Shown: piece by piece, positions 1-64,000 of the stretch
How the letters are laid out: each line of letters starts with the position of its first letter
How positions within the stretch are numbered: position 1 is the first letter of the stretch
From: Pelagomonas calceolata
Taxonomy: Eukaryota; Sar; Pelagophyceae; Pelagomonadales; Pelagomonadaceae
Assembly: GCA_918797485.1 (NCBI GenBank)
Contig: CAKKNE010000005.1
Span: 4,774,001-4,838,000 of the forward strand
Direction: 5' to 3'
DNA length: 64,000 nt
Made by a program: the position numbers and the translations under genes
Notes under the pieces: generated by a model
Told to the model about the DNA's origin: nothing
The model's input: the letters and a program-made list of their open reading frames with translations, nothing else
Database searches by the model: none

Positions 1-60
1 CGCCATCGACGCGACGTCCACTCGAGTTTGCCGCCGCGCGAGGCCTTGCCGACGGAATAG
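1..60 (+). CDS. Possible 3' end of a gene running in from the left
   Basis: One plus-strand frame is open from the first base to a TAG at 58-60 (C-terminus ...LPPREALPTE). It is too short to identify and may be chance. The next gene is convergent (ends at 149), so a plus-strand tail here would fit the layout. Nothing else is seen between 61 and 148. Confidence 0.2.
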   Translation, partial: RHRRDVHSSLPPREALPTE

Positions 61-148
61 GAGTAGAACAGATATATGTTAAGGGCGGCGCGCTCACGGG
101 CGCCGGTTGGCATGTGCAGGCCAGGACTATGCACACAAAAAAACGCCA

Positions 149-1099
149 CTAGGGCTCTTTGGACGACGGCAGCGCGGCGTCGCGCGTCGCGGCGTCGAAC
201 ATCGTCGCGAAATGAGCGGACAAACGCGCGCCGTCCGCCACCAACGCCTCGAGGCGCTGGATAGGTAAATCTAAATCAGTGGCGTCGACCGCGTGCGGCC
301 CGTCGAAGACGTCGCCCGCCGCGAGCTCGCACCGGTGGCGCAGCGCGAGCGCCAGCGCGAGGAAGGGTGACGCCGGCACGCGGTCGCCGTCCTCCAACAC
401 CAACTGAAAAACAACGTCGTCGTCCCGTTGTACGGGCCCCGCCGCCTCGCGCGCGGCTTTTACGACATCCGCGAAGGCCTCCCGATCTAACGACCCGTCC
501 TCGGCCGCATACTTCCTCAATAACTCCTCGGCGGCGCCCGCCGGCAGGGCCACGTTCAGCGACGTCGCGAGCGTCTTCTCGAGCTTCTCGGCGATCGGCG
601 GCAAGGCTTTTTCGAACGCCGCGGACCGCTTTTCAGTCGTAGGTTTCTTCTGCGTCGCGGCGACGACGCGCACGCGCTTTAGGACGGCGTCGTCCCGGCC
701 GACGTGCTTCTGGAGCGCGTCCGGCGGGAGGATGGCGGCGGTGGCGACGTCGATGCCCTGGATTAATTGTAAGAACGCGAGCGCGTAGGGGCTCCTAATC
801 CTATCCACGTCCGCCCTATGAATCACGACGGGCAGCGCGCGCTGGGCCTCCCCGTCTGTTTGTGGAGACGCGAGCACCGCGACGAAGCCGCGCGGGCTCA
901 CGCTCACGCCGGCGAGCGGGTGCAGGAACGGCTTGAACGCTTTGTTTTCGCCGGCCGTCGACGCGTCTCCTAGGTTTTGCTCTAAAAAGTCCGGGTTATC
1001 GTTCTCTGCTGCCCGCAACGCGGCAGCGCGGCGGCCTAGGCTGGCTGGTGCGCGCAGCGCTCGCGTGTGTGCCGCCAGGAGCAGCGCGAGGCGCCACAT
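149..1099 (-). CDS. Unknown protein with signal peptide, probably plastid-targeted
   Basis: A 316-residue single-exon protein. The first ATG in frame is at 1099; the open frame upstream begins with a non-ATG codon and was trimmed. The N-terminus MWRLALLLAAHTRA is a short hydrophobic signal peptide. It is followed by an Arg/Ala-rich stretch (about 15-35), the bipartite pattern of secondary-plastid import. The rest is soluble: a beta-rich part (about 60-110), a helical middle with LLRKYAAEDGSLDREAF (about 205-220), which resembles a degenerate EF-hand-like helix-loop, and a C-terminal helical part. I do not recognise the family. It is divergent from the TMEM230-like gene, and motif A (1189-1210) lies about 90 bases upstream of the start. 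Confidence 0.6.
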   Translation of the reverse strand: MWRLALLLAAHTRALRAPASLGRRAAALRAAENDNPDFLEQNLGDASTAGENKAFKPFLHPLAGVSVSPRGFVAVLASPQTDGEAQRALPVVIHRADVDRIRSPYALAFLQLIQGIDVATAAILPPDALQKHVGRDDAVLKRVRVVAATQKKPTTEKRSAAFEKALPPIAEKLEKTLATSLNVALPAGAAEELLRKYAAEDGSLDREAFADVVKAAREAAGPVQRDDDVVFQLVLEDGDRVPASPFLALALALRHRCELAAGDVFDGPHAVDATDLDLPIQRLEALVADGARLSAHFATMFDAATRDAALPSSKEP

Positions 1100-1188
1100 G
1101 ATTGTGCCCAATGCGTGTTCTAATATTAATTCCTTTCAGCTTGACTCACGGACGGCCAACGCGCGTCGAAACTCAAAACCAGACGGCC

Positions 1189-1210
1189 CTAGCGTATACA
1201 GACATACTAG
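1189..1210 (+). promoter_or_regulatory. Motif A copy (diverged)
   Basis: CTAGCG then GACATACTAG, a weaker match to the recurrent element GCTAGCGG..TGTAAGACACTAGC. It sits between divergent genes starting at 1099 (-) and 1423 (+). Confidence 0.4.
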
Positions 1211-1422
1211 ACAGCAGCCTTTTGGACGAAAACGCAGCCGCTAAAGCTCAATTGCTGCCTTCGAACCCTTAGAGTATTATTCGCAGTCCTCTTGTCGCCG
1301 CTCCGCACGTTTCAGCGGCTTCGAGACAAGCTGTGACGCGCCAAGCAAGTGGTTTGGCCCAAGCAGAGCTTTTGCGATCAATTCCTTGCGCGCAATAACC
1401 AGTGCGACATACAGCGGTCACC

Positions 1423-1755
1423 ATGGTCGAACTAGAAGACCGCATCTACAAGTACTGGCTCCCGCCCTTCCTCAAGCGCCTCCAGCGCAACCGGTCGGCG
1501 CCGCCGCCGCGGACCGCGCTCGCGGCGCTCTTCCTGACGACGGTGGGCCTCGTCGTGATCATTACGGGAATCTACGAGAAGTGGTACGACGTCGGGCCCG
1601 ACGTGCCCTACCACTACTTCACTTTATTTCTGCTCGGCTTCATCACGTTCGTGCCCGGGAGTTATGCGACGTTCAACTTGTGGGGCGCGTTCCGGCGCTA
1701 TCCAGGGTTCGAGTACGACCAGGTGCCGTCGTGGGACGACCAGGCGCTGACCTAA
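1423..1755 (+). CDS. TMEM230/TMEM134-family membrane protein
   Basis: A 110-residue protein with two transmembrane helices (about 38-58 and 70-92). The second helix is followed by a conserved aromatic/acidic tail with RRYPGFEYDQVPSWDD. This two-helix plan ending in a GY.YD.IP.(F/W)DD-type tail is that of the TMEM230/TMEM134 (DUF872) family, small endomembrane and vesicle proteins. The start at 1423 (ccATGg context) is preferred because the open frame upstream lacks an ATG. Length matches the family (about 110-130). The gene is convergent with the methyltransferase that ends at 1837. Confidence 0.8.
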   Translation: MVELEDRIYKYWLPPFLKRLQRNRSAPPPRTALAALFLTTVGLVVIITGIYEKWYDVGPDVPYHYFTLFLLGFITFVPGSYATFNLWGAFRRYPGFEYDQVPSWDDQALT

Positions 1756-1836
1756 GTATTTCTTTTAAAGATGGCTAGGCGGCCACTTAGTCGGCGGCCT
1801 AGCTCGAAGCAAAGCAAAAATGGGTCCTTGTGTGCA

Positions 1837-3315
1837 CTAGGCGACCTTCGTGAGGCAGTAGTCGTCGTCGGCGGCGCAGGGCTTGACGAATGACAAACAC
1901 TTCGACGTCGACGACGTGTGCTTCTCGAAGGGCTCCAGGCCCGCTTCCATGAAAAGGGCGCCGACATCTTCGTTGATATATGTAGGATAGTGGGGTTCGT
2001 TCAGGTACTGGAAGTTGCCCAACGTCGCGTCGAGCGCTGGCCGGTCGCCCGTCTGAACCGAGTCGACCCAGACGACCAGGCCTCCGGGCTTGCACACTCG
2101 CGCCATCTCGGCCGCCGCCGCGCGCCGCGCCTCGTGGGGCAGCTCGTGGAATAAGTACACGTTGACGACGACATCGACGGACTCGTCGGCCTGGGGCAGC
2201 TTCTCCGCGTTGGCCTGGGCGAACTTTGCCGTGCCGACGCGCTGCGACGGCTGCGTCCGCCGCCGGAACGCCTCCCAGCGCTTGGCGTGGCCTCTGGCCT
2301 CCTCCAAATAAAATGGCGATAGATCTACAGCAGACACGTCCATGCGCGGATAGGCGTCCCGTAGAAAGGTGTTCAAACGACCGGTCCCGCAGGCGACCTC
2401 GAGCACCTTGAAATCATCAGTGGCGGCCCAGGACCGAATCGGGTACAACGCGAGCCGTTGCATCGAGTCCTGGCGGCCAAGGAACAGCGTCTCCGTGGAC
2501 GTCTCGTACAACTTCGCCGAGTCGCTGGACAGCCAGCCGTCCGTCTGGAAGTGGAAGTTGTTCAGGTAGTAGTCCGGGTAGAGGTCCGCGTTGCCGCCGT
2601 AGGGCACGCCGAAGTCGCCGGGGTCCCGCCGGTTGCGCTTCGTCAGGATGGAAATGGCCTCGTTCACGTAGCGCCGCGCCTGGTCCGCGAGGAAGAGCGG
2701 CGACGTCTGCCGGTTGCGCACGCCGTCGACCATGTCCCACGGCAGCGGGAAGGTGCCCTTCTGGACCTCGCCGAAATCTTGCTCATAAGTCGCGACCGCC
2801 TCGGCGAAAAGGGCGCCCATGGTATCGACTAGGATAGGTAATTCAAAGGCCGGCGACCGCGGCGGGCCTTTCGACGGCTCGGTGGTCGCGGGGTCGCCGC
2901 GGTACGGCGCCGACGACGCGCTCGCTTGGTAGGCTAGAACCCCGGCGGCGCCCTGCCCCGCGAAGAACGTGGCGCGCGCGAGGTGGTAGCCGTAGTAGCG
3001 CATCGCGTCGGCGCCCTTCGCGCCGCTCTGGAGGGCCTTCGCGGCCGCCGCCCGCAGGTTGCCGATGCCGCCCTCGGCCGGTGGCGCGTATTTCTGCCAG
3101 AACGCGACGCTCGGGCCCTCGGCGAAGCCGTGCGATCTGTCGGTTTCGGCGGCAGTCGCGTCGTCTACGGGCGGCGCCTCGTTTTTGACGTCGAGGGGCG
3201 GCGCCTCGGTTCGTTTGAGTGTGGCCGCGGACCGGCGCGTTGCGACAGTGCGCTTGTTCACAGGCACGACAAGGGCATTGGTGAGTATGGGCAGCCAAAA
3301 CACTACCAGGCGCAT
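1837..3315 (-). CDS. SAM-dependent methyltransferase, organelle-targeted (UbiE-like class I fold)
   Basis: A 492-residue protein starting at the ATG at 3315; upstream in-frame codons are non-ATG. The N-terminus MRLVVFWLPILTNALVVPVNKR is a signal peptide plus basic transit-like stretch. The class I methyltransferase core is in the C-terminal half. Motif I is VLEVACGTGRLNTFL (about 305-320), then VSAVDLSPFYLEEAR (motif II) and SVDVVVNVYLFHELP (motif IV). A post-motif, VCKPGGLVVWVDSV, follows. A long N-terminal region (about 60-290) of unknown fold precedes it, with helices and a Tyr-rich patch. UbiE/COQ5-like plant and algal enzymes share this core. The substrate cannot be told from sequence. 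Confidence 0.75.
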   Translation of the reverse strand: MRLVVFWLPILTNALVVPVNKRTVATRRSAATLKRTEAPPLDVKNEAPPVDDATAAETDRSHGFAEGPSVAFWQKYAPPAEGGIGNLRAAAAKALQSGAKGADAMRYYGYHLARATFFAGQGAAGVLAYQASASSAPYRGDPATTEPSKGPPRSPAFELPILVDTMGALFAEAVATYEQDFGEVQKGTFPLPWDMVDGVRNRQTSPLFLADQARRYVNEAISILTKRNRRDPGDFGVPYGGNADLYPDYYLNNFHFQTDGWLSSDSAKLYETSTETLFLGRQDSMQRLALYPIRSWAATDDFKVLEVACGTGRLNTFLRDAYPRMDVSAVDLSPFYLEEARGHAKRWEAFRRRTQPSQRVGTAKFAQANAEKLPQADESVDVVVNVYLFHELPHEARRAAAAEMARVCKPGGLVVWVDSVQTGDRPALDATLGNFQYLNEPHYPTYINEDVGALFMEAGLEPFEKHTSSTSKCLSFVKPCAADDDYCLTKVA

Positions 3316-3506
3316 GGTGCTGCCCAAAAGCAATTAATGGGTAGTAATTCTCGTGGGTCTTGCGCCAGCAACTTCACTTCGGGAGAACAGAAGAGCAAAG
3401 AGTCAGAAAGCCTGGCTCGTGCTGATCCGAGGACCGAAGGAAGTTTGGCAGGAACCACGTATCCGAAGGGAGCTGCTTTCTCGCCGGCGAGGACAAATAA
3501 AGGAAT

Positions 3507-3530
3507 GCTAGTGTCTTACAGGCCGCTAGG
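3507..3530 (-). promoter_or_regulatory. Motif A copy (reverse orientation, near-perfect)
   Basis: GCTAGTGTCTTACA then GGCCGCTAGG; read on the minus strand this is the full element. It lies between divergent starts at 3315 (-) and 3734 (+), about 190-200 bases from each. The rest of the 418-base gap shows nothing else. Confidence 0.65.
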
Positions 3531-3733
3531 TTTATTTTTGCGCCCGGCTCCGGCTGGTGCTCGGCTCACAGCGTGCGCTGGAGGCCATCAGGATCTCGTT
3601 CTGGGTCCTTACGTGTCCCAGAACGACTCTAGCGCGAAACGCAGCCGTTTGGGGGCTCGTACAGACTATCCAGAGGACACACCTCACAAACAAAAAAGAG
3701 GCGCAGCGACAGCCGCGCGAAAGAGGTATCAAG

Positions 3734-4804
3734 ATGGCGGACGACGAGGCGCGCGAGGGCGCGTCGACGCTCGTCGGCCTCCGGATGGGCTACCAAGCGA
3801 TACCCGACGAACCTCCGGAGGACGAGGCGCCGCCCAACGACCTGACGTGCCCGATCACGCACGCGCTCATGCGGGAGCCGGTGCGCGCGTCGGACGGCTG
3901 CGTCTACGACCGCCACGCCATAACGCGTTGGTTCTCGCAACGGCTCTCGAGCCCGCTCACCGGCGAGCAGCTCGACAGCGGCCGGCTCGACCCATGCGAC
4001 GGCCTGCGGAAGCGCGCGGAGGCGTGGGCGGCCGCGCACCGGCACACGCGGGAGGGCGCGGCCTTCTTCGGCTGCCGGTACTGCGGCGACGCGCGCTGCC
4101 CGCACCCAGAGGAGTGCCAGAAGACCTTTGAATCGCAGACGAAAAGAGATGCGGCCTACGGCGCGGCGGTGAGACGGAGGGCGTGGTTTGAAGGAAATGT
4201 GCTGCCGCCCGCGGAGCGCGCGTTGCAGTCCGGCCCAGCGGGCGCCGGCGCGCTGATGACGGGCGCTTGTTTGGTAGGCGCGGTCGGCGCGCTGCTCGGC
4301 GGCGTCGCGTCGTCAGTGGCCGAGGTCGCAGGCGGCGGCATCGAGATTGTTTGTGGTGTCGGCTCCCAAATCGTCGAGGCTGGCAGCTCCGCGGCCGCCG
4401 GGCTTCACGGGAGCGACGCCGGAGCGCCGCCGGCGCCCGACACGACGGTGGAGGTCTGGCGAAGGACGCGCCTTCGCGACCAGCTCGTCGGCGACGAGAC
4501 CGCGACGCCGTTCGACCGCTACCACAACCTCGACCCCTCGCGGCCGTCGGCGACGCGAGGGTGTGCGCGCATCGCCTCGGCCGTTACCGTCCTCCCGGTG
4601 GCGACGGTGGCGGCAACTGCGACGTGTGTCGTGGGAGTAGCAGTGGGAGCGGTGACGATGACGTGCGGAATAGTTAAGGAGGTCGTCTCCGGCGCCGCGG
4701 GCGCCGTGACCGCGGCCGGCGAGCAGCTCTCCGGCCCCAGGCCGCCGCCGCCGACGCCCCAGGACGAGGTCGTCAGAGACGCCTCGAGATACGCCCTCGC
4801 CTAG
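3734..4804 (+). CDS. U-box protein with glycine/alanine-rich hydrophobic segments
   Basis: A 356-residue protein from the ATG at 3734 (aagATGgcg); the longer open frame upstream begins without ATG. A U-box sits at about residues 35-100: DLTCPITHALMREPV, DGCVYDRHAITRWF and SPLTGEQLD, the usual CPI...M.dPV...G.tYer..I..W.....sP.t pattern of E3 ubiquitin ligases. A Cys/His cluster follows (CRYCGDARCPHPEEC). Two long small-residue hydrophobic stretches (about 170-210 and 280-325) could be membrane hairpins. The likely role is a membrane-linked E3 ligase. It is convergent with the gene ending at 4835, 30 bases away. Confidence 0.75.
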   Translation: MADDEAREGASTLVGLRMGYQAIPDEPPEDEAPPNDLTCPITHALMREPVRASDGCVYDRHAITRWFSQRLSSPLTGEQLDSGRLDPCDGLRKRAEAWAAAHRHTREGAAFFGCRYCGDARCPHPEECQKTFESQTKRDAAYGAAVRRRAWFEGNVLPPAERALQSGPAGAGALMTGACLVGAVGALLGGVASSVAEVAGGGIEIVCGVGSQIVEAGSSAAAGLHGSDAGAPPAPDTTVEVWRRTRLRDQLVGDETATPFDRYHNLDPSRPSATRGCARIASAVTVLPVATVAATATCVVGVAVGAVTMTCGIVKEVVSGAAGAVTAAGEQLSGPRPPPPTPQDEVVRDASRYALA

Positions 4805-4834
4805 CCTTGTTTGTTTAAGATAGTTACACTTCAC

Positions 4835-5692
4835 CTACAACAGCTCCGGCTCCGCGGCCCACTCCTCCTCCTCAGAGTAGACGACCTCGGACGCGGGATC
4901 GAGTTCGGCCCGCTCTGCCGCCATGCGCTCGTCCAGTTGTCTGAGGAGGCGCGGCTCGATCCAGACCTTGACGATCACCAGCGAGACGAGGAGGCAGGAC
5001 ATCTGGACCGCGAGCTGCCGGAGGAAGCGGCGCCACGAGAAGGGCGTCGGCGGCGGCAGAGGCGGCAGGCCGTACTCGTCGAGCGCCGGCGCCTCCTTCT
5101 TCTTCGGCGCAGGCGGGTCGAACGCGACGCGCCGCCCGGCCAGCACGCGGTCGATGGGAACGGGCATGCCGGCGGCCTTGCACGCCGCGGACAGGCGGCT
5201 GATCTTCGCCAGCACGCTGCGGAGCCGCGGCGCCTCGGGCGACGCGTCCCCGAACAGCTCCTGCGCCTCGGGCCCCTTCAGGCGCGCTCTATTGGTCCAG
5301 TGGTTGATCGCCTTCTGCACCGTGGGCCGCTTCAGATCTGATTGGAAGTCGGCGTCGTCCGCGAGCTGGCCGAGGACGCCGTCGACCGCGGCGACGCGCT
5401 CCCGTAATTTGGCCGGGTCCTTCTCGTCCCTGCGGCGGCCGTCGGACCACGCCGCCGGCGCCTCAGGTGTAGGACCTTCGTCGTCGCTGCGGCGCGGCGG
5501 CAGCTTCTCGGCGCGCTTGAGCTTCTCCTCGATGGCCTTGTGCGACGCGAGCTCCTGCTCGATCAATTCGTCGCGCTTCTTCTCGCGTTTGGCCTTCCGC
5601 TCCGCGTCGGTTAATTTCCAGTCCTCGTCGTCGGAGGACTCGTCGCTGTCGCCGATCTTGTCGAACTTGGAGTAGTCGAAGCCGCGCGACAT
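4835..5692 (-). CDS. Acidic/coiled-coil protein with one C-terminal membrane helix and CDC37-like N-terminal motif
   Basis: A 285-residue protein. The start at 5692 is the first ATG and places the motif DYSKFDKIGDSDESSDDED at residues 6-24. That motif resembles the conserved N-terminus of CDC37 (YS.WD.I..SDDE). A charged helix (about 28-65) follows, then a helical bundle-like middle. A single hydrophobic segment near the C-terminus (QLAVQMSCLLVSLVIVKVWI) makes a tail-anchor-like helix, followed by an acidic tail. The function is unknown; HSP90-chaperone contact is possible by analogy only. The divergent neighbour at 6056 has the same kind of N-terminus. Confidence 0.6.
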   Translation of the reverse strand: MSRGFDYSKFDKIGDSDESSDDEDWKLTDAERKAKREKKRDELIEQELASHKAIEEKLKRAEKLPPRRSDDEGPTPEAPAAWSDGRRRDEKDPAKLRERVAAVDGVLGQLADDADFQSDLKRPTVQKAINHWTNRARLKGPEAQELFGDASPEAPRLRSVLAKISRLSAACKAAGMPVPIDRVLAGRRVAFDPPAPKKKEAPALDEYGLPPLPPPTPFSWRRFLRQLAVQMSCLLVSLVIVKVWIEPRLLRQLDERMAAERAELDPASEVVYSEEEEWAAEPELL

Positions 5693-5876
5693 CTGTACCG
5701 CTGCGATTGCGTCGAGCTCAAAAAAGCTGCTCTCTGAGAGGAGGCTGTGCTCCGGTGCGGCAGCTTCAAAGAACTGCGGATCTTGATCTGTAGGGCTGCG
5801 GGCGACCCTTGCGCGTACCAAATCGATCGCGCGTCACCTATTATAGGCTTTTTTGTGCGCTGCGCGATTGAGCAGG

Positions 5877-5899
5877 GCTAGCGCATGTAAGACACTAGC
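5877..5899 (+). promoter_or_regulatory. Motif A copy
   Basis: GCTAGCGCATG then TAAGACACTAGC, followed by a second CTAGC at 5902-5906. It lies between divergent starts at 5692 (-) and 6056 (+), 157-185 bases from each. The rest of the 363-base gap holds nothing else recognisable. Confidence 0.65.
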
Positions 5900-6055
5900 T
5901 CCCTAGCTATCTTCCTCGGGCTGCCGTACTGCTCGTCTTGCTCCCTTCGGACACACTGGGCCTGGTGCGAAGAAGACACTCGGCCAGTCGTGCGAACACA
6001 CAGCTTTCTGGGCATCCCTAAGGGCGTGTAGGAGAGCAGGAGACCGGAGAGCATA

Positions 6056-7810
6056 ATGGCAGCTTATAATAATGACTACTCGCGCTTCGACAACATCGGG
6101 GACTCGTCCGAAGAGGACTCGTACTCGGACGAAGAGGAATTGCCGGAATTGCCGGAGACCGGAGAGCCGGAGAGCATGGCCAATGTGGCGAGCCCCGACC
6201 CCGTGATAGAAGCGAGGAGGAGACAGGCGGCGAGTATCCGCCGTACGGCTGAGCGGCCAGAGAGGCTCCGCTTGCAGAATGCGCGCGTCGCGTCGGCCGT
6301 CTCGGCAGGCGTGGCGGCGCTCCGGGACCGCTCGCCGCAGCTCGACAGGACGCTATGGCCGCGCCTGGAGGGCGGAGATCCGGTCGTGGGTCCGCCGCCG
6401 CGCGTGCGCACGCTACGCGTGGCGCGGCGGACGGCGGGAACGGCCTACCTCGTCCAACGGCCCGAGGATAGCCCGGCGGACTGGGAACGGCGCGCGGCCG
6501 CGGCCGCCTCGGGCGAGTTTCGGGCGGTCGAGGTCGTCGGATTTTTGTCCCAGGCTCCCGCCGGAGGCGCCTGCTTCGAGGCCGACTTCTCTTGGTCGTC
6601 GCAGGATCCTTTCGCGACACCTGATGGCGTCGTCGACGCGTTTCCACGTGTCGAACAGCTCTTGTGGCGGCAGAGCGGTAAACATACGTTTCGTCGCGCG
6701 CTGCGGTCGCTGGTCATCGGCGCCGACGCCGACGTCTGTGATGCCGAACTCGACGTCGCCGCGTTCGCGCCGGTGCTGGAGGAGCTCTTCGTCGAGAATA
6801 GAGGCATCGCAGGGATGCTCGGCAAACCGTATACGGCGCCACTGCCGCTCTTGGGGCCGACGACGCAGACGTTCAGCAAACTCCGCGTCGTCGACGTCGT
6901 GACGCTGCTCGGTGACGTGCAGAGCATGCACGGGCACCTCGCGGCCGCGATCCTGCACAACGCGCCGGTCCTCGAGAGCGTCCGCCTGCCGATTAGGGTG
7001 CCTTCTGGTAATTTGACCACCGCCCAGCCCACGACGATCTGTGTCACGTCGCCGCACCTGCGCAAGCTCCATCTCTCATTCGAGGTGCCGGCACCAGCGG
7101 GCCGAAGTTCCCCGGCCGTCGTCGTCGACGTGCAGAGCGACGCGTGCGCGGCGCTCGAGGACCTATCGCTCGAATGCATGGCGCACGGCTTCGCCCTTTC
7201 ATGCGGCGGAGGGCGGGGGTATTGGGGCGAGGGTCCGGTGCCCACGGCCGCCGTTTGCCTGTGCGAGCCTCTGGCGCGCGCACGCGTGGTGCGCATCCAG
7301 GGCGCGACTCTTTTCCAACCGAACGACTTTGACGACAGTTTTCCAACCGGGCGTGACTGGTTCCCGGCCGTCGTCGAACTCGCGGCGTGCACCAGCGTCG
7401 ACGTCCTCGTGCAGGTGTTCCAGGCTTGCGCCATCGGCGCATTGCGACGTCTGTTTTTGGGTGTGCATGCGGACGGGCCCTGCGTGAACAATTACCCTGG
7501 GCCGGTTCACGGTAATGTTCTCGAGCCGCTCGTTCGCGAGTTGGAGCGCGCGGGCGCTCAACTCGACGAGGTCCGCTATTGCGCCCATGAGCGCGCTTCC
7601 TACGCCGATGACGTTGCGGAGGCCAACTGGCGTTGCGATGAGGCGTCTCTGGCGCGGCAGGCGGAAGCGCGCCCCGAAGTCGTGCGGCTCGAGCCGTGTC
7701 CAGGAGATGCCGCCGGCAACGTTGAAACGCTGGGTCCGGAGCCCGCGGATATCTCGCCGCCCCCGGCGGACTGGCCGCCGCCGGATCGGCAACCGCCCCC
7801 CGCCGAATAG
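6056..7810 (+). CDS. Unknown 584-residue protein with CDC37-like acidic N-terminal motif
   Basis: The ATG at 6056 opens a 584-residue frame. Residues 7-25 read DYSRFDNIGDSSEEDSYSDE, closely parallel to the motif in the divergent neighbour (DYSKFDKIGDSDE...). After a charged helix (about 50-90) the body repeats short hydrophobic strands such as VRTLRVA, LRSLVIGADADV and LRVVDVVTLLGDV. It also has a few Leu-rich turns, LRKLHLSF and LEDLSLE, suggesting a degenerate leucine-rich-repeat or F-box-type LRR solenoid. The C-terminus is Pro-rich. There is no catalytic signature. It is convergent with the LRR/IQ gene ending at 7863. Confidence 0.6.
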   Translation: MAAYNNDYSRFDNIGDSSEEDSYSDEEELPELPETGEPESMANVASPDPVIEARRRQAASIRRTAERPERLRLQNARVASAVSAGVAALRDRSPQLDRTLWPRLEGGDPVVGPPPRVRTLRVARRTAGTAYLVQRPEDSPADWERRAAAAASGEFRAVEVVGFLSQAPAGGACFEADFSWSSQDPFATPDGVVDAFPRVEQLLWRQSGKHTFRRALRSLVIGADADVCDAELDVAAFAPVLEELFVENRGIAGMLGKPYTAPLPLLGPTTQTFSKLRVVDVVTLLGDVQSMHGHLAAAILHNAPVLESVRLPIRVPSGNLTTAQPTTICVTSPHLRKLHLSFEVPAPAGRSSPAVVVDVQSDACAALEDLSLECMAHGFALSCGGGRGYWGEGPVPTAAVCLCEPLARARVVRIQGATLFQPNDFDDSFPTGRDWFPAVVELAACTSVDVLVQVFQACAIGALRRLFLGVHADGPCVNNYPGPVHGNVLEPLVRELERAGAQLDEVRYCAHERASYADDVAEANWRCDEASLARQAEARPEVVRLEPCPGDAAGNVETLGPEPADISPPPADWPPPDRQPPPAE

Positions 7811-7862
7811 AATCGGAGGCACGGGTAAGAAAACACCACTGGCAGAGAACACTAACATAACC

Positions 7863-10800
7863 TTACCCACCAGGCTTCGAAGCCCAAGCCGGCGTCGCCT
7901 TCTTCCGCGCCCGCGCCCGCGCCTGGCGGTCGCGCGCGATCTGCGACGTCGGCATCGGCGCGGGCGGCGGGCGGTGGCGGCGGCGGCGGCGCCTCGGCTC
8001 CGCCACGGACGCGACGGATTCAACAACGGAGTGCGGCGCGGAGGACGACCGGAGGATGTCCCGGTCCGGCGTCTGCCCCCGGCCCGCGAAGATGTCGGGC
8101 AGGACGACGTCGGCGGACGGCGGCCGACCAACGAGATCTCCGCCCGGTCCGACTTGGAGACGCGGCTGGCGTGCGAAGGAAGGCAGAGCCTCCTCCTCCT
8201 CGAAGGCCCGCGCCACGTCGCCTCCCAAAAAAGCGTCAACATCAACACCTTCGTTGAAGTTCACGAGGTCGTCGTCGACGTAGATGCACCCGTCGAGCGC
8301 GCGGTGGAAGCGGCGGCGCACGCGCCTGGCGCGGTGGATGGCCTGCAGCCGCGCGACGGAGGCGTCGCGTCTGCTTTGACATGCGGCGAGCGCCGCGAAG
8401 AGCCGCGGTCGTAGCTTCATGGCGAGGCGGCGCCTCACGCGAGCTTGGACCGTCGCCGCGGCCAGGGCCGGGTCGAGGAGCCGCACGCAGCGCCACGGCG
8501 TCCAGTCGTCCGTCTTGCGCGTCCGCCGCGACGCCGCGACGCCGGCCAGCAGCGCGAGGGCCGCGTCCCGCTTCGAGGATAGCTGAGCGTTTGCCGCCGC
8601 CGGCGGCCCGCACCGCCGCGCCGCACACACAGGCCAGGGCGGCAGCTCGAAGACCGCGCCGCACTTGCGGCACGTGATCGGCTCGGCCTCGGCCTCGCCG
8701 CGCACCGCCGCGAGCAGCGACGGCGCGATGCCCAGCCGCCCGCCGCAGCCGTCGCAGGGCCGCGGGAAGAGGCGGGCCAGGGCCCCGAGGCGGCCCGTCA
8801 CGTCATCATTAACACCGCCGCGCGTTGAATCATAGGCCCAGGCGAGCTGCCTTAAACAAAGCGCGTCGACGCCGTCGCCGTTGAGCCGTTTTAGACTGAG
8901 CACGCCGGCCTCGGCGCACACAGCCAACGCCGCGGCGCGCTCGCCCGCGCGCTCGGCGCCGCCGCCGCACGCCAGCTTGTCCTTCCAGGCCGTCGCGCAG
9001 GCCCGCGCGAGCGCGTCCATCGGCAGGGGGTTGCCCTGGAACATCGCATCCCTCAGCAGCGGGCAGCCGCGCAGCGCGGCGGCCAGTGTATCAAAGTCCG
9101 CGAAGGCGTTGTGCGCGAGGTTCAGCACCTCCACCGCGGGGCAGCACCGCAGGGCCTCGCCCAAGTTCGTAATTGCCCCGTCGGCCGCGTCGAGGCGCTG
9201 CAGGCGCGGCAGCCAGGCCTCCTGCGCCGCCAGGTCGTCCAACTTCTCGAAGCGGTTGCCGCCGATCCGCAGCCGCTCGAGCCCGGCGAGGCGCAGGCCC
9301 CGCGGCGCCCTCCTCAACGCGTTGTGCGCCAGCGCCAGATCCACTAACGCCGGGAAGCTCGACGACGCGCCGTGGCCGTCGAACTCCACCAACGTGTTCC
9401 GCGACAGCTCCAGTTCTCTTAATTTGGGCGCCCTTGCCAGACAGTCGAAGGTCGAGAGCGCGTTCCCGGCCGCCCGCAGGACCTCGAGGCACGGCGCGCA
9501 CCGCAACACGAGGCTGAGGCCGCCGTCGCCCGACGACCCCAGCTTGTTGTCGCAGACCGAGAGCTCCCTTAGTTGTCGCAGACCGAGCGCCTTTATAGAG
9601 GTCAGCCGGTTCACGTCCAAATGGAGCGCCGTTAGCTTGAGCCTATTCAAATTCGCGAGGCCGCCCGCGAGGCGGTTGTCCCGCAACGCCAGCGTGCGCA
9701 CGCGCGTCGCCGCCAGCGCCCGGCCCAGCGCGACGAGGTCGAACGCCTCGAGCTCGTTCACGCTCAAGTTGAGCTTCTCGAGCTTGGCGCACTTTCGTAG
9801 TGAAGAAAGGTCGCCGCCGAGCTTCTCGACGGACAAATCTAACGTAGGCACGCGCGTGCAGTCGCCGCCGCAGGCCGCGTGGAGCTGGTCCTCTCCAAAT
9901 ACCCGGCCCGGCGCCGAGCGCTCGGCGGGCGTGTCGTCGTACACGGCCTGGGGCGCGTCGACGCGGGGCGGCGGCGGCGGCACGACGGCCGCCGCGCGCC
10001 GGGCCCAGTCGTCCTCGATGCAAGGAGGCGGCGGCGGCGGCGCGTCCGCGCGCAGGGGCACCTTACCAGAAAAGAGGCGCGCGGCGCGCTGGAGGCACGC
10101 CGGGTCGACGACGGCGAGGCGCCGCGCGACGGGGTCCAGCTGGTCCAGGACGGCGCGCGCGTTTCGCCGCGCGGCGTCATCCTTCTGATCTTGGTTGTGG
10201 AACGCCCGGACCATGGCCTCGGCCGCAGCCTCGGCGGCGGCGCGACGGTCATTTTTCAATAATAATGCGGCGTCGGTCGCCTCGCGCGCGGCCGCGGCCG
10301 CGCGCGCCGCCTCGCGCGCGTCCGCTTCGGCGGCGGCCTTTTCCGCCCGCTCCTCGGCCTCGGCTCGTTCTGACGCCTCGGCCGAGCGCCGCACGGCCGC
10401 GACGCCGGCCACGCTACCGACAGCTTCCGACGCGGCGGAAAATGCCGCCCGCGCGCACGCGACGGCGGCGTCGCCCGCCTGCGACCGCTCCCGCCGGCGC
10501 GCCAGCATGTCCAAGCGGACGGCGGCCGCGCGGGCGACGCGTTTTGCCAGTTCGGCATCGGCGCGCAGCGCGGCCCGCTGCCTTTCCTCCGCCTGCCGGG
10601 CGCGCTCCCTCGTCTGAATAACGTTCTTCGCATATAATTCCGCGTCCCGCATATGCATGCGCTCCCGCAGCTCTCTCATACCTTCGACGCGCCAGAACTC
10701 CACCAGCTTCCGCGATTCCACGTCTGCGAGATGCATCGTCTTCATCGCACACGCTTCTTGAATGGATTCGGCCTCGCGCTTCGCTTTCCGCGCGGCGCGC

Positions 10801-11759
10801 TTCCGGCGCCACGCGCGGAACGAGACGAAGGCCGCGATCGTCGTGTAGGCGCTCGTGGCCTTGGCGCGCTTGAGCTTGCGGAGGTACCTTCTGCAATTCT
10901 CGGCGGCCTCCTCGGCGTCGCAGGCGTCCTGCAGGTCGAGCATGCGCCGCGCGTCGTTTGCCGCCCGCGCCGCGGCCTCCGCGTCGCGTTCTATTTGTCT
11001 TCGTCGCACCTCCGCTTTCCTCGCCGCCTCCTCGCGCTCCGCGGCGGCGCGCTCCGCCGCGGCACAGGCCTCGGCCGCGTCCTCCCGATCTTTAGCAAGC
11101 GCCCGCTCGCGTTTTAACTCAACCGACAGCGCCTCGACGCCGAGCCACGCGCCGTACGCCGAGCGCTTCGCGGCAAAGCGTCTTCTACATTCTTCGAGCT
11201 CCAGCAGGCTGCCCTTCGGTCTCAACAAAAAGCGTCGTCTCCAGAACGCCACGACGAAGTCCGCGGCCGCGTCCCGCAGCTCGGCGTCGGGCCCCCGCGG
11301 CGCCTTCACGACGTCCACCTTCATAAATTCGACGGCCTGGACGCAGGCCTCCAGCGCCCGACGGACGTCGTCATGAATCTCGGCCGGTGGCCGGAAGTCG
11401 CCTTTCATGAGCGTGGGCGGCGGCGGCGGCGGCCTTAATAAATCAGCCGCGTCGATGATCGCTCTAGCTTCGGCCTGCGCCTTTTGGGCTTCCTTCGTCA
11501 CGTCCTCCATTAAGTCATTCTTTTGCTGGACGAAGCGGCTCCAATCAGACTCCTCCGCGCCGCTCAGGCGCCGATCCAAGCGCAGCTCCTCGGCCTTGGC
11601 GCGCTGGAGCCGGGTCCGCGCCGCGCCCAGCGCGCCGTCGAGCCAGGCCGCGTACTCGTCCTCGCCGTCGGAACTGTCCTCGGCGTCGCCCCCCTGGGCC
11701 AGCCAGGCGTCGAGGTCCGCCTCGGGCAGTGGTGGGGGCTCCTCGGTATTGTGCTCCAT
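7863..11759 (-). CDS. Giant coiled-coil / leucine-rich repeat / IQ-motif protein (LRRIQ1-like)
   Basis: A 1298-residue single-exon protein from the ATG at 11759. Order: acidic N-terminus; very long Ala/Arg/Glu coiled coil (about 45-570), interrupted by an IQ-like basic segment FRAWRRKRAARKAKRE; a Pro-rich linker. Leucine-rich repeats follow (about 640-930), with LEKLNLSVNELEAF, LRELSVCDNKL and LRELELSRNTL. Next is a two-CxxC zinc-ribbon-like knot (CDGCGGRLG...CRKCGAVFE, about 1050-1100). Tandem IQ-type helices (about 1150-1215: ATVQARVRRRLAMK, ARLQAIHRARRVRRRF) come near the end. Coiled coil, LRR and IQ in one chain match the LRRIQ1 class, often ciliary and calmodulin-binding. The inserted zinc knot is unusual. 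A role at basal bodies or flagella is inference. Confidence 0.7.
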   Translation of the reverse strand: MEHNTEEPPPLPEADLDAWLAQGGDAEDSSDGEDEYAAWLDGALGAARTRLQRAKAEELRLDRRLSGAEESDWSRFVQQKNDLMEDVTKEAQKAQAEARAIIDAADLLRPPPPPPTLMKGDFRPPAEIHDDVRRALEACVQAVEFMKVDVVKAPRGPDAELRDAAADFVVAFWRRRFLLRPKGSLLELEECRRRFAAKRSAYGAWLGVEALSVELKRERALAKDREDAAEACAAAERAAAEREEAARKAEVRRRQIERDAEAAARAANDARRMLDLQDACDAEEAAENCRRYLRKLKRAKATSAYTTIAAFVSFRAWRRKRAARKAKREAESIQEACAMKTMHLADVESRKLVEFWRVEGMRELRERMHMRDAELYAKNVIQTRERARQAEERQRAALRADAELAKRVARAAAVRLDMLARRRERSQAGDAAVACARAAFSAASEAVGSVAGVAAVRRSAEASERAEAEERAEKAAAEADAREAARAAAAAREATDAALLLKNDRRAAAEAAAEAMVRAFHNQDQKDDAARRNARAVLDQLDPVARRLAVVDPACLQRAARLFSGKVPLRADAPPPPPPCIEDDWARRAAAVVPPPPPRVDAPQAVYDDTPAERSAPGRVFGEDQLHAACGGDCTRVPTLDLSVEKLGGDLSSLRKCAKLEKLNLSVNELEAFDLVALGRALAATRVRTLALRDNRLAGGLANLNRLKLTALHLDVNRLTSIKALGLRQLRELSVCDNKLGSSGDGGLSLVLRCAPCLEVLRAAGNALSTFDCLARAPKLRELELSRNTLVEFDGHGASSSFPALVDLALAHNALRRAPRGLRLAGLERLRIGGNRFEKLDDLAAQEAWLPRLQRLDAADGAITNLGEALRCCPAVEVLNLAHNAFADFDTLAAALRGCPLLRDAMFQGNPLPMDALARACATAWKDKLACGGGAERAGERAAALAVCAEAGVLSLKRLNGDGVDALCLRQLAWAYDSTRGGVNDDVTGRLGALARLFPRPCDGCGGRLGIAPSLLAAVRGEAEAEPITCRKCGAVFELPPWPVCAARRCGPPAAANAQLSSKRDAALALLAGVAASRRTRKTDDWTPWRCVRLLDPALAAATVQARVRRRLAMKLRPRLFAALAACQSRRDASVARLQAIHRARRVRRRFHRALDGCIYVDDDLVNFNEGVDVDAFLGGDVARAFEEEEALPSFARQPRLQVGPGGDLVGRPPSADVVLPDIFAGRGQTPDRDILRSSSAPHSVVESVASVAEPRRRRRRHRPPPAPMPTSQIARDRQARARARKKATPAWASKPGG

Positions 11760-11841
11760 CGGCTCACGGCTACTGCTTAGGGCCGCATCATCGGCTGCTT
11801 TGTTGTATCATCGTGCCATGCTGGGCCGTCTGCGGCGCTCG

Positions 11842-12168
11842 GGGCAGCCGCCAATAACCAACCTGCCGAGCGGCCGCTCCGTCTACCCGCCTAGTGGCCG
11901 CCTCCTCCGGGGGCGCGCCAGGAGTCGTGCGCGGGGGGCGAGGGCTCGGTAACGCGGGAAAGGCGAACCAGGGGTCGCACCATATCCTAGTAGGAAAAAG
12001 GCCTTTTCGACGAGCTGGGCAGCTCGACGCGCCGCGTAAAAGCGCCACCTTGGCGGCACCGGCCGCTTGGTGCACGCCGTAGGACAGCCGGCGAAGGATT
12101 TAGAGCGCGCGGGCCGCTGGGCGCACGCGCGGGGCAGCCCGCGAGGCATTAGCAGCGAGGGGGCAGCC
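11842..12168 (+). promoter_or_regulatory. Motif B cluster (three GGGCAGCC)
   Basis: GGGCAGCC occurs at 11842-11849, 12132-12139 and 12161-12168, the last inside TTAGCAGCGAGGGGGCAGCC ending 9 bases before the channel ATG. It fills the divergent gap 11760-12176, which has no motif A. Nothing else is seen in this gap. Confidence 0.45.
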
Positions 12169-12176
12169 GCGCGCGG

Positions 12177-14639
12177 ATGAGCGGGGCCATGGCGACGCCG
12201 GACGGCTGGGCCGACATCCCCGACGAGCTATCGGCCGCGGGCATCACGGACGATCTCTTGGTGATCACGGAGCTGTCGTTCATCAAGCAGCTTGGCTGGT
12301 ACGACCTCTGGATCGTGGCCGTCGTGTCGCTCATCCCGTGCATCCCGATGCTGGTCCTCTTCGAGTGGCAGAGGCATAGAAGGACCCACTTCTGGCCGAA
12401 GGCGCGCTACCAGCCCGGGCGCGGGCTCTCGTCGCAGTTCCCGGGCATCGGCGCGTGGGCCATGGGTATTTTGAGAGCGCCGGACGAGGAGCTCATGGAC
12501 GTGGCCGGGCTCGAGGGCTTCGTCTTCATGCGCCTGATGCGCATGGGCTGTAGATTATCATTATTCGGCTCGGTCATCGCGATTCCGGTCACGTGGATCT
12601 TCCTGAGCGAGGGCGACGGCTCGCTCCGGTTTTTAGACTGGACGGTCAACGTCGTCGTGGACAACGACTGGAAGCTCTGGGCCGCGGTCTGCGCGGTCTG
12701 GCTCGTGACGCTGCACACTTTATACGACGTCATCCAGGAGTGCGAGGCCTTCGTCAAGCTGCGCCAGCAGTTCCTCACAAAAACAGAAATCATGGAGGAC
12801 GACCCCCAGGCCACTTATAGCGTGATGGTCGAGCGCGTGCCCCGGGAATGCCGCGCCGACGCTGCGTTGAAGGCCTACTTCGAGCACCTCTTCCCCGGGG
12901 AAGTTGTTTGTGCGACGATCGCGTTGGCGGACCTGGGGGATCTGGAAAAGGTCCTCGCGGAGCGACGAAGCGTCCTCGACGCGCTGGAACACCTGCGGCT
13001 CGAGGAGGAGGCGACCGGCACGGCTCCCCAGGAGCGGCTCAACCTGCGCGAGGGCTCCTACGAGCTCGTCGAGGCGATCCCCTGGTACGAGGCCAAGCTC
13101 GCGCGCCTCGACGAACGGCGGCGGGACCTGGCCGCGGAGATCCACAAGCGGTCCGCGGAGGTCGAGCGCGAGGCGACGGGCACGTTCTTCGACCGGATCC
13201 TCGCGACGCCCCAGAACCTCTCGACCTTCGGCGAGGGCGGCAAAGAGGACCCGGTGGCCACGGGCGAGGGCGAGCGCGAGGCGCTGCTGTCTCGCTCCGT
13301 GCGGCGGTTGGATCCGACCATCGCGACGAAGCACAAGTCGGCGACGGGCTTCGTCACCTTCCGGAGCCTGCGGAGCTGCTCCGTGGCGCGGCAAGCCCAG
13401 TTATCACCGCGACCCTTCTGCATGGAGTCTTGTCCCCAACGGCCGGAACGGAAGAATTTGATCTGGGGCAACGTGCCCACCTCCAAAACGGGGCGACTGG
13501 TGCGCCACGGCTTCGTGTCCACCGTGCTGGTTTTGTTGGCGATGAACTGGAGTTCATTGATCCAGATCTGCACCTACATCTCGCACGAGTGGGCGCCCAA
13601 ACATATCCCCACGGCGCCCTATTTAGTCAAATTGGGGTACAACATCTTTTCCGCGTATTTGCCTATCATGTTGGTCCAAGCGGTTCTGGCATTGTTACCT
13701 TTTCTGTATCTGGGCCTGGCGGTCTTCTACGAGCGATTTAAGTTCGCGTCCGAGGTGCAGCAGGTCGTCTACCGGCGGTACATGCTCGTGCAGTGGGCGA
13801 ACATCTACCTGTCGCTCGTGTCGGGCTCCATCGTCACATTAGTGGTGGGCCTGGTGACGAACCCTTTGTACTTACTCGAGCAACTCGCGGACCTCATGCC
13901 TGAGGCCGCGGTCTACTTCATTGAGCTGATCATCATGAAGATTCTGCTCGTGCTGCCCTTCGAGCTGTCGCGGATCTGGCCCTGGTTTAGGATAGAAGTT
14001 GTGGCGCGGTTGTTCCGGGATCGACTGACGGAGCGGGATCTGACCGAGGGCGCCTTCGAGCCGCCCGAGTTCCGGTACGGCTTCCAGTACCCAGGTAAGA
14101 TCATGGTCGTGACCTACGCGCTGATCTTCGCGGGCATCTGCCCCCTGGTCTACCCCTTCGCTCTGCTGCATTTTTGTTGTGCGTACCTCGTCTACGCGCG
14201 GCAATTACTCTACGTCTACGTGCCCAAGTACGAGACGGGCGGCGCCTTCTTCGAGACCAGCATATATACTGTGTTGGGTTCCAATCTGGCGGGCTGCTTC
14301 ACGTTCTTTGCTTATTTATTACTCAAGGAGCAGTACTGGCACGCGTGGGCGGTTTTGGTCCCGACGGTCGGAGCATTGGTGGGGTGGGTCTTCGTCAGCG
14401 CGTCATATTTACACATGAACATGACGGCGTCGATCGAGATCGCCGTGTCCGCCGACGACTCCGCGCGGAGCCCGCCGGCCTTCGACCAGCACTGGTTCCG
14501 GCAGCCGGCATTGGATCCGAACCCGGACCGCGTCGCCAAGGTCGAGGAGCCCGACGATATCCACGCGCTCAAGGCTACGCCTCGGCGAGGTGGGTTTTTG
14601 TCGAGGTTCGGCTTCGGGGGCGGGAGTAGTAAAGAATGA
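12177..14639 (+). CDS. OSCA/TMEM63 (CSC1-like) mechanosensitive ion channel
   Basis: An 820-residue single-exon membrane protein. It begins with an N-terminal helix (about 42-62), and two further helices lie near 125-145 and 165-185. A long cytosolic domain (about 210-430) carries the RNA-recognition-like fold and helical linker typical of the family (YSVMVERVPRECR; GFVTFRSLRSC). The C-terminal seven-helix RSN1_7TM/DUF221 core (about 445-765) follows, with NWSSLIQICTYI, WANIYLSLVSGSIVTLV and YPGKIMVVTYALIFAGICPLVYPF. The latter is the conserved pore-region signature of OSCA/TMEM63 channels. Length is normal (about 750-850). These channels are stretch- or osmotically gated cation channels of the plasma membrane or endomembranes. 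Confidence 0.92.
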   Translation: MSGAMATPDGWADIPDELSAAGITDDLLVITELSFIKQLGWYDLWIVAVVSLIPCIPMLVLFEWQRHRRTHFWPKARYQPGRGLSSQFPGIGAWAMGILRAPDEELMDVAGLEGFVFMRLMRMGCRLSLFGSVIAIPVTWIFLSEGDGSLRFLDWTVNVVVDNDWKLWAAVCAVWLVTLHTLYDVIQECEAFVKLRQQFLTKTEIMEDDPQATYSVMVERVPRECRADAALKAYFEHLFPGEVVCATIALADLGDLEKVLAERRSVLDALEHLRLEEEATGTAPQERLNLREGSYELVEAIPWYEAKLARLDERRRDLAAEIHKRSAEVEREATGTFFDRILATPQNLSTFGEGGKEDPVATGEGEREALLSRSVRRLDPTIATKHKSATGFVTFRSLRSCSVARQAQLSPRPFCMESCPQRPERKNLIWGNVPTSKTGRLVRHGFVSTVLVLLAMNWSSLIQICTYISHEWAPKHIPTAPYLVKLGYNIFSAYLPIMLVQAVLALLPFLYLGLAVFYERFKFASEVQQVVYRRYMLVQWANIYLSLVSGSIVTLVVGLVTNPLYLLEQLADLMPEAAVYFIELIIMKILLVLPFELSRIWPWFRIEVVARLFRDRLTERDLTEGAFEPPEFRYGFQYPGKIMVVTYALIFAGICPLVYPFALLHFCCAYLVYARQLLYVYVPKYETGGAFFETSIYTVLGSNLAGCFTFFAYLLLKEQYWHAWAVLVPTVGALVGWVFVSASYLHMNMTASIEIAVSADDSARSPPAFDQHWFRQPALDPNPDRVAKVEEPDDIHALKATPRRGGFLSRFGFGGGSSKE

Positions 14640-14687
14640 CACTGTTATTTGGTTTAGTATGCACACCACAAAAACAACAACACACGG

Positions 14688-15812
14688 CTACTCTGCCGCC
14701 GCCGCGGCGATCTTCGCCCGGACGTGGTCGCCACTCGTCGTCGGCGCCCACTTCGGCGGCCCGAGCGCGGCGAGCGGCGCGAGGCGCGCGTCGGGCCGCG
14801 GGCCCGTGAAGAGCACGAGTGAGAGACGTGCGGTCGCGTCGCTCGGGTCCGGGTTCGCCACGCGGTGCACGCAGGAGCGGAAGAGGCCGTTCGTCAAAAT
14901 TTGGATCTGGTCGCCGGCGTTGACCGTCAGGGCTCCGGGGACCGGTGTACACGGCACGAACATGGAGTTCTCCCGCGAGCCGCGGCGGTCCTCTGGGGCT
15001 TCGGCGTAGGCTTCCGCGGAGCACGGCACTTCCACTTCCAGACCTTGCTTGTCCTGGGCGACGATCGTAAAGCACTGCCAGTCCGTGTGCTCGCCGTAGC
15101 GCAGCTGGCGCGTACCGGGCGGCTTGCCCGCTTGCGACGGGTAGTAGGCCAGCCGCAGGCGATTGAGCCACGACTCGCCCTCGAAGTCACCCGCGAAGGT
15201 CGACGGTTCTAGATGAAGCGCCCGCGCCGTCAGCTCGAGGAAGCACTCGTTGGCGCGTCGGCACGCGCGGAAGTAGTCGCGGAGCGCGTCGTTTAAACCA
15301 GGCACGGGCAATTGGGCATCATCCCCGTCTCCTAAAAATACAAATTCCGACGCGTAGTCAGGAGGCCGCTTGATCGTGGATGCGCCGTCGGCGGTGACGC
15401 CCGACGCCGCCACGGCGACCGCACCCACGCCCTTGTATCCGCGCCCGCCGTCGCCGGCGCAGGCGTCTCGCGCGGCGGCAGTCGTGGTTTCGAAGAAGGC
15501 TCGTCCCAGCTCTCGGGCCTTTGCGATCACGTCGTCGGGCACGCCGTGGCCGAGGACCTGGCAGAAGCCACAGGCGCGGAACGCGTCGCCCCACTTTTTA
15601 ACAATTAGCTCGCATTCGTCGGGCAGCGGCGCGTCGCCGTCATGGGGCCAGTACTTGTCGACGGCCTCGCGCCATCGGATGTATGGACCGATGTTGACCA
15701 CGGGGATTGTCTCTTCGCGCGGTCCAGGCGGCGCACCAGCGGGATGGAAATAAGCGCTCGACGAAGCACGAGCTGCTTGGGCTGCGAGGAGAGCAGCCGC
15801 ACAGCACCGCAT
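14688..15812 (-). CDS. 2-oxoglutarate/Fe(II) dioxygenase, isopenicillin-N-synthase-like
   Basis: A 374-residue protein from the ATG at 15812 with a signal peptide (about 1-18). It has an N-terminal DIOX_N domain (IPVVNIGPYI...FRACGFCQVLGHGVPDDVI) and a C-terminal double-stranded beta-helix. The iron triad is H242-x-D244 (GEHTDWQ) and H316 (SCVHRV). R329-L-S331 supplies the 2-oxoglutarate-binding RxS. NRLRLAYYP (about 217-225) is the usual strand before the metal site. The fold is shared by plant GA- and flavonoid-type oxygenases and isopenicillin N synthase. The substrate is unknown. The signal peptide suggests secretory or plastid location. It is divergent from the SPP-like gene across only 140 bases. 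Confidence 0.88.
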   Translation of the reverse strand: MRCCAAALLAAQAARASSSAYFHPAGAPPGPREETIPVVNIGPYIRWREAVDKYWPHDGDAPLPDECELIVKKWGDAFRACGFCQVLGHGVPDDVIAKARELGRAFFETTTAAARDACAGDGGRGYKGVGAVAVAASGVTADGASTIKRPPDYASEFVFLGDGDDAQLPVPGLNDALRDYFRACRRANECFLELTARALHLEPSTFAGDFEGESWLNRLRLAYYPSQAGKPPGTRQLRYGEHTDWQCFTIVAQDKQGLEVEVPCSAEAYAEAPEDRRGSRENSMFVPCTPVPGALTVNAGDQIQILTNGLFRSCVHRVANPDPSDATARLSLVLFTGPRPDARLAPLAALGPPKWAPTTSGDHVRAKIAAAAAE

Positions 15813-15893
15813 TGATCAATGCTATCGCACACGTCGGTTTTAAGCACTAATAACAGCCAAAAAGAACCGCTTTTCTATTTGAGGCCTTTGTTT

Positions 15894-15916
15894 CTAGTGC
15901 CTTACTGGACGCTAGC
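15894..15916 (-). promoter_or_regulatory. Motif A copy (reverse orientation)
   Basis: CTAGTGCCTTACTGGACGCTAGC read forward; the minus strand gives GCTAGCG..AGTAAGGCACTAG. It lies 82 bases from the minus start (15812) and 37 bases from the plus start (15953), the tightest divergent pair in the window. Confidence 0.55.
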
Positions 15917-15952
15917 TGCGTGTGAGCAGCGTGGCAGAGGAATTGATGGACA

Positions 15953-17227
15953 ATGATTCCATCATTTGCCATATTCGTGCTCCTGAATATCAATGCATCC
16001 GTTGCACTGCTCGCTTCGCGACCGAGAGCGCACTTGGTGCCGCATAACCATAGGCTGCAGCCCAGGCACCCATTTGCACTCCCTGCAACGCAGCAGGACG
16101 ATGCGGATGCGGCAGTCTCACCTGACATCACGTCGGCAGTCGCATTGTTCGCTGCCGTACCTGCGGGAGCATTGGTATTGCAGCTTCTCTACGCGCAGCG
16201 CGTACTGCTGCCACTCCTCCTCGTAAAACGCGTCTACATCTATGCCATGGCTACGTACGTCGTCGCCGTCGGCGGCGCCCGCGGAGGCGGTGACCCATCA
16301 GCGCTGGGTACACGACTAGAATCATTGACGCGCGAGGTGCTGCCCGACTCTCTCGCGCCGACGACGGACCTGGCACCGCTACAGAAGCTTGACGCCGTCG
16401 ACGAGACGCAGCAAGCAGCGTTAGTGCCTGCCGCAGTAGCAGCAAGTCTGCTGCTGTCGCTCGGACTGCTTGCACTGGCATCGTCCGACGGCGGCGCCGT
16501 GCGAGAGGCGGCCGCGTCCGCAACGTCGCTGGCGGCATTGTCGACTGCGGGCACGTTAGGCATCTTCACGCGAGCCGAACTCCAGCGAGTCGGCGCGCCG
16601 GCGGCTACAGCGCTCGCGGCTGTTCTCGTCGCTTTTGCTTACCTGGTACCCGCGGCGTACGCCTGGCCGGTCCAAAACATACTATGTATGTGCCTCGCCA
16701 TCGCGACCGCACGGGCTCTGCAGTTCTCAAATTTTGCAGCGCTGTGCGCCGCGGCGGCGGCGCTCGTCGCGTACGACGTCGCATCGGTCGCGGCGACACT
16801 GCCGCTAGCGACGGCTGCGGTTGGCGCCAAGGCCGCGGCGGGGGCAGGAGCGACGGCGGGCGCTCCAAGCGCCGCCGCCGCCGCGTCCCCCATGGGAGCC
16901 GTGGCCGTCTCAAGACTTTCGGAGGGCTTCCAGCCCGGACTTCTTCAGGTCCGGCTCGGCGGACGAGTCTCTGATGTCTTGGGTCTTGGCGACAGCGTGT
17001 TCCCTGCACTCGTCGCTGGCTTTGCCAAGAGATACGACCTCGCCCAAGAAGAGAGCCGGCTCTTCCCCGCGGCGCTGGCAGGGTTCGGCGTCGGGTGTCT
17101 GTTGTGTGAACTGTCTCCGGGCATCGACGGCCGCGGCTTGCCGGCGCTACTCTATATCCTCCCAGTGATGCTGCTCGCCGTCCTGGCGACGGCGACCGTC
17201 AACGGCGACGACGTGTTCGAGTTGTGA
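15953..17227 (+). CDS. GxGD intramembrane aspartyl protease, signal-peptide-peptidase-like (A22B)
   Basis: A 424-residue polytopic protein. The three A22B signatures are in order and in hydrophobic segments: Y274-D275 (ALVAYDVASV), G344-L-G-D347 (VLGLGDSVFP) and P397-A-L (GLPALLYILP). D275 and D347 would be the catalytic pair. WPVQNILCMCLAIA (about 239-250) is the conserved helix before the YD helix. An N-terminal signal peptide is followed by RPRAHLVPHNHRLQPRHPF, suggesting plastid or ER targeting. The loop between YD and GLGD is extended and Ala-rich (about 285-325). The family cleaves signal-peptide remnants and type II helices inside the membrane. The sequence is divergent from textbook SPP, so plastid SPP-like is inference. 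Confidence 0.75.
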   Translation: MIPSFAIFVLLNINASVALLASRPRAHLVPHNHRLQPRHPFALPATQQDDADAAVSPDITSAVALFAAVPAGALVLQLLYAQRVLLPLLLVKRVYIYAMATYVVAVGGARGGGDPSALGTRLESLTREVLPDSLAPTTDLAPLQKLDAVDETQQAALVPAAVAASLLLSLGLLALASSDGGAVREAAASATSLAALSTAGTLGIFTRAELQRVGAPAATALAAVLVAFAYLVPAAYAWPVQNILCMCLAIATARALQFSNFAALCAAAAALVAYDVASVAATLPLATAAVGAKAAAGAGATAGAPSAAAAASPMGAVAVSRLSEGFQPGLLQVRLGGRVSDVLGLGDSVFPALVAGFAKRYDLAQEESRLFPAALAGFGVGCLLCELSPGIDGRGLPALLYILPVMLLAVLATATVNGDDVFEL

Positions 17228-17332
17228 TCTAAAATAATGTTGCTTTGCTTAGCGCTAGGCCCCCTAGCCACTTGCCTGGCGACTTCGGGGGAAGCGTTCG
17301 AACGCCCGCCAAGGTTACACAGTTCAAGTTAA

Positions 17333-18748
17333 TCACACACTAATCATACCGGGCTCGTCCATCGAATCGACGTCGAGCGCCCGGACGGCACCGCGCGCCA
17401 GGTGGTCCGTCAGGTAGTCGGCCAATATATCTTCGGCGTCGCGCGGCCGCGGCACCGCGTCGCCGTCGCCGAGCAGGCCCGTCGCCGCCAGGAGCTCTAT
17501 ACAATCGTCCGACGCGCCGGCGCACGACCCCGCGTGCACGGCGTCCGTCGCCCGCCGCGCCGCGGCGCGCGCGGCCAGGCGCGACAGCTTGTCCAGGGCC
17601 TCGTCGCCCGAGGCCGTGCGGTGCACCCGTAGCACGCGCTGCAGATCAAGCTTCAGCCGGTCCTCGTCGATACCTCTTGCTCTATAGGCGGCCCAAAGTA
17701 AGGAAACGCCGCACGCGACCAGGGCTCCCTGCGCGATCTCCTGGTGCGTCGTCGACCACTCGGCCGCGAAGCGCCTGTGTTAGACGTCGACCTATGAGCT
17801 TCATCATGTTCAATCATGATACTGGGACGCCGACAGGCACCAACTCCGATAAATCGGTAGCGACGACGTCGCGGCGAGCAGCATCCACGCCAGCGCGCGG
17901 TCGCCGCTCCGCAACCGCACGTCGAGCGAAGACGACGGCGCGAGGGCTCCGACGTATTCAGCCGGGACCTCGCGGTGCCACTCGACCGCGAAATCCGAGG
18001 GCGACACGCGCTCCAGCGCCAAGACGTCGATAAGACCCTTTGGCACGTCCACCGTGGGCTTCGTGCGCGGCGCGGACCGCAGTCGCGCGAGCTCCGGCGC
18101 CACGTTCTGGTTGTAGGCCGCCTTGACGCGGTCCTGGAAGCCCTCCGGCAGCGCCTTGCGCGCCGCGCGCGAGAGATCGTCGACGGCGTCGACCAGCTTG
18201 TCGCGCTGCCGGTCGATGACCGCGTAGACGGCGTCCGCCTTAAGCTGGATGCGCGCCAGGACGCCGTCCTTGTAGGACGCGACCTTGCGCTCCAACGACC
18301 GCGCGGCGCCGTCCCGCAGCGACGACATAGGCTCCGTGTGCGACCGCACGAAGCCCCCCTGGATGGCGCGAGACGTCTTGGGAGACGGCCGGTACCAGAG
18401 CTGCAGGATGGTGGGATCGAGCGCCGACCGGTCGGGCCGCAGCACGCCGTCGCGCCAGCGCATCGGCTGCGAGACGACGGAGCGCGGCACTCGCTTCAGA
18501 CCCGCCTGGCGCGCGAGTTCCTCCACCCTTTCCGCACGCGCCGCGCCCAGTTGGGCGACCGTCTTCGCGCAGGCCTCGAGGTTGGCGCGTTCCAGTGCCG
18601 GGTCGAAGTGTTGCGTGTCACCGACGCTTTTCATTTTTTCAAAGGCAGATGCAGCCAGCGCTTCTTCCTTGCGCACGCTGCGCTGCCGCAGGCCGGCCGC
18701 GGTTTCTAGATAGAGCGCTGCCAAGCAGCGGCCGCCGCGCCAGGCCAT
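17333..18748 (-). CDS. Unknown signal-peptide membrane protein, two exons
   Basis: Exon 1 is 18748-17841 and exon 2 is 17774-17333, with a 66-base intron at 17775-17840 (minus strand GTGCCT...CTAACACAG; CTAAC makes a good branch point). The join restores one frame of 449 residues, giving IYRSW|RFAAEW. Exon 1 alone would run into a stop within the intron. Start MAWRGGRCLAALYL at 18748 gives a short signal peptide. A basic, helical middle (about 60-260) follows. Two hydrophobic segments near 285-300 and 320-335 (QGALVACGVSLLWAAY) precede a soluble acidic tail. The family is not recognised. It is divergent from the aldo-keto reductase with motif A exactly between. Confidence 0.65.
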
Positions 18749-18884
18749 TTTTTTGTGCCTTTGCGCGCCTCTGTGGGGAGTTATTCGTCGTGTGCCACTT
18801 AATAGCTTGCAACAGCGTACACTGCGCAACTCCAATCGAATCGTGAGCGCTAAACACCCGCGTTTTGCCCAAACGCGCAAGCCA

Positions 18885-18909
18885 GCTAGCGGCCTATAAA
18901 GACACTAGC
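18885..18909 (+). promoter_or_regulatory. Motif A copy
   Basis: GCTAGCGGCCTATAAA then GACACTAGC. It is nearly equidistant (137 and 141 bases) from the divergent starts 18748 (-) and 19050 (+). The embedded TATAAA is specific to this copy. Nothing else is seen in the 301-base gap. Confidence 0.65.
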
Positions 18910-19049
18910 CATAGCTCGGAAACCAGATCGCGCGCGCGCATAGCCGCATCGCTGCCCCTCACGCTGCACGAGGCGTGTACGCAATATACTCCATCTCCAG
19001 CAACGGCTGTGTCAAAAGAGTAGCGGTTCAGGAGGGTCTGGGGCAGACC

Positions 19050-20216
19050 ATGTCCACCGACCCCACGATAACGCTGTCGAGCGGCCACGCCATGCCTAGA
19101 GTAGGGTTGGGAACCTCGAAACTAGTAGAAAAGCAAATAGCCGACGGAATAGAAGCAGGTGCGCGGCACCTCGACTGCGCGCGGATGTACGGCAACGAGG
19201 CCGCCGTCGGCCGCGCCGTCAGGGCCTCGAAGGTGCCGCGGGCCGACTTCTTCCTCACGAGTAAGCTCTTCATGACGGAGCTGCGCCGCGACGCCGTCGG
19301 CGAGGCCGTGGCCGACACGCTGCGGGATTTACAGACGGACTACCTGGACCTGCTCCTGATCCACTGGCCTCTTAAATATAAACCGGGCACGCTCTTCGCG
19401 CGGGACGGCGCCCAGGATTTCGCGGAGACCTGGGCGGCGATGGAGGCGCTCGTGAAGGACGGGAAGGTCCGGAGCATCGGCGTGTCGAACTTCGACGCGG
19501 CGCAACTGGAAGCGTTGATGGAGACGGCCAAAATCCCGCCGGCCGTGAACCAGGTCGAGGCGCACCCGCGGTTCCCTAATTCGGCATTGGTGGCCTGGTG
19601 CCTCTCCAAAAAGATCGCCGTCGTCGCGTGGGGCCCCCTCGCCTCCGGCCGCGGGCGGCTCGCCGAGGACCAGGTCCTCTGGACGACGGCGAACATGCAC
19701 CAAGTCTCTGTACCGCGCATGGCGCTGCGGTGGAATTTGGAAAGGGGCGTCTGCGTCGTGCCGCGGTCGGCGAACCCCGAGCACGTGCGCGATTGTCTGG
19801 AGGCGGCCGCGGGGCCGAAATTGCCCAAGGCGGACGTCGAGCTGTTGACGCGGTCGCGGCCGGAGGGTCGGCGGCGCTTCCCCGACGTCATTGGCGTCTG
19901 GCCGGCGTCGGCCAACGTTGTTTGTAGGCTGCTCGGCTGGTGGCTGCACGTTTTGTTTTCGGTGCTGTTCCGGGTCTGCTCCGTGGACGTCGTGGCGCTG
20001 GCGAAGCGGCGAGCTATCAAACGGGAGGCGACGTACGCGGCCTTCGTGAAGGAGCGCGACGCGGCGATCGCCGCCATGGAGGCGAAGATCGCCGCGCGCG
20101 CGGCCGAGGGCAAGATGACGTTCACAGACGGGTCCGAGGATATGAGTGTGGATCCAGCAATCGATCCGAAGCTCGCGGCGGCGCGGCTGGAGATGCTGCG
20201 GACGCCCGCGGACTAA
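19050..20216 (+). CDS. Aldo-keto reductase with C-terminal membrane extension
   Basis: A 388-residue protein; the ATG at 19050 (accATGtcc) is the first in frame. The AKR (beta/alpha)8 core occupies about residues 5-270. The catalytic tetrad is visible: Asp and Tyr in HLDCARMYGNE, Lys in FFLTSKLF, His in LLLIHWP. GVSNFDAAQLEAL and NQVEAHPRFPN are standard AKR signatures, and VVPRSANPEHV marks the NADPH-binding end. Beyond the core there is an extra tail of about 100 residues. It holds a hydrophobic segment (VVCRLLGWWLHVLFSVLFRVC) and a charged coiled coil, unusual for the family and suggesting membrane anchoring. It reduces carbonyls with NADPH; the substrate is unknown. Confidence 0.88.
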   Translation: MSTDPTITLSSGHAMPRVGLGTSKLVEKQIADGIEAGARHLDCARMYGNEAAVGRAVRASKVPRADFFLTSKLFMTELRRDAVGEAVADTLRDLQTDYLDLLLIHWPLKYKPGTLFARDGAQDFAETWAAMEALVKDGKVRSIGVSNFDAAQLEALMETAKIPPAVNQVEAHPRFPNSALVAWCLSKKIAVVAWGPLASGRGRLAEDQVLWTTANMHQVSVPRMALRWNLERGVCVVPRSANPEHVRDCLEAAAGPKLPKADVELLTRSRPEGRRRFPDVIGVWPASANVVCRLLGWWLHVLFSVLFRVCSVDVVALAKRRAIKREATYAAFVKERDAAIAAMEAKIAARAAEGKMTFTDGSEDMSVDPAIDPKLAAARLEMLRTPAD

Positions 20217-20228
20217 TTCTCTTTTTTT

Positions 20229-20241
20229 GAGAGAGAGAGAG
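20229..20241 (+). repeat. Short (GA)n run after a T tract
   Basis: A T7 tract followed by GAGAGAGAGAGAG just downstream of the aldo-keto reductase stop, in its 3' untranslated region. Confidence 0.6.
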
Positions 20242-20292
20242 TCGCTTATTGAATCCATCCCCAGGTAGTACGGACCCCGAACGCTTCGATCA

Positions 20293-20317
20293 GCTAGCGT
20301 GTCTGTAAGACACTAGC
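20293..20317 (+). promoter_or_regulatory. Motif A copy
   Basis: GCTAGCGTGTC then TGTAAGACACTAGC followed by AAGC. It is 174 bases upstream of the start at 20492 and downstream of the reductase. Confidence 0.65.
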
Positions 20318-20491
20318 AAGCAATCCACAGCATGCGCAGCAGGATTTTGAGCCTCACCGTAGCCAACTCTGCATAAGAGCTACCGTAGCGGCACGCCACT
20401 TAGGTGCTCCGTGACCAGTGTGACGAACGGCACATATAACTGCTGTATTGACAAGGAGAGCATTTCCAACACAAGGCAGAGCATTGCTAGA

Positions 20492-21049
20492 ATGCGTCGC
20501 TGGTGGCCAGCGCTGCACGCCATCGCCGCGACCAGGGCGTTTCAGGGACGCACAGCAGAGCAAAGGCCATGCACTCGCCTGCGCGCACAACAAAACGACG
20601 GCTTCGACCCGCGATTCGGCTGGCTCGGACTGGAGCTCGGGTTTGTGCTTGCAGACGCGGCCAAGCAGGCGATACGCGGGAAGACCATTGTTGGTGATTT
20701 AGTTATCGCGGGCACCGACAACGACAAGCTGCAAATCAGACAGTCGCAATCCTACGTATTGCGACGCATATACTGGCAGGGCGTTGACGATGCTGGGAGC
20801 GTCAGGCAGGTCGACGCCGAGGCGCTGGACGATCCCTGTCCGGCCGCGGGCTACGAGCAGTATCTGTCCTTGTATTCGCCGCGGTTCCATCGCGAGTCTG
20901 GACCCGTTGTGGCGCGCCTCGACGAGTGTCGACCGACACGGCTGCGCGAGGAGATCGCCGAGGCGGCCGTGCTCGGGATTCCCGGCCTGTTTTGGGTCTT
21001 CGTCAGCGCGCAGCTTATCGAGTACGGGCGCCAGACGGGGCGGATGTGA
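20492..21049 (+). CDS. Unknown small protein, probably plastid-targeted, with C-terminal membrane helix
   Basis: A 185-residue protein from the ATG at 20492. The N-terminus MRRWWPALHAIAATRAFQGR reads as a signal peptide with Phe near the cleavage point, the heterokont plastid-import pattern, followed by a basic stretch. A conserved-looking block FGWLGLELGFVLADAAKQAI (about 49-68) and a strand-rich middle (VGDLVIAG; YVLRRIYWQGV) follow. A single hydrophobic helix (AVLGIPGLFWVFVSAQLIEYG) lies near the end. The family is unknown. Codon use is less GC-biased than that of its neighbours. Confidence 0.6.
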   Translation: MRRWWPALHAIAATRAFQGRTAEQRPCTRLRAQQNDGFDPRFGWLGLELGFVLADAAKQAIRGKTIVGDLVIAGTDNDKLQIRQSQSYVLRRIYWQGVDDAGSVRQVDAEALDDPCPAAGYEQYLSLYSPRFHRESGPVVARLDECRPTRLREEIAEAAVLGIPGLFWVFVSAQLIEYGRQTGRM

Positions 21050-21076
21050 TGTGTGACTAACTTACAACAAACAGAT

Positions 21077-22026
21077 CTAGGACGGAGTCTTCGTCTCGTC
21101 ATCGCTCTCGTCGTCGACGGGCGGTGCCTCCTGGGCGTACGCGGCCGGGCCCAGCCCGTCAAAGAAATCGCCGAGTTCCCGCGAGAAGTCCCGCGAGGAC
21201 CGGGCCTCGGCCTTGACCTCGTGGACTTCCTCCGCGGCGATCTCCGAGGCGCCGTCCGCGACTTCTACGACGTGCGCGTCGGCGAGTTCGGTGGGCGTCG
21301 ACTCCGCGAAGGACTCGCGGCGGCTCCGGAGCTCGACGATTTCCTGCTGCGTTCGACGACGCCTCGCGGCGGCGAGGCGCACGGACTCCGCTCGACGCGC
21401 GGCCGAGGAGCGGCGCCGGCCGTTGCTGGAGGGGCGCCCACGACAGCACTGGACGAAACAGCACGGCATAATAAAGACGAAGAAGCCCACCAGAAGGAAG
21501 GTCCCGAAGCCCGCCGGGTAGCTCCGCTCGCAGTAGGGGCTGCCGCCGAATTTATCCGAGTACCGCGGGCAGGCCTCGCCGGGCTTGCACCGCGTGCAGC
21601 AGAAATTGTACGCCTGGCACGTCGATCGACCGCTCCCGTTCGCGTCGCCTCGCGTGTAGCGGTAGCCCGGCGCGCACCTATGTGGAAATCAAAAGTCGAG
21701 AACACTGGGCAGACGACGCGTCGACCGTCGCACGGCTCGCCGCGCGAGTAGCGGTAGCCCGGCGCGCACGCGGCCCGCTCGGCGGGGGCGCAGCAGTTGT
21801 CGTCGCGACGGCAGTGCTTCGCGTCCGTCTTTTTTTTGTTGTAACCGGCTCCGACGTCGAGGATCATGCACGCGGTCGGCTCGCATACCGGTGCTGTCGC
21901 GGAGCTATTCGGCGATGGTTCGAATGGCGTTTGCAGGGGCACAGGGTCTGCTCCGGTGGTCGCGAGGACCGCGAGGACTAGCCAGATTGCACACGTACGC
22001 GCCGGTCTACTGGCAATTCCCGCCAT
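21077..22026 (-). CDS. Secreted cysteine-rich type I membrane protein, two exons
   Basis: Exon 1 is 22026-21734 and exon 2 is 21677-21077. The intron 21678-21733 is 56 bases (GTGCGA...CCACATAG). The joined frame is 297 residues. It has a signal peptide (MAGIASRPARTCAIWLVLAVLATTG) and a Cys-rich ectodomain (about 48-165). Two tandem copies of CAPGYRY(S/T)RG face each other across the splice junction (RGEP|CAPGYRYTRGD). One transmembrane helix (GFGTFLLVGFFVFIM) runs into CCFVQCC, a likely palmitoylation cluster. The cytoplasmic tail is Arg-rich then acidic. The EGF/TNFR-like spacing is suggestive only. Function unknown; surface receptor or adhesin is possible. Confidence 0.65.
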
Positions 22027-22412
22027 ATCAGTTTTTATCTGGCTCTAAACGTTGCGCGCGCTCGCCACGTGCGGTCGAATGTTGCGTGGTCGAATAGAGG
22101 TAGTGGTCGGGCTCTTGTTGGTTTCCCTTGCACCGATTTTGCGTGAACGTCAGCGCAAATCAAGTGCTGCTCTCGGTGACCTGAAGCATGCTCCCTTTTT
22201 TACTTTCTCCTCAACCACCCGGTTGCAGCAACGGAAGCATACGAGGCTCTATCGACGGGTCCGTAATCGCTAAGATCACGCGGAGATCGGAACGAGACCG
22301 TCGTCGCCGCGACGTCCGCGTTTCAAAGTGCCGGTCTGATTTTATCCGCTAATTCGTGCCAACAACGCCAGCGGCTTGCCAGCTCACCTATTGAGCGCCA
22401 GAAGAATCCCGC

Positions 22413-22436
22413 GCTAGCGGTTGGTAAGACACTAGC
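22413..22436 (+). promoter_or_regulatory. Motif A copy
   Basis: GCTAGCGGTTG then GTAAGACACTAGC. It is 59 bases upstream of the start at 22496. The remainder of the divergent gap 22027-22495 shows nothing recognisable. Confidence 0.65.
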
Positions 22437-22495
22437 ATTGGGCAGAGCTTCCCATGATAAGCCTTTGTGAGGGCACAGGAGTCGGTTAGGCAGTG

Positions 22496-23048
22496 ATGCG
22501 ATCTGTAGGACTCCTGTTATGTGCGGCATCGGTGCAGAGCTTCGCGCCGCCAGCGCTGCGAAGCTTTGTTAGGCCCGGAGAGCATGGCTGCCGCACCACA
22601 GCCATCCGTGCAAAAGAAAACGGAGGCGGCGGCGCCAGTGAGCTCACGCGCGAAGGTAAACTCATCGTGAGCATACTCATCGACCTCATCGGAATGTCGA
22701 CGTACTTGCTACCCGTCGCGGGCGAGGGGGCGGACGTCGGTTGGGCGCCCGTATCCGCGGCGCTCATCTTCTGGCTCTACGGCTCTGGCATCTTCGCAGC
22801 GGCGGGCTTCGCGGAGGAGATTCTGCCCGGACTTGATTTCGTGCCGACGGCGACGATCGCGTCTATCCGTGCGGAAATCATCGCGTCGACCGCCACGCCA
22901 TTGACGACGTGGCTCAGTGGCGATGTCCACACAGGCCTGGTTCCTCACCCAAAGCGACGCGGGCCAGCGGATAGGCGAGAAGGTAACGCCCGAGGCCGCA
23001 CCGAAAAGGAAAGCAGAGGACCTCCGCGACGGCGCGATCGATGTGTAA
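22496..23048 (+). CDS. Plastid-targeted membrane protein, two exons
   Basis: Exon 1 is 22496-22868 and exon 2 is 22918-23048. The intron 22869-22917 is 49 bases (GTGCGG...TTGAC..CTCAG). The 167-residue product has a clear bipartite plastid signal: hydrophobic MRSVGLLLCAASVQS then FAPPALRSF, the Phe-led transit motif of red-lineage secondary plastids. Two or three membrane helices follow (LIVSILIDLIGMSTYLLPV, WAPVSAALIFWLYGSGIF), then EEILPGLDFVPTATIASILA. The unspliced frame ends in an Arg-rich nonsense tail. Splicing instead gives a hydrophobic stretch and a short acidic/basic tail ending AEDLRDGAIDV. Resembles small conserved cyanobacterial/plastid membrane proteins; no function known. Confidence 0.68.
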
Positions 23049-23074
23049 TGTAGTAGTAGTAGACAAAAAATGGA

Positions 23075-26000
23075 TTATGCCCGCCGCGGAACTTGCGCCT
23101 TCCGCCGCGGCAACTCCGCCCCCTTGCGGAAGGCGCGCGCGGCGCCCGTCGCCTTCATCCTATCTAATTCCTTGCGCAGGTCCTTGAGCTGCGCCGCCAT
23201 CTCGCCGCCACTGCTGGATTTGACGCGCTTGCACCGGCTGCCGAAGGTCAGCGAGTTGGCCGTCTCCGACGCGTGCTCGGACGACGGCGACGCGTTCACG
23301 ATCATGAGCGTCTTCGCCGTGCCTCCTATACTATCGGACATGAGCATCGTGAGGGGGTGGTTCCGGTAGGGCACGTGCTTCGACTTTTGGGACAAGGCCG
23401 CGATGACGTCGCCGATGGCGCTCAGCGACTTGTTGATGGAGGCGGCCTCTTTCAGCTCGTCGCCCTGGACGCCCGACTTCTCGACGCGCTCCGACCCGGC
23501 CAAATCGACGAGCATGAGCTTGCCCCGCGTCTTCTTGCCCGACCGCCGGTTCGTCGACGTGAGCACGATCGACACGAGTAGGTGCGACCGCGACGACTCG
23601 GCGTTCAGCTCCGTGTGCGCGACGGCGCGCTGCTCGAGGCCCTTGTCCAGTAGCGCGACGAGCTCCTCCAGCGACTTCGCCTGACGGCACACGCCGCCCT
23701 CGACGGCGGCGAGCCCGTCGCGCGTGTGCTGCGCGAGCTTCACGGACCTGTGTGGGCACATCGACCGGTGAGTTCCGCCATCGCGCAGACGTAGGACACA
23801 GAAACACGAACAGGGGCTTCTTGTCCTTGCGGTCCGCGAGGAGGTCGCGCAGCGCGTCTCTATATAACTCGTACATGGACAGCTCCACCTCGTAGGAGTT
23901 CAAGGCCGCCCGCTCGTCGAGGACGCGGAAGATCTCGACGCAGCTCCGCGGGATGACGCCGGCGCTCGCCGCGACGGCCCACGACTCCAGGTCCACGGCG
24001 TCGCGCACGGGCCCGCCGCCGCCGGCCATCGTGTAGGTCTTGCCCGAGCCGGACTGCCCGTACGCGAAGATGCAGACGTTGAAGCCGTCGACGCACGACA
24101 GCACCAAAGCTTTGACGTCCGCGAAGACCGCGTCCTGCGCCGCCTCGCCCGCGAAGACCCGGTCGAACTCGAAGTGCTGCCGGTCCTGCGGCGGCTTGCG
24201 GTCCGGCCGCTTGACGACGACGCCCGTCTGGCCGCTGCGCTCGCAGCAGACCTCGTGCGCCGTCTTTTCTTTCTCGTTCATGGGCCTCACCCTTAAGTAG
24301 ACGCGGATGCGGCCCTTGAGGTCCTCGAGCGCGTTGTGCAGGTCCTTGCGCCGCTTGACCTCCCTCACCAAGTCGCGGTCGAGCTGCGCGTTCCGCCGGT
24401 CCACGGCGTCGGCCCGCGCGATGTGCTCCTCGAGGGCCTGGACGCGCGCCTCGGCGGCCTCCTCGGCCGCGGCCGCGCGCCGCTCGGCCTCGGCCGAGAC
24501 CTTCTCCGCGTGCTCGCAGCGCCGCTCCGCGTTGAGCACCTGGCGCTCGCTGCTCTTCTGCAGGGCGTCGCGGTCGCGCACGGCCGCCGCCGCCTCGCCC
24601 CGCAACTCGTTTAATAAAGCGACGTGCGCCGCGGCCGACGCGTCGTTCCTATCGATCGCCAGCACAAGCTGTGCCTCGGCCTGCGTCCGTGCGTCCACCA
24701 AATGCTGGCGCTGGCTCTCGAAGGTCGCCGTGAGTTCCTCGACGGCCTTGCGGGCCGCGTCGTTCTGGGACGACGCGTCCGCGGCGTGCGCGCGGGCCGC
24801 CTCCTCGTTGTGCGCGCGCGCCGCCGCGAGCTCCCGTTCGAGCTGCGCGATGCGCGCGTCGCTGCCGTGGGCCGCCGACGCGCCCGTCTCCCGCGCGTAC
24901 GAGAGGTCGTGCGCCTGGTCGTCGCACTTGCGGCGCAGGGCCGCGGCCTCGGCCTCGAGCACGTCGACGCGCCGCAGGGCGTCGTCCAGGTCCGCCTCGG
25001 CGTCCTGTCGGGCCTTCTGGGCCGCGGCCAGCTCGCTCTCGACGGCCTGGCGCTTCTCGACCTCGCGCTCGAGGTGGTCGACCTGGTGCGGCGTCTTCGG
25101 CGTCTGCGGGGGCCGGGCGAGCTGCCGCAGGACCTCGGCGCAGGCGCCGTGGCCCGCGTCAGCCGCGTAGTCCGCGGGCGCCCAACCGCCGTAGTCCTTG
25201 GCGGCCGCGTCGGCGCCCCGCATGACGAGCTCGCGGCAGAGCCGCTCGTGGCCCGTCGCCGCGAGGTAGTGCAACGCCCGCGAGCCGTGGTGGAGCTCCG
25301 GAATGTTCGGGTCGGCGCCGTGGTCGAGGAGCTTCTCGACGAGCCGTTCGGAGAAGGACGCCTGCGACGCGCCGCACGCGTACACGAGGGCCGTGCAGCC
25401 CGAGTGCGCCGCGGCGTCGACGTCCGCGCCTCTTTCTAATAACGCCTCGACGAGGTCCTCGTGACCGTACTGCGCGCAGACGACCAGCGGCGTCGCGCCC
25501 TCGTCGTCGACCGCTCGGAGATCGTCCTGGAGCGTCGCCGACACCGCCCTATTGACGACGGCGTCCGTCGAGGCGTCGCCCTGCCGATAAAAGGGCAATA
25601 ACTCAAAAAGCACGGACATGTGCTCGCCCGGGCCGTCGCTCTCGTCCTCCTCGTCTTCGACCTCGACTGGCGGCGGCCGCGCGGCCCGGATCGCCGCGAC
25701 CATCTCCCCCTTCTCGACGACGTTCGTCACGTCGACGCCGAGCTCCTGGGCCATCTGGCGCAACTCGCGGACGGGTCGCTTCGACGTGTCTATAACCTCC
25801 ACGGGCGACGGCGAAGGCGACACGACGCGCATGTCGTCGTCGTCAGAATCCGGTCCGAGATTTGCCGGCGTCGCGTAGGGGTCGCCCTCGTCCTCCTCGT
25901 CGCTGACCTTGGGTTGGTCAGGCGAGAGCCAGTCCGGCGGCGACGCGGGCCGGTCCAGCGTCGCATCGTCGTCGTCTTCGGTAGTGCATCGCGGCGCGTC

Positions 26001-26255
26001 CGGGGTGTCCTGCAGCCAACGCGGCTTGGGCGCCGGGCCGTCCGGCGACGCGGCAGGAGTGTCCTGCAACCACCGGGGCGGTTGATTCGCGTCGGCGGCT
26101 GGTGTGTCCTGGAGCCACCCGGGCGGCGGCTGCTTCGCGGCATCGGGCGACGGAGTCAGACTCGGTGCGATTCTTGTGGGCCGACGCGGGCGCGGCTTCT
26201 GCTGCTCGGTAGCGTCCTCTGCTGGTGCTGGTGCGACTCTACGGCTCGGTGCCAT
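23075..26255 (-). CDS. Ankyrin-repeat kinesin-14-type motor protein, two exons
   Basis: Exon 1 is 26255-23812 and exon 2 is 23747-23075. The 64-base intron (23748-23811, GTTCGT...CCACACAG) falls inside the motor (KKPL|SVKLAQHTRDG). The product is 1038 residues. Order: three WLQDTP repeats in a Pro-rich N-terminus (about 45-95); acidic linker; a SAP-like helix pair (RELRQMAQELGVDV...EKGEMVAAI, about 170-200); ankyrin repeats (about 245-390). A long coiled coil (about 400-690) leads to a C-terminal kinesin motor. The motor shows RIRVYLRVRP, P-loop FAYGQSGSGKTYTM, switch I NAESSRSH, switch II VDLAGSERV and NKSLSAIGDVI. A C-terminal motor after a coiled coil is the kinesin-14 plan (minus-end directed); ankyrin and SAP-like parts are unusual cargo or regulatory modules. 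Confidence 0.88.
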
Positions 26256-26261
26256 GGTAGA

Positions 26262-26281
26262 GGCTGCCCAGATGGCTGCCC
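26262..26281 (-). promoter_or_regulatory. Motif B pair (GGGCAGCC, minus strand)
   Basis: Two copies, 26262-26269 and 26274-26281, 6-26 bases upstream of the kinesin ATG and on its strand. A third weaker copy (AGGCAGCC) is at 26298-26305. Confidence 0.45.
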
Positions 26282-26545
26282 AGCAGCGGTTGCCAAGGCT
26301 GCCTCAGGCGGCACGAACTCGTCGGTCGAGCAAAGCTCGCAGCCGTGTCGTTGATCAATTGTGCCCTCCAACAGAGTCAACGGCAGCAGCGCTCCTCGTT
26401 TTTTTTGCTCCAAAGTCCCACCAACTGTGCATCACAGCCAAACAACCCAAGCTCTTGCTGGGCGTCGGCCTTCGTTGCACGCAATTGATTTCGATCCCTG
26501 AGCGGTCGGATGCGTGTGAGTCGTGTGTGTATTTTTCCTAAATTC

Positions 26546-26557
26546 AAAACGGGTTTT
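26546..26557 (+). promoter_or_regulatory. Motif C copy
   Basis: AAAACGGGTTTT, 150 bases upstream of the peptidase start at 26708. The divergent gap 26256-26707 has motif B next to the kinesin and motif C next to the peptidase, but no motif A; nothing else is recognised there. Confidence 0.5.
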
Positions 26558-26707
26558 ACTTGAAATCGCCTCGCGCGAGATTTGCGCGTATAGCTGGTTT
26601 CTGGCCGTGCTTCGCATTACAAGACAGATCTCGGCTCGCATCGATCCAAGCGCTGCGTTTCGAGCATCGCTGCGCTTGGAAAAGCTGCCTCTGGACCTCA
26701 GCCATCC

Positions 26708-28025
26708 ATGGTTGCGACGCGCCGCTCGCGGTCGCAGAGGCGCGCTGGCCACTCGTCGGGGACGGATGCTGCCCGCGCGTCGTCGCCGCAGCGATTCATA
26801 AGCTTTGCAGCGGTGCGCTGGGCAATAGTGGCAGCGATCGCGGCCGTCGCGCTGCGACGCAAAGCGCCAGCGCCAGGCATATGTCCGGTCGACCCGGCGG
26901 CGTGTCATTTCTCGCAGCACCTCGACGGCGCGCGATCCTTGCTCCGCATGCGCGCCGCCGCGCTCAAAGACGTCTGCAACGTCTCGGTGAGTCGGCTACC
27001 GGAGGTGGCGCCAGGACTCGCCACCGACGCGGTTGTTGTGGACAACTGCGCTGGAGCTAACTGCAGTACGCTGGTGCACCTGTCCGGGGTCCACGGCGTC
27101 GAGGGCTACGTGGGCAGTGCCATCCAGAGCGCGTTGTTTCCAATGGGCGTGGGGCGAGAATCCCGGCGACCGCTGTCCGCCGCGCAACACGCGGGCCGTC
27201 CTGATCCATGCCGTCAATCCTTTCGGGATGGCGTACGGGAGGAGATGGAATGAAAAGGGCGTCGACCTGAACAGGAACGCTTTGAGGTTGAGTGAACCGT
27301 TCGAAGGCCTTGTCGATCGGAGACGAGACGTGGAGGATGCCTACGCGGAGCTGGCATCGCTGTTGAATCCGACGTCGTGGAGCGAAGCCAAATTCTGGTG
27401 GCGGGCGCTCTCTACGGTAGCGCGCAAGGGCTTCGTCGCGACTAAACGGGTCCTCGTGAGTGGCCAGTATTCGGTACCCAATGGCCTGTGGTTCGGAGGA
27501 ACCGAACTACAAAAATCCCACAAGTACGTGCTCAAGTTTCTCGGGAAAGTGGTGCCGCCGTCGAGCCGTATTTTCTTGGTCGACGCGCACACGGGGCTGG
27601 GACCTTCTGGCGTCGACACGCTGATGGCGTTGGGTGACGACGCTTCGCTTGACGGAGTCCGACACGTCTTCGGCGAGCCGGACGGGACGTTTCTGTACGG
27701 AGAGACTGCGACGGGTGCCGCTTCGGGCTACGATGCTACCATAGGCGACGTGCCGCGCGGTTACGCGGACCGACTCGGCTGGACGAACGCGCGCGGCCTC
27801 ACCCAAGAGTTTGGCACCGTTCCTGGCTTACTCGTTGCGCGCGCGCTGGTCCGCGAGAACGCGGCCTGGCACCACGGCGACGAGGACGAGCAGAGAGCCG
27901 CGGCGCGGGACGTGCGGGACGCGTTCTGCGTCCCGTCGGCCGCGTGGCAGGCGTCGGTCGTGGAGCGCGGCGTGACGGTGGCTCGGCAGGCGCTTGCGGG
28001 GTTGGCGGCTGGGCGGCTGCCCTAG
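26708..28025 (+). CDS. DUF2817 / M14-like metallocarboxypeptidase with an apparent one-base frameshift
   Basis: The N-terminal part is open from the ATG at 26708 (membrane anchor FAAVRWAIVAAIAAVAL at about 30-50) and reads through VHLSGVHGVEGYVGSAIQSALF. The homologous continuation HAVNPFGMAYGRRWNEKGVDLNRN is in the +1 frame and ends at 28025. The switch point is near 27138-27143. No GT...AG pair of usable size fits there, so this is a frameshift rather than an intron. DUF2817 signatures: H-x-x-E zinc ligands in GVHGVEG, the third ligand in VDAHTGLG, catalytic Glu in LTQEFGT. The frame change may be an assembly error, a recent lesion or recoding. Everything downstream is intact, which favours error or recoding. 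Confidence 0.75.
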
Positions 28026-28146
28026 GCTCGCTGGTCGCGGTAGCGCCGGAGCGCTGGTGCCGCGTCGCGCACGGGCCCCGGCCGTTGACGCGGGCGGAGC
28101 TCTAGAGTATTGTTATTTTGTATGTACTTATCACATGGGCCGCTCC

Positions 28147-29991
28147 TTACATCTGGCGAACCTGAACCGACGCGCGGATGTTCTGCAACCAGCGCGGCAG
28201 GACTGCAGGACTCGTGTTCGGGTGCACGCGGTCCATACCATGTATGGCCACGTGCGCCGGGTCGCCGTTGAACACTAGCGCGTCGCCGCTCCGGAACGTG
28301 AAGGAGTCGGTGGGTTGGTCCGGTTGCATACCGCCCGAACCGACTAGTCCCGTGCCCACGTTAAATGTGCACTCATCGCCGAGCGAGAACAATACGACCC
28401 AATGTCCGACGCCGTCGATGTGGTTCGGGAGCGACGCGCTCCGGCCGTACGTCAACCCCTGGCACATGTAGTAGTCGTGCTGGTTCTGGAGCGCGCGGGC
28501 GGCGAGCATCCGCGTAGCGTTATCGCCAGGCCCGTTGCGGGGGACGTACGACGGGTCGAGGACGGCGCGCTCGGCCATATCAATGACTTGGCCGGCCATG
28601 GACTTAAATTCGTCCGGCACGGCGAGGCCGGCGAAATGCTGACCACCGCGACTAAAATGGCGGCGAGACGATGAGGTGCCCCGCTCGGCGAGCGCAATCG
28701 AACCGTTGCCGCCCGACGCGCGGACCGTCGCCGTTGCCGTCTCGAGGTACCGCACCGTCGCCGTCCGATGCTCTGGATCGTCCTCTCGAGCCTTCGATTC
28801 TTCGCGCCGCTTCGCCTTCTGCCACTCGCGAATGGCCTTGGCCGCCTTCGTTCCCCCGTTCAAAGCCGCGGCTTTGAGGTCCGCGCGCCGCTGGTGGTGC
28901 GCGCCGGTCACCGCATATCGCTCGATCCCCTTCGCGATTCGCAGACCGCCGTCTCCAAAGGGATCGCGGACCACGATAATCGCCGAAGGGCGGCCGTGCG
29001 CCGTCAGCCTGAAGATCGTCGGCGCCGACGCGAACGAACCGCTGCCCATGACAATGTGCCCGACTAAGTCTCGCCGCTCAACCCGAAAGCGAACGCGACG
29101 GTGGTCGCCACACGCGGCGCCGACGGTCATGAGGAGCTCGGCGCGGTCGTAGCGCTTCTCGCCCTGGGCCAGCACATACGTAGAGTACGGGTCGTCGCGC
29201 GCGTCGAGCCCGAGCTTCTCTCTCAGCGGCGGGAAGACCATCGATAGAGGCTGTGTCTCCTCTAACTCGAACGTCACGGCCTGGCCGCCCGGCAGGCCGA
29301 CGCGCAAGCGCCGCGTGCCCAGGTGCGTCGGCGTCACGCGCGCGACGGGTTCTAGTGCGCAGGGCGTCGCCGGCCCGGCCTCGGAGAGCCGCCGCGCCAA
29401 CTGCTCGTCGCGGTCGATCTGGTCCACATCAATCACGACGGGGCCCTCAGCGAGCCGTCGCGCGAACTCAGCGTCGGCCTCCTCTCTTCTCTTCTGGTCG
29501 CGGTCCGCCTGTCGATACTCGGCTTGGAGGCGCCGCGCGAGCGCCGCGTCATCGTCGGCCGCGGGGGGCGGGAGGATCTCGAAGCCGTCGTCGTCGGAGT
29601 CCTGAGCGGCCGCCGGTGGCGCCTCGTCGTCGCTACTGCTCTCGGCGCTCACGTCGATGACATCCGTCCGCTGAATGAGATCGTCGATCTCCTCGGCGTA
29701 CTGCGTCGCAGCCACGTGCGCGGCTCGCTGCTGGACGTCCTGTTCCAGGTAGAAGACGCGCGATGCCACTTCACCGCGGCGCGAGGACGTATCGCAGTGC
29801 CGAACCAAGGCTGCGACGGCCGGCGACGCGTCGAAAGCCGCGCCGGTGGTCGCCGCCTGCAGCGCGTGTGAGGCCTCGTCCAGCAGCTCCTCGTCGTCGC
29901 TCAACGCTCGCAGGAGGCGCTCCAGTTCCGCGCCCCACGACGGCGCGGCGTCCGCTTGTCTCTGTAGCTTTGATGCGTGCAGCTCGGCCAT
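28147..29991 (-). CDS. AlkB-like 2OG/Fe(II) oxygenase fused to UIM-like and ubiquitin-like modules
   Basis: A 614-residue protein; start at the ATG at 29991 (MAELHASKLQ), upstream codons are non-ATG. The N-terminal helical part (about 1-110) is followed by acidic linkers. Three short repeats (DAALARRLQAEY, DAEFARRLAEG, DEQLARRLSEAG; about 145-205) resemble ubiquitin-interacting motifs. A ubiquitin-like beta-grasp candidate follows (about 225-305: RRLRVGLPGGQAVTFELEET...FRVERRD). The C-terminal AlkB-type double-stranded beta helix (about 430-614) has iron ligands in NHIDGVG (HxD) and VAIHGMDRV. Its 2OG-binding Arg lies in the final WLQNIRASVQVR block, with SLGDECTFN and FRSGDALVFNG strands. 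Probably a nucleic-acid or protein demethylase directed by ubiquitin binding; the coupling is inference. Confidence 0.78.
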   Translation of the reverse strand: MAELHASKLQRQADAAPSWGAELERLLRALSDDEELLDEASHALQAATTGAAFDASPAVAALVRHCDTSSRRGEVASRVFYLEQDVQQRAAHVAATQYAEEIDDLIQRTDVIDVSAESSSDDEAPPAAAQDSDDDGFEILPPPAADDDAALARRLQAEYRQADRDQKRREEADAEFARRLAEGPVVIDVDQIDRDEQLARRLSEAGPATPCALEPVARVTPTHLGTRRLRVGLPGGQAVTFELEETQPLSMVFPPLREKLGLDARDDPYSTYVLAQGEKRYDRAELLMTVGAACGDHRRVRFRVERRDLVGHIVMGSGSFASAPTIFRLTAHGRPSAIIVVRDPFGDGGLRIAKGIERYAVTGAHHQRRADLKAAALNGGTKAAKAIREWQKAKRREESKAREDDPEHRTATVRYLETATATVRASGGNGSIALAERGTSSSRRHFSRGGQHFAGLAVPDEFKSMAGQVIDMAERAVLDPSYVPRNGPGDNATRMLAARALQNQHDYYMCQGLTYGRSASLPNHIDGVGHWVVLFSLGDECTFNVGTGLVGSGGMQPDQPTDSFTFRSGDALVFNGDPAHVAIHGMDRVHPNTSPAVLPRWLQNIRASVQVRQM

Positions 29992-30140
29992 AGTATTCAA
30001 ATGGAGCTGGCTCGTCTGGAGAGCCGCAAACTCGTGTGAAGGAAGATGACAGTGCAGTATTGCTGCGGCGCGGGCCGAAACGAGCACTCAGCGCACTGGC
30101 AACTAGCGCAGCGGCCACCAAAAACAAGGGACGACCGTTC

Positions 30141-30164
30141 GCTAGTGGCATGTAAGACACTAGC
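30141..30164 (+). promoter_or_regulatory. Motif A copy
   Basis: GCTAGTGGCATG then TAAGACACTAGC followed by AAGC. It is 150 bases upstream of the AlkB-like gene start (29991, minus strand), just before the gene desert. Confidence 0.65.
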
Positions 30165-30794
30165 AAGCAAACTCGGAACGCACATGCAGCCGTTTGAGCA
30201 TCGTTCCGTTAGCTAATGGTCCAAAGAGATCAATAGGAAACTTACTGGGGGCCGAAAAATAATAATATTAAATTCGCGCTATTGACGGTCCCACCAGGGC
30301 GGGCACGTCAGTGGAAACCTGTCAATTCGTGGTCCTGAGGTCTCCCTGGGGTCGCCTAGGGTCGGTACTATACACGTGCAAACGCCTACACCGCATGCGC
30401 GGGCGCTTCCATCGGTAGATACATATTAGTACAGGTCCTCAGCCAGACATCGGGCCAGAGCCCAAGTCCCCCAAGTTTTCGATCCAGAGCTCTCTGGGGA
30501 GCTCCAAGAACGGGCGCATGCGGCGTATGTGACGACCCGACCCCAGACCTATCCCAGAGGGCGTCCGCGAGCCGATCTACATCCGAAAAAAGTAATTAAT
30601 TTGGTCCCGATGGCGCCCCGTTCCCGTCAAAAACGTCAATTACCCGAGGCCCCCCAGGAATCGTAATAGCGGTCTCGTCGGACCCCATACTACCCCAGCG
30701 ATAGTCAATTACAAGTAAATGACATCTACATCACGAGAAGGGTACTTTGGTGCTGCCCACGCTCGGGACGTGAACATCTTGATCTGGACCTCGC

Positions 30795-30870
30795 GCAAGT
30801 CGGTCGATCATGGAACAAATGATCGCGTCATGGTCCATGGTGATGGTACACGGGCTGATGGTCGCAGATC
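30795..30870 (+). repeat. Diverged direct repeat, copy 1
   Basis: Begins GCAAGTCGGTCGAT and contains ATGGTCCAT and GCTGAT..TCGCAGATC. It matches 31084-31160 in the same order with roughly 70 percent identity by eye. Confidence 0.55.
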
Positions 30871-31083
30871 CAAGTAATTCGCCAAAATTATTGAGATCAT
30901 GGGCTCGCGAGTTGGCCGAGCCGCGCGGAGCATTGTGGGGTCTCGAGCAATGTAGTAGGCGCTCAGGCCGGTTATCTGGCCCGTCCCATAACCGAAGCGC
31001 CTGAAATGCAATTTTATTTCATAACTCACCGGTCTGGGGCCAATTCAGTGCCCCGCGTACGCACCGTCGCCCGCGGAGAACGG

Positions 31084-31160
31084 GCAAGTCGGTCGATTGT
31101 GAATAGAACAACGGCATTATGGTCCATCTGGGTGGTGGCGTCGCTGATACTCGCAGATCT
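31084..31160 (+). repeat. Diverged direct repeat, copy 2
   Basis: Begins GCAAGTCGGTCGAT and contains ATGGTCCAT and GCTGATACTCGCAGATC. It is the partner of 30795-30870, offset about 289 bases. Confidence 0.55.
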
Positions 31161-31768
31161 AGAGTATGTGCCTTTTTTTCAGTAAACGTGGAGGGCGCGG
31201 ATTCGTCGTTTCGCGCGGCTTTAACGGAGTACATGATCATGCTGGCCGATGTCCAGGCGAGCTAGATGAAATCTACCCCCAACAAACGGAAGGAAACGAA
31301 CATAAACTCGGGAGTTGTCGAGTAGAATTCTTCTCCCGCCCTCCGAGCGCGGGCCGTCGGCTCCGGTTCCGTCGAGTGTGCATGAAAACTGGGCTGGAGT
31401 TGATATAATGTACCATTTGAACGGTAGAAGGCGCCATCAATTGCTGGTGTATTTTGGCAAGCCGTAAGATTCATCCGCGAATGTCGCGAGCGGTGCCTTC
31501 CGGGAGGCGCGAGGGTATGTTCCCGGGCCGCTACTCTGAAATATTTGGTTTCGGCGAACGACTAGGATGTATTCTGAATTTTGGACATTCTTTTGACGCT
31601 ATCGAGGCGCATCTTTAGAAGTACTAGTAGGTATGTCGCGCTAGCTCTCGGTGCTTTTGCTTTTGCAGCCCGCGTGCTCGTTTGGTATAGTCTACGGTAT
31701 AGTGAGCCACGCCACCGCCTCGCCGCCAAGAGAAGAGCTCTCGGGGTCATTTCTACACACAAATCTCC

Positions 31769-32452
31769 TTACGCGAGCAAAACGCCCACCGCCGCGACAA
31801 GTACCGCCAAAACTAGCGACGCGCGCGAGCCGGCGGCGCCGTTGCAGCCGCATTTTTCTACCGCGATCTTGATCGCCTGCTCGACCTCGTCGTTCCATGT
31901 GCCGGTAATAGTGTCCTCTGGGTCGTAGAAGAAGCCCGCCGGGAGGGTCTTCGGCTTTTGCTCAGGCACGAAGAACAGGAAGCCCTTTTTCCCGCGGCAA
32001 TACTCGTAGAGTTGGTCGACGTACACCTGGCAGTCCATCTTGTCGCAGGGCTTCGCGTCCTCTTCCGTCTGTGGACACTTCTTTTGCGTGGGGCAGCTGC
32101 CCGTCGGCCAACCTACCGTGGGATCGCAGCTCATGCACCCGTACTTGTCTCCAGAGAGAGGGTCGATCTCGAAGTTGACGCGGATTTTCTTCGCGATCAT
32201 GAAGCACTTCTTGGTCGAGTCCTGGGCTTCCGGTTTTTCGTAGTCGTTCTCGTAGTCGCCGAGGCGTCGCCGCGTCCATTCGTCCGGCGGCTCGGCCGGG
32301 TCGTGACCGTGCGGCGCGAACCAGACGGCCTTGTCCCAGACGTAAATCGCAGTATGCTCGCGCGGCTGATTCTCTTCAATGGCCATCCTTCGTCGCAGGC
32401 TCGGGAAGGCGGCGGCCGCCGCAACGAAGGCGCATGCGAGGGGTGCCCTCAT
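31769..32452 (-). CDS. Secreted cysteine-rich protein, probably GPI-anchored
   Basis: A 227-residue protein from the ATG at 32452. It has an N-terminal signal peptide MRAPLACAFVAAAAAF. The Cys-rich middle (about 85-150) includes CMSCDPTVGWPTGSCP, KKCPQTEEDAKPCDKMDC and YEYCRGKK. The C-terminus is small-residue NGAAGS followed by an uncharged hydrophobic tail with no basic stop-transfer residues. That is the pattern of a GPI-attachment signal, with the anchor near N/G/A at about 204-208. No family is recognised. It may be a cell-surface or scale protein. Confidence 0.62.
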   Translation of the reverse strand: MRAPLACAFVAAAAAFPSLRRRMAIEENQPREHTAIYVWDKAVWFAPHGHDPAEPPDEWTRRRLGDYENDYEKPEAQDSTKKCFMIAKKIRVNFEIDPLSGDKYGCMSCDPTVGWPTGSCPTQKKCPQTEEDAKPCDKMDCQVYVDQLYEYCRGKKGFLFFVPEQKPKTLPAGFFYDPEDTITGTWNDEVEQAIKIAVEKCGCNGAAGSRASLVLAVLVAAVGVLLA

Positions 32453-32740
32453 CGGAGCCGCTGCGCTACCCTGGCAGATAGTCTCTGGTGTTGGGCTGCC
32501 CCAGACGGATTTCGCGGGGCAGGCTGGGTCCGGTCGCTGGGGCGCCCCGTCGGGTGTCCGATACAGCGTTCAAGCAGCTGTTAGGGCCGGATGAGGCCTC
32601 ACGACAGCGCTTTTTGGCTCACAGTGTTACGCTGCTTGTGCTGGACCCGCACGGCAGACCAAGCGCGGCACGTCGCGTAGAGAGGTCTTGGTGGTCGGTA
32701 GAGAGGTACGAAGGCTCGCTAACGACCACAGCTCGACGCG

Positions 32741-32750
32741 AAAAACCCGT
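32741..32750 (-). promoter_or_regulatory. Motif C copy (minus strand)
   Basis: AAAAACCCGT forward; the minus strand extends to ACGGGTTTTTCGCG, 14 bases identical to the copy at 39501-39514. It lies in the divergent gap 32453-32902, 153 bases from the sulfotransferase start; nothing else is seen there. Confidence 0.45.
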
Positions 32751-32902
32751 CTCAATGCTTCCAATTTCATGCTCAGCTGGTGCTCACGCGCGGAGACGCC
32801 GATGAGGACTACGGCAGCGTGGAATTACTCTTTGATAATGGGCGACGACGTCTAGCCGCCAAAATCCGCGCTCAGACCGCTGCTGGCACTGCTGAGATCA
32901 AA

Positions 32903-34130
32903 ATGAGAGTGCTATGGCTGTCACTATTTAGCACAGCGGTCGCGACGGACTGGCAAGCGCTGCAAGAAAAGTACGCCTGGCGACCCATGACGCCGCAGCA
33001 GCGAAATTTTGTCGAGGCCTGCGAAACTAAACTCCGCACCGCATGCGCTCCAGAGCAAAAGGTCAATGCAGACGCCCTGGCCAGACGAATCGTCGACCAG
33101 GGCGCGCGCGCCTGCAAACGCGGCAAGGGACGCGGCGACGACGTGCCTTTTAGAGATATGTGGTGCGTTGACGTCTGGAGGCGGACGCGCGTGCGACCAC
33201 GGAGTTTCGGACATCCGCAGGGCATGGTCTATGTGGGGAAAACAGCCTCATTTACGTACTTACCGATACCGAAAGTTGCCACGACCGTAGTACGGAAGTG
33301 GGCCGACGCGATGCACGCCGACGATTCGCGAAGCGGGGCGTCTTTTCTGATCCAACACGATGCCAAACCGGTCGCGGACCGTCTGGGCGGCGCCGCTTTA
33401 TGGAGAGATATACCGCGAGAAAAGCGACGGTCGATGACGTTCTCGATCGCGCGGGGCTGTGTGGAAATCAACCAGTGGCCCGCGCCGCGTTACCGGGACA
33501 AGGGATCGTCCTCTCGATTTGATTCCCTCACAGGTACGGGACCCGCTGGACCGCCACGCGTCCGCGTGGCGGGAGTTACGAGCCTACGAGCGACCTCCGA
33601 AGCATCGACGAGGCTGGGGCAAAGTCGTGATCCGACAGAGACCTTTTTATGCGAACGCGTCGAACCCGAAGCAAGTCTTCCAGTTCCTCTCGGGAAAGTC
33701 GACGGACCTGGCCGACGAGATCCTGACACGAACGGTCAGAGACCTGGCGTGCGCCCCCGACTGGAACGAGCACCTCACGCCACAGACGTCGTTCTTCCCG
33801 CGGAGCTTACCGTCGACTGCCGTCGTCGCACCTTCGGAGGCTTTGAACGAGGTCCTAATGACCGTCGCCGGGGCTTCCGGAATAACATCGCGGCGCGCCA
33901 GCGATGCGATCGCCGCCCAGAAGCAGAACGCGCGCGCCGGCTGGCCGCAGGCTCGAGACCTTTTCCCCGCTTTTACTCGCGGAGACCGGGCCATACGTGT
34001 CGACGGCCCGTCGACGGTGCACGTCTGGTGCTGGCTCCACGCGCGGGACTACGCCCTCTTGCCGTTCACGGCGCCGCGCGAATGCGACGGGGCGTGGGCG
34101 GCGGCCGGCTTTGCCAGTGGTGTGCCTTAG
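32903..34130 (+). CDS. Golgi-type sulfotransferase (Sulfotransfer_2-like), two exons
   Basis: Exon 1 is 32903-33460 and exon 2 is 33534-34130, with a 73-base intron (GTGGAA...CCCTCACAG). The product is 384 residues. The start at 32903 gives a signal peptide/anchor MRVLWLSLFSTAVA. The PAPS-binding 5' loop is YLPIPKVATTVVRKW (about 115-130) and the 3'-phosphate loop is VRDPLDRHASAW, starting exactly at the exon junction. Both are standard for carbohydrate sulfotransferases. Several Cys residues in the N-terminal part could form disulfides. It likely transfers sulfate to secreted glycans, in keeping with sulfated algal polysaccharides; the acceptor is unknown. The exact 5' splice site was chosen to keep frame and is less sure than the 3' site. 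Confidence 0.75.
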
Positions 34131-34139
34131 TTGTTGTAA

Positions 34140-35063
34140 TTACCTTCTAATGTGCCAAGCACGGTCCCCGACCGGCACCACTGCAGGCCCCGGCCGGCGC
34201 CGCGGTGACGTGGCCGGCTCGGGCCGATCCATCGCGCCGTTCGCCGCGACCATGAATCGCTCCAGGAGATGCGCCGGGTCGAGCACTTCGTGTATCTCCG
34301 GCGGCGGCGTTGTTGCCATCCTGGCGAGCGCCGACTCAACAGAGACGTCTTCCGCATCCTCCGGCACGTCTCCCTCGATTCGGACCGTAACGGTTCGGTC
34401 GAAGTTTCGAGCAATGTACTGCTCGACGCCGTGCCACGCGGATAGCCGTCTTAAAAATTGGCCCACCGCCCGCTTCCGCAGGTAGAAGGCCGAGTTACTG
34501 CCACCGGGGTCCTGGACGACCGGAAATGCCGCGAGGCAGGCAAAGAACGTCTGATTTTCTTCATCCGGGCGGAGGGAGGTTGTTGTGAGGACGCAACGGA
34601 CCGGGCCGCCGCCAGCTCTCCGTCGACAACGGCGGTGCGCTTCTTGCAATTCGCCCACCTCGATCTGCACCGTCACGCCGGGCGCCGACCTTCGTGCGCG
34701 CATGGCCGTCGCGGCGGCCACGCGGCGCCACAAGCCCCCATAGTCGCCCGGAGCTAAGGAGCACTCCGTAAGCACTTCCCCACTCTCCCCGATCGCGCCG
34801 CAGCGATGAATTACTGCGTAGAAGACCGTCGCGTCCGCTTCCAATCGCAGCCGGTTCTCGAAGCCCCGACGCGTCGCGCCGCCGCCGCGGACGTCCGGTA
34901 TGCATCGCCACCGCGCTAGAGCTTGCGCACGCCATACGCCGTCCCTCAGACAGCGACTCCGGATGGCTTTATTCGAAATCAGGCAGGTCGCGAGGCTTTC
35001 CAGCGGGCAGTGGTCTATTATTATGTCGAGGAGCTCGTCGGCTAAATCCGTGAGTTTGATCAT
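34140..35063 (-). CDS. F-box-like protein of unknown substrate
   Basis: A 307-residue protein from the ATG at 35063. Residues 1-45 (MIKLTDLADELLDIIIDHCP...LATCLISNKAIRSRCL) have the F-box pattern LP.ELL..I...L....L..c...sk..r. They would bind SKP1 in an SCF ubiquitin ligase. The rest is a mixed alpha/beta region without clear repeats, and a Pro/Arg-rich C-terminus. It is convergent with the sulfotransferase, with only 9 bases between stops. Confidence 0.6.
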   Translation of the reverse strand: MIKLTDLADELLDIIIDHCPLESLATCLISNKAIRSRCLRDGVWRAQALARWRCIPDVRGGGATRRGFENRLRLEADATVFYAVIHRCGAIGESGEVLTECSLAPGDYGGLWRRVAAATAMRARRSAPGVTVQIEVGELQEAHRRCRRRAGGGPVRCVLTTTSLRPDEENQTFFACLAAFPVVQDPGGSNSAFYLRKRAVGQFLRRLSAWHGVEQYIARNFDRTVTVRIEGDVPEDAEDVSVESALARMATTPPPEIHEVLDPAHLLERFMVAANGAMDRPEPATSPRRRPGPAVVPVGDRAWHIRR

Positions 35064-35301
35064 CGTTGCAGCGTGTGTCAGAAGTCGGTCGTTGTATCGT
35101 GTGTCAAAAGCCGTGCGGAGATTTGACGGCTCGGTGCGTTGCAAGCGGTTTTGTCGTATTTTGACTCGCGTAGCCCGCTGGAGACAGAGTCTTCAGCACA
35201 GCGGCTGCAATTTGGGGTGTCTAAGACACGCAACGAGTTTCGAGCAACCGTAACGCCGCTACAAAGGAGCTGGGACCATTTACAGGCGGCGCTGTTTTGC
35301 T

Positions 35302-35324
35302 GCTAGTGTGTCTGTGTCGCTAGG
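35302..35324 (-). promoter_or_regulatory. Motif A copy (reverse orientation, diverged)
   Basis: GCTAGTGTGTCTGTGTCGCTAGG forward; minus strand CCTAGCGACACAGACACACTAGC. It is between divergent starts 35063 (-) and 35458 (+). Nothing else is seen in the 394-base gap. Confidence 0.5.
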
Positions 35325-35457
35325 TCGCGCTGCTGCGAAACGCGGGACAGCTACGCTGCTACGAGCTCGGAGGCGGTTCCGGACACACAGCAGGTCGCCA
35401 GCAGTCGACGCTTCGGGTGCACACCAAAAGAGAATCCAACTTGTGGCCTGTGAAAAG

Positions 35458-36558
35458 ATGCTAGCCGCCTTCGGCCGCAGCCTGAGCATGGACCGCGGCG
35501 AGGAGGAGCAGGAGACGAACAATTTGTTACACTTCGACGACGACGAACAGAAGGAGTCGACGACGCTGACCGAAGCCGCGGCGGTGGCGCTGAAAGACGC
35601 TAAAGTAAGGGAGATGCTCGCGGCCTTCCGGAACGAGGGTCCTCAAGCGCTGCAGCGCTACGTCGACGACCCGGCGTGCTCCGATGCGCTGGACGTCCTG
35701 CGAGGGCAGTCGACGGGAATGGTGGTGCCGCGGCCAGGCGAGCCCGTGGTCGAGGGCTCCATCGTCGAGCCGGCGGCCGCGGTCGATGATCCGCGGACGC
35801 GCATCGCCGCCGAGGGGCTCCAGAAGCCGCAGGTCCGCGAGATGCTCGAGGCCTTCCGCCGCGAGGGCCCCGCGGCGCTGCAGCGCTTCGCGGGCGATCC
35901 CGACTGCGCAAGCGTCGTCGCGCGCCTGCGGGGCGTAGCGCCGCCGCCGCCTCCCAAAAAGACGCCGCCCGCCACGCGGCGACCGCGCATATTGCTAGGC
36001 GCGACGGGCTCCGTCGCCACGGTCAAGGTGCCCAAGCTCGCTGTCCAGCTCAAGGCGTTCGCGGACGTGCGCGTCGTCGCGACGGAGCGGGGCAGGTTCT
36101 TCCTCGGGAAGGCCCGGACCTACGACGGCGCCGCGTACGGCGCCTTCGAGCAAGCGCAGATCGAGATATTGAGCGACGACGACGAGTGGGCGCGCTGGAA
36201 CCAGGTCGGCGACCCGGTGCTTCACGTCGACCTCCGCGAGTGGGCCGACCTGTTATTGATCGCGCCGCTCGGCGCGAACACGCTCGCCAAGCTCGCCAAC
36301 GGGCTCTGCGACGACCTATTGAGCTGCACAGCGCGCGCGTGGGACCTCGACAAGCCCGTGGTCGTGGCGCCGGCGATGAACACGGCCATGTGGAGCCACC
36401 CGATGACGGCGCACCACCTGGCCGCGCTGCGCGGCGTCTATGGGGCGGCCGTCGTCGCGCCGGTGTCCAAGGCCCTGGCCTGCGGCGACGTAGGCATTGG
36501 CGCGCTCGCGGACGTCTACGACGTCGCCGCGGCGGCGCGCGCGGCGCTGGGGTTATAA
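35458..36558 (+). CDS. Phosphopantothenoylcysteine decarboxylase (HAL3-like flavoprotein) with N-terminal repeats
   Basis: A 366-residue protein; the ATG at 35458 is the first in frame. The C-terminal domain (about 180-366) is a PPC decarboxylase. It has flavin-binding GATGSVAT, catalytic His in VLHVDLREWADLLLIAP, ANTLAKLANGLCDD, the PAMNTAMW signature and ALACGDVG (catalytic Cys loop). It makes 4'-phosphopantetheine in coenzyme A synthesis using FMN. The N-terminal half carries two copies of an approximately 33-residue helical repeat (VREMLAAFRNEGPQALQRY and VREMLEAFRREGPAALQRF). These are similar in style to STI1/Hop chaperone-binding repeats and are not part of known PPC decarboxylases. 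Its coding region overlaps the 3' end of the convergent hydrolase by 43 bases. Confidence 0.88.
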   Translation: MLAAFGRSLSMDRGEEEQETNNLLHFDDDEQKESTTLTEAAAVALKDAKVREMLAAFRNEGPQALQRYVDDPACSDALDVLRGQSTGMVVPRPGEPVVEGSIVEPAAAVDDPRTRIAAEGLQKPQVREMLEAFRREGPAALQRFAGDPDCASVVARLRGVAPPPPPKKTPPATRRPRILLGATGSVATVKVPKLAVQLKAFADVRVVATERGRFFLGKARTYDGAAYGAFEQAQIEILSDDDEWARWNQVGDPVLHVDLREWADLLLIAPLGANTLAKLANGLCDDLLSCTARAWDLDKPVVVAPAMNTAMWSHPMTAHHLAALRGVYGAAVVAPVSKALACGDVGIGALADVYDVAAAARAALGL

Positions 36559-37421
36559 GTTTCCTGATTGTTACACCTCTCTAACCAGTCCAGCGCGACC
36601 GCGCACGCCTCGTCGCCGCCCCGGCCGCCGGTGAGGTCGTGGCCGCCCTTCTTGACGACCCGCAGCGCCTCGGGCGGCAGGTGCGCCGCTGCGAGGAACT
36701 CCTTGACACATGACAACGGGACGACGTGGTCCTGCGCGCCGTGGACGACGAGGAACCGGTCGAGGCCGCGCTTCGAAGCTTTCGCGTCGGCGAGGGCGTC
36801 TCGCGTCGCGTCGAGGAGCTCCTTCGCCGTGACGAGCGGCCAATGGCCCCGGAAGTTCCGCGTCGAGTCGGCGGGCAGCGCGTAGCCGTCGGGCTCCTCG
36901 ACCGGCGTCGCGCCAAGCGATGCTTCTGGCATGAAAAAGCTGGCTACGCGCAGCGCGCCGACGACCAGAGCCGGCGGCACGGCCCTCGGGTCCACACCGA
37001 CCGCCGCGCCGAACAAGACGGTGCCCACGTAGCCTTCCAGGGAGCTGAGGCGCTGGGCGGCATACAGCACGACGTTGGCGCCCATCGAAGCCCCGCTCAG
37101 GGCCCACGCGCCCTCTCCAAGTCTCGACCTGACGAACGCTTCGAACAGTTGTACGCAGCGATCCATTGAAACGACGGCGCGCGCACCGCTGCTCAGGCCG
37201 TGGCCTTCGTGCTCCAAACAGACGACGCGCCAGCCCCTCGCGACCGCGCGCTGCACGAGGCGTTGCGTGTTCGTCGTCTCGTTGCTCTCGCAGACGCCAT
37301 GCGAGTGGTAGAGCGTTCCTTTGACGGACCCGTCAGGCTCCCAGACCTCGTAGTGCAGGTCTGCGCCGTCGCACTCAAAGCGTAATGACGCGTTCGGTTC
37401 GAGTATTTGCAGCCGGCTCAT
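36516..37421 (-). CDS. Alpha/beta hydrolase, monoacylglycerol-lipase-like
   Basis: A 301-residue protein from the ATG at 37421. Hydrolase_4/lysophospholipase family. It has oxyanion-loop HSHGVCES (about 39-46), nucleophile elbow LSGASMGANV (Ser about 111), acid in VVHGAQDHVVP and catalytic His in KKGGHDLTGG. The cap region (about 140-200) contains a hydrophobic stretch. It likely hydrolyses acyl esters such as monoacylglycerol or lysolipid. The reading frame runs 43 bases into the end of the PPC decarboxylase gene on the other strand. The last 15 residues (Ala-rich) are outside the usual domain, so the true end is slightly uncertain. Confidence 0.85.
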   Translation of the reverse strand: MSRLQILEPNASLRFECDGADLHYEVWEPDGSVKGTLYHSHGVCESNETTNTQRLVQRAVARGWRVVCLEHEGHGLSSGARAVVSMDRCVQLFEAFVRSRLGEGAWALSGASMGANVVLYAAQRLSSLEGYVGTVLFGAAVGVDPRAVPPALVVGALRVASFFMPEASLGATPVEEPDGYALPADSTRNFRGHWPLVTAKELLDATRDALADAKASKRGLDRFLVVHGAQDHVVPLSCVKEFLAAAHLPPEALRVVKKGGHDLTGGRGGDEACAVALDWLERCNNQETYNPSAARAAAATS

Positions 37422-37583
37422 GCTTGTGCAGCCGGCAGCGCTGCAGCATGTACCACTGCAGCCAAATGAATGCAGCTCAGCTCGCCAGCTGGCTCAAGAT
37501 TGTGCAAACGAAGCCCAAGGAGGCCAGCAACGCCACGGCTAAGCACCAGAACCTATTTTTTTTTGCAGACACACATTAGGCAG

Positions 37584-37592
37584 AAAACCCGT
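37584..37592 (-). promoter_or_regulatory. Motif C copy (minus strand, short)
   Basis: AAAACCCGT, 162 bases upstream of the hydrolase start (37421, minus strand). The divergent gap 37422-37904 also holds motif B near the channel gene and a T-run at 37555-37563; no motif A. Confidence 0.35.
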
Positions 37593-37733
37593 GCACAAGC
37601 ACAACCCATGCCGGTCTTACTACTATGGAGGCAAACGCCGGCTCCCGCCGACGCCTACGCCTCCATCTTGGACGCGTGTCAACGTCGGGCAGGGATTCTA
37701 GTGGGGGCAGGCGCGAGGGAGCGCTAAGCGGAG

Positions 37734-37872
37734 GGGCAGCCTTGAAAGCACCTACTCGCGAGGGAGCATGGCTTCGCGGCGCATCTCGAGGCCACCGCGC
37801 GCCTAACTCGCCGAGGGCAAGCGTTCGCCGAGGGCGCATCGCTCTCCCGGCGCGCCGGGCAAGAGGGCAGCC
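37734..37872 (+). promoter_or_regulatory. Motif B pair (GGGCAGCC)
   Basis: GGGCAGCC at 37734-37741 (within GCTAAGCGGAGGGGCAGCC) and 37865-37872, upstream of the K+ channel ATG at 37905. Confidence 0.4.
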
Positions 37873-37904
37873 CCGCCCAGGTCGGTCGCCCGGCGGGGGC
37901 GACC

Positions 37905-39434
37905 ATGGCGCCGGCCGGGAACCTCATCGCCGCCCGCAGCGGCCGGGGCCTCTTCCGCACGGGCAGCTCGGCGCGCGGCCTCCCGACGTCGCCCCTCGCG
38001 CGGTCGGGCAGCCTGCCGCACCTGAGCTGGGCCTTCAAAAAGGGGCAGTCCAAGGTCCACCCCGACGACGAGGCGAAGGACGGGGACGACGACGTCGGGC
38101 TGCTGCGCATGCACCTCGGGAGTTCGCTGAACGTGCGACTGGAAAAGTGGCACGAGCGGACCGAGCGGCACAAGCGGAAGACCGTCGAGGGCTGGATCCT
38201 GCGCCAGCAGGGTTTGTTGACCATGCTGTTCACCTTTTTTGTGTTTACGCCGGCCTGGGCCATCGTCTTTAACAAGATCGAGGGCTGGGCGGCCTGGGAC
38301 GCGTACATTTATGTGTTCACGGTCATCACGACGATCGGGTATGGGAACTTCTCTCCAGCAAAACCGGCGGGCATGTACGCGACGATCTTCATGGGCCTCA
38401 CGGGAATTCCATTGATGTGCTACGCGCTCGCCTGGATCGGCACGGCGTCGCAGCGCTGCTCGCACCTCATCCTTAAAAAAATCAGAAAAAGCCTGGGCTT
38501 CAAGGCCAAGCCCTCGAAGATGCAGGAGATCTACTTTTCGGTGTTTCTCTTCATGGCGCACTTCGCGCACTGCGTCATTGTCTTCTGCGTCATGGAGGCC
38601 TGGACGATCACGACGTCGTGCTACTACACGTTCGTGACGCTGTCGACGATCGGGCTGGGCGACGAGATCGCCCTCTACTACAAGCCCGGCGGCCGGCCGG
38701 CGAAGTGGCGCTGCTTAACCGGAGACGCCGTAGCACCCTACGCCGACGCCGATTTTTATTGGCAGCGGTCGGGCGTGCGGCCCGAGCTGCGGCGGCGGCG
38801 ATTGGAGAAATTCGGCTGGTACCACTTCTGGTACGTGCTCGCGGTATTTTGCGGCTTGGCCGTCGTCTCGCAATTGTTCACGCTCATCGTACAGTGGATT
38901 CATTGTATTGACGACTCCTTCGACCGGGAATTTAGCCACATGGCCGGAAAGGTAAGGCAATTAGCCAAGCACGGCCGCGCGGCCTCGAAGAACATCGCGA
39001 AGCACGTGCCGCACATGCGGTGCCGGCACCGCGACCGGAGCCGCGACGACCACCGGCACGAGAAGATGATGGAAAAATCCAAAATGGTCGAGCCGGCCTC
39101 GGACCTGCTCGTGCTGTTGAGAATAAGGAGACAGCTCCTCGCGGCGGCCTACGTCGCCGGCGGCGACGACTGGTACCACGTCCTCAAGAAGATCGACGCG
39201 AACGGCGACGGCAAAATCACGCGCGACGAGCTCGCCACGTGGATCCGGTCCGTGCTGCCGGCGGCCCAGGCCGCGGACAAGTACATCACCGCGCTCTTCG
39301 ACCTCGCCGACCACGACCAGAGCGGCGACCTCTCCGTCGAGGAGCTCGCCTGGCTCTTGGATTCCGTTCAGGACCACCACCACCACGACCACCATGCGCC
39401 GCACGCTGCGGCGCCAGCACCAAATTCACCTTAA
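37905..39434 (+). CDS. Two-pore-domain potassium channel with C-terminal EF hands (plant TPK-like)
   Basis: A 509-residue protein from the ATG at 37905 (accATGgcg). It has two pore loops with selectivity filters TTIGYGN (142-148) and STIGLGD (247-253), each flanked by membrane helices (about 102-122, 155-180, 208-232, 303-332). Two EF-hand loops follow: DANGDGKITRDE (431-442) and DHDQSGDLSVEE (469-480). The tail is His-rich. Two filters plus EF hands is the architecture of Ca-regulated vacuolar TPK channels of plants. The GYG/GLG pair indicates K+ selectivity. The first extracellular loop after pore 2 is longer than usual (about 255-300). Confidence 0.92.
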   Translation: MAPAGNLIAARSGRGLFRTGSSARGLPTSPLARSGSLPHLSWAFKKGQSKVHPDDEAKDGDDDVGLLRMHLGSSLNVRLEKWHERTERHKRKTVEGWILRQQGLLTMLFTFFVFTPAWAIVFNKIEGWAAWDAYIYVFTVITTIGYGNFSPAKPAGMYATIFMGLTGIPLMCYALAWIGTASQRCSHLILKKIRKSLGFKAKPSKMQEIYFSVFLFMAHFAHCVIVFCVMEAWTITTSCYYTFVTLSTIGLGDEIALYYKPGGRPAKWRCLTGDAVAPYADADFYWQRSGVRPELRRRRLEKFGWYHFWYVLAVFCGLAVVSQLFTLIVQWIHCIDDSFDREFSHMAGKVRQLAKHGRAASKNIAKHVPHMRCRHRDRSRDDHRHEKMMEKSKMVEPASDLLVLLRIRRQLLAAAYVAGGDDWYHVLKKIDANGDGKITRDELATWIRSVLPAAQAADKYITALFDLADHDQSGDLSVEELAWLLDSVQDHHHHDHHAPHAAAPAPNSP

Positions 39435-39497
39435 GTATTATTTCAATACCCTGTGGGCGGGGTACGTGGTACGGCGCTCCCGGAGAGCTCCCTCGTC

Positions 39498-39509
39498 AAA
39501 ACGGGTTTT
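39498..39509 (+). promoter_or_regulatory. Motif C copy
   Basis: AAAACGGGTTTT followed by TCGCG, 168 bases upstream of the start at 39678. Confidence 0.5.
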
Positions 39510-39677
39510 TCGCGCTCGCTTGCAAGCGGTCAAACCGCGACGTTCACGTTCCAGCGGTACGCGTTCTTCGCCTTTGGTCGCCACGCGTTCGAAGCGAGCG
39601 CTGTCTAAGCACAGATTCTGCACAGACAAAAAGTGTGACCACCCTCAACTTTGCCCAGCGACGCGCGTTGTCCGAGG

Positions 39678-40034
39678 ATGGGTTTCACGCGCGAACAGTA
39701 CCTGCAAAGCGCGCAGAAGGCACTCATGTTCTTCGCCATCAACGTCGCGCTGATCACGTATCACAAATTGAACAAGTCCCCGGCCGACGGCGACGCGGCC
39801 GCGTTCGAAGCGGCGGAGCCGAAGAGCCTCGGGGAGCAGGTCGGTTCGTTCTTCGCCGCCGTCAAGGCGTTCCTGGCCGGCTCGCCCGAGATCGGAGGCT
39901 TCCTCGCGGGTATCGTCGTTCTGGTGTTATACAAAACGCTCCTGCTCGAAAAGCCGGCGCCCGCCGCCGCGGACGGCCCGGCCGCGCCGGCGCCGGCGCC
40001 GAAGCCTCGGGGGAACCCGAAGAAGAACAAGTGA
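39678..40034 (+). CDS. Small two-helix membrane protein, unknown
   Basis: A 118-residue protein from the ATG at 39678 (gaggATGggt). A first hydrophobic helix (ALMFFAINVALITYH, about 14-28) and a second (FLAGIVVLVLYKTLL, about 73-87) flank an acidic/Ala-rich loop. The C-terminus is Pro/Ala-rich then basic (PRGNPKKNK), resembling a cytosolic ER-retention-type lysine tail. The family is not recognised. Confidence 0.55.
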   Translation: MGFTREQYLQSAQKALMFFAINVALITYHKLNKSPADGDAAAFEAAEPKSLGEQVGSFFAAVKAFLAGSPEIGGFLAGIVVLVLYKTLLLEKPAPAAADGPAAPAPAPKPRGNPKKNK

Positions 40035-40166
40035 GCTTGTTGTGCCGCGCGGACGTCGGTCAAGCAGAGGGGGGGAGACTAATCTCGGTTCAAATGGGAT
40101 TTTTCCGCCTGTACGGACTCGCTTGGCGCAATGTGTAGGTGCTCCGTGTTTGCTCCGCGCACTCAG

Positions 40167-40188
40167 GCTAGCGGCGTGAGACACTAGC
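40167..40188 (+). promoter_or_regulatory. Motif A copy
   Basis: GCTAGCGGCG then TGAGACACTAGC followed by AAGCCAAGCAAGCC. It is 237 bases upstream of the ChlH start. Nothing else is seen in 40035-40425. Confidence 0.65.
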
Positions 40189-40425
40189 AAGCCAAGCAAG
40201 CCGTAGGTTGCCTTTTGAGCGCCTTCAGGGCTCGTGCTCGGCTCTAAAGCCGGAGTCAGACGCATTCAGGCATCTGTCACATCAGATACTCGAGGTCTTC
40301 GCGCTTGCCAGAGCGCGTTGCGGCTCGTGCCGCGAGTAAGCTCTCACTGGATCTGCACTTTCTACAGCGCAGACGCGGCGGCACGATTCCTGCGAACAGT
40401 AGTGGTCGCTCAGCGCTGAGCAAAC

Positions 40426-43400
40426 ATGCGCATCAAACTACTGCTTGTCTTCAGCAGCCTCGCCTGGAGCCTGGTGCCGCCCGCGACCACGCGGACCCGA
40501 CGACGACTCCAAGCCGCGCCGACGGAGCGAGAGATCGTCCTCATCAGCGGCTTCGAGAGCTTCAATTGCGCGTTGTACGAGAAGTGCGCCCAGTCCGTCG
40601 CAGCAGACGTCAAGGTCTCTGTGTTTTCTGATCGAGATGTTCAAAGCCGCAAGGAGGACGTAGCGGCAGCCCTCGCCAGAGCCGACGCGTTCGTCGGGTC
40701 GTTGCTCTTCGATTATGACGACGTCGAGTGGCTCGTACCGCGGGTACAAAATGTCAAGGGCCCGCGGCTGGTTTTTGAGTGCGCAACCGAGCTGATGGAG
40801 TTTAATCGGGTGGGCGGGTTCGAAATGAAGGGCGGCGGCGGCCCGCCGCCCGCCGTTAAGGCGCTCTTGTCGAAATTCGGCAGCGGCCGCGAGGAGGACA
40901 AGCTCCAGGGCTACCTCAAGATGCTGAAGATCGGCCCGCAACTCCTCAAGTTCATCCCGAACGACACGGCCCAGGACCTCCGGAGCTGGCTTGAGCTTTA
41001 CCGCTTCTGGAACGAGGGCGGGCAAGAGAATGTCGAATCCATGCTGCGCGTGCTCTTCGAGCGCCACGTCGCGCCGGTCCCGCGATTCGAGGCCGCGCCG
41101 ACGGTCGTCGAGACGCCGGGAATCGGCTGCCTGCACCCGCTGGCGCCGGGCCGCTACTTTTTGTCACCGCGCGAATATCTCGACTGGCGCCTGTCGGCGG
41201 ACGCCGCGGCGGCCGCGACCGCGGCTGGTGCAGAGCTCGCCCCTGCCGAGGCGCCGCGCGTCGCGGTGCTGCTCTTCCGCAAGCACGTGATCACGAAGCA
41301 GCCGTACGTCTGGGAACTCATCAGTCAGATGGAAGCGGAAGGACTGCTGCCGGTCCCGATCTTCATCAACGGCGTCGAAGCGCATACCATTGTGCGCGAC
41401 GTCCTAACGTCTGTCAAGGAGGAGGCCGGCACGCGAGAAACCTCGTATCGCCCCCAGGACGCGGCTTCAGTCGACGCCATCGTGAATACGATCGGATTTC
41501 CTTTAGTTGGCGGGCCCGCGGGGAGTATGGAGGCCGGGCGCGGCGTCGCGGAAGGGTTGCTGGGTAGCATGGACGTACCTTATTACGTCGCGGCGCCATT
41601 GCTACTGCAAGACATGGCCTCGTGGCGGCAGTCTGGCGTCACGGGGCTCCAGTCCGTGGTCCTGTACGCTTTACCCGAGCTCGACGGCGCCGTCGACGCA
41701 GTGGTGCTGGGCGCTCTGGAGGGCGACGACATCGTACTGGAGCCGGAGCGCGTCGTGAAGCTCTGCTCGCGCGTCGCTCGCCGCGTTCAGCTACGGAACA
41801 CGCCCGCACGCGACCGCAAGGTGGGCCTCGTGCTCTACGGCTTCCCGCCAAACGTTGGAGCCGTCGGCACCGCGGCTTTGCTGAATGTGCCGCGGTCGCT
41901 GGACGCCATCCTGCACACCCTTCAAAACGCGGGCTACGACGCGCCGACGGGACTCTCGGGCGAAGCGCTCGTCGCGGGCGTCGCATGGCTTTGCCGGCCC
42001 GACGTGATCAACGGCGGCGCGGCGCGCATGATTACCTCGCTCGAAGCCGCGGCGCGCCGGGCGCAAGCTGGAGACCCGAACGTGGCCGAGGCGCTGCGGG
42101 AATTCATCGACGAGGCAGACACGTTTCGCGGCGACGTGACTGTGATCGCGGACGCCCGGAGCGGAGACGACATCGGCGACACGTTGACGACGAAAGAGAT
42201 GCGCGCACGCCTAGACGCCTGCTGGGGCGCCAAGGACCGCGAGCCTGCGCTAGGTTGCTCGGCAGACGGCACTTATGTCGTCAGCGGTTTGCAGGTGGGC
42301 AACGTCTTCGTGGGGTGCCAGCCTCTATTAGGTGTCGAGGGCGATCCTATGCGGCTCCTCTTTGAACGGGACCTCACGCCGCACCCGCAGTACGTATCTT
42401 TCTACGACCGCCTCGACAAGCGCTGCGATGCGGTCGTGCATGTAGGCATGCATGGCACCGTCGAGTGGCTGCCCGGGCAAGCCCTCGGTAACGACAAGGA
42501 ATCCTGGTCCGACGTGCTCCTGGGCGGGCTGCCGAACCTGTACCTGTACGCCGCGAACAACCCGAGCGAATCCATCCTGGCGAAGCGCCGCGGCTACGCC
42601 ACTCTTGTCTCGTACCTCAGTCCGCCCTACGCGCGGGCTGGAACCTACGGCGTCCTTGCGGAGCTGAAAGAGCTGCTCGTCGACGCGGATGCCGACGACG
42701 ACGCGTTTCTGGCCGAGGTCGACGAACTTGTCGCGAAGGCGGCTCTGGAGAAGGAGGTGCCGACGCGGGGCGCCGACGGTCAAGCGTGGGTCGCGGCCGT
42801 CCGCGCGCGCGTCACCGAGGTGGAGAATCGACTGTTCTCGTCGGGTCTGCGCGCCTTCGGCGAGGCGCCGGACGCGGACGGTACGGCCGCCTTCCTCGAG
42901 GCGTACTTCGACGGCGTCGAGGACGCGCCGTCATCTGAAGCGCTCGCTGCAGTTGTACGCGGCGGCGGCGAATCAGAGGAGGAGGGCGTCCTTGATGCGC
43001 TGCGGGGCTTGTTCTTCGAGCAACCCGAGGACGACTCGACGCTTGGGGAGGCCCAAAAGCTCAAGCTCGCTTTGAGTCAGTCGACTGAGGAACTTTCCTC
43101 GCTCGTCACGGGCCTGGACGGCGGCTACGTCGCGCCGAAGCCCGGCGGCGACGTCCTGCGAGATGGTTTGGGAGTGCTGCCAACGGGCCGCAATACGTAC
43201 GCCTTGGATCCGTACCGCATGCCAAGTAAGAGCGCTTTCCGGCGCGGCGCGCTCGCGGCCGAACGCGTCCTCGACCAGCATCGCGCCGCGAACGGCGGGG
43301 CCTATCCCGAGACGGTTGCAGTGACTATGTGGGGCCTCGACGCCATCAAGACGAAGGGCGAGTCCGTGGCCATGGCCCTGGCTTTGGTCGGGGCAAAGGT

Positions 43401-44530
43401 CGTGGCCGAGGGCACGGGCCGCGTCGCGCGCTTCGAGTTAATTCCGCTCGAGGAGCTGGGGCGGCCGCGCGTCGATGTATTGGCATCACTGTCGGGAATC
43501 TTTCGCGACACCTTCGAGAACGTCGTTTTGTTGTTGGACGATCTCTTCGAGCGTTGTGCTGCCGCGGCCGACGAGCCTGTTGAGATGAATTATGTACGAA
43601 AGCACGCGCTCGATCTCGAAGCTCAAGGCGCCGAGCGGCCTGCGGCCCGACTCTTTTCGAATCCAGCGGGGGATTACGGATCTATGGTCAACGAGCGCGT
43701 CGGCAGCGGCGACCTGTGTCGAAATTAAATTTTAGGCGCCCCACGCCATCGACGCGCACCTGCGTCTGCACGCTGACCTGACTCACTGGTTGGTTTCCGC
43801 ACAGGCGGCGAGTGGGACGAGAGCTCGGCGCTCGGCGATACCTGGGCGTCGCGGAACGCGTTCTCGTATGGACGCAGCGACAAGGGCTCGAACCGCGCCG
43901 ACGTGCTCCAGTCTCTCCTCGCTACAACGGAGCGCGTCGTCCAAGAGATTGACTCGGTCGAATGTACGCGAGCTGTGTCTTGCGCGTGATCGACGCGTCC
44001 GTGTCTCACTGATTTCTCCCCGCGCAGACGGCCTCACGGACATACAAGAATACTACGCCAACACCGGCGCTCTGAAGGTGGCCGCTGAGAACGCGAGTGG
44101 TAACAAATGTTCGGTGTCAATCGTGGAGGCGTTCCGGGACGACGCCGACGGGCCGCAACCGAAGGACCTGGACGACGTTCTTCGGTTGGAGTATCGCTCG
44201 AAGCTACTGAACCCGCGGTGGGCGGAGGCGATGCTGGAGCAGGGCTCGGGCGGCGCCTACGAGGTGTCGAGTCGCTTCACGGCGATGGTCGGCTGGGGCG
44301 CCGTGAATGGTGTCGACGACTTCGTGTGGGACGGCGCCTCCGAGAAATACGCGCTCGACGACGCCGTGTCGGAACAGCTCCGCCGCTCGAACCCCGAGGC
44401 CTACCGGAACGTGCTGGCGCGCCTGTTAGAGGCGGCCGGCCGGGGCATGTGGAACGCCGATGAGGACGTCCTACGACGGCTGCGCGAGAAATATGCCGAC
44501 GCCGACGATTCTGTGGAGGGCGTTGCGTGA
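40426..44530 (+). CDS. chlH: Magnesium chelatase H subunit, three exons
   Basis: Exons 40426-43705, 43805-43963 and 44028-44530 give 1313 residues, the normal ChlH size. It is the porphyrin-binding catalytic subunit of Mg-chelatase, which inserts Mg into protoporphyrin IX at the first committed step of chlorophyll synthesis in the plastid. The N-terminus MRIKLLLVFSSLAWSLVPPATTR is a signal-plus-transit sequence. The cobN/Mg-chelatase core spans about 160-1290, with YVWELISQMEAEGLLPVPIFINGVE, HVGMHGTVEWLPGQALG and NPAGDYGSMVNERVG. Intron 2 (43964-44027) is GT-AG (GTACGC...GCGCAG). Intron 1 is best explained as GC-AG (43706-43804), because it restores the family sequence ERVGSGEWDESSALGDTW. A GT site 12 bases later also keeps frame. 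The 7-base GCGGCGA stands at both ends of intron 1. Confidence 0.93.
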
Positions 44531-45309
44531 GACTGCCTCGAGCCTCGGAGCCGCTATTTTCGGTTGTAACATGTGTTGACTAGTTAGCGAAGGCATGGTC
44601 TTACACGAGGCAGGTTCAGGGCTTCCAGGGACGGGGGGGTTTGCCAGGTTAGACGCGCGTTCGCCAGGCAGCGGCTTGGGAGTGTGGTCGCCGGGGAAAC
44701 CTCGGAAAGGCTCGACCCTAGTGCGAGCTATCTCCCGTCCTGAGCCACATGTGCGACGTCAGCGGCGTCAAATCTAGCATCGTCAAGAACGAAGGAGAGG
44801 GAACGAGAACCGCGACTCCGCCATCTCTGCAAAGAATGCAACGGCGTCGTGGGGCCGCCGACCTAGGGTACGGCAGCAGATGTACAGTTTGCAGCAAGCC
44901 GTCGTCCGGATGAGGGCAACGAGCGCAGCTACGAGTACGGGCGTCTCCCGGCGGCACCGCCGCGCCGGGCTCTTGGTTTCCACCACGTCGGCGTTCTCAA
45001 CGCCGACCGGGTCTTAGGTGCGACGCCGCCGGCCTCTCGAGAGAGACCGAGGGCGTCGCGGGGTGCGACGCCGCCGCGCCTCCGCGGCCGCATTTTTCAG
45101 GCTGTGAGCCAGTGAGTCACTGTGAGCGCAAAAAAGCGAAGGTTTCGCATGGCTATTGGTGCGTTTCACGAAGGGATGTTGACAATGTGGCGGTCTCACC
45201 TTATAGTTTTATCTCAAGCTTTTCTCGTCTCGGGCACGCGCTGTTTATCCTCTCTGTGAAAGCAGCTTTTTTGGCTGAATTGAGGGGCGAGGCGAGCTAC
45301 AACAAAAAC
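44531..45309. other. Convergent intergenic region without recognisable gene
   Basis: The region lies between the stops of chlH and the MidA-like gene. It holds a partial repeat: GGTGCGACGCCGCCG at 45017-45031 and 45062-45076. A minus-frame-free stretch around 44808-44870 encodes a CKEC-like snippet (RHLCKECNG) reminiscent of degenerate Cys-repeat fragments in algal genomes, but no gene can be built. A long 3' untranslated region for one of the neighbours is possible. Confidence 0.45.
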
Positions 45310-46449
45310 TTATCCGACCCCTCTGCCACTCGCGAGAAAGATCCGCGTATTCCAGAAGTCCTCGAGCATCGGGTTGAATCCCGACCGCGTCGCCGTCTCC
45401 GCCGCGAGGTCCGGGGAACGCGCGAAGAACTCCGCCGGCGGGACCGTGGCCACGGTGCCGACGCCGCCAGCGGCCGCGTAGGCCTTCGCGAGCCAGTCGA
45501 AGTCCGTGGCGAAGAAGACGTCCGCGTTCCCTTGCGCGTCGAGGTACGAATCCAGGTCGCGGTCCGCGGCGGCCACGAGCGGCGCGTTCGCCGCCGTGGC
45601 GTCGCGGCCGGTGGGGCGCGGCAGCTCGGAAAAATCTGCCAAAAAAAGCCGCGGCCGCGGCGCGCCCTCGAAGACACGGTAGAGAAATTGTAGGCAGCCA
45701 GTCGGCACGAAGGCGTCGCCCGCGACCGGGTCGTCTAGGGCGAGCGCCCGCCGCACCCAGGCGTCGGCCGCGGGCCGGAAGTCCTCGCGGCCGTCAACGA
45801 CCCAGCCCTCGAAGCCGTCCCGCACCTTGTCGTGAGGCAAATTATCCAGCAGCTCCAGCGCGAAGACGACCGTCGGGCAGCTCTCGTCCTGGAAGTTGGC
45901 GGGCAGCGTCCACTCGCTCCGCGCGTCGGCGACGACGGCCGAGGCGACGCCCGGGTGCGCGTCGTGCACGCGCCGTTCGAAGTTGGCACAGGCGTCCTGG
46001 GACGCGTCGACGCCCGCGTATCTACAATTCACAAAGACGTCCGGCGCGTTCGTCCGCACGTAATCCAAAAAATGCACCGCGTGCGAGCCGGAGCCGACGC
46101 CGAACTCGGCGACGCGCAGCGGCGGCGGGCGGCCGCCGGAGCGGGCCGCCTTGACGGCGTCGACGCGGTGCCACGCCAGAGCCCAGCGTGCCGCGGCATA
46201 GCTGTACCACGGCGCGAAGATCTCTGCCGGTGTCAGGAAGCCCGCGCGCGCCGTGTAGCGCTCGTGCAGCGCGCGCTCGTAGTCGGCGCGGCCTTTCATC
46301 TCGCGGAACGCGAACGCCGTGTGCGAAGCGAGCACGGGCAGCCGCGTCGCGAAGTAGCCATTTGGGCCGCACAAGGCATCGGCGATGACGTCCCGGACCA
46401 GTGCGCCTCGTTTCCGCAGCGCGCCGCGCGGGAGGACGCCGCGCGGCAT
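45310..46449 (-). CDS. MidA/NDUFAF7-type SAM-dependent methyltransferase (DUF185)
   Basis: A 379-residue protein; start at the ATG at 46449 because the longer frame lacks an ATG upstream. The family pattern is clear. An N-terminal helix contains DALCGPNGYF (the CYxxFGRxGDFxT region of MidA). The SAM motif I is VAEFGVGSGSHAVHFLDYV (about 108-126). Next come CRYAGVDASQDACANFERR and VFALELLDNLPHDKV, matching the NELLDALP block. In mitochondria NDUFAF7 dimethylates an Arg of complex I subunit NDUFS2. The N-terminus is Arg-rich and could be a mitochondrial presequence. The divergence is considerable, so the substrate is not assured. Confidence 0.75.
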   Translation of the reverse strand: MPRGVLPRGALRKRGALVRDVIADALCGPNGYFATRLPVLASHTAFAFREMKGRADYERALHERYTARAGFLTPAEIFAPWYSYAAARWALAWHRVDAVKAARSGGRPPPLRVAEFGVGSGSHAVHFLDYVRTNAPDVFVNCRYAGVDASQDACANFERRVHDAHPGVASAVVADARSEWTLPANFQDESCPTVVFALELLDNLPHDKVRDGFEGWVVDGREDFRPAADAWVRRALALDDPVAGDAFVPTGCLQFLYRVFEGAPRPRLFLADFSELPRPTGRDATAANAPLVAAADRDLDSYLDAQGNADVFFATDFDWLAKAYAAAGGVGTVATVPPAEFFARSPDLAAETATRSGFNPMLEDFWNTRIFLASGRGVG

Positions 46450-46680
46450 CAGTGCTTTGTGGTGTGCCGCCGCACTGCTGCCGCCACTTCTGTTGGTGCG
46501 AATCCGCACCGCTGCGCCCTGCACCAGCTGTGCTCGGTGCTCTTTGATGAGCCGCAGCGATCAAATTTCTTGCACCAGAGATGGCACACTGGCAGCAACA
46601 GTGCACAGAACAAAACAAAAGCCAGCTCTAGGCACTGATGCGTCGTGCTCGGGCAAAAACGCTGGGCTCCAGGAGGGAGA

Positions 46681-46703
46681 GCTAGCGGCCGTAAGACACT
46701 AGC
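46681..46703 (+). promoter_or_regulatory. Motif A copy
   Basis: GCTAGCGGCC then GTAAGACACTAGC followed by AAGC. It is 232 bases upstream of the MidA-like start (46449, minus strand). Nothing else is seen in 46450-46773. Confidence 0.65.
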
Positions 46704-46773
46704 AAGCGAACAATAAACGCCAAACAAAGACAGATAGCGAAAACCGAGAGTTAACGGACGAGAACCCACCTCA

Positions 46774-49700
46774 TCAGGCCTCCTTGCGGCCGGCGAACAG
46801 GTAGCGCGTCGGGTACCACGGCGTGTAGGGCACGCGCGACCGCGCCTCGGCGTAGTACTCCGGCGCCGTGCGCGCGGCGACGTAGTCGACCTGGTCGCGG
46901 TTGAAGTAGACGCCGTCGAGGCCGAACCACGCCTTGTAGACGCGCTCCACGAGCGTCGACGCGCGGTCGAAGCGCTGCGTGAAGTCGATGAGGCAGAGCG
47001 CGCCGTCGTCGACCAGCAGGTCGAGCATGGCGTCGACGGCGGCCTTCCAGGCCGGGATCATCGTGAGGCAGTAGGAGCACGCCACGACGGCGCTGTCCTT
47101 CGAACGGAGGCCGAGCTTCGCGAGCGCCGCGGGCCCCGCGGTGATGTCGCACTGAATGAGGTCGACGCGGTCCGCGAGGCCCAGCTTGTCCACCCTCAAC
47201 TTCGCTTGCGCGAGGAGCTCGGGTGAGAGGTCGCAGAGCGCGACGCGCGCGCTCCGCGGGAGCGACTTGAGGTGGTCCGCGACGAACTCGACGTCGCGCG
47301 CCGTGCCGCAGCCGACGCAGACCAGGGCGTAGGTCGGCTGCTTCTTTAGCAACGTGGGCACGCGCGACCAGGGCACCGTGTATTTCAGGAACGTGTCGCG
47401 GTCCGGTAGTAGCGACTCGCGGAAGCCGTCGTAGCGGCCCGCCTGGTTCCGGTAGAAGGCCGCGACGTCCTTGTCCTTCCTCAGAGCTTGTCTAGCCATG
47501 GCTAAACATACGAGAGCGTCGTCCATGAGCGAGTTCTCGTACGTCTTCGACGACCCCGCGGGACACAGCGCGTCGAGGTCCGCGTCTTGGGGTATGGTCG
47601 CCGTCCACTGGGACAGGTACCAGCCCACGCGGTCGTAGGACTGCACCTCCCGATGGGGCAGTTGCGCCAGCGCCGGCGAGTGCACCGTGAAGAGATCCGT
47701 CGCCTTTTGCTGGAGCATCGGCCCCGGCGCGTACGACCGCCAGAAGACGCGGCATTTGGCGCGATCACATCTTGATAACATGTCCTTCACGAGCGTCGCT
47801 AATAGAGTCGGGGGCATCCAGTCCATGCTGTCCAATAACGACACGAACGTGAATCCAGACGAAGTAGGAGGCTCGGCGTCGCCCCAGGAGCCGTGGAAGA
47901 GCGTGACCCTTTCTTTGAGTTCCGCGTCGGACATGGCCAGCAACTTAGGATAGTGCTCGGCGCTCATGTAGCGCGGGCACTTGGGGAAGGCGTCGAACTG
48001 GCCCGTGCAGTAGCCGTGGTAGAAGTAGTTGTCGCGGCTCCACATGCGCGTCGCGAGGATTTCCCGGATCCTTTCGGAAAACACTCGAGGCCGCCGGTCC
48101 ACCAACGCGAGCTGCTCGGGCGGGATGCCGCCGAGCGGCGCGGCGTACGTCCACACTAAGGGCTGGCCCACGACCCAGGCCCCGAAGTCGATCAGTCGCG
48201 CGAGGTAGCCCTTCTTCAGGTCCTCAAACCTCAGATTTCGTTGGAGGGCCGACGAGATGCCCAAGGGTCGTGCGATCAACATAAATAAAAAGGCCATCAA
48301 CCCAGAAGTGCCGCAGAACATCCAATTATCTCTAAACAACTCATCCAAATTCGAGTCCCAGTAGCGCCGCGACGCGTCTCTCCGCAGTCTCGCTCGTAAC
48401 GACGGCCGGTAGTGCTCCGTGAAGACGCGCCTGCGTTGTACAGATACCGTCGCGACACCGCCGCGGCTCCCTCGCGAGACGCGTAGACTCTCATGCGGCC
48501 GCGTCGACGCCGTCGAGGCGGCGTGGTCTCCCGAAGAAGCCATCGCGTAGACTCTCACGCGATCACGAAGACGGCGTCGAGGCGATCTTCATGAAGACCG
48601 GGTCAAGTTCAAGTTCGTTTCCACGCCGCGTCGCCGACGGGTCGCTGCGGCCCCAGAGCGCGAAGAAGTCGTGCTGCGGCATCTTCGCGGCGACGCAGGC
48701 GAGCTTGAGGTCCAAAACGGCCAGCTGCGCCTCGTTCAGGTCGACGGCCGTGATGTGCTTCGGCTTCTCCAGGAGGTAGTCGAGCACGTTGCAGCCCGCG
48801 CTCGATATCGTCAGCACGACGTCGTCCGACGAGAGCTTGAGCTCCTCGCGCTCGACGCGGGGATCCTCCCACGAGATGTTGTAGATGACTTTTTGCTCCT
48901 TGATGGCCAGCGCAATAAAACCGCGCGTGTACGTGTCCGCGAAGATGAGCACGGCCTCGTAGGAGAAGTAGATCCACGCGCACGTCAGTCCTACCACCGT
49001 CATCGTCTCGTGGACCCAGTCCCTCCGACCGTAGCCCTCGATGGTCACGTGGAGCATGGTCGCCGATTGGGTAATAACCATGGCCGCGCAGATGAGGAGT
49101 TTCGTGTGGAGGTTGAGCTGGGCGTTCGTCTTCTTGAAGCGGGTTTCTTGCGGGCCGGCCGCGTGGGCCGACGCCGAGCTCCGGCGCCACCAGGCCCCGA
49201 GCCACCACAAATGCTGGCGGAAAATCACTAAACCCAGGCCAAAGGCGAAGAGCGAGTGCTCCAGGACCTCGAACGTCGCCACCACGTGATACAATATTCT
49301 AACAATGAAATAGAGCAGGGCGAAGGGCCAGTGGAGCTCCTTGGCGTGGGCGAGTCGCGCCCACGCCAACAGTACGGTCGGTAACTCTTCAATCAAGCCG
49401 GCCATGAAGAAGTGCGTGTGCTTCCTATACAGTAAGACACATAACCCGATCCCATAGAACGAGTGGTGCGCCCAGCCCGACTGGTAGTCTATTTCATCAA
49501 TATAATCGAGCGCGCCCGTCGCCAAATCAGCGATGCAATAGGCCAGGAAGAAGAGCGCGACTCTTCTATCCGCGACGGTCTCGCCTCTAGAAAATTCGTG
49601 CCCAAACCCGTGCTTGATGACCCTTCCTAAAAAGAAGACGCCGTGCGCGCTGCAGACGACGCTCGAGATCAGCGTCAGGATCCAGGCCCGCTGCTTCCTT

Positions 49701-49819
49701 CTTTGTTCATCGGTTTCGCACTTCGTGACTTTCGGACCGACGACCCTCCCAATAGCGTAGGCGACGGCGAGCAGCGCGATGGATAGCCCGAAGACCGTGA
49801 GGTCGTCCTGGAGGTCCAT
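46774..49819 (-). CDS. BTA1: Betaine-lipid (DGTS) synthase: TLC domain-BtaA-BtaB fusion, two exons
   Basis: Exon 1 is 49819-48639 and exon 2 is 48430-46774; the 208-base intron joins GRSDP|RVFTEHY. The product is 945 residues. Residues about 1-215 form a multi-helix TLC-type membrane domain (SAHGVFFLGRV, DYIDEIDYQSGWAHHSFYG, MAGLIEELPTVLLAW). From about 310 is BtaA (DUF3419): YNISWEDPRVE, VLTISSAGCNVLDYLL, ITAVDLNEAQLAVL, DNYFYHGYCTGQF, LLDSMDWMP. It transfers the 3-amino-3-carboxypropyl group of SAM to diacylglycerol. From about 720 is BtaB (motif I VCVGCGTARDVEF, about 762-774), which trimethylates the amine. One chain therefore makes DGTS. Start 49819 (MDLQDDLTVFG) is chosen because upstream codons are antisense to the cyclodeaminase gene. 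Confidence 0.9.
48481..48584. repeat. Direct repeat inside the BTA1 intron
   Basis: A 40-base unit at 48481-48520 recurs at 48545-48584: both start GCGTAGACTCTCA and end TCGAGGCG, with a diverged centre. The 64-base offset suggests a tandem duplication that lengthened this intron (208 bases versus 49-99 for the others). Confidence 0.7.
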
Positions 49820-50264
49820 GGCTGCGCCGGATTCAAAATGGCGTCGGCAGCCGCTGAACACGTACGGCTTCGATTCGTGGCTATTCAGCGCGACGCTTCG
49901 TACCGGGCCGCAAGCACTTCGTATATCGCGCTTGCACACGTCTCCTGAGCACAGGCTGCACCAGTGTGGCCCTATGAGAGCTGTCGCTGGCTGAATCGAG
50001 CCGCCACCTGAAATCCGCGAACCCGCACGATCGCACCGGTCCCTGCGAGTATGAGGGGTCACAAAGGCAGTCGTCGCGTCGTTTGCAGACCTGCTCCAGC
50101 CGCTCGCTTGCGCCGGTCTCACAAGCCTGAAAGCCAAGCCATTTTTGCATCGCTTTTGCACGCGACCAAAGACCGTCTCGCGCGCAAAAATTGCCATCGA
50201 CGCGACGCCATCGTTGCGTCGTTCACCGCTAACTCGCAAAAACCGCAAGGATCTCTCATTAGCA
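49820..50264. other. Divergent intergenic region without motif A, B or C
   Basis: 445 bases between BTA1 (-) and the first cyclodeaminase gene (+). None of the three recurrent promoter motifs is visible. Two short T/A runs (CATTTTTGCATCGCTTTTGCA near 50138-50158; GCAAAAATTGCC near 50182) stand out from the GC-rich background. Confidence 0.35.
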
Positions 50265-51864
50265 ATGTTGCTCCGCACCACGCGCCGGCTCTCGACCTCG
50301 TTCTCGCGCACGCAAGCCCTGGAGGGCAACCTGGCTCGCAGAGAAGCGTCGTCCAAGCTCGCGGACACGACGGAGCCGCCCAAGCTCTCGCGCGCGGACG
50401 CGATCGAGGGCCGCCTCGCGAGACGCGAGGCCGCGGCCCTTTTGCAGGGCGCGGCCGAGGCGAGCTCCCTGACGCGCGCCGAGATGATCGAGGGCCGCCT
50501 CGCGCGTCGCGAGGCCGCGGCGCTCGTGCAGAGCCTCGAGGCGAGCCCGCGCCCGAACCTCAGCCGCAAGCAGGTCTCGGACGTGGAGTTGCACGCCTGG
50601 CTCACGGAGGACGTCGGCCTCATGGACGCGGTCGCCAAGGACTACGCGTCCATCCTGCGCGCCGAGGGCTACGACTCGCCGCGCGCCATCGCGGCGACGC
50701 CCGTGGCCGAGCTCGAGCGCAAGCGCGTCCGCCCGGGCCACGCGCGCGCGATGCACGCCTGCGCGGAGGACCTCGGCAGCGACGAGGGCGGCGCGGCGGC
50801 CGGCGTGAAGATCTTTGATTACGACACGATCGTCAAGTCGTTGTCCGTCGCGAATGCGATCGAGACCGTCGAGGATGCGTTTTGCAAGCTGGCCCAGGAT
50901 AAGGTCGACGTGCCCATGCCGATGCACATTACGATCGACGAGACCGCGACCGCGGGGCCCGGCGACTGCCACGTCAAGGGCGGCTACGTGAGTGGTGCCG
51001 CGACGTGGACCGTGAAAGTCGCCTCGGTGTCGTTCTACAAGAGCGGCGGCCCGCCGGGCGGCGGCGTGTTTGTCGTGATGAACGCCGTGACCGGCCAGCC
51101 CTGCGGCATCTTCCAGGAGAACCGCTTCATGACGGACCTGCGCACGGGTGCCGCGGGCGGCATCGCGCTCAAGCACTTCGGCCTCGCCGCCGACGCCCTC
51201 GGTTCCTCGAACACCATCGGCTTCATCGGCTGTGGCGCGATCGCGAAAGTCATGGCGCGGGCGGCCAAGGCCGTGCGCCCGGACTTCAAGGGCGTCTGCT
51301 ACGCGCCGGACGGCTCGCACGAGACGTTCGCCGCGGAGATGTCCGCGGAGCTCGGCGTGCCGTTCACGGCGTTCGCGTCCGTGTAGAAATCAATCATTGG
51401 GTCGCGTCGATGGCGTAGTTTCCGCCGTCGTATGAAAACGCGGGCTTACCGATTTGGTTCGCAGGTCGGACTCGGCCTCGGAGATGTGCGCCGAGTCGGA
51501 CATCATCTACACGCAGACGCCCGGGAGCACGACGTGCCTCGAGAAAAGCTGGCTCAAGCCTCATGCGACCATAATTTGCTCCGGAAGCGACCAACCGACG
51601 AAGCAGGAGATCCCCACCGACGTCCTCAAGGCCTCGAAGTACGTCTCCGACTTGACGAAGCAGACGTCCAAGGTCGGCGAGCTGCGGTCGGCGATCGCCG
51701 ACGGCTCGATGACCGAGGCCGACGTCTACGCCGAGATCGGCGAGGTCTGCAACGGCTCCAAGCCCGGCCGCGAGGGCAAGGAACTCATCGTCGTCGACCT
51801 GACGGGCACCGGTGCGCAGGACGCGGCGATCGGCCAGGTGGCGTGGGACAAGCTGGGCAACTAG
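50265..51864 (+). CDS. Ornithine-cyclodeaminase/mu-crystallin family protein with N-terminal repeats and SAM-like domain, two exons
   Basis: Exon 1 is 50265-51376 and exon 2 is 51465-51864; the 88-base intron is GTCCGT...GGTTCGCAG. The product is 503 residues. Presequence-like MLLRTTRRLSTSFSR suggests mitochondria. Three helical repeats follow (ALEGNLARREASSKL, AIEGRLARREAAALL, MIEGRLARREAAALV; about 17-105). A SAM-type helical domain (about 110-180) is next: LHAWLTEDVGLMDAVAKDY...HARAMHAC. The Rossmann-type OCD/mu-crystallin domain (about 185-503) has GDCHVKGGYV, TWTVKVASVSFYKSGG, NRFMTDLRTGAAGGIAL and IGFIGCGAIAKVM (dinucleotide binding). Family members are NAD(P)-dependent deaminases or imine reductases. 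The downstream paralog lacks the N-terminal modules. Confidence 0.85.
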
Positions 51865-52241
51865 AGGAGTCGCTGGAATCCGTTGGTTGTTTCTCCCATT
51901 GCTGCGTAAGCTCTGTCCCCTCTTCGCGGTACTCGTCCGTATGCGCGTGGGGTCTGAATTCAAATGGCGCTCCGCTCCGTTCCCACTGCGTCAAATCTAC
52001 CCTCAGCTCTAAGAAGAGCAATGTTGGGGCCGGGAAGCGGGGGTCGACCCCGTCGTCAAATCAGCTTTCAGAGGACACGCAGCTCCGCAAAAGAGCTCCG
52101 TTTGCATACATACACGCATGGATCCAGCGTCTGAGAAGTTAACGAGCGAACCGAGAGCTACGTCCAGCACGGCACGCTGTTTTTCGTTGCATTGCTTACG
52201 TGCACCAGGGAGCCGAGCACCACCCTCCGCAGGCTTCCAAG
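51865..52241. other. Gap between tandem cyclodeaminase paralogs
   Basis: 377 bases with no gene and no motif A, B or C. It contains a short palindrome-like GGGGTCGACCCC at 52041-52052. Confidence 0.35.
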
Positions 52242-53319
52242 ATGATGCTCGCACGACTGAGCCGCACGATTGCGCAGCGCGCGCGGCCGCTGACGGCGCG
52301 CACGTTCGCTGCGCCCGCGCCGAAGATGTTCGATTACGACACGATTGTGAAGAGCTTGAGCGTCGCCGACGCCATCGAGACCGTCGAGGATGCGTTTTGC
52401 AAGCTCGCGGAGGGCAAGGTCGACGTGCCGATGCCCATGCACATTACCATTGATGAGACCGACAGCGCGGGCCCGGGCGATTGCCACGTGAAGGGTGGCT
52501 ACGTGTCCGGCGCGGCGACGTGGACGGTCAAGGTGGCCTCGGTCTCGTTCTACAAGAGCGGCGGCCCTCCGGGCGGCGGCGTCTTCGTCGTGATGAACGC
52601 CGTCACCGGCCAGCCCTGCGGCATCTTCCAGGAGAACCGCTTCATGACTGATTTGCGCACGGGTGCGTCTGCGGCGTCCCATCGCGCCGTCGACGCTTGT
52701 GACATAGTCGACCAACGCAGGCGCCGCGGGCGGCATCGCGCTCAAGCACTTTGGCAAGGGCGACACGATCGGCTTCATCGGCTGCGGCGCGATCGGCCGC
52801 GTCATGGCCCGCGCCGCCAAGGCGGTGCAGCCGGACTTTAAGGGCGTCTGCTACGCGCCCGACGGCTCGCACGAGACCTTTGCCGCGGAGATGTCCGCTG
52901 AGCTCGGCGTGCCCTTCACGGCGATGTCGTCGGCGGAGGAGATGTGCGGCGCGTCGGACGTGATCTACACCCAAACTCCTGGCTCTACCACGTGCGTCGA
53001 GAAGAGCTGGCTCAAGCCGCACGCGACGATCATCTGTTCGGGCTCGGACCAGCCGACGAAGCAGGAGATCCCCACCGACATCCTCAAGGCGTCGAAGTAC
53101 GTCTCCGATTTGACGAAGCAGACGTCCAAGGTCGGCGAGTTGCGGTCGGCGATCGCCGACGGCTCGATGACCGAGGCCGACGTCTACGCCGAGATCGGCG
53201 AGGTCTGCAACGGCTCGAAGCCCGGACGTGAGGGCGACGAGCTCATCGTCGTCGACTTGACGGGCACCGGTGCGCAGGACGCCGCGATCGGCCAGGTCGC
53301 GTGGGAGAAAATGGGCTAG
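52242..53319 (+). CDS. Ornithine-cyclodeaminase/mu-crystallin family protein, second tandem copy, two exons
   Basis: Exon 1 is 52242-52662 and exon 2 is 52721-53319; the 58-base intron is GTGCGT...CCAACGCAG, splitting DLRTG|AAGGIAL. The product is 339 residues. It has a presequence MMLARLSRTIAQRARPLTARTF (mitochondrial type), then directly the OCD domain (FDYDTIVKSLSVADAIETVEDAF onward), about normal length for the family. It aligns end to end with the last 320 residues of the upstream gene. Its intron is at a different place, and the upstream gene is uninterrupted at that codon. The last 250 coding bases are far more similar between the copies than the rest. Confidence 0.88.
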
Positions 53320-53348
53320 GCATGAGTGACCTAATCTTTTGAAGACCA

Positions 53349-54296
53349 TCAGAACTTAATCACCTGGTCCTTCGAGTACCCGAGGTCCCGCAAAATGCCC
53401 GTCAGCTCGGGGTCGTCGCGCGGCCCGCAGAGCGACTCGTACATGGCCGGCGGCCCGCAGACGAAGATGAGGACGTCCGGGACGGGCGGCGGCAGGAAGG
53501 CTTTGAGTGTTCGCGCGTCGAGGCGGCCGCGCCGCCCGGCCCACGCGGACGACGCCGGTTCGCGCGTGAGCGTCGTGATGGCGCGCAGGCGGCCCTTGGA
53601 CGCCGCCGCCCACGCGTCGAAGGCCTCGACGGCCAGCGCGTCGGCCCGCGTTCTATGAGACGCGAGCAGCGTCACCTCCGTCTTGTCCTCGGGCGTGCCG
53701 AGGATCGCGTGGAGCGCCTGCACGAAGGGCGTCACGCCCGAGCCGCCGGCGATCATTCCGATGCGCGTCGCGGGGAACGGGTACTGGATCTTCACGTTCT
53801 TCGGGATGTGCTTAAAGTTCACACTACTCCCAATGGGTATCGTGGCCAGGTGCTTCGAGAGGGCGCCCTCGGGGTAGACCTTGACGAGCAGTTCAAAGGC
53901 GCCGCTCAGGGCGTTCGTGGATACGGGCGTGTAGGGCCGGACGACGCCCGCCCCTTGCGCCAGCAGACAGGCACACGTCGAGAGCCCGAGACTCCGCCCG
54001 TCGGCGAGGCCGAAGCGCAGCAGCACGGCGTCGTCCGAGACCTTTTTTCTGTCGACCAAAGGCGCGGGTGACCAGTCCTCCCCGAACGCGCACTCGCCAG
54101 GAGGGGCTAGAGCAGCAATTGGCGGCCCGGGCTGGAACGTGTGCGCGGAGCTTGCGCTGCCGGGGCTCTGGCCGCTCAGGGCGAAGATCACGAGCACTAA
54201 TACTGCGCCCGCGGCCAGCAGTGTCTTCGAGATGCGTGTGCCGCCGCCGTTCTTATAGGCCTGGAACTCTTGGGCCATCACTTCGAGCGGCTGCAT
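53349..54296 (-). CDS. NADH-cytochrome b5 reductase-like, membrane-anchored
   Basis: A 315-residue protein from the ATG at 54296. It has an N-terminal membrane anchor (KTLLAAGAVLVLVIFALSG, about 24-42). The FAD-binding barrel has RPYTPVS (about 123-129) and GALSKHLATIPIGSSV. The NAD(P)-binding half has GMIAGGSGVTPFVQAL (about 180-195), ASHRTRADAL, and the C-terminal CGPPAMYESL. These are the diagnostic motifs of cytochrome b5 reductase. It passes electrons from NADH to cytochrome b5 for lipid desaturation and sterol synthesis, at the ER or outer mitochondrial membrane. It converges with the tandem cyclodeaminase gene, 29 bases apart. Confidence 0.9.
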   Translation of the reverse strand: MQPLEVMAQEFQAYKNGGGTRISKTLLAAGAVLVLVIFALSGQSPGSASSAHTFQPGPPIAALAPPGECAFGEDWSPAPLVDRKKVSDDAVLLRFGLADGRSLGLSTCACLLAQGAGVVRPYTPVSTNALSGAFELLVKVYPEGALSKHLATIPIGSSVNFKHIPKNVKIQYPFPATRIGMIAGGSGVTPFVQALHAILGTPEDKTEVTLLASHRTRADALAVEAFDAWAAASKGRLRAITTLTREPASSAWAGRRGRLDARTLKAFLPPPVPDVLIFVCGPPAMYESLCGPRDDPELTGILRDLGYSKDQVIKF

Positions 54297-54464
54297 TCAA
54301 TGCTAAAAGTGGTCTGCTTGTTGTGTTTGGCGTGTTTGGCGCAGCTGTGGGATTCAACGCTTTGCGGCGCGTCGACGGCGTTAAAAGCTGTGCGAATCGC
54401 TCCTGCGCGTCGTCCCTGGTCCAATCTCTTGGCGTAAAGAGCGGTAAAGCTCGCGCCGCCGCGG

Positions 54465-54488
54465 GCTAGCGGCCTGTAACACACTAGC
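54465..54488 (+). promoter_or_regulatory. Motif A copy
   Basis: GCTAGCGGCC then TGTAACACACTAGC followed by AAAC. It is 169 bases upstream of the b5-reductase-like start (54296, minus strand). Confidence 0.65.
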
Positions 54489-54552
54489 AAACGAGACGCG
54501 TTGAAATTCAAGCCGTCGTCGACCTTGTCGCGCGGAGATTAGTGTAGAGAAA

Positions 54553-56256
54553 TTACTCAGGCGACGGCGGCGGCCGCTGCGACGCCGACGCCGGCGTCGG
54601 CGGCGGCCCCGGCGACGGGAGCGGCGACAGCGGCGCGGCGTCGTTGGGCGCCAGGGTCCGCAGCAAGCGCATCGTCGGCGGGTCGCCGGTCGACTCGATC
54701 CGCCGCGTCTCTACCATAGATCCGCGCAGCCGCGGGTCCGTGGTCGTCACGACGACGACGCGCGCGACGACGGGCCCCTCGGTCCCCTGGGGCACGACGT
54801 CCACCACAAACGAGTCGACGTTCGGCGCCTGCTGCCGCTTCTTCGCGGCGACGTGGCCGCCGCCCGCGACGACTACCTCCGGCGGCGGCTGGTTCTCCTC
54901 GCCCGACGCGCGTAGCTGCAGGAGCTTCTCTACGCGCCTTCCAACGGTCCCTTCCGGGCGCAGCGCGTGGACCACGAGCTCGACCGGCGCCGTGGAAGAC
55001 GGCGCGTCGGGCGGTTTGATCGGCGCGGCCGGCTCCGTGTCGAGCTCGTCGGGCCGGTGGACGCGGCCGAGGCGCGTCACGAGCTCGAGGATGCGCTCCG
55101 ACGACGCGTCGTCGCCCTCGAAGCGCAGCGCCGCCGCGTCGATGGCCGGCGGCTCCAGGGGCCCCGCGTACAAACGCTTCCGGAGGTCGTCGAGGCGCCG
55201 CGCGACGGCCGCCGTCACGCTTAGATATTGAGCGTCCCGGTTCGCGAGGCGGTCGCGCGCCGCGCCGCCCACGGCCCGGGCCACCCTCACGTCGCGCTGG
55301 TCCGCGATGAGCGCCTGGCGCCTGCTGTCCAAATCCAGGCCCACGCCATTCGCGTAGTCGTCCACGAGCTTCTTCAGGGACGCCTCGCGCTCCGCGATCG
55401 TCAGCCGGAAGGCATCAAAAGCGTTCGTGATGGCCTCGCGCGCGTCGCGCGCCGCCTCGTCGACGCGCTCGGACGCCTCGTCGGTCTTCGCGAGGGCCCG
55501 CGCCACGTCCCCCTCCATATCAACACAATTCCCGTCCATCTTCTCCGCGTTGGCCCGCAGCGCGCCCGCCGCGGCGGGCACGGGCGTCCACGTCGCCGCG
55601 CGGCCCAGCACCCGGCACACGTGCGGGCCGGTCGACGCGCAGTCGCGGCACGCCAGCTGGCAGCAGTGCGCGCAGAAGAAGCGCACCTCCTCCGTCGGAT
55701 GCAGCGCGCAGCTCACCGCGATTTGGGGCGGCTCCGCGTCGGCGCCCGGCGGCCGCGGCGTCTCGGAGTCGTAGCCGCCATAATCGCTCGCGTCCGTGCC
55801 GGTCTGCGGGCGCTGCAGGTCCACGACGGCGTGCTCCTGCGTCCGCCGCGACCGCGCGTGGTTCGTCCGGTGGAAACTGCACAGCCCAATGCCGCACGTC
55901 TCGCACCAGCTCGCCGCCGGCTCGTCCTCGGCGCACTCGTCGCAGTTGTAGGCGCCCGCGCGCTGGGCCGCCCTTCTACAGACGTCGACGGCCGACCAGT
56001 CCACGGATAGTTTCGAGATGGCGTGGACACTTTCCACATTCGTCCGCGCCTGGCAGACGTGGCAGGCGTAGGTGCCTCTCCTTTCGCGCGCGTCGTGCAA
56101 GCAGGCCTCGCAGACCGTGTGCAGGCAGCTCAGCAGCCGCGGGCACCGCGCGAAGAGCCGGTCCTCGTCCGAGTGGTGCGCCCGCGGCCAGTCGAACTCG
56201 CCCGCGCAGACCTGGCAGAGGGGCCAGCGGCCGCGGGCCGTCTCGGGCGTCTCCAT
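54553..56256 (-). CDS. TRIM-like RING / B-box / coiled-coil protein
   Basis: A 567-residue protein; start METPETARGRWPL at 56256 is preferred because the RING begins a few residues later and the longer open frame upstream is low-complexity. RING (about 14-65) has CQVCAGEF, CLHTVCEACLHDA and CHVC. A first B-box-like knot (about 95-130) has CDECAEDEPAASWCETCGIGLCSFHRTNH. A second (about 165-200) has CALHPTEEVRFFCAHCCQLACRDCA. A coiled coil follows (about 230-400). The C-terminal region is Pro-rich without a SPRY or NHL domain. RING, two B-boxes and a coil make a tripartite E3 ubiquitin ligase plan. Confidence 0.82.
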   Translation of the reverse strand: METPETARGRWPLCQVCAGEFDWPRAHHSDEDRLFARCPRLLSCLHTVCEACLHDARERRGTYACHVCQARTNVESVHAISKLSVDWSAVDVCRRAAQRAGAYNCDECAEDEPAASWCETCGIGLCSFHRTNHARSRRTQEHAVVDLQRPQTGTDASDYGGYDSETPRPPGADAEPPQIAVSCALHPTEEVRFFCAHCCQLACRDCASTGPHVCRVLGRAATWTPVPAAAGALRANAEKMDGNCVDMEGDVARALAKTDEASERVDEAARDAREAITNAFDAFRLTIAEREASLKKLVDDYANGVGLDLDSRRQALIADQRDVRVARAVGGAARDRLANRDAQYLSVTAAVARRLDDLRKRLYAGPLEPPAIDAAALRFEGDDASSERILELVTRLGRVHRPDELDTEPAAPIKPPDAPSSTAPVELVVHALRPEGTVGRRVEKLLQLRASGEENQPPPEVVVAGGGHVAAKKRQQAPNVDSFVVDVVPQGTEGPVVARVVVVTTTDPRLRGSMVETRRIESTGDPPTMRLLRTLAPNDAAPLSPLPSPGPPPTPASASQRPPPSPE

Positions 56257-56305
56257 TTTTGTTTGTTGTGGCTTCGGGGCTGTCTCACCGATGCAACGCC
56301 TCGTC

Positions 56306-56326
56306 GGGCAGCCTCGTTGGGCAGCC
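56306..56326 (+). promoter_or_regulatory. Motif B pair (GGGCAGCC)
   Basis: Copies at 56306-56313 and 56319-56326, 50-70 bases upstream of the TRIM-like start (56256, minus strand), on the opposite strand to that gene. Confidence 0.4.
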
Positions 56327-56568
56327 TCTACCTTCGGGGCTGGCTCACCGGTGCCGGTGCACGCGGCGTATGCAACCCTCGATCGTTGCGGCGCAGGTGC
56401 TGCGGACGGCAACGCCTGCTCGGGCGCGACGATGTAAGCGCCGGCGTTTTTGCGCCGGCAAACTGGCCCCGCTGCGCGCAGCCGAGGGGAGCGCACTTTC
56501 ACCCATCGCGAGGGCTGTTGTATCGCATATCGGCTCCCTGTATGGTTGGGAAGCGTACACGTTCATGC

Positions 56569-56590
56569 GCTAGCGGCGTGAGACACTAGC
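56569..56590 (+). promoter_or_regulatory. Motif A copy
   Basis: GCTAGCGGCG then TGAGACACTAGC followed by AAGCC, nearly identical to the copy upstream of chlH. It is 221 bases upstream of the BRE1-like start (56812). The divergent gap 56257-56811 holds this and motif B; nothing else is seen. Confidence 0.65.
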
Positions 56591-56811
56591 AAGCCATTGG
56601 CGGCATCGACGCGGCGGCTGTATCGCCGGCACGCACGCATTTGTCGGATAGTGCAGGCACCGCTGCGACGCACTCTCATTGCGCCAAGTAGCTGGTGTCA
56701 GGCAAGCCGCGCGTGCAGTGCAGCCTAGCACAAAATCCTCCTTAGCAGCAGGGAGAGGGCGGCGCGCCTTTAAACCGCCAGCCGTGCGCGCGTAGGAGCG
56801 CCACAAAAAAA

Positions 56812-58983
56812 ATGAAGAAGCGCGACCGGCCCAAGTCCGGCGGCGGCCGCGCGCCGCGGCCCGCCGCGCCCAAGCGCACGTCCTCGCAGACCTTCGCGGC
56901 GGACCAGGCCGAGGCCCCCTCCACGCCCTTCGCCTACGCCTTCCTCAAGGGCCAGAACCGCAACCTCTGGCAGAGCCACGCCCAGTACAAGCGCGAGGCG
57001 CGGTCCGAGCGCAAGGCCCGCGAGCGTGCCGAGAAGGAAGCAAAGGCATCGACGGAGCGCGCGCAGCGCTTCGACGCGGCCTTCCGGTCGCTCGACGTCG
57101 ATCTGGCCGCGACGCTACGAGCCATCGGCGAGGCGCCCATGGACATCGCGGGCGACGACCCCGAATCAAGGTCGAAGCGGTGCCAGGCCGCCGCCGCGGC
57201 TCTCACGAAGTGCTGGGCCACGGTCTCCAAAAAACTGCCGGCCGGCGACGCCGCGAAGCTCCAGAAAGCTTTACAAGCTGCCGAGCAGGCCGCTTCTGTA
57301 AATGAGCAGCGGGCGGCGGAGGCGTCGTCGAACGTCGAGCGCCTCGAGTCCGCCGTCGCCGATTTAAGGAAGCAGCGCGACGCGGCGCAGAAGCGCGCCG
57401 ACGACGTGGAACGGGAGCGCGAGATCACGCCCGAGGAGGTGCGCCAGGCGAAAAAGGCCGAGGCCGACGAGGCGCGCGCGCGGGGCGACAGCGACGTGCG
57501 CGAGGCGAAGCGCGCGAAGACCGAGCCCGCCGCTTCGGATCCCGACGCCCAGAAGGCCTTGGAAACGCAGAAGAAGCGCGTCGCGCAGCTCGAGGACCAG
57601 CTCGGGACCGCGACCGAGGAGAAATTGTTTGCGAAGAGCGCCGCGGACGCCGCGACGACGGCCCACGCCGCGCTACTGGCCCAGAAGGCGCGCGCCGTCG
57701 CTACTGCGCGCAGCGAGGACCCCGAGACGCGGGCCAAGGCCCTGCGGCTGGAGGGCGAGCTCCGGACGGCGACGGCGAAGCTCGACGCGGCCGTCGCGAA
57801 GCGCGACGCGGCCCAGAAGCGCGCGGACGGCTGCCTCGCGCGGCTCGCGGCGGCGGAGGCGTTGGGCAGGGACGCCGCCGCGAAGGGCCTCGCGGACTGG
57901 CAGACGCGTTTGGACGCCGCGCGGACCGCCCGAAAAAAGTCCGAGGCCGCGTGCAAGCAGGCCACGGACGCGTCGCGGGCCCTCGAGGCCGCCTGCGCGG
58001 CGCTACGCGGCGCCGCGCAGACCGCCCATCAGTTGGTCGAGGAGGAGCGGCGGCTGCGCAAGGGCGCCGAGGACCAGGTCAAGCGCTTGGCCGCGCGGGC
58101 CCAGGCCGCCGCGAAGCCGGAGGAGGGCGAGGCTTCTGAGGATGCGCGGGGCGTCGACGAGCTGCGGAGCGCTTTAGCTGATGCGGAGGCCATGAACGCG
58201 GCGCTCCTCGAGGACGTCGACGCGACGGCCGTTGCATTAGATGAGCTGCGGGCGCAGAACGCGTCGCTCATCGAGGGGAGCTCGGCCCACGACGCGGCCT
58301 GGCGCGCGTCCCTGCAGCAGGCGACGACGCAGCAGGCCGAGTGCCGCCAGGCGACGGCGGAGCGCGACGCCGTGCAGAAGCAGCTCGACGCGACGCGTTA
58401 TGTGATTGCGGAGATGAAGGCCCTCGTCGAGGCCAAGGACGGCCGGACGACGACTTTGGAATCGAACGGCGAGGACGCGGCGCGGCGGCTCGAGGCGCGG
58501 GAAGCAGAAGTTGTGGAATTGAAGGGTATCGCCGAGGGCGCGGAGATGCGGGCCGCGGCCGCGACGAAGGACCGCGACGCCATGAAGGCGCGGCTCGAGA
58601 CGGTCGACGGCGACTTATCTGGACGGTTGGCGGACGCGGAGCGACGGGTCTTGGGGGAGAAGGAGCGCGCGGGCCGCGCCGAGCGCCAAAATACGAAGCT
58701 GCAGGGCGCGCTCGACGCGGCGCAGCGCGACGTCAAGCGCCTCCGGGCGCACGCGGCGCAAGCCGGCGACGACATCGACAAGTCGCTGCTGCGCGAGGCC
58801 CAGGCGAAGCTGCGGTGCAGCGTCTGCGACGACCGCGAGAAGACGACGTGCCTGATCCGATGCATGCACACATTCTGCCGCGAGTGCGTCCAGAAGAACA
58901 TCGACAACCGGTCGCGCAAGTGCCCGGCCTGCGGCGAGCGGTTCGGCAAGGACGACGTGAAGGACATCTACCTCGTGACCTAG
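56812..58983 (+). CDS. BRE1: BRE1-type RING E3 ligase for histone H2B
   Basis: A 723-residue protein from the ATG at 56812. Almost the whole length (about 50-655) is Ala/Arg/Glu coiled coil. The C-terminal RING (about 664-705) is CSVCDDREKTTCLIRCMHTFCRECVQ followed by RSRKCPACGERFGKDDVKDIYL. This RING with the trailing FG.DDVK.IYL end is distinctive of BRE1/RNF20/RNF40, which monoubiquitinates histone H2B during transcription. Length (usual 700-1000) and C-terminal RING placement agree. The basic N-terminus (KKRDRPKSGGGRAPRPAAPKR) could be a nuclear signal. Confidence 0.88.
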   Translation: MKKRDRPKSGGGRAPRPAAPKRTSSQTFAADQAEAPSTPFAYAFLKGQNRNLWQSHAQYKREARSERKARERAEKEAKASTERAQRFDAAFRSLDVDLAATLRAIGEAPMDIAGDDPESRSKRCQAAAAALTKCWATVSKKLPAGDAAKLQKALQAAEQAASVNEQRAAEASSNVERLESAVADLRKQRDAAQKRADDVEREREITPEEVRQAKKAEADEARARGDSDVREAKRAKTEPAASDPDAQKALETQKKRVAQLEDQLGTATEEKLFAKSAADAATTAHAALLAQKARAVATARSEDPETRAKALRLEGELRTATAKLDAAVAKRDAAQKRADGCLARLAAAEALGRDAAAKGLADWQTRLDAARTARKKSEAACKQATDASRALEAACAALRGAAQTAHQLVEEERRLRKGAEDQVKRLAARAQAAAKPEEGEASEDARGVDELRSALADAEAMNAALLEDVDATAVALDELRAQNASLIEGSSAHDAAWRASLQQATTQQAECRQATAERDAVQKQLDATRYVIAEMKALVEAKDGRTTTLESNGEDAARRLEAREAEVVELKGIAEGAEMRAAAATKDRDAMKARLETVDGDLSGRLADAERRVLGEKERAGRAERQNTKLQGALDAAQRDVKRLRAHAAQAGDDIDKSLLREAQAKLRCSVCDDREKTTCLIRCMHTFCRECVQKNIDNRSRKCPACGERFGKDDVKDIYLVT

Positions 58984-59014
58984 GGGTTTCTTTTCGGTGA
59001 CTTAAGTATCCTTG

Positions 59015-59037
59015 CCGAGTAGTAGCTAGTTACTCGG
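59015..59037 (+). terminator. Hairpin downstream of BRE1-like gene
   Basis: CCGAGTA (59015-59021) and TACTCGG (59031-59037) form a 7-base stem with a 9-base loop, followed by a T-run. It lies 32 bases after the stop. It may be a 3'-end structure; no family is known. Confidence 0.3.
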
Positions 59038-59125
59038 TTTTTGGGGACGCTAGCCTAGTCCCGGGGGGATGGACGCACTAGAACCAGGCCTCTAAAGGTC
59101 CGAAGTATCATTGCCGGACCAGTGT

Positions 59126-59137
59126 AAAACCCGTTTT
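59126..59137 (-). promoter_or_regulatory. Motif C copy (minus strand)
   Basis: AAAACCCGTTTT; the reverse complement is the same 12-mer as at 26546 and 39498. It is 189 bases upstream of the start at 59327. The gap 58984-59326 otherwise holds a hairpin and a second small inverted repeat (GGTCCG..CGGACC, 59097-59120). Confidence 0.5.
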
Positions 59138-59326
59138 GGCACTTGTTGGCCTCGACGACGCGCGCGCTTCGGCGGCCCTACAGACGTTGCAACAACACGC
59201 AGCGCCCCCGAGGGCATCACATTGATCAGCCGAGCTCTTGTTTTCATCGTTTTCCAGCGCTACGACGCGTTGTCCAGCCGAAGCGCTGTGCCTCTCACCC
59301 TCAGTCCTCATCGCAATGTCGTCGTG

Positions 59327-60709
59327 ATGCGTCGACGCACGCGCCGTCGGCGCAGCCGAGAACTGATCTTACTGTGCTTGTTCATCGCGTTTGGTCTGTT
59401 GCTGCACCTGTGCCTCCCTGGGCCGCCGCCGCCGCAGCACGCCTTCGCCGCGACTCCCCAGCACTGGCGCAGCGAGGTGGAGCGAGCGCACGCCGCCGCG
59501 GCGGTGGCGCGGAGGCCGGCTGCCGTACCCGAGGAGTCGATTACGTATGGTGCGCCCCGGCCGGACGCGCCGGCTGGCCCGATGGAACTCTTCACCGCGT
59601 CGGGTCGATTATTCCCGGTCGTCGTCATCGCCTGCGACCGGACGGAGACGCTCCGCAACGCGCTCACGTCTCTCATGGCCGCGGGCGCCTCGGCCCAAGA
59701 CATCCTCGTGGCCCAGGACGGCGCGAACAGCGCCGTCGCGGCCGTCGTCGCTGAGTTCGGCGTCTCACACAAGGCGAAGCGACCGCCTCTGGTGCCGCTC
59801 GACGGCGCCCAACACATTGCAAGAACATACAAGTTCGCGCTCACGCGCGCGTTCGAGGACGTGTTCCCGGGCGCGCCCGCCGTGATCGTCGTCGAGGACG
59901 ACCTAGTCGTCTCGAAAGACTTTTTTGACTACTTTTCTGCAGTGGCGCCGGCGTTGGAGCGCGACGACTCGTTATTCGTCGCCAGCGCGTGGAACGACAA
60001 CGGCTTTGCCAAGCACGGAGACCCGGGTGCCCTGCGGCGGACGGGGTGGTTCCCCGGGCTCGGCTGGCTGCTGCCGCGCAAGCTGTGGGAGACGGAGCTC
60101 CACCCGCAGTGGCCGGATGGCCACTGGGACCACTGGATGCGCAGCGACGACGTCGCTAAAGGCCGGGAGTGCGTCTACCCGGTCGTGAACCGGGCCTCGC
60201 ACGAGTCCGAATACGGGACCTTCCTCGACTCGTGGCACGACAAGCGCTACTTCAAGCCGATCGTGCGCCAGCGAAGCCGTTTTGACTGGCCGAGCGACGC
60301 GTGGCGTAGCGTGCTGCGCGACGTCTACGAGGACCGCGTCCGGGGGCTGCTGGCTGCTGCCGAGCACGTTTCGGACGTCAACGCCGCGGTGGTCGGTTCT
60401 GCGCTCGCGACGACGACGCCATTGGCTCTTTGGTTTGATTTTGAAGAAAATGACGACGCCCCGCCGGGCGCCGCGGACGCGTGGGCGCCGCCGCCATTTG
60501 TATGCGTGTCGGAGCCGTTCGACCTGTGGCACGAGAGTCGACGCGGCGATCATCGTGGCGTCCACGAGGTGGTCGGCGTCGCGGGCCGGCCCGTGCTGTT
60601 GGTCAAGGCCCCCGTCGCGTACGATTCTCTCAGGCCGGACGGCTTGACGCCGCTCGCGCGGGCCGAGTGCCCGAGTGTGACCTGGGAGGACCTCGGCAAA
60701 GAAGGCTAG
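59327..60709 (+). CDS. MGAT1: N-acetylglucosaminyltransferase I (GT13)
   Basis: A 460-residue type II membrane protein. Start MRRRTRRRRSRELILLC at 59327 gives a basic cytosolic tail and a signal anchor (LILLCLFIAFGLLLHLCL). The GT13 catalytic domain (about 100-400) has VVVIACDRTETLRNALTSL, HIARTYKFAL, metal-binding EDD in VIVVEDDLVVSKDFFDYF, SAWNDNG and RTGWFPGLGWLLPRKLW. The last block of the set is GHWDHWMR. These match GnT-I nearly block for block. It adds the first GlcNAc to Man5 N-glycans in the Golgi, opening complex glycan synthesis. A three-codon upstream frame (ATG at 59316, stop at 59325-59327) overlaps the main ATG as TGATG and could tune translation. Confidence 0.9.
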   Translation: MRRRTRRRRSRELILLCLFIAFGLLLHLCLPGPPPPQHAFAATPQHWRSEVERAHAAAAVARRPAAVPEESITYGAPRPDAPAGPMELFTASGRLFPVVVIACDRTETLRNALTSLMAAGASAQDILVAQDGANSAVAAVVAEFGVSHKAKRPPLVPLDGAQHIARTYKFALTRAFEDVFPGAPAVIVVEDDLVVSKDFFDYFSAVAPALERDDSLFVASAWNDNGFAKHGDPGALRRTGWFPGLGWLLPRKLWETELHPQWPDGHWDHWMRSDDVAKGRECVYPVVNRASHESEYGTFLDSWHDKRYFKPIVRQRSRFDWPSDAWRSVLRDVYEDRVRGLLAAAEHVSDVNAAVVGSALATTTPLALWFDFEENDDAPPGAADAWAPPPFVCVSEPFDLWHESRRGDHRGVHEVVGVAGRPVLLVKAPVAYDSLRPDGLTPLARAECPSVTWEDLGKEG

Positions 60710-60745
60710 TGTGTTAGACAGTTGTTGTACTTAGTAGCCACGTCT

Positions 60746-61072
60746 TCACGCCGCCTTCCAGCCGCTGACGTGCGCCCGCGGCTCGTACTCGCCCTTTTGG
60801 CCCGTCGACCAGGACAGGTTGAGCCAGCGGTCCGAGATCTTGCCCTGCAGGTAGTCGCAGTAGGTCTCGTGCGGCGCCGGCGGCATCGGAATCTTCGCGT
60901 AGGTGTCGCCCTGGCCCTTGCGGTCCTTGCGCCAGTCGCGCTCGCCGCCCGTGCTCGGGAGGTACTTGAACGAGGCCCGCAGCGCGTGGGCCTCGGCGTC
61001 AAAGGTTATTTTGGTGCGTAGCGGGTCCGGTGCGCCGGCGGCGGGGAGCTCTGTCTTGACGCTCGGCGCCAT
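60746..61072 (-). CDS. Small unknown soluble protein
   Basis: A 108-residue protein from the ATG at 61072 (MAPSVKTELPAAG). Strand-like segments TKITFDAEAHALRASFKYL and a Trp/Tyr-rich second half (CDYLQGKISDRWLNLSWS) suggest a compact fold. There is no signal peptide, membrane helix or known motif. It is convergent with GnT-I (36 bases). Recognisable neither as an enzyme nor as a ribosomal protein. Confidence 0.5.
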   Translation of the reverse strand: MAPSVKTELPAAGAPDPLRTKITFDAEAHALRASFKYLPSTGGERDWRKDRKGQGDTYAKIPMPPAPHETYCDYLQGKISDRWLNLSWSTGQKGEYEPRAHVSGWKAA

Positions 61073-61073
61073 C

Positions 61074-61125
61074 TTGGTCGCGGACGCGGCTCGGCTCGCT
61101 TGGTCGCGGACGCGGCTCGGCTCGC
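61074..61125 (+). repeat. Perfect 26-base tandem duplication
   Basis: Two adjacent identical units, 61074-61099 and 61100-61125, each beginning TTGGTCGCGG and ending CGGCTCGC. They begin 1 base upstream of the ATG at 61072 (minus strand), so they form its 5' leader. Confidence 0.85.
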
Positions 61126-61430
61126 TCCGCGAATCGCGTTTTTTCACGAACGACTCAAGTACGCCAGCCGCTGTGGAGAGCTATGCTACGGCGGCGTTGT
61201 TCGTGCGCGAGATGCTTCCGTAGGACGTTTCTCGCCGCGTTTGTCGCGTTGTAGTCCGCAGTGCAGTCAAGCGGTCCTAGCGCAACCGCTACGCGTTACC
61301 TCGTTTCGCCCTGCTCGGTGAAGCTCGCCCGCAGCACTTGGTCTAACGTGTCGCGGCGCCTTGTCCCAGTTCCCCGCGCACTGGGAGAACGCTGGCTTCG
61401 TCGTGAGCAACGTTGCGATTAGCGGGAGCA

Positions 61431-61451
61431 GCCTAGCTGAAAGCCACTAGC
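61431..61451 (+). promoter_or_regulatory. Motif A copy (diverged)
   Basis: GCCTAGCTGAAAGCCACTAGC followed by AAAC. It lies in the gap 61073-61470, 359 bases upstream of the small gene at 61072 (-) and just after the GT90 gene end. Apart from the tandem duplication, nothing else is seen in that gap. Confidence 0.45.
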
Positions 61452-61470
61452 AAACTGGACGGATACGATA

Positions 61471-62829
61471 TTACCCACCCTCCACAGAAAACAGCTGCTC
61501 GCACTCAGAAACCGACACGTTCCGCAAATCGAGATGTCCGTTGGGCAGCGCGCGGCCGTACGGGTCCCGCCACGGCCGCGCGCCGCGCACCTCGAGCAGG
61601 TCCAGTTGGTCACAGTCCGCGAGCTTCCGCCGGTCGTGGTCGAGGACGGGTCCGAGCGCGAAGTGGCGCCGGAAGTGATTTACGACACTCGCAAAGTACC
61701 TCGCGAGGCAGTCCGCGCAGAGCAAGGAGTCGTGGACGGCCCGCGCCGCCGCCGCTAATGCTTCCGCGCGGCGCGGGTCCGCGTTCAGCCGCTCAATTAC
61801 CGACGGCGCGGAGCACGCGTCGACGACGAGGTGCGTGCGGCCCTCCTCTAAAGCGGGAAAGTAGAATTCGGTGTACGCCGCCGCCCAGAGCAAGACGACG
61901 GCCCCGCGCCGCCACAATCCATTCAGATTGCGGCTGTAGCTGCCCGTGAACGCGCCCGGCAGATGCAAGAGATACTTCGAGGACGCGAATTTGCGAGGCT
62001 CGACGTAGCCCCTCGCAATGGTCGCTGGCGCTCGGAACGCGCGCCGCATGGACTCCGTCGTCGACGCGTGCGGGAAGACGTCGCCGCCGTACGTCTTGGC
62101 GACGAGGCGCTCGCCGGCGGCGTCGCATTGGTCGGGGTCGCGCGGCGCGCAGCCGTTGACGTGGGGGCAGTAGGCGTCGAAGAGGTCCGGGCGCTCGACG
62201 CTCAGCGCGCAGGCCTCGAGGCGCGCGCGGTTGCCCGCGTCCTTGTCGCAGGGCCGCGAGCTGATGTTGCCCCGCCAGAGGGCCTTGCTCGACCGCGCCG
62301 CGAAGGGCACGACGTCCTCTGCCACGTCCCACGCGTCGAGGTCTGGCCCGAAGTAGGGGTTGGGCACGAGCGCGCCGCACTGCCGGTGGCCCCCGACCTT
62401 GGCGATGACCGCCGTCGGCACCGGGCGGCACGACGACCGCTTGACGCCGCGCGTGCCCGCAGAGAAGCGGTAGGCGACGTTGCCGAGGCGGACGCGCCTC
62501 GCGGCCGACGCGACGAACGCCGCGTGCGCCGCGTGCTTGCTCTTCGTCAGGAAAGCGCGGTCGACGAAGACGCGGTTCCGTAATATAAGCAGGAAGTCGT
62601 CCCTCGATTGCAAGACCGCCCGGAGCACGTCCGCCGCGGCGCCCGGCGCGGGCGCGTCCCGCCGGAGCGTCGCGGCGACCTCGCGCGCCGCGAGCGCCGT
62701 GGCGTTGGCCGTGGCGCGCTGGCCCGCCATGGCCGTGGCCGGGACCGGCGGGCAGTCCGTTGCGTAGCTCTGTGCGCCGAGGACGAGGCAGTACCACCAC
62801 ATTGTTGTGGTGCGGCCCGCAGCCCTCAT
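61471..62829 (-). CDS. Glycosyltransferase family 90 (CAP10/POGLUT-like)
   Basis: A 452-residue secretory protein from the ATG at 62829, with an N-terminal signal (TTTMWWYCLVLGAQSYA). The CAP10 domain (about 150-420) has ALWRGNISSRPCDKDAGNRARL (the W-R-G nucleotide-sugar block). YLLHLPGAFTGSYSRNLNGLWRRGAVVLLW is the conserved stretch read in shorter blocks: LLHLPG, SYSRNL, GAVVLL. EFYFPALEEGRTHLVV follows. The family includes fungal CAP10 xylosyltransferase and animal POGLUT1 O-glucosyltransferase. Many Cys residues suit the ER/Golgi lumen. The acceptor is unknown. Confidence 0.83.
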   Translation of the reverse strand: MRAAGRTTTMWWYCLVLGAQSYATDCPPVPATAMAGQRATANATALAAREVAATLRRDAPAPGAAADVLRAVLQSRDDFLLILRNRVFVDRAFLTKSKHAAHAAFVASAARRVRLGNVAYRFSAGTRGVKRSSCRPVPTAVIAKVGGHRQCGALVPNPYFGPDLDAWDVAEDVVPFAARSSKALWRGNISSRPCDKDAGNRARLEACALSVERPDLFDAYCPHVNGCAPRDPDQCDAAGERLVAKTYGGDVFPHASTTESMRRAFRAPATIARGYVEPRKFASSKYLLHLPGAFTGSYSRNLNGLWRRGAVVLLWAAAYTEFYFPALEEGRTHLVVDACSAPSVIERLNADPRRAEALAAAARAVHDSLLCADCLARYFASVVNHFRRHFALGPVLDHDRRKLADCDQLDLLEVRGARPWRDPYGRALPNGHLDLRNVSVSECEQLFSVEGG

Positions 62830-62887
62830 CCTTCAACGGTGTGGGCCTCCGCGACAGCGTGGCCGCGGCGGCAGCTTCGCTAGTGAG

Positions 62888-62895
62888 GGGCAGCC
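62888..62895 (+). promoter_or_regulatory. Motif B copy
   Basis: GGGCAGCC within CGCTAGTGAGGGGCAGCC, between divergent starts 62829 (-) and 63007 (+). Confidence 0.35.
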
Positions 62896-63006
62896 CTCAT
62901 TTTTGCTGCCCTCTCCAGCTTTTTGCTCTGCTTTTTGTTTGAATGGCCGGCCCTAAAGCGCGGCTCCCAGACCAGGATTGCCCGCCCCAGGACGCACGGA
63001 TCAGTC

Positions 63007-63606
63007 ATGGCGGCCCTGGAAGCGCAGCAGCAGCAGCTCACCAGCGATGCCCCAGTGGAAGCTGCCGCGCCTCCTGAACTACCCTGGTGGATGCAAACTC
63101 CGTCCGTGCAGAGGCTGCTCGCAGAGTACGATTCCAAGACGGACGCGGAGCGGGCGGAGATCAAGCGGCGGGCCGAGGAAGCCGAGGAGGAGGCGTTCCA
63201 GCGAATCGCCGCCCGGACGACGCCAAACAAACCGACGGAAGAAGGCGCGCAGCTCCGGACCCTCGCCGCGGCGCGCTATGTGAGCCGCCTGGAGAGCGTC
63301 CACGACCACGTGCCGAAGCGCGAAGAATTGGAATTGTTCGCCGACTTGATCGGCAAGCTCGGCCTGCGCATCGACTACGACCGGTACGAGGTCGTGCGGC
63401 GCAAGGTGTTGGAGGCGGGCGGGACGCCCGGCTTCTGGGAGCAAGCGCAAAACGCGACGCGGTTCTTCAGCGTCCGGCCGCGGGCCGCGGACGGCACGGT
63501 CGCGGTCGCGGCGCTGCGGCAAGCGACGTTCGACGAGGCGGAGAGTCTATGCGTGCTCGCGTCGCGGGCGCGGAAACTTCCGGAAGGGGGTGTAAGTTCT
63601 TCTTGA
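63007..63606 (+). CDS. Unknown soluble helical protein
   Basis: A 199-residue protein from the ATG at 63007 (gtcATGgcg). Near the N-terminus is PPELPWWMQTPSVQRLLAEY, followed by a charged helix rich in Glu/Arg/Ala (about 45-75). The rest is helical with aromatic anchors (FWEQAQNATRFFSV). There is no signal peptide or membrane helix, and no known family. The C-terminus is a short Ser run. Confidence 0.55.
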   Translation: MAALEAQQQQLTSDAPVEAAAPPELPWWMQTPSVQRLLAEYDSKTDAERAEIKRRAEEAEEEAFQRIAARTTPNKPTEEGAQLRTLAAARYVSRLESVHDHVPKREELELFADLIGKLGLRIDYDRYEVVRRKVLEAGGTPGFWEQAQNATRFFSVRPRAADGTVAVAALRQATFDEAESLCVLASRARKLPEGGVSSS

Positions 63607-63665
63607 TTCATCTTGCGCTCTCAATTCACGGTGCTAGGACACGGTGCTAGGACTGCATTCTTGTG

Positions 63666-63687
63666 GCCTAGCCTTTGACACACTAGC
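63666..63687 (+). promoter_or_regulatory. Motif A copy
   Basis: GCCTAGCCTT then TGACACACTAGC. It is 166 bases upstream of the pirin-like start at 63854. Confidence 0.5.
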
Positions 63688-63853
63688 TTTCTCAGGCCGG
63701 CCTGAACACCGAGCAGCCTGAACACAAAGAGCGGCCTTGTCTGGAGCAAGAGAGCATTTGCAGAGTACATAGCACTGTCCACCCTGGCCTCTGCTAGCTT
63801 GTACCGCAAGCTCGTTCCGTCAGTTGCTCGCATGCGCACGGCAGCCTTGAGCA

Positions 63854-64000
63854 CAATGAGCACCATCCTGAGTGTCGACCCGCTATCGTTCCCGTTCGCA
63901 ACTGACAGTCCGTTCCTGTTTGGTGTCCACCACGACGACCGCTACCCGAAGGGTAATGCTAAAATGGGTCCGGACGCCAGCCTGCGCGGCCATAGCATCG
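63854..64000 (+). CDS. Pirin-family protein, N-terminal part (cut by window edge)
   Basis: The ATG at 63854 opens 49 codons to the end of the window. The translation begins MSTILSVDPLSFPFATDSP and continues FLFGVHHDDRYPKGNAKMG, PDASLRGHSI. The block FLF..HH.D.YPKGN..MGP..SL.GH is the start of the cupin-type pirin domain, with HH contributing iron ligands. Pirins are Fe-binding nuclear or cytosolic cofactors or quercetinases. The gene continues to the right. Confidence 0.75.

Follow-up and report, generated by a model that had tools for sequence, protein, structure and literature searches.

What is the function of the short element, motif A, that is dispersed between the genes of this locus? 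In the window, the whole 64-kb stretch of DNA that was analyzed, motif A is a two-part element of about 24 bases present in 15 copies. The preliminary description favored a bidirectional promoter, or a site for a transcription factor, over a MITE. All 15 of the places that it listed carry motif A, with starts agreeing to within 1 base. The copies are given below with their scores in the two-arm model described further on.

1188..1211, plus strand: motif A in divergent gap 1100-1422; weaker, diverged copy; score 20.3
3507..3530, minus strand: motif A in divergent gap 3316-3733 between methyltransferase and U-box protein genes, 192 and 202 bases from the two starts; score 29.6
5877..5899, plus strand: motif A in divergent gap 5693-6055; score 30.2
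15893..15916, minus strand: motif A in divergent gap 15813-15952 between 2OG oxygenase and signal peptide peptidase genes; score 31.9
18885..18909, plus strand: motif A centred in divergent gap 18749-19049; right gene an aldo/keto reductase; score 34.5
20293..20317, plus strand: motif A in tandem gap 20217-20491; score 41.4
22413..22436, plus strand: motif A in gap 21470-22495, counted as divergent; model of the left gene uncertain; score 33.6
30141..30164, plus strand: motif A upstream of a gene on the minus strand with its start at 29991; gap counted as tandem; score 35.7
35302..35324, minus strand: motif A in divergent gap 35064-35457; right gene a PPC-decarboxylase-type flavoprotein; weaker copy; score 17.6
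40167..40188, plus strand: motif A in tandem gap 40035-40425, upstream of chlH; score 37.9
46681..46703, plus strand: motif A in tandem gap 46450-46773, upstream of a methyltransferase gene on the minus strand; score 40.6
54465..54488, plus strand: motif A in tandem gap 54297-54552, upstream of an FAD/NAD reductase gene on the minus strand; score 39.4
56569..56590, plus strand: motif A in divergent gap 56257-56811 between the gene of a protein with a weak B-box match (below the Pfam cut-off) and a RING-finger gene ("BRE1"); score 37.9
61432..61451, plus strand: motif A in tandem gap 61073-61470; copy short and diverged, with 359 bases between it and the start; score 21.6
63667..63687, plus strand: motif A after the last predicted gene, the next gene lying beyond the window; weaker copy; score 17.8

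The two arms of motif A, GCTAGCGK on the left and RAGACACTAGC on the right, are unlike and are separated by a few loose bases; a variant of the right arm, GACACACTAG, contains CACACTA. The distance from one CTAG core to the other ranges from 14 to 19, with a mode of 18. Because of this variation, the consensus first printed was too rigid and, with its fixed 2-base gap and up to three mismatches, matched only four places in the window. The GCTAG and CTAGC ends had been described as inverted, which holds for the CTAG ends, where five bases can pair, but not for the adjoining base, which differs in a fixed way. The base 3' of the left CTAG was C in 28 of 29 copies (15 from the window and 14 from relatives) and the base 5' of the right CTAG was A in 29/29, the relative copies being partly selected for these bases, as the search pattern accepted only C or T at the left position and only A at the right one. 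The ends are therefore no true palindrome. The AAGC tail, said to follow often, was observed in 5 of the 15 copies, and AAAC in 2.

For the two-arm model, base frequencies were taken from 14 copies that search patterns modeled on motif A had found in DNA other than the window; the score threshold was 16. It scored above 16 at exactly the 15 sites of the window; in 60 Markov sequences such scores occurred 0.12 times on average and at most once, with a top score of 21.4. Sites 1188 (20.3), 63667 (17.8), and 35302 (17.6) fall below this Markov maximum and 61432 (21.6) lies barely above it, so these four rest partly on their place. Pairs of CTAG at distances of 16-19 occurred 14 times in the window, with 0-2 pairs at every other distance up to 80; the 14 comprised 13 listed sites and position 31624, the remaining two listed sites having distances of 14 and 15. 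With up to three mismatches, the right arm alone, TGTAAGACACTAGC, gave 15 matches versus 1.49 expected, a number reached in 0 of 100 shuffles; 13 of these lay at listed sites and two elsewhere (60705 and 61679), and sites 1189 and 35302 were missed. The top five 8-mers by score in upstream gaps were pieces of motif A, and no tandem repeat lay over it. The motif-like places 31624 and 60705 were not counted, the latter scoring 9.2 and the former being absent among the matches above 8.

Placement was examined with crude gene models, in which introns were not modeled individually and starts were predicted without transcripts and chosen after the motif A sites were known. As originally proposed, the copies lie upstream of genes: all 14 that fall between predicted genes sit in upstream gaps, and the fifteenth, at 63667, lacks a right neighbor in the window. 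Motif A was found in 8 of 14 divergent gaps and 6 of 9 tandem gaps, in none of the 13 convergent gaps, which sum to only 1.3 kb, and nowhere in the 51 kb of predicted genes. By gap count, 14/23 upstream versus 0/13 convergent gaps gave a Fisher p of 0.00025; by length, the probability of the placement (14/14 in upstream gaps, 0 in 51 kb of genes) was 2.7e-11. No gap of the window held two copies, and the relative position within the divergent gap was 0.49-0.66 for six of eight copies. Since 9 of the 23 upstream gaps, including 6 of the 14 divergent ones, had no clear copy, motif A is common and not universal. Among the genes named in the preliminary description, chlH, the PPC-decarboxylase-type flavoprotein, and the FAD/NAD reductase have Pfam support; "BRE1" shows only a C-terminal RING finger, and no pirin domain was found in the 50 stretches, a subset of the ORFs, scanned with Pfam.

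In a side observation, the 8-mer GGGCAGCC was present in 5 of the 6 divergent gaps lacking motif A versus 1 of the 8 having it (Fisher p = 0.026) and, over all 23 upstream gaps, in 5/9 without versus 1/14 with motif A (p = 0.018; hand counts). Two promoter classes defined by GGGCAGCC are not claimed: the find is post hoc, and in relatives three of five occurrences adjoin motif A.

Three copies are reversed (3507, 15893, and 35302), each in a divergent gap, as had been noted. Judged by position, motif A pointed the same way as the gene in 10 of the 21 motif-gene pairs of the window. Plus-strand copies made up 12 of 15 (p = 0.035), an excess that orientation independence leaves unexplained. In the 3,706 bases between motif and start in the window, ATG occurred 7 times in sense versus 38 times in antisense (p = 3e-6), and in 17 motif-gene pairs from relatives the counts were 12 versus 43 (p = 3e-5), both tests assuming independent ATGs. 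In the seven divergent gaps that have a predicted start on each side, 9 plus-strand ATGs lay to the left and 1 to the right of motif A, with 4 and 12 for the minus strand; for this strand switch of the depletion, Fisher p = 0.004, with counts added by hand. The depletion of ATG, switching strand at motif A, suggests that transcription may begin near the motif in both directions. Only one sense ATG lay more than 40 bases from motif A in the window, compared to 11 in 2,753 bases of relatives, so the depletion is weaker in the latter. A start site 30-60 bases from motif A was hinted at in the window, where six of seven sense ATGs lay within about 40 bases, and was rejected, as the hint was not repeated in relatives (1/12).

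Metagenome DNA that appears to be related also has motif A upstream of genes. The 14 training copies lie on contigs in prokaryote MAGs, seemingly mis-binned algal DNA, and since the search patterns that yielded them were shaped like the motif, part of their similarity in sequence is due to selection. In the reverse test, a model made from the window copies found 16 copies scoring above 16 in eight eukaryote-like contigs, and an 8.3-kb contig fetched for a single copy contained four further ones. For three of the 15 relative copies examined, no start was predicted in the nearest 450 bases; one of the three scored just under the threshold. Left out of the training were L086 (G003:C39), whose one copy lies 7 bases short of the end of a bacterial-looking contig, and L065 (Aquimarina, 31% GC). 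Two copies lay outside the training pattern: L081:7636, used in the ATG and placement count of the relatives, and L088:2947, which entered no placement count.

Matches to the pattern versus its reversed control numbered 8 versus 0 in G002, 2 versus 3 in G003, and 1 versus 0 in G001, so by number the G003 copies are not remarkable. This control has GATC where the motif has CTAG and is common in bacteria (94 and 110 matches in G001), which makes it a poor one; with one mismatch, the right arm was in none of the three genomes commoner than its own reversed control. Further genomes gave 0 matches in 78 of the order of G002 and 1 in 62 of the order of G003, and this near-absence indicates that motif A is no feature of those bacteria. 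In IMG/VR viral contigs, the exact right arm was found at 48 loci and the two-part pattern at 13, which were judged to be chance from their single matches, contexts, and GC of 0.30-0.54, L019 excepted. At L019 (GC 0.68), GCTAGC was seen by eye ahead of the arm, at a greater distance than in motif A. Because the viral loci were picked by the motif string, they are no negative control; hence the 51 matches above 16 in 498 kb. A chlH protein query found no relative in the viral contigs.

Upstream-only placement, a single copy per gap, and indifference to orientation support the reading of motif A as a bidirectional promoter or transcription-factor site, as do the switch in ATG depletion, the recurrence upstream of genes in relatives, and the lack of flanking target duplications. 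Judging from the sequence, we consider it likely that motif A is a bidirectional, promoter-proximal DNA-binding site for a putative, widely used factor, serving many unrelated genes of what is presumably a pelagophyte-like alga. It is quite unlikely to be a very short, non-autonomous MITE-like transposon with CTAG-type inverted ends that inserts preferentially in open promoter DNA and was retained by chance. The CTAG ends are inverted and the copies many and dispersed, and Aureococcus introners are reported to be transposon-derived, some of them preferring nucleosome linkers (PMC9860276); however, no flanking target duplication stood out in the 15 window and 14 relative copies when seven lengths were tried at each of five trims (z at most 2.2, at trim 0 and length 5). 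The flanks, compared by eye, seem unrelated beyond motif A and its AAGC tail, and the absence of shared gaps, of copies in predicted genes or convergent gaps, and of symmetry in the bases beside the two CTAG cores also argues against a transposon. An introner test likewise found no copy within a predicted gene of the crude models.

A signal acting in RNA, such as a hairpin or processing site in the transcript leader, would draw on the five-base pairing of GCTAG with CTAGC and on leaders that seem to start close to motif A. We regard it as highly improbable: orientation is independent of the gene, so the complement would be present in about half of the transcripts; beyond the five pairs, the stem would run into a C/A mismatch in nearly every copy, with no compensated pair; and no Rfam family reached the gathering score in the window. 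No tRNA was found there either. A boundary, origin, or chromatin-organizing site that is located in promoters and does not directly drive transcription is unlikely. At most one copy per gap, the mid-gap position in most divergent gaps, and indifference to direction would suit it, and the plus-strand excess could stem from replication or another strand-wide process, but about one copy per 4 kb (15 in the 64-kb window) is a high density for origins, and the two genes appear to have leaders that start near motif A.

As a bidirectional promoter site, motif A would be bound on both arms, as double-stranded DNA, by a widely used factor or factor pair, which would keep the promoter open in the manner of yeast general regulatory factors; transcription would then begin on both sides, no more than some tens of bases away. 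The range of core distances suggests two flexibly joined DNA-binding parts or two proteins, not a rigid dimer.

The yeast general regulatory factors Reb1, Abf1, and Rap1 keep promoters open, and Abf1 sites are bipartite with fixed spacing. Like their sites, motif A lies in the putative promoters of many unrelated genes, appears from its placement to be indifferent to orientation, and is often found between divergent genes; unlike in Abf1 sites, its arm spacing varies, and we know of no sequence common to motif A and the yeast sites. The Drosophila core-promoter Motif 1 (YGGTCACACTR), bound by M1BP, is also an abundant promoter element, and CACACTA is common to it and GACACACTAG, but it is a single element of a distant lineage, and the likeness is likely chance. 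Introners of Aureococcus and Pelagomonas are likewise dispersed short elements of compact algal genomes (PMC9860276, PMC9481584); they sit in introns and measure about 210 bp in Pelagomonas (PMC9481584), whereas motif A is shorter, lies upstream of genes, and has no target duplication. Oomycete transcription-factor sites with measured specificities, several of them palindromic, were compared as stramenopile binding sites (PMC11267843); in the main text, CTAG occurs in only one of them, the heat-shock-factor site TTCTAGAA (mentioned twice), and motif A does not match this site.

In the accessible portions of the literature searched, no earlier description of motif A or of any pelagophyte promoter element was found; if the host is pelagophyte-like, motif A would be a promoter element for a group without one described there. 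It is conceivable, though somewhat doubtful, that motif A is a lineage-wide master promoter element, with unlike arms and flexible spacing, that would stand at the center of most promoters, bidirectional ones above all, and set both start sites through putative factors special to pelagophyte-like algae. Extrapolating the window density of 15 copies per 64 kb gives about 7,000 copies for a genome of 30 Mb. A site this compact, found in 14 of the 23 upstream gaps, could aid gene annotation and indicate start sites without transcripts, help to spot such contigs mis-binned in bacterial MAGs, and provide parts for two-way reporter constructs. The arrangement would allow testing of how two genes of a compact genome share one site, and motif A would offer a testable handle on how genes are switched on in the host organism.

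All 15 motif A sites named in the preliminary description were present in the window, the element consisting of GCTAGCGK, a loose middle of a few bases, and then GTAAGACACTAGC; the AAGC tail described as frequent was found, as AAGC or AAAC, after seven copies. The two CTAG cores lay 14 to 19 apart (most commonly 18), and because of this variation the rigid consensus pattern matched just four places in the window. CTAG was not over-represented in the window (100 observed versus 133 expected from dinucleotides), and 13 of the 14 CTAG pairs spaced 16-19 apart were listed sites. A two-arm matrix was trained on 14 copies from eight apparently related contigs, i.e., motif A-bearing contigs in prokaryote MAGs (hereafter, related contigs). 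In the window, it scored above 16 at precisely the 15 sites (17.6 to 41.4; next-best 10.8). Sixty Markov control sequences gave a mean of 0.12 scores above 16 and a top score of 21.4; sites 1188, 63667, and 35302 scored under this maximum, and 61432 barely exceeded it. Since the training copies had been collected by patterns modelled on the window's motif A, the matrix test serves to cross-check base preferences but is not fully blind. In the reverse test, a matrix built from the window copies scored above 16 at 16 copies within the eight related contigs and at one more in contig L086.

Across the 64 kb of the window (~65% GC; the GC content of Pelagomonas calceolata is near 63%), 37 crude gene models were drawn up, and most gaps were short. 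Pfam supported kinesin, GNT-I, magnesium chelatase H (chlH), signal peptide peptidase, DUF3419, and other genes; chlH suggests photosynthesis in the organism. This compactness and the scarcity of introns agree with P. calceolata, for which PMC9481584 gives 16,667 genes, 0.45 introns per gene, and an intron length peak near 210 bp; some intron pieces in the window are introner-like in appearance. These features suggest that the DNA comes from a pelagophyte-like alga. An ornithine cyclodeaminase/mu-crystallin-like gene is tandemly duplicated (50792-51771 and 52307-53229, blocks 83-88% identical). The 1.3 kb at 30250-31570 (~53-57% GC) lacked any 100-aa open frame and, on visual inspection, showed imperfect internal repeats; it may be the decayed remains of a gene or mobile element.

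Gene models were based on open frames and codon-usage scores, the ATG being picked by the analyst among the best candidates with the motif sites already known. Motif A occupied 8 of the 14 divergent gaps (two gene starts facing the gap), 6 of the 9 tandem gaps (one start), and none of the 13 convergent gaps, accounting for the 14 copies between predicted genes and bearing out both the claimed upstream location and the claimed absence between converging genes. Relative positions in the divergent gaps were 0.31, 0.49, 0.54, 0.66, 0.49, 0.93 (left gene uncertain), 0.63, and 0.58. Motif-to-ATG distances in 21 window pairs were 35-359 (median 174). Orientation showed no dependence on gene direction in the window pairs. 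The plus strand held 12 of the 15 copies (p = 0.035), for which no explanation was found here. Among the related copies examined, 12 of 15 had a start predicted no more than 450 bases away, to one side or to both. We conclude that motif A is a real element whose placement upstream of genes is strongly non-random.

Contigs of 84,980 prokaryote species were scanned with the pattern GCTAGCGG-N2-5-RAGACACTAGC. Four contigs matched, three of them from MAGs whose titles read Spirochaeta (two) or proteobacterium and whose sample names suggest marine metagenomes; the fourth, from a 31% GC bacterium, was put down to chance. Additional copies were then sought in the three MAGs, and the contigs carrying them were read. 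Contig L081, retrieved through one copy, carries five, four with a predicted start downstream and the fifth just below threshold (score 11.8). Alignment of the related contigs to the window by blastn gave 11 matches, seven being motif A itself. The contigs of MAG MED672 look like mis-binned eukaryotic DNA, because several motif A copies are closely placed between genes and because a stretch of L084 between two coding segments matches, in reverse, the start of a likely chlH intron of the window (82%, 62 bases). Motif A was found in none of 78 other genomes of MED672's order. Contig L087 is apparently chimeric, part eukaryotic and part bacterial: beyond ~4 kb its ORFs were bacterial-type by eye, and Pfam gave no match for two of its first ORFs. 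Apparently eukaryotic contigs mis-binned into prokaryote MAGs of the GTDB-based collection are L080-L084 and L088 (MED672), L085, and L087.

Two other sequences recurred. The 8-mer GGGCAGCC or its complement was enriched in upstream gaps of the window (11 observed versus 0.8 expected). In a post hoc comparison, it was present in 5 of 6 divergent gaps without motif A versus 1 of 8 with it; the two were not exclusive in the related contigs. Pieces containing CGCGTCGATGGCG or close variants, some of the pieces ending in CACACAG, recurred in both the window and the MED672 contigs, within likely introns and in certain gaps, and may form an introner-like family common to both.

Positions of the recurring sequences
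Window 11842-12168: GGGCAGCC or complement
Window 26262-26281: GGGCAGCC or complement
Window 32494-32501: GGGCAGCC or complement
Window 37734-37872: GGGCAGCC or complement
Window 56306-56326: GGGCAGCC or complement
Window 62888-62895: GGGCAGCC or complement
Window 43696-43756: CGCGTCGATGGCG-type piece
Window 51391-51425: CGCGTCGATGGCG-type piece
Window 50182-50216: CGCGTCGATGGCG-type piece
L084, 1497-1558: CGCGTCGATGGCG-type piece
L082, 6872: CGCGTCGATGGCG-type piece

Literature searches for pelagophyte and stramenopile promoter motifs and for motif strings, covering few subscription-journal papers, gave no description of motif A among the matches listed. Nothing describing it was found in the consulted parts of PMC9481584, PMC11267843, and PMC9860276, the sought terms were absent from PMC3520976, and papers containing one of three short motif strings included no algal title among the matches listed.

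As to function, a terminator is unlikely, since divergent gaps hold no gene ends and the convergent gaps were unoccupied. The site of a single-pathway regulator is likewise unlikely because the genes served look functionally unrelated by Pfam. The earlier proposal that motif A is not a MITE was supported: target duplications were sought in the flanks of the copies and none was found. Rfam gave no match in the window, and a C-A mismatch is conserved at the point where a stem would extend.

The stretches from motif to start in the window contained 7 sense ATGs versus 38 on the opposite strand (3,706 bases, p = 3e-6), a deficit for which start picking may partly account, affecting one frame in three. 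The 17 motif-gene pairs of the related contigs contained 12 versus 43. The few sense ATGs in the window lay mostly within ~40 bases of motif A, which was not so in the related contigs. Where a divergent gap had predicted starts on both sides, as seven did, the ATG-depleted strand flipped at motif A. Upstream ATGs in leaders are selected against by scanning ribosomes, and with this selection in mind, the depletion makes it seem that the transcript leaders of both flanking genes begin near motif A. Judged from these sequence patterns, motif A probably works as a bidirectional binding site.
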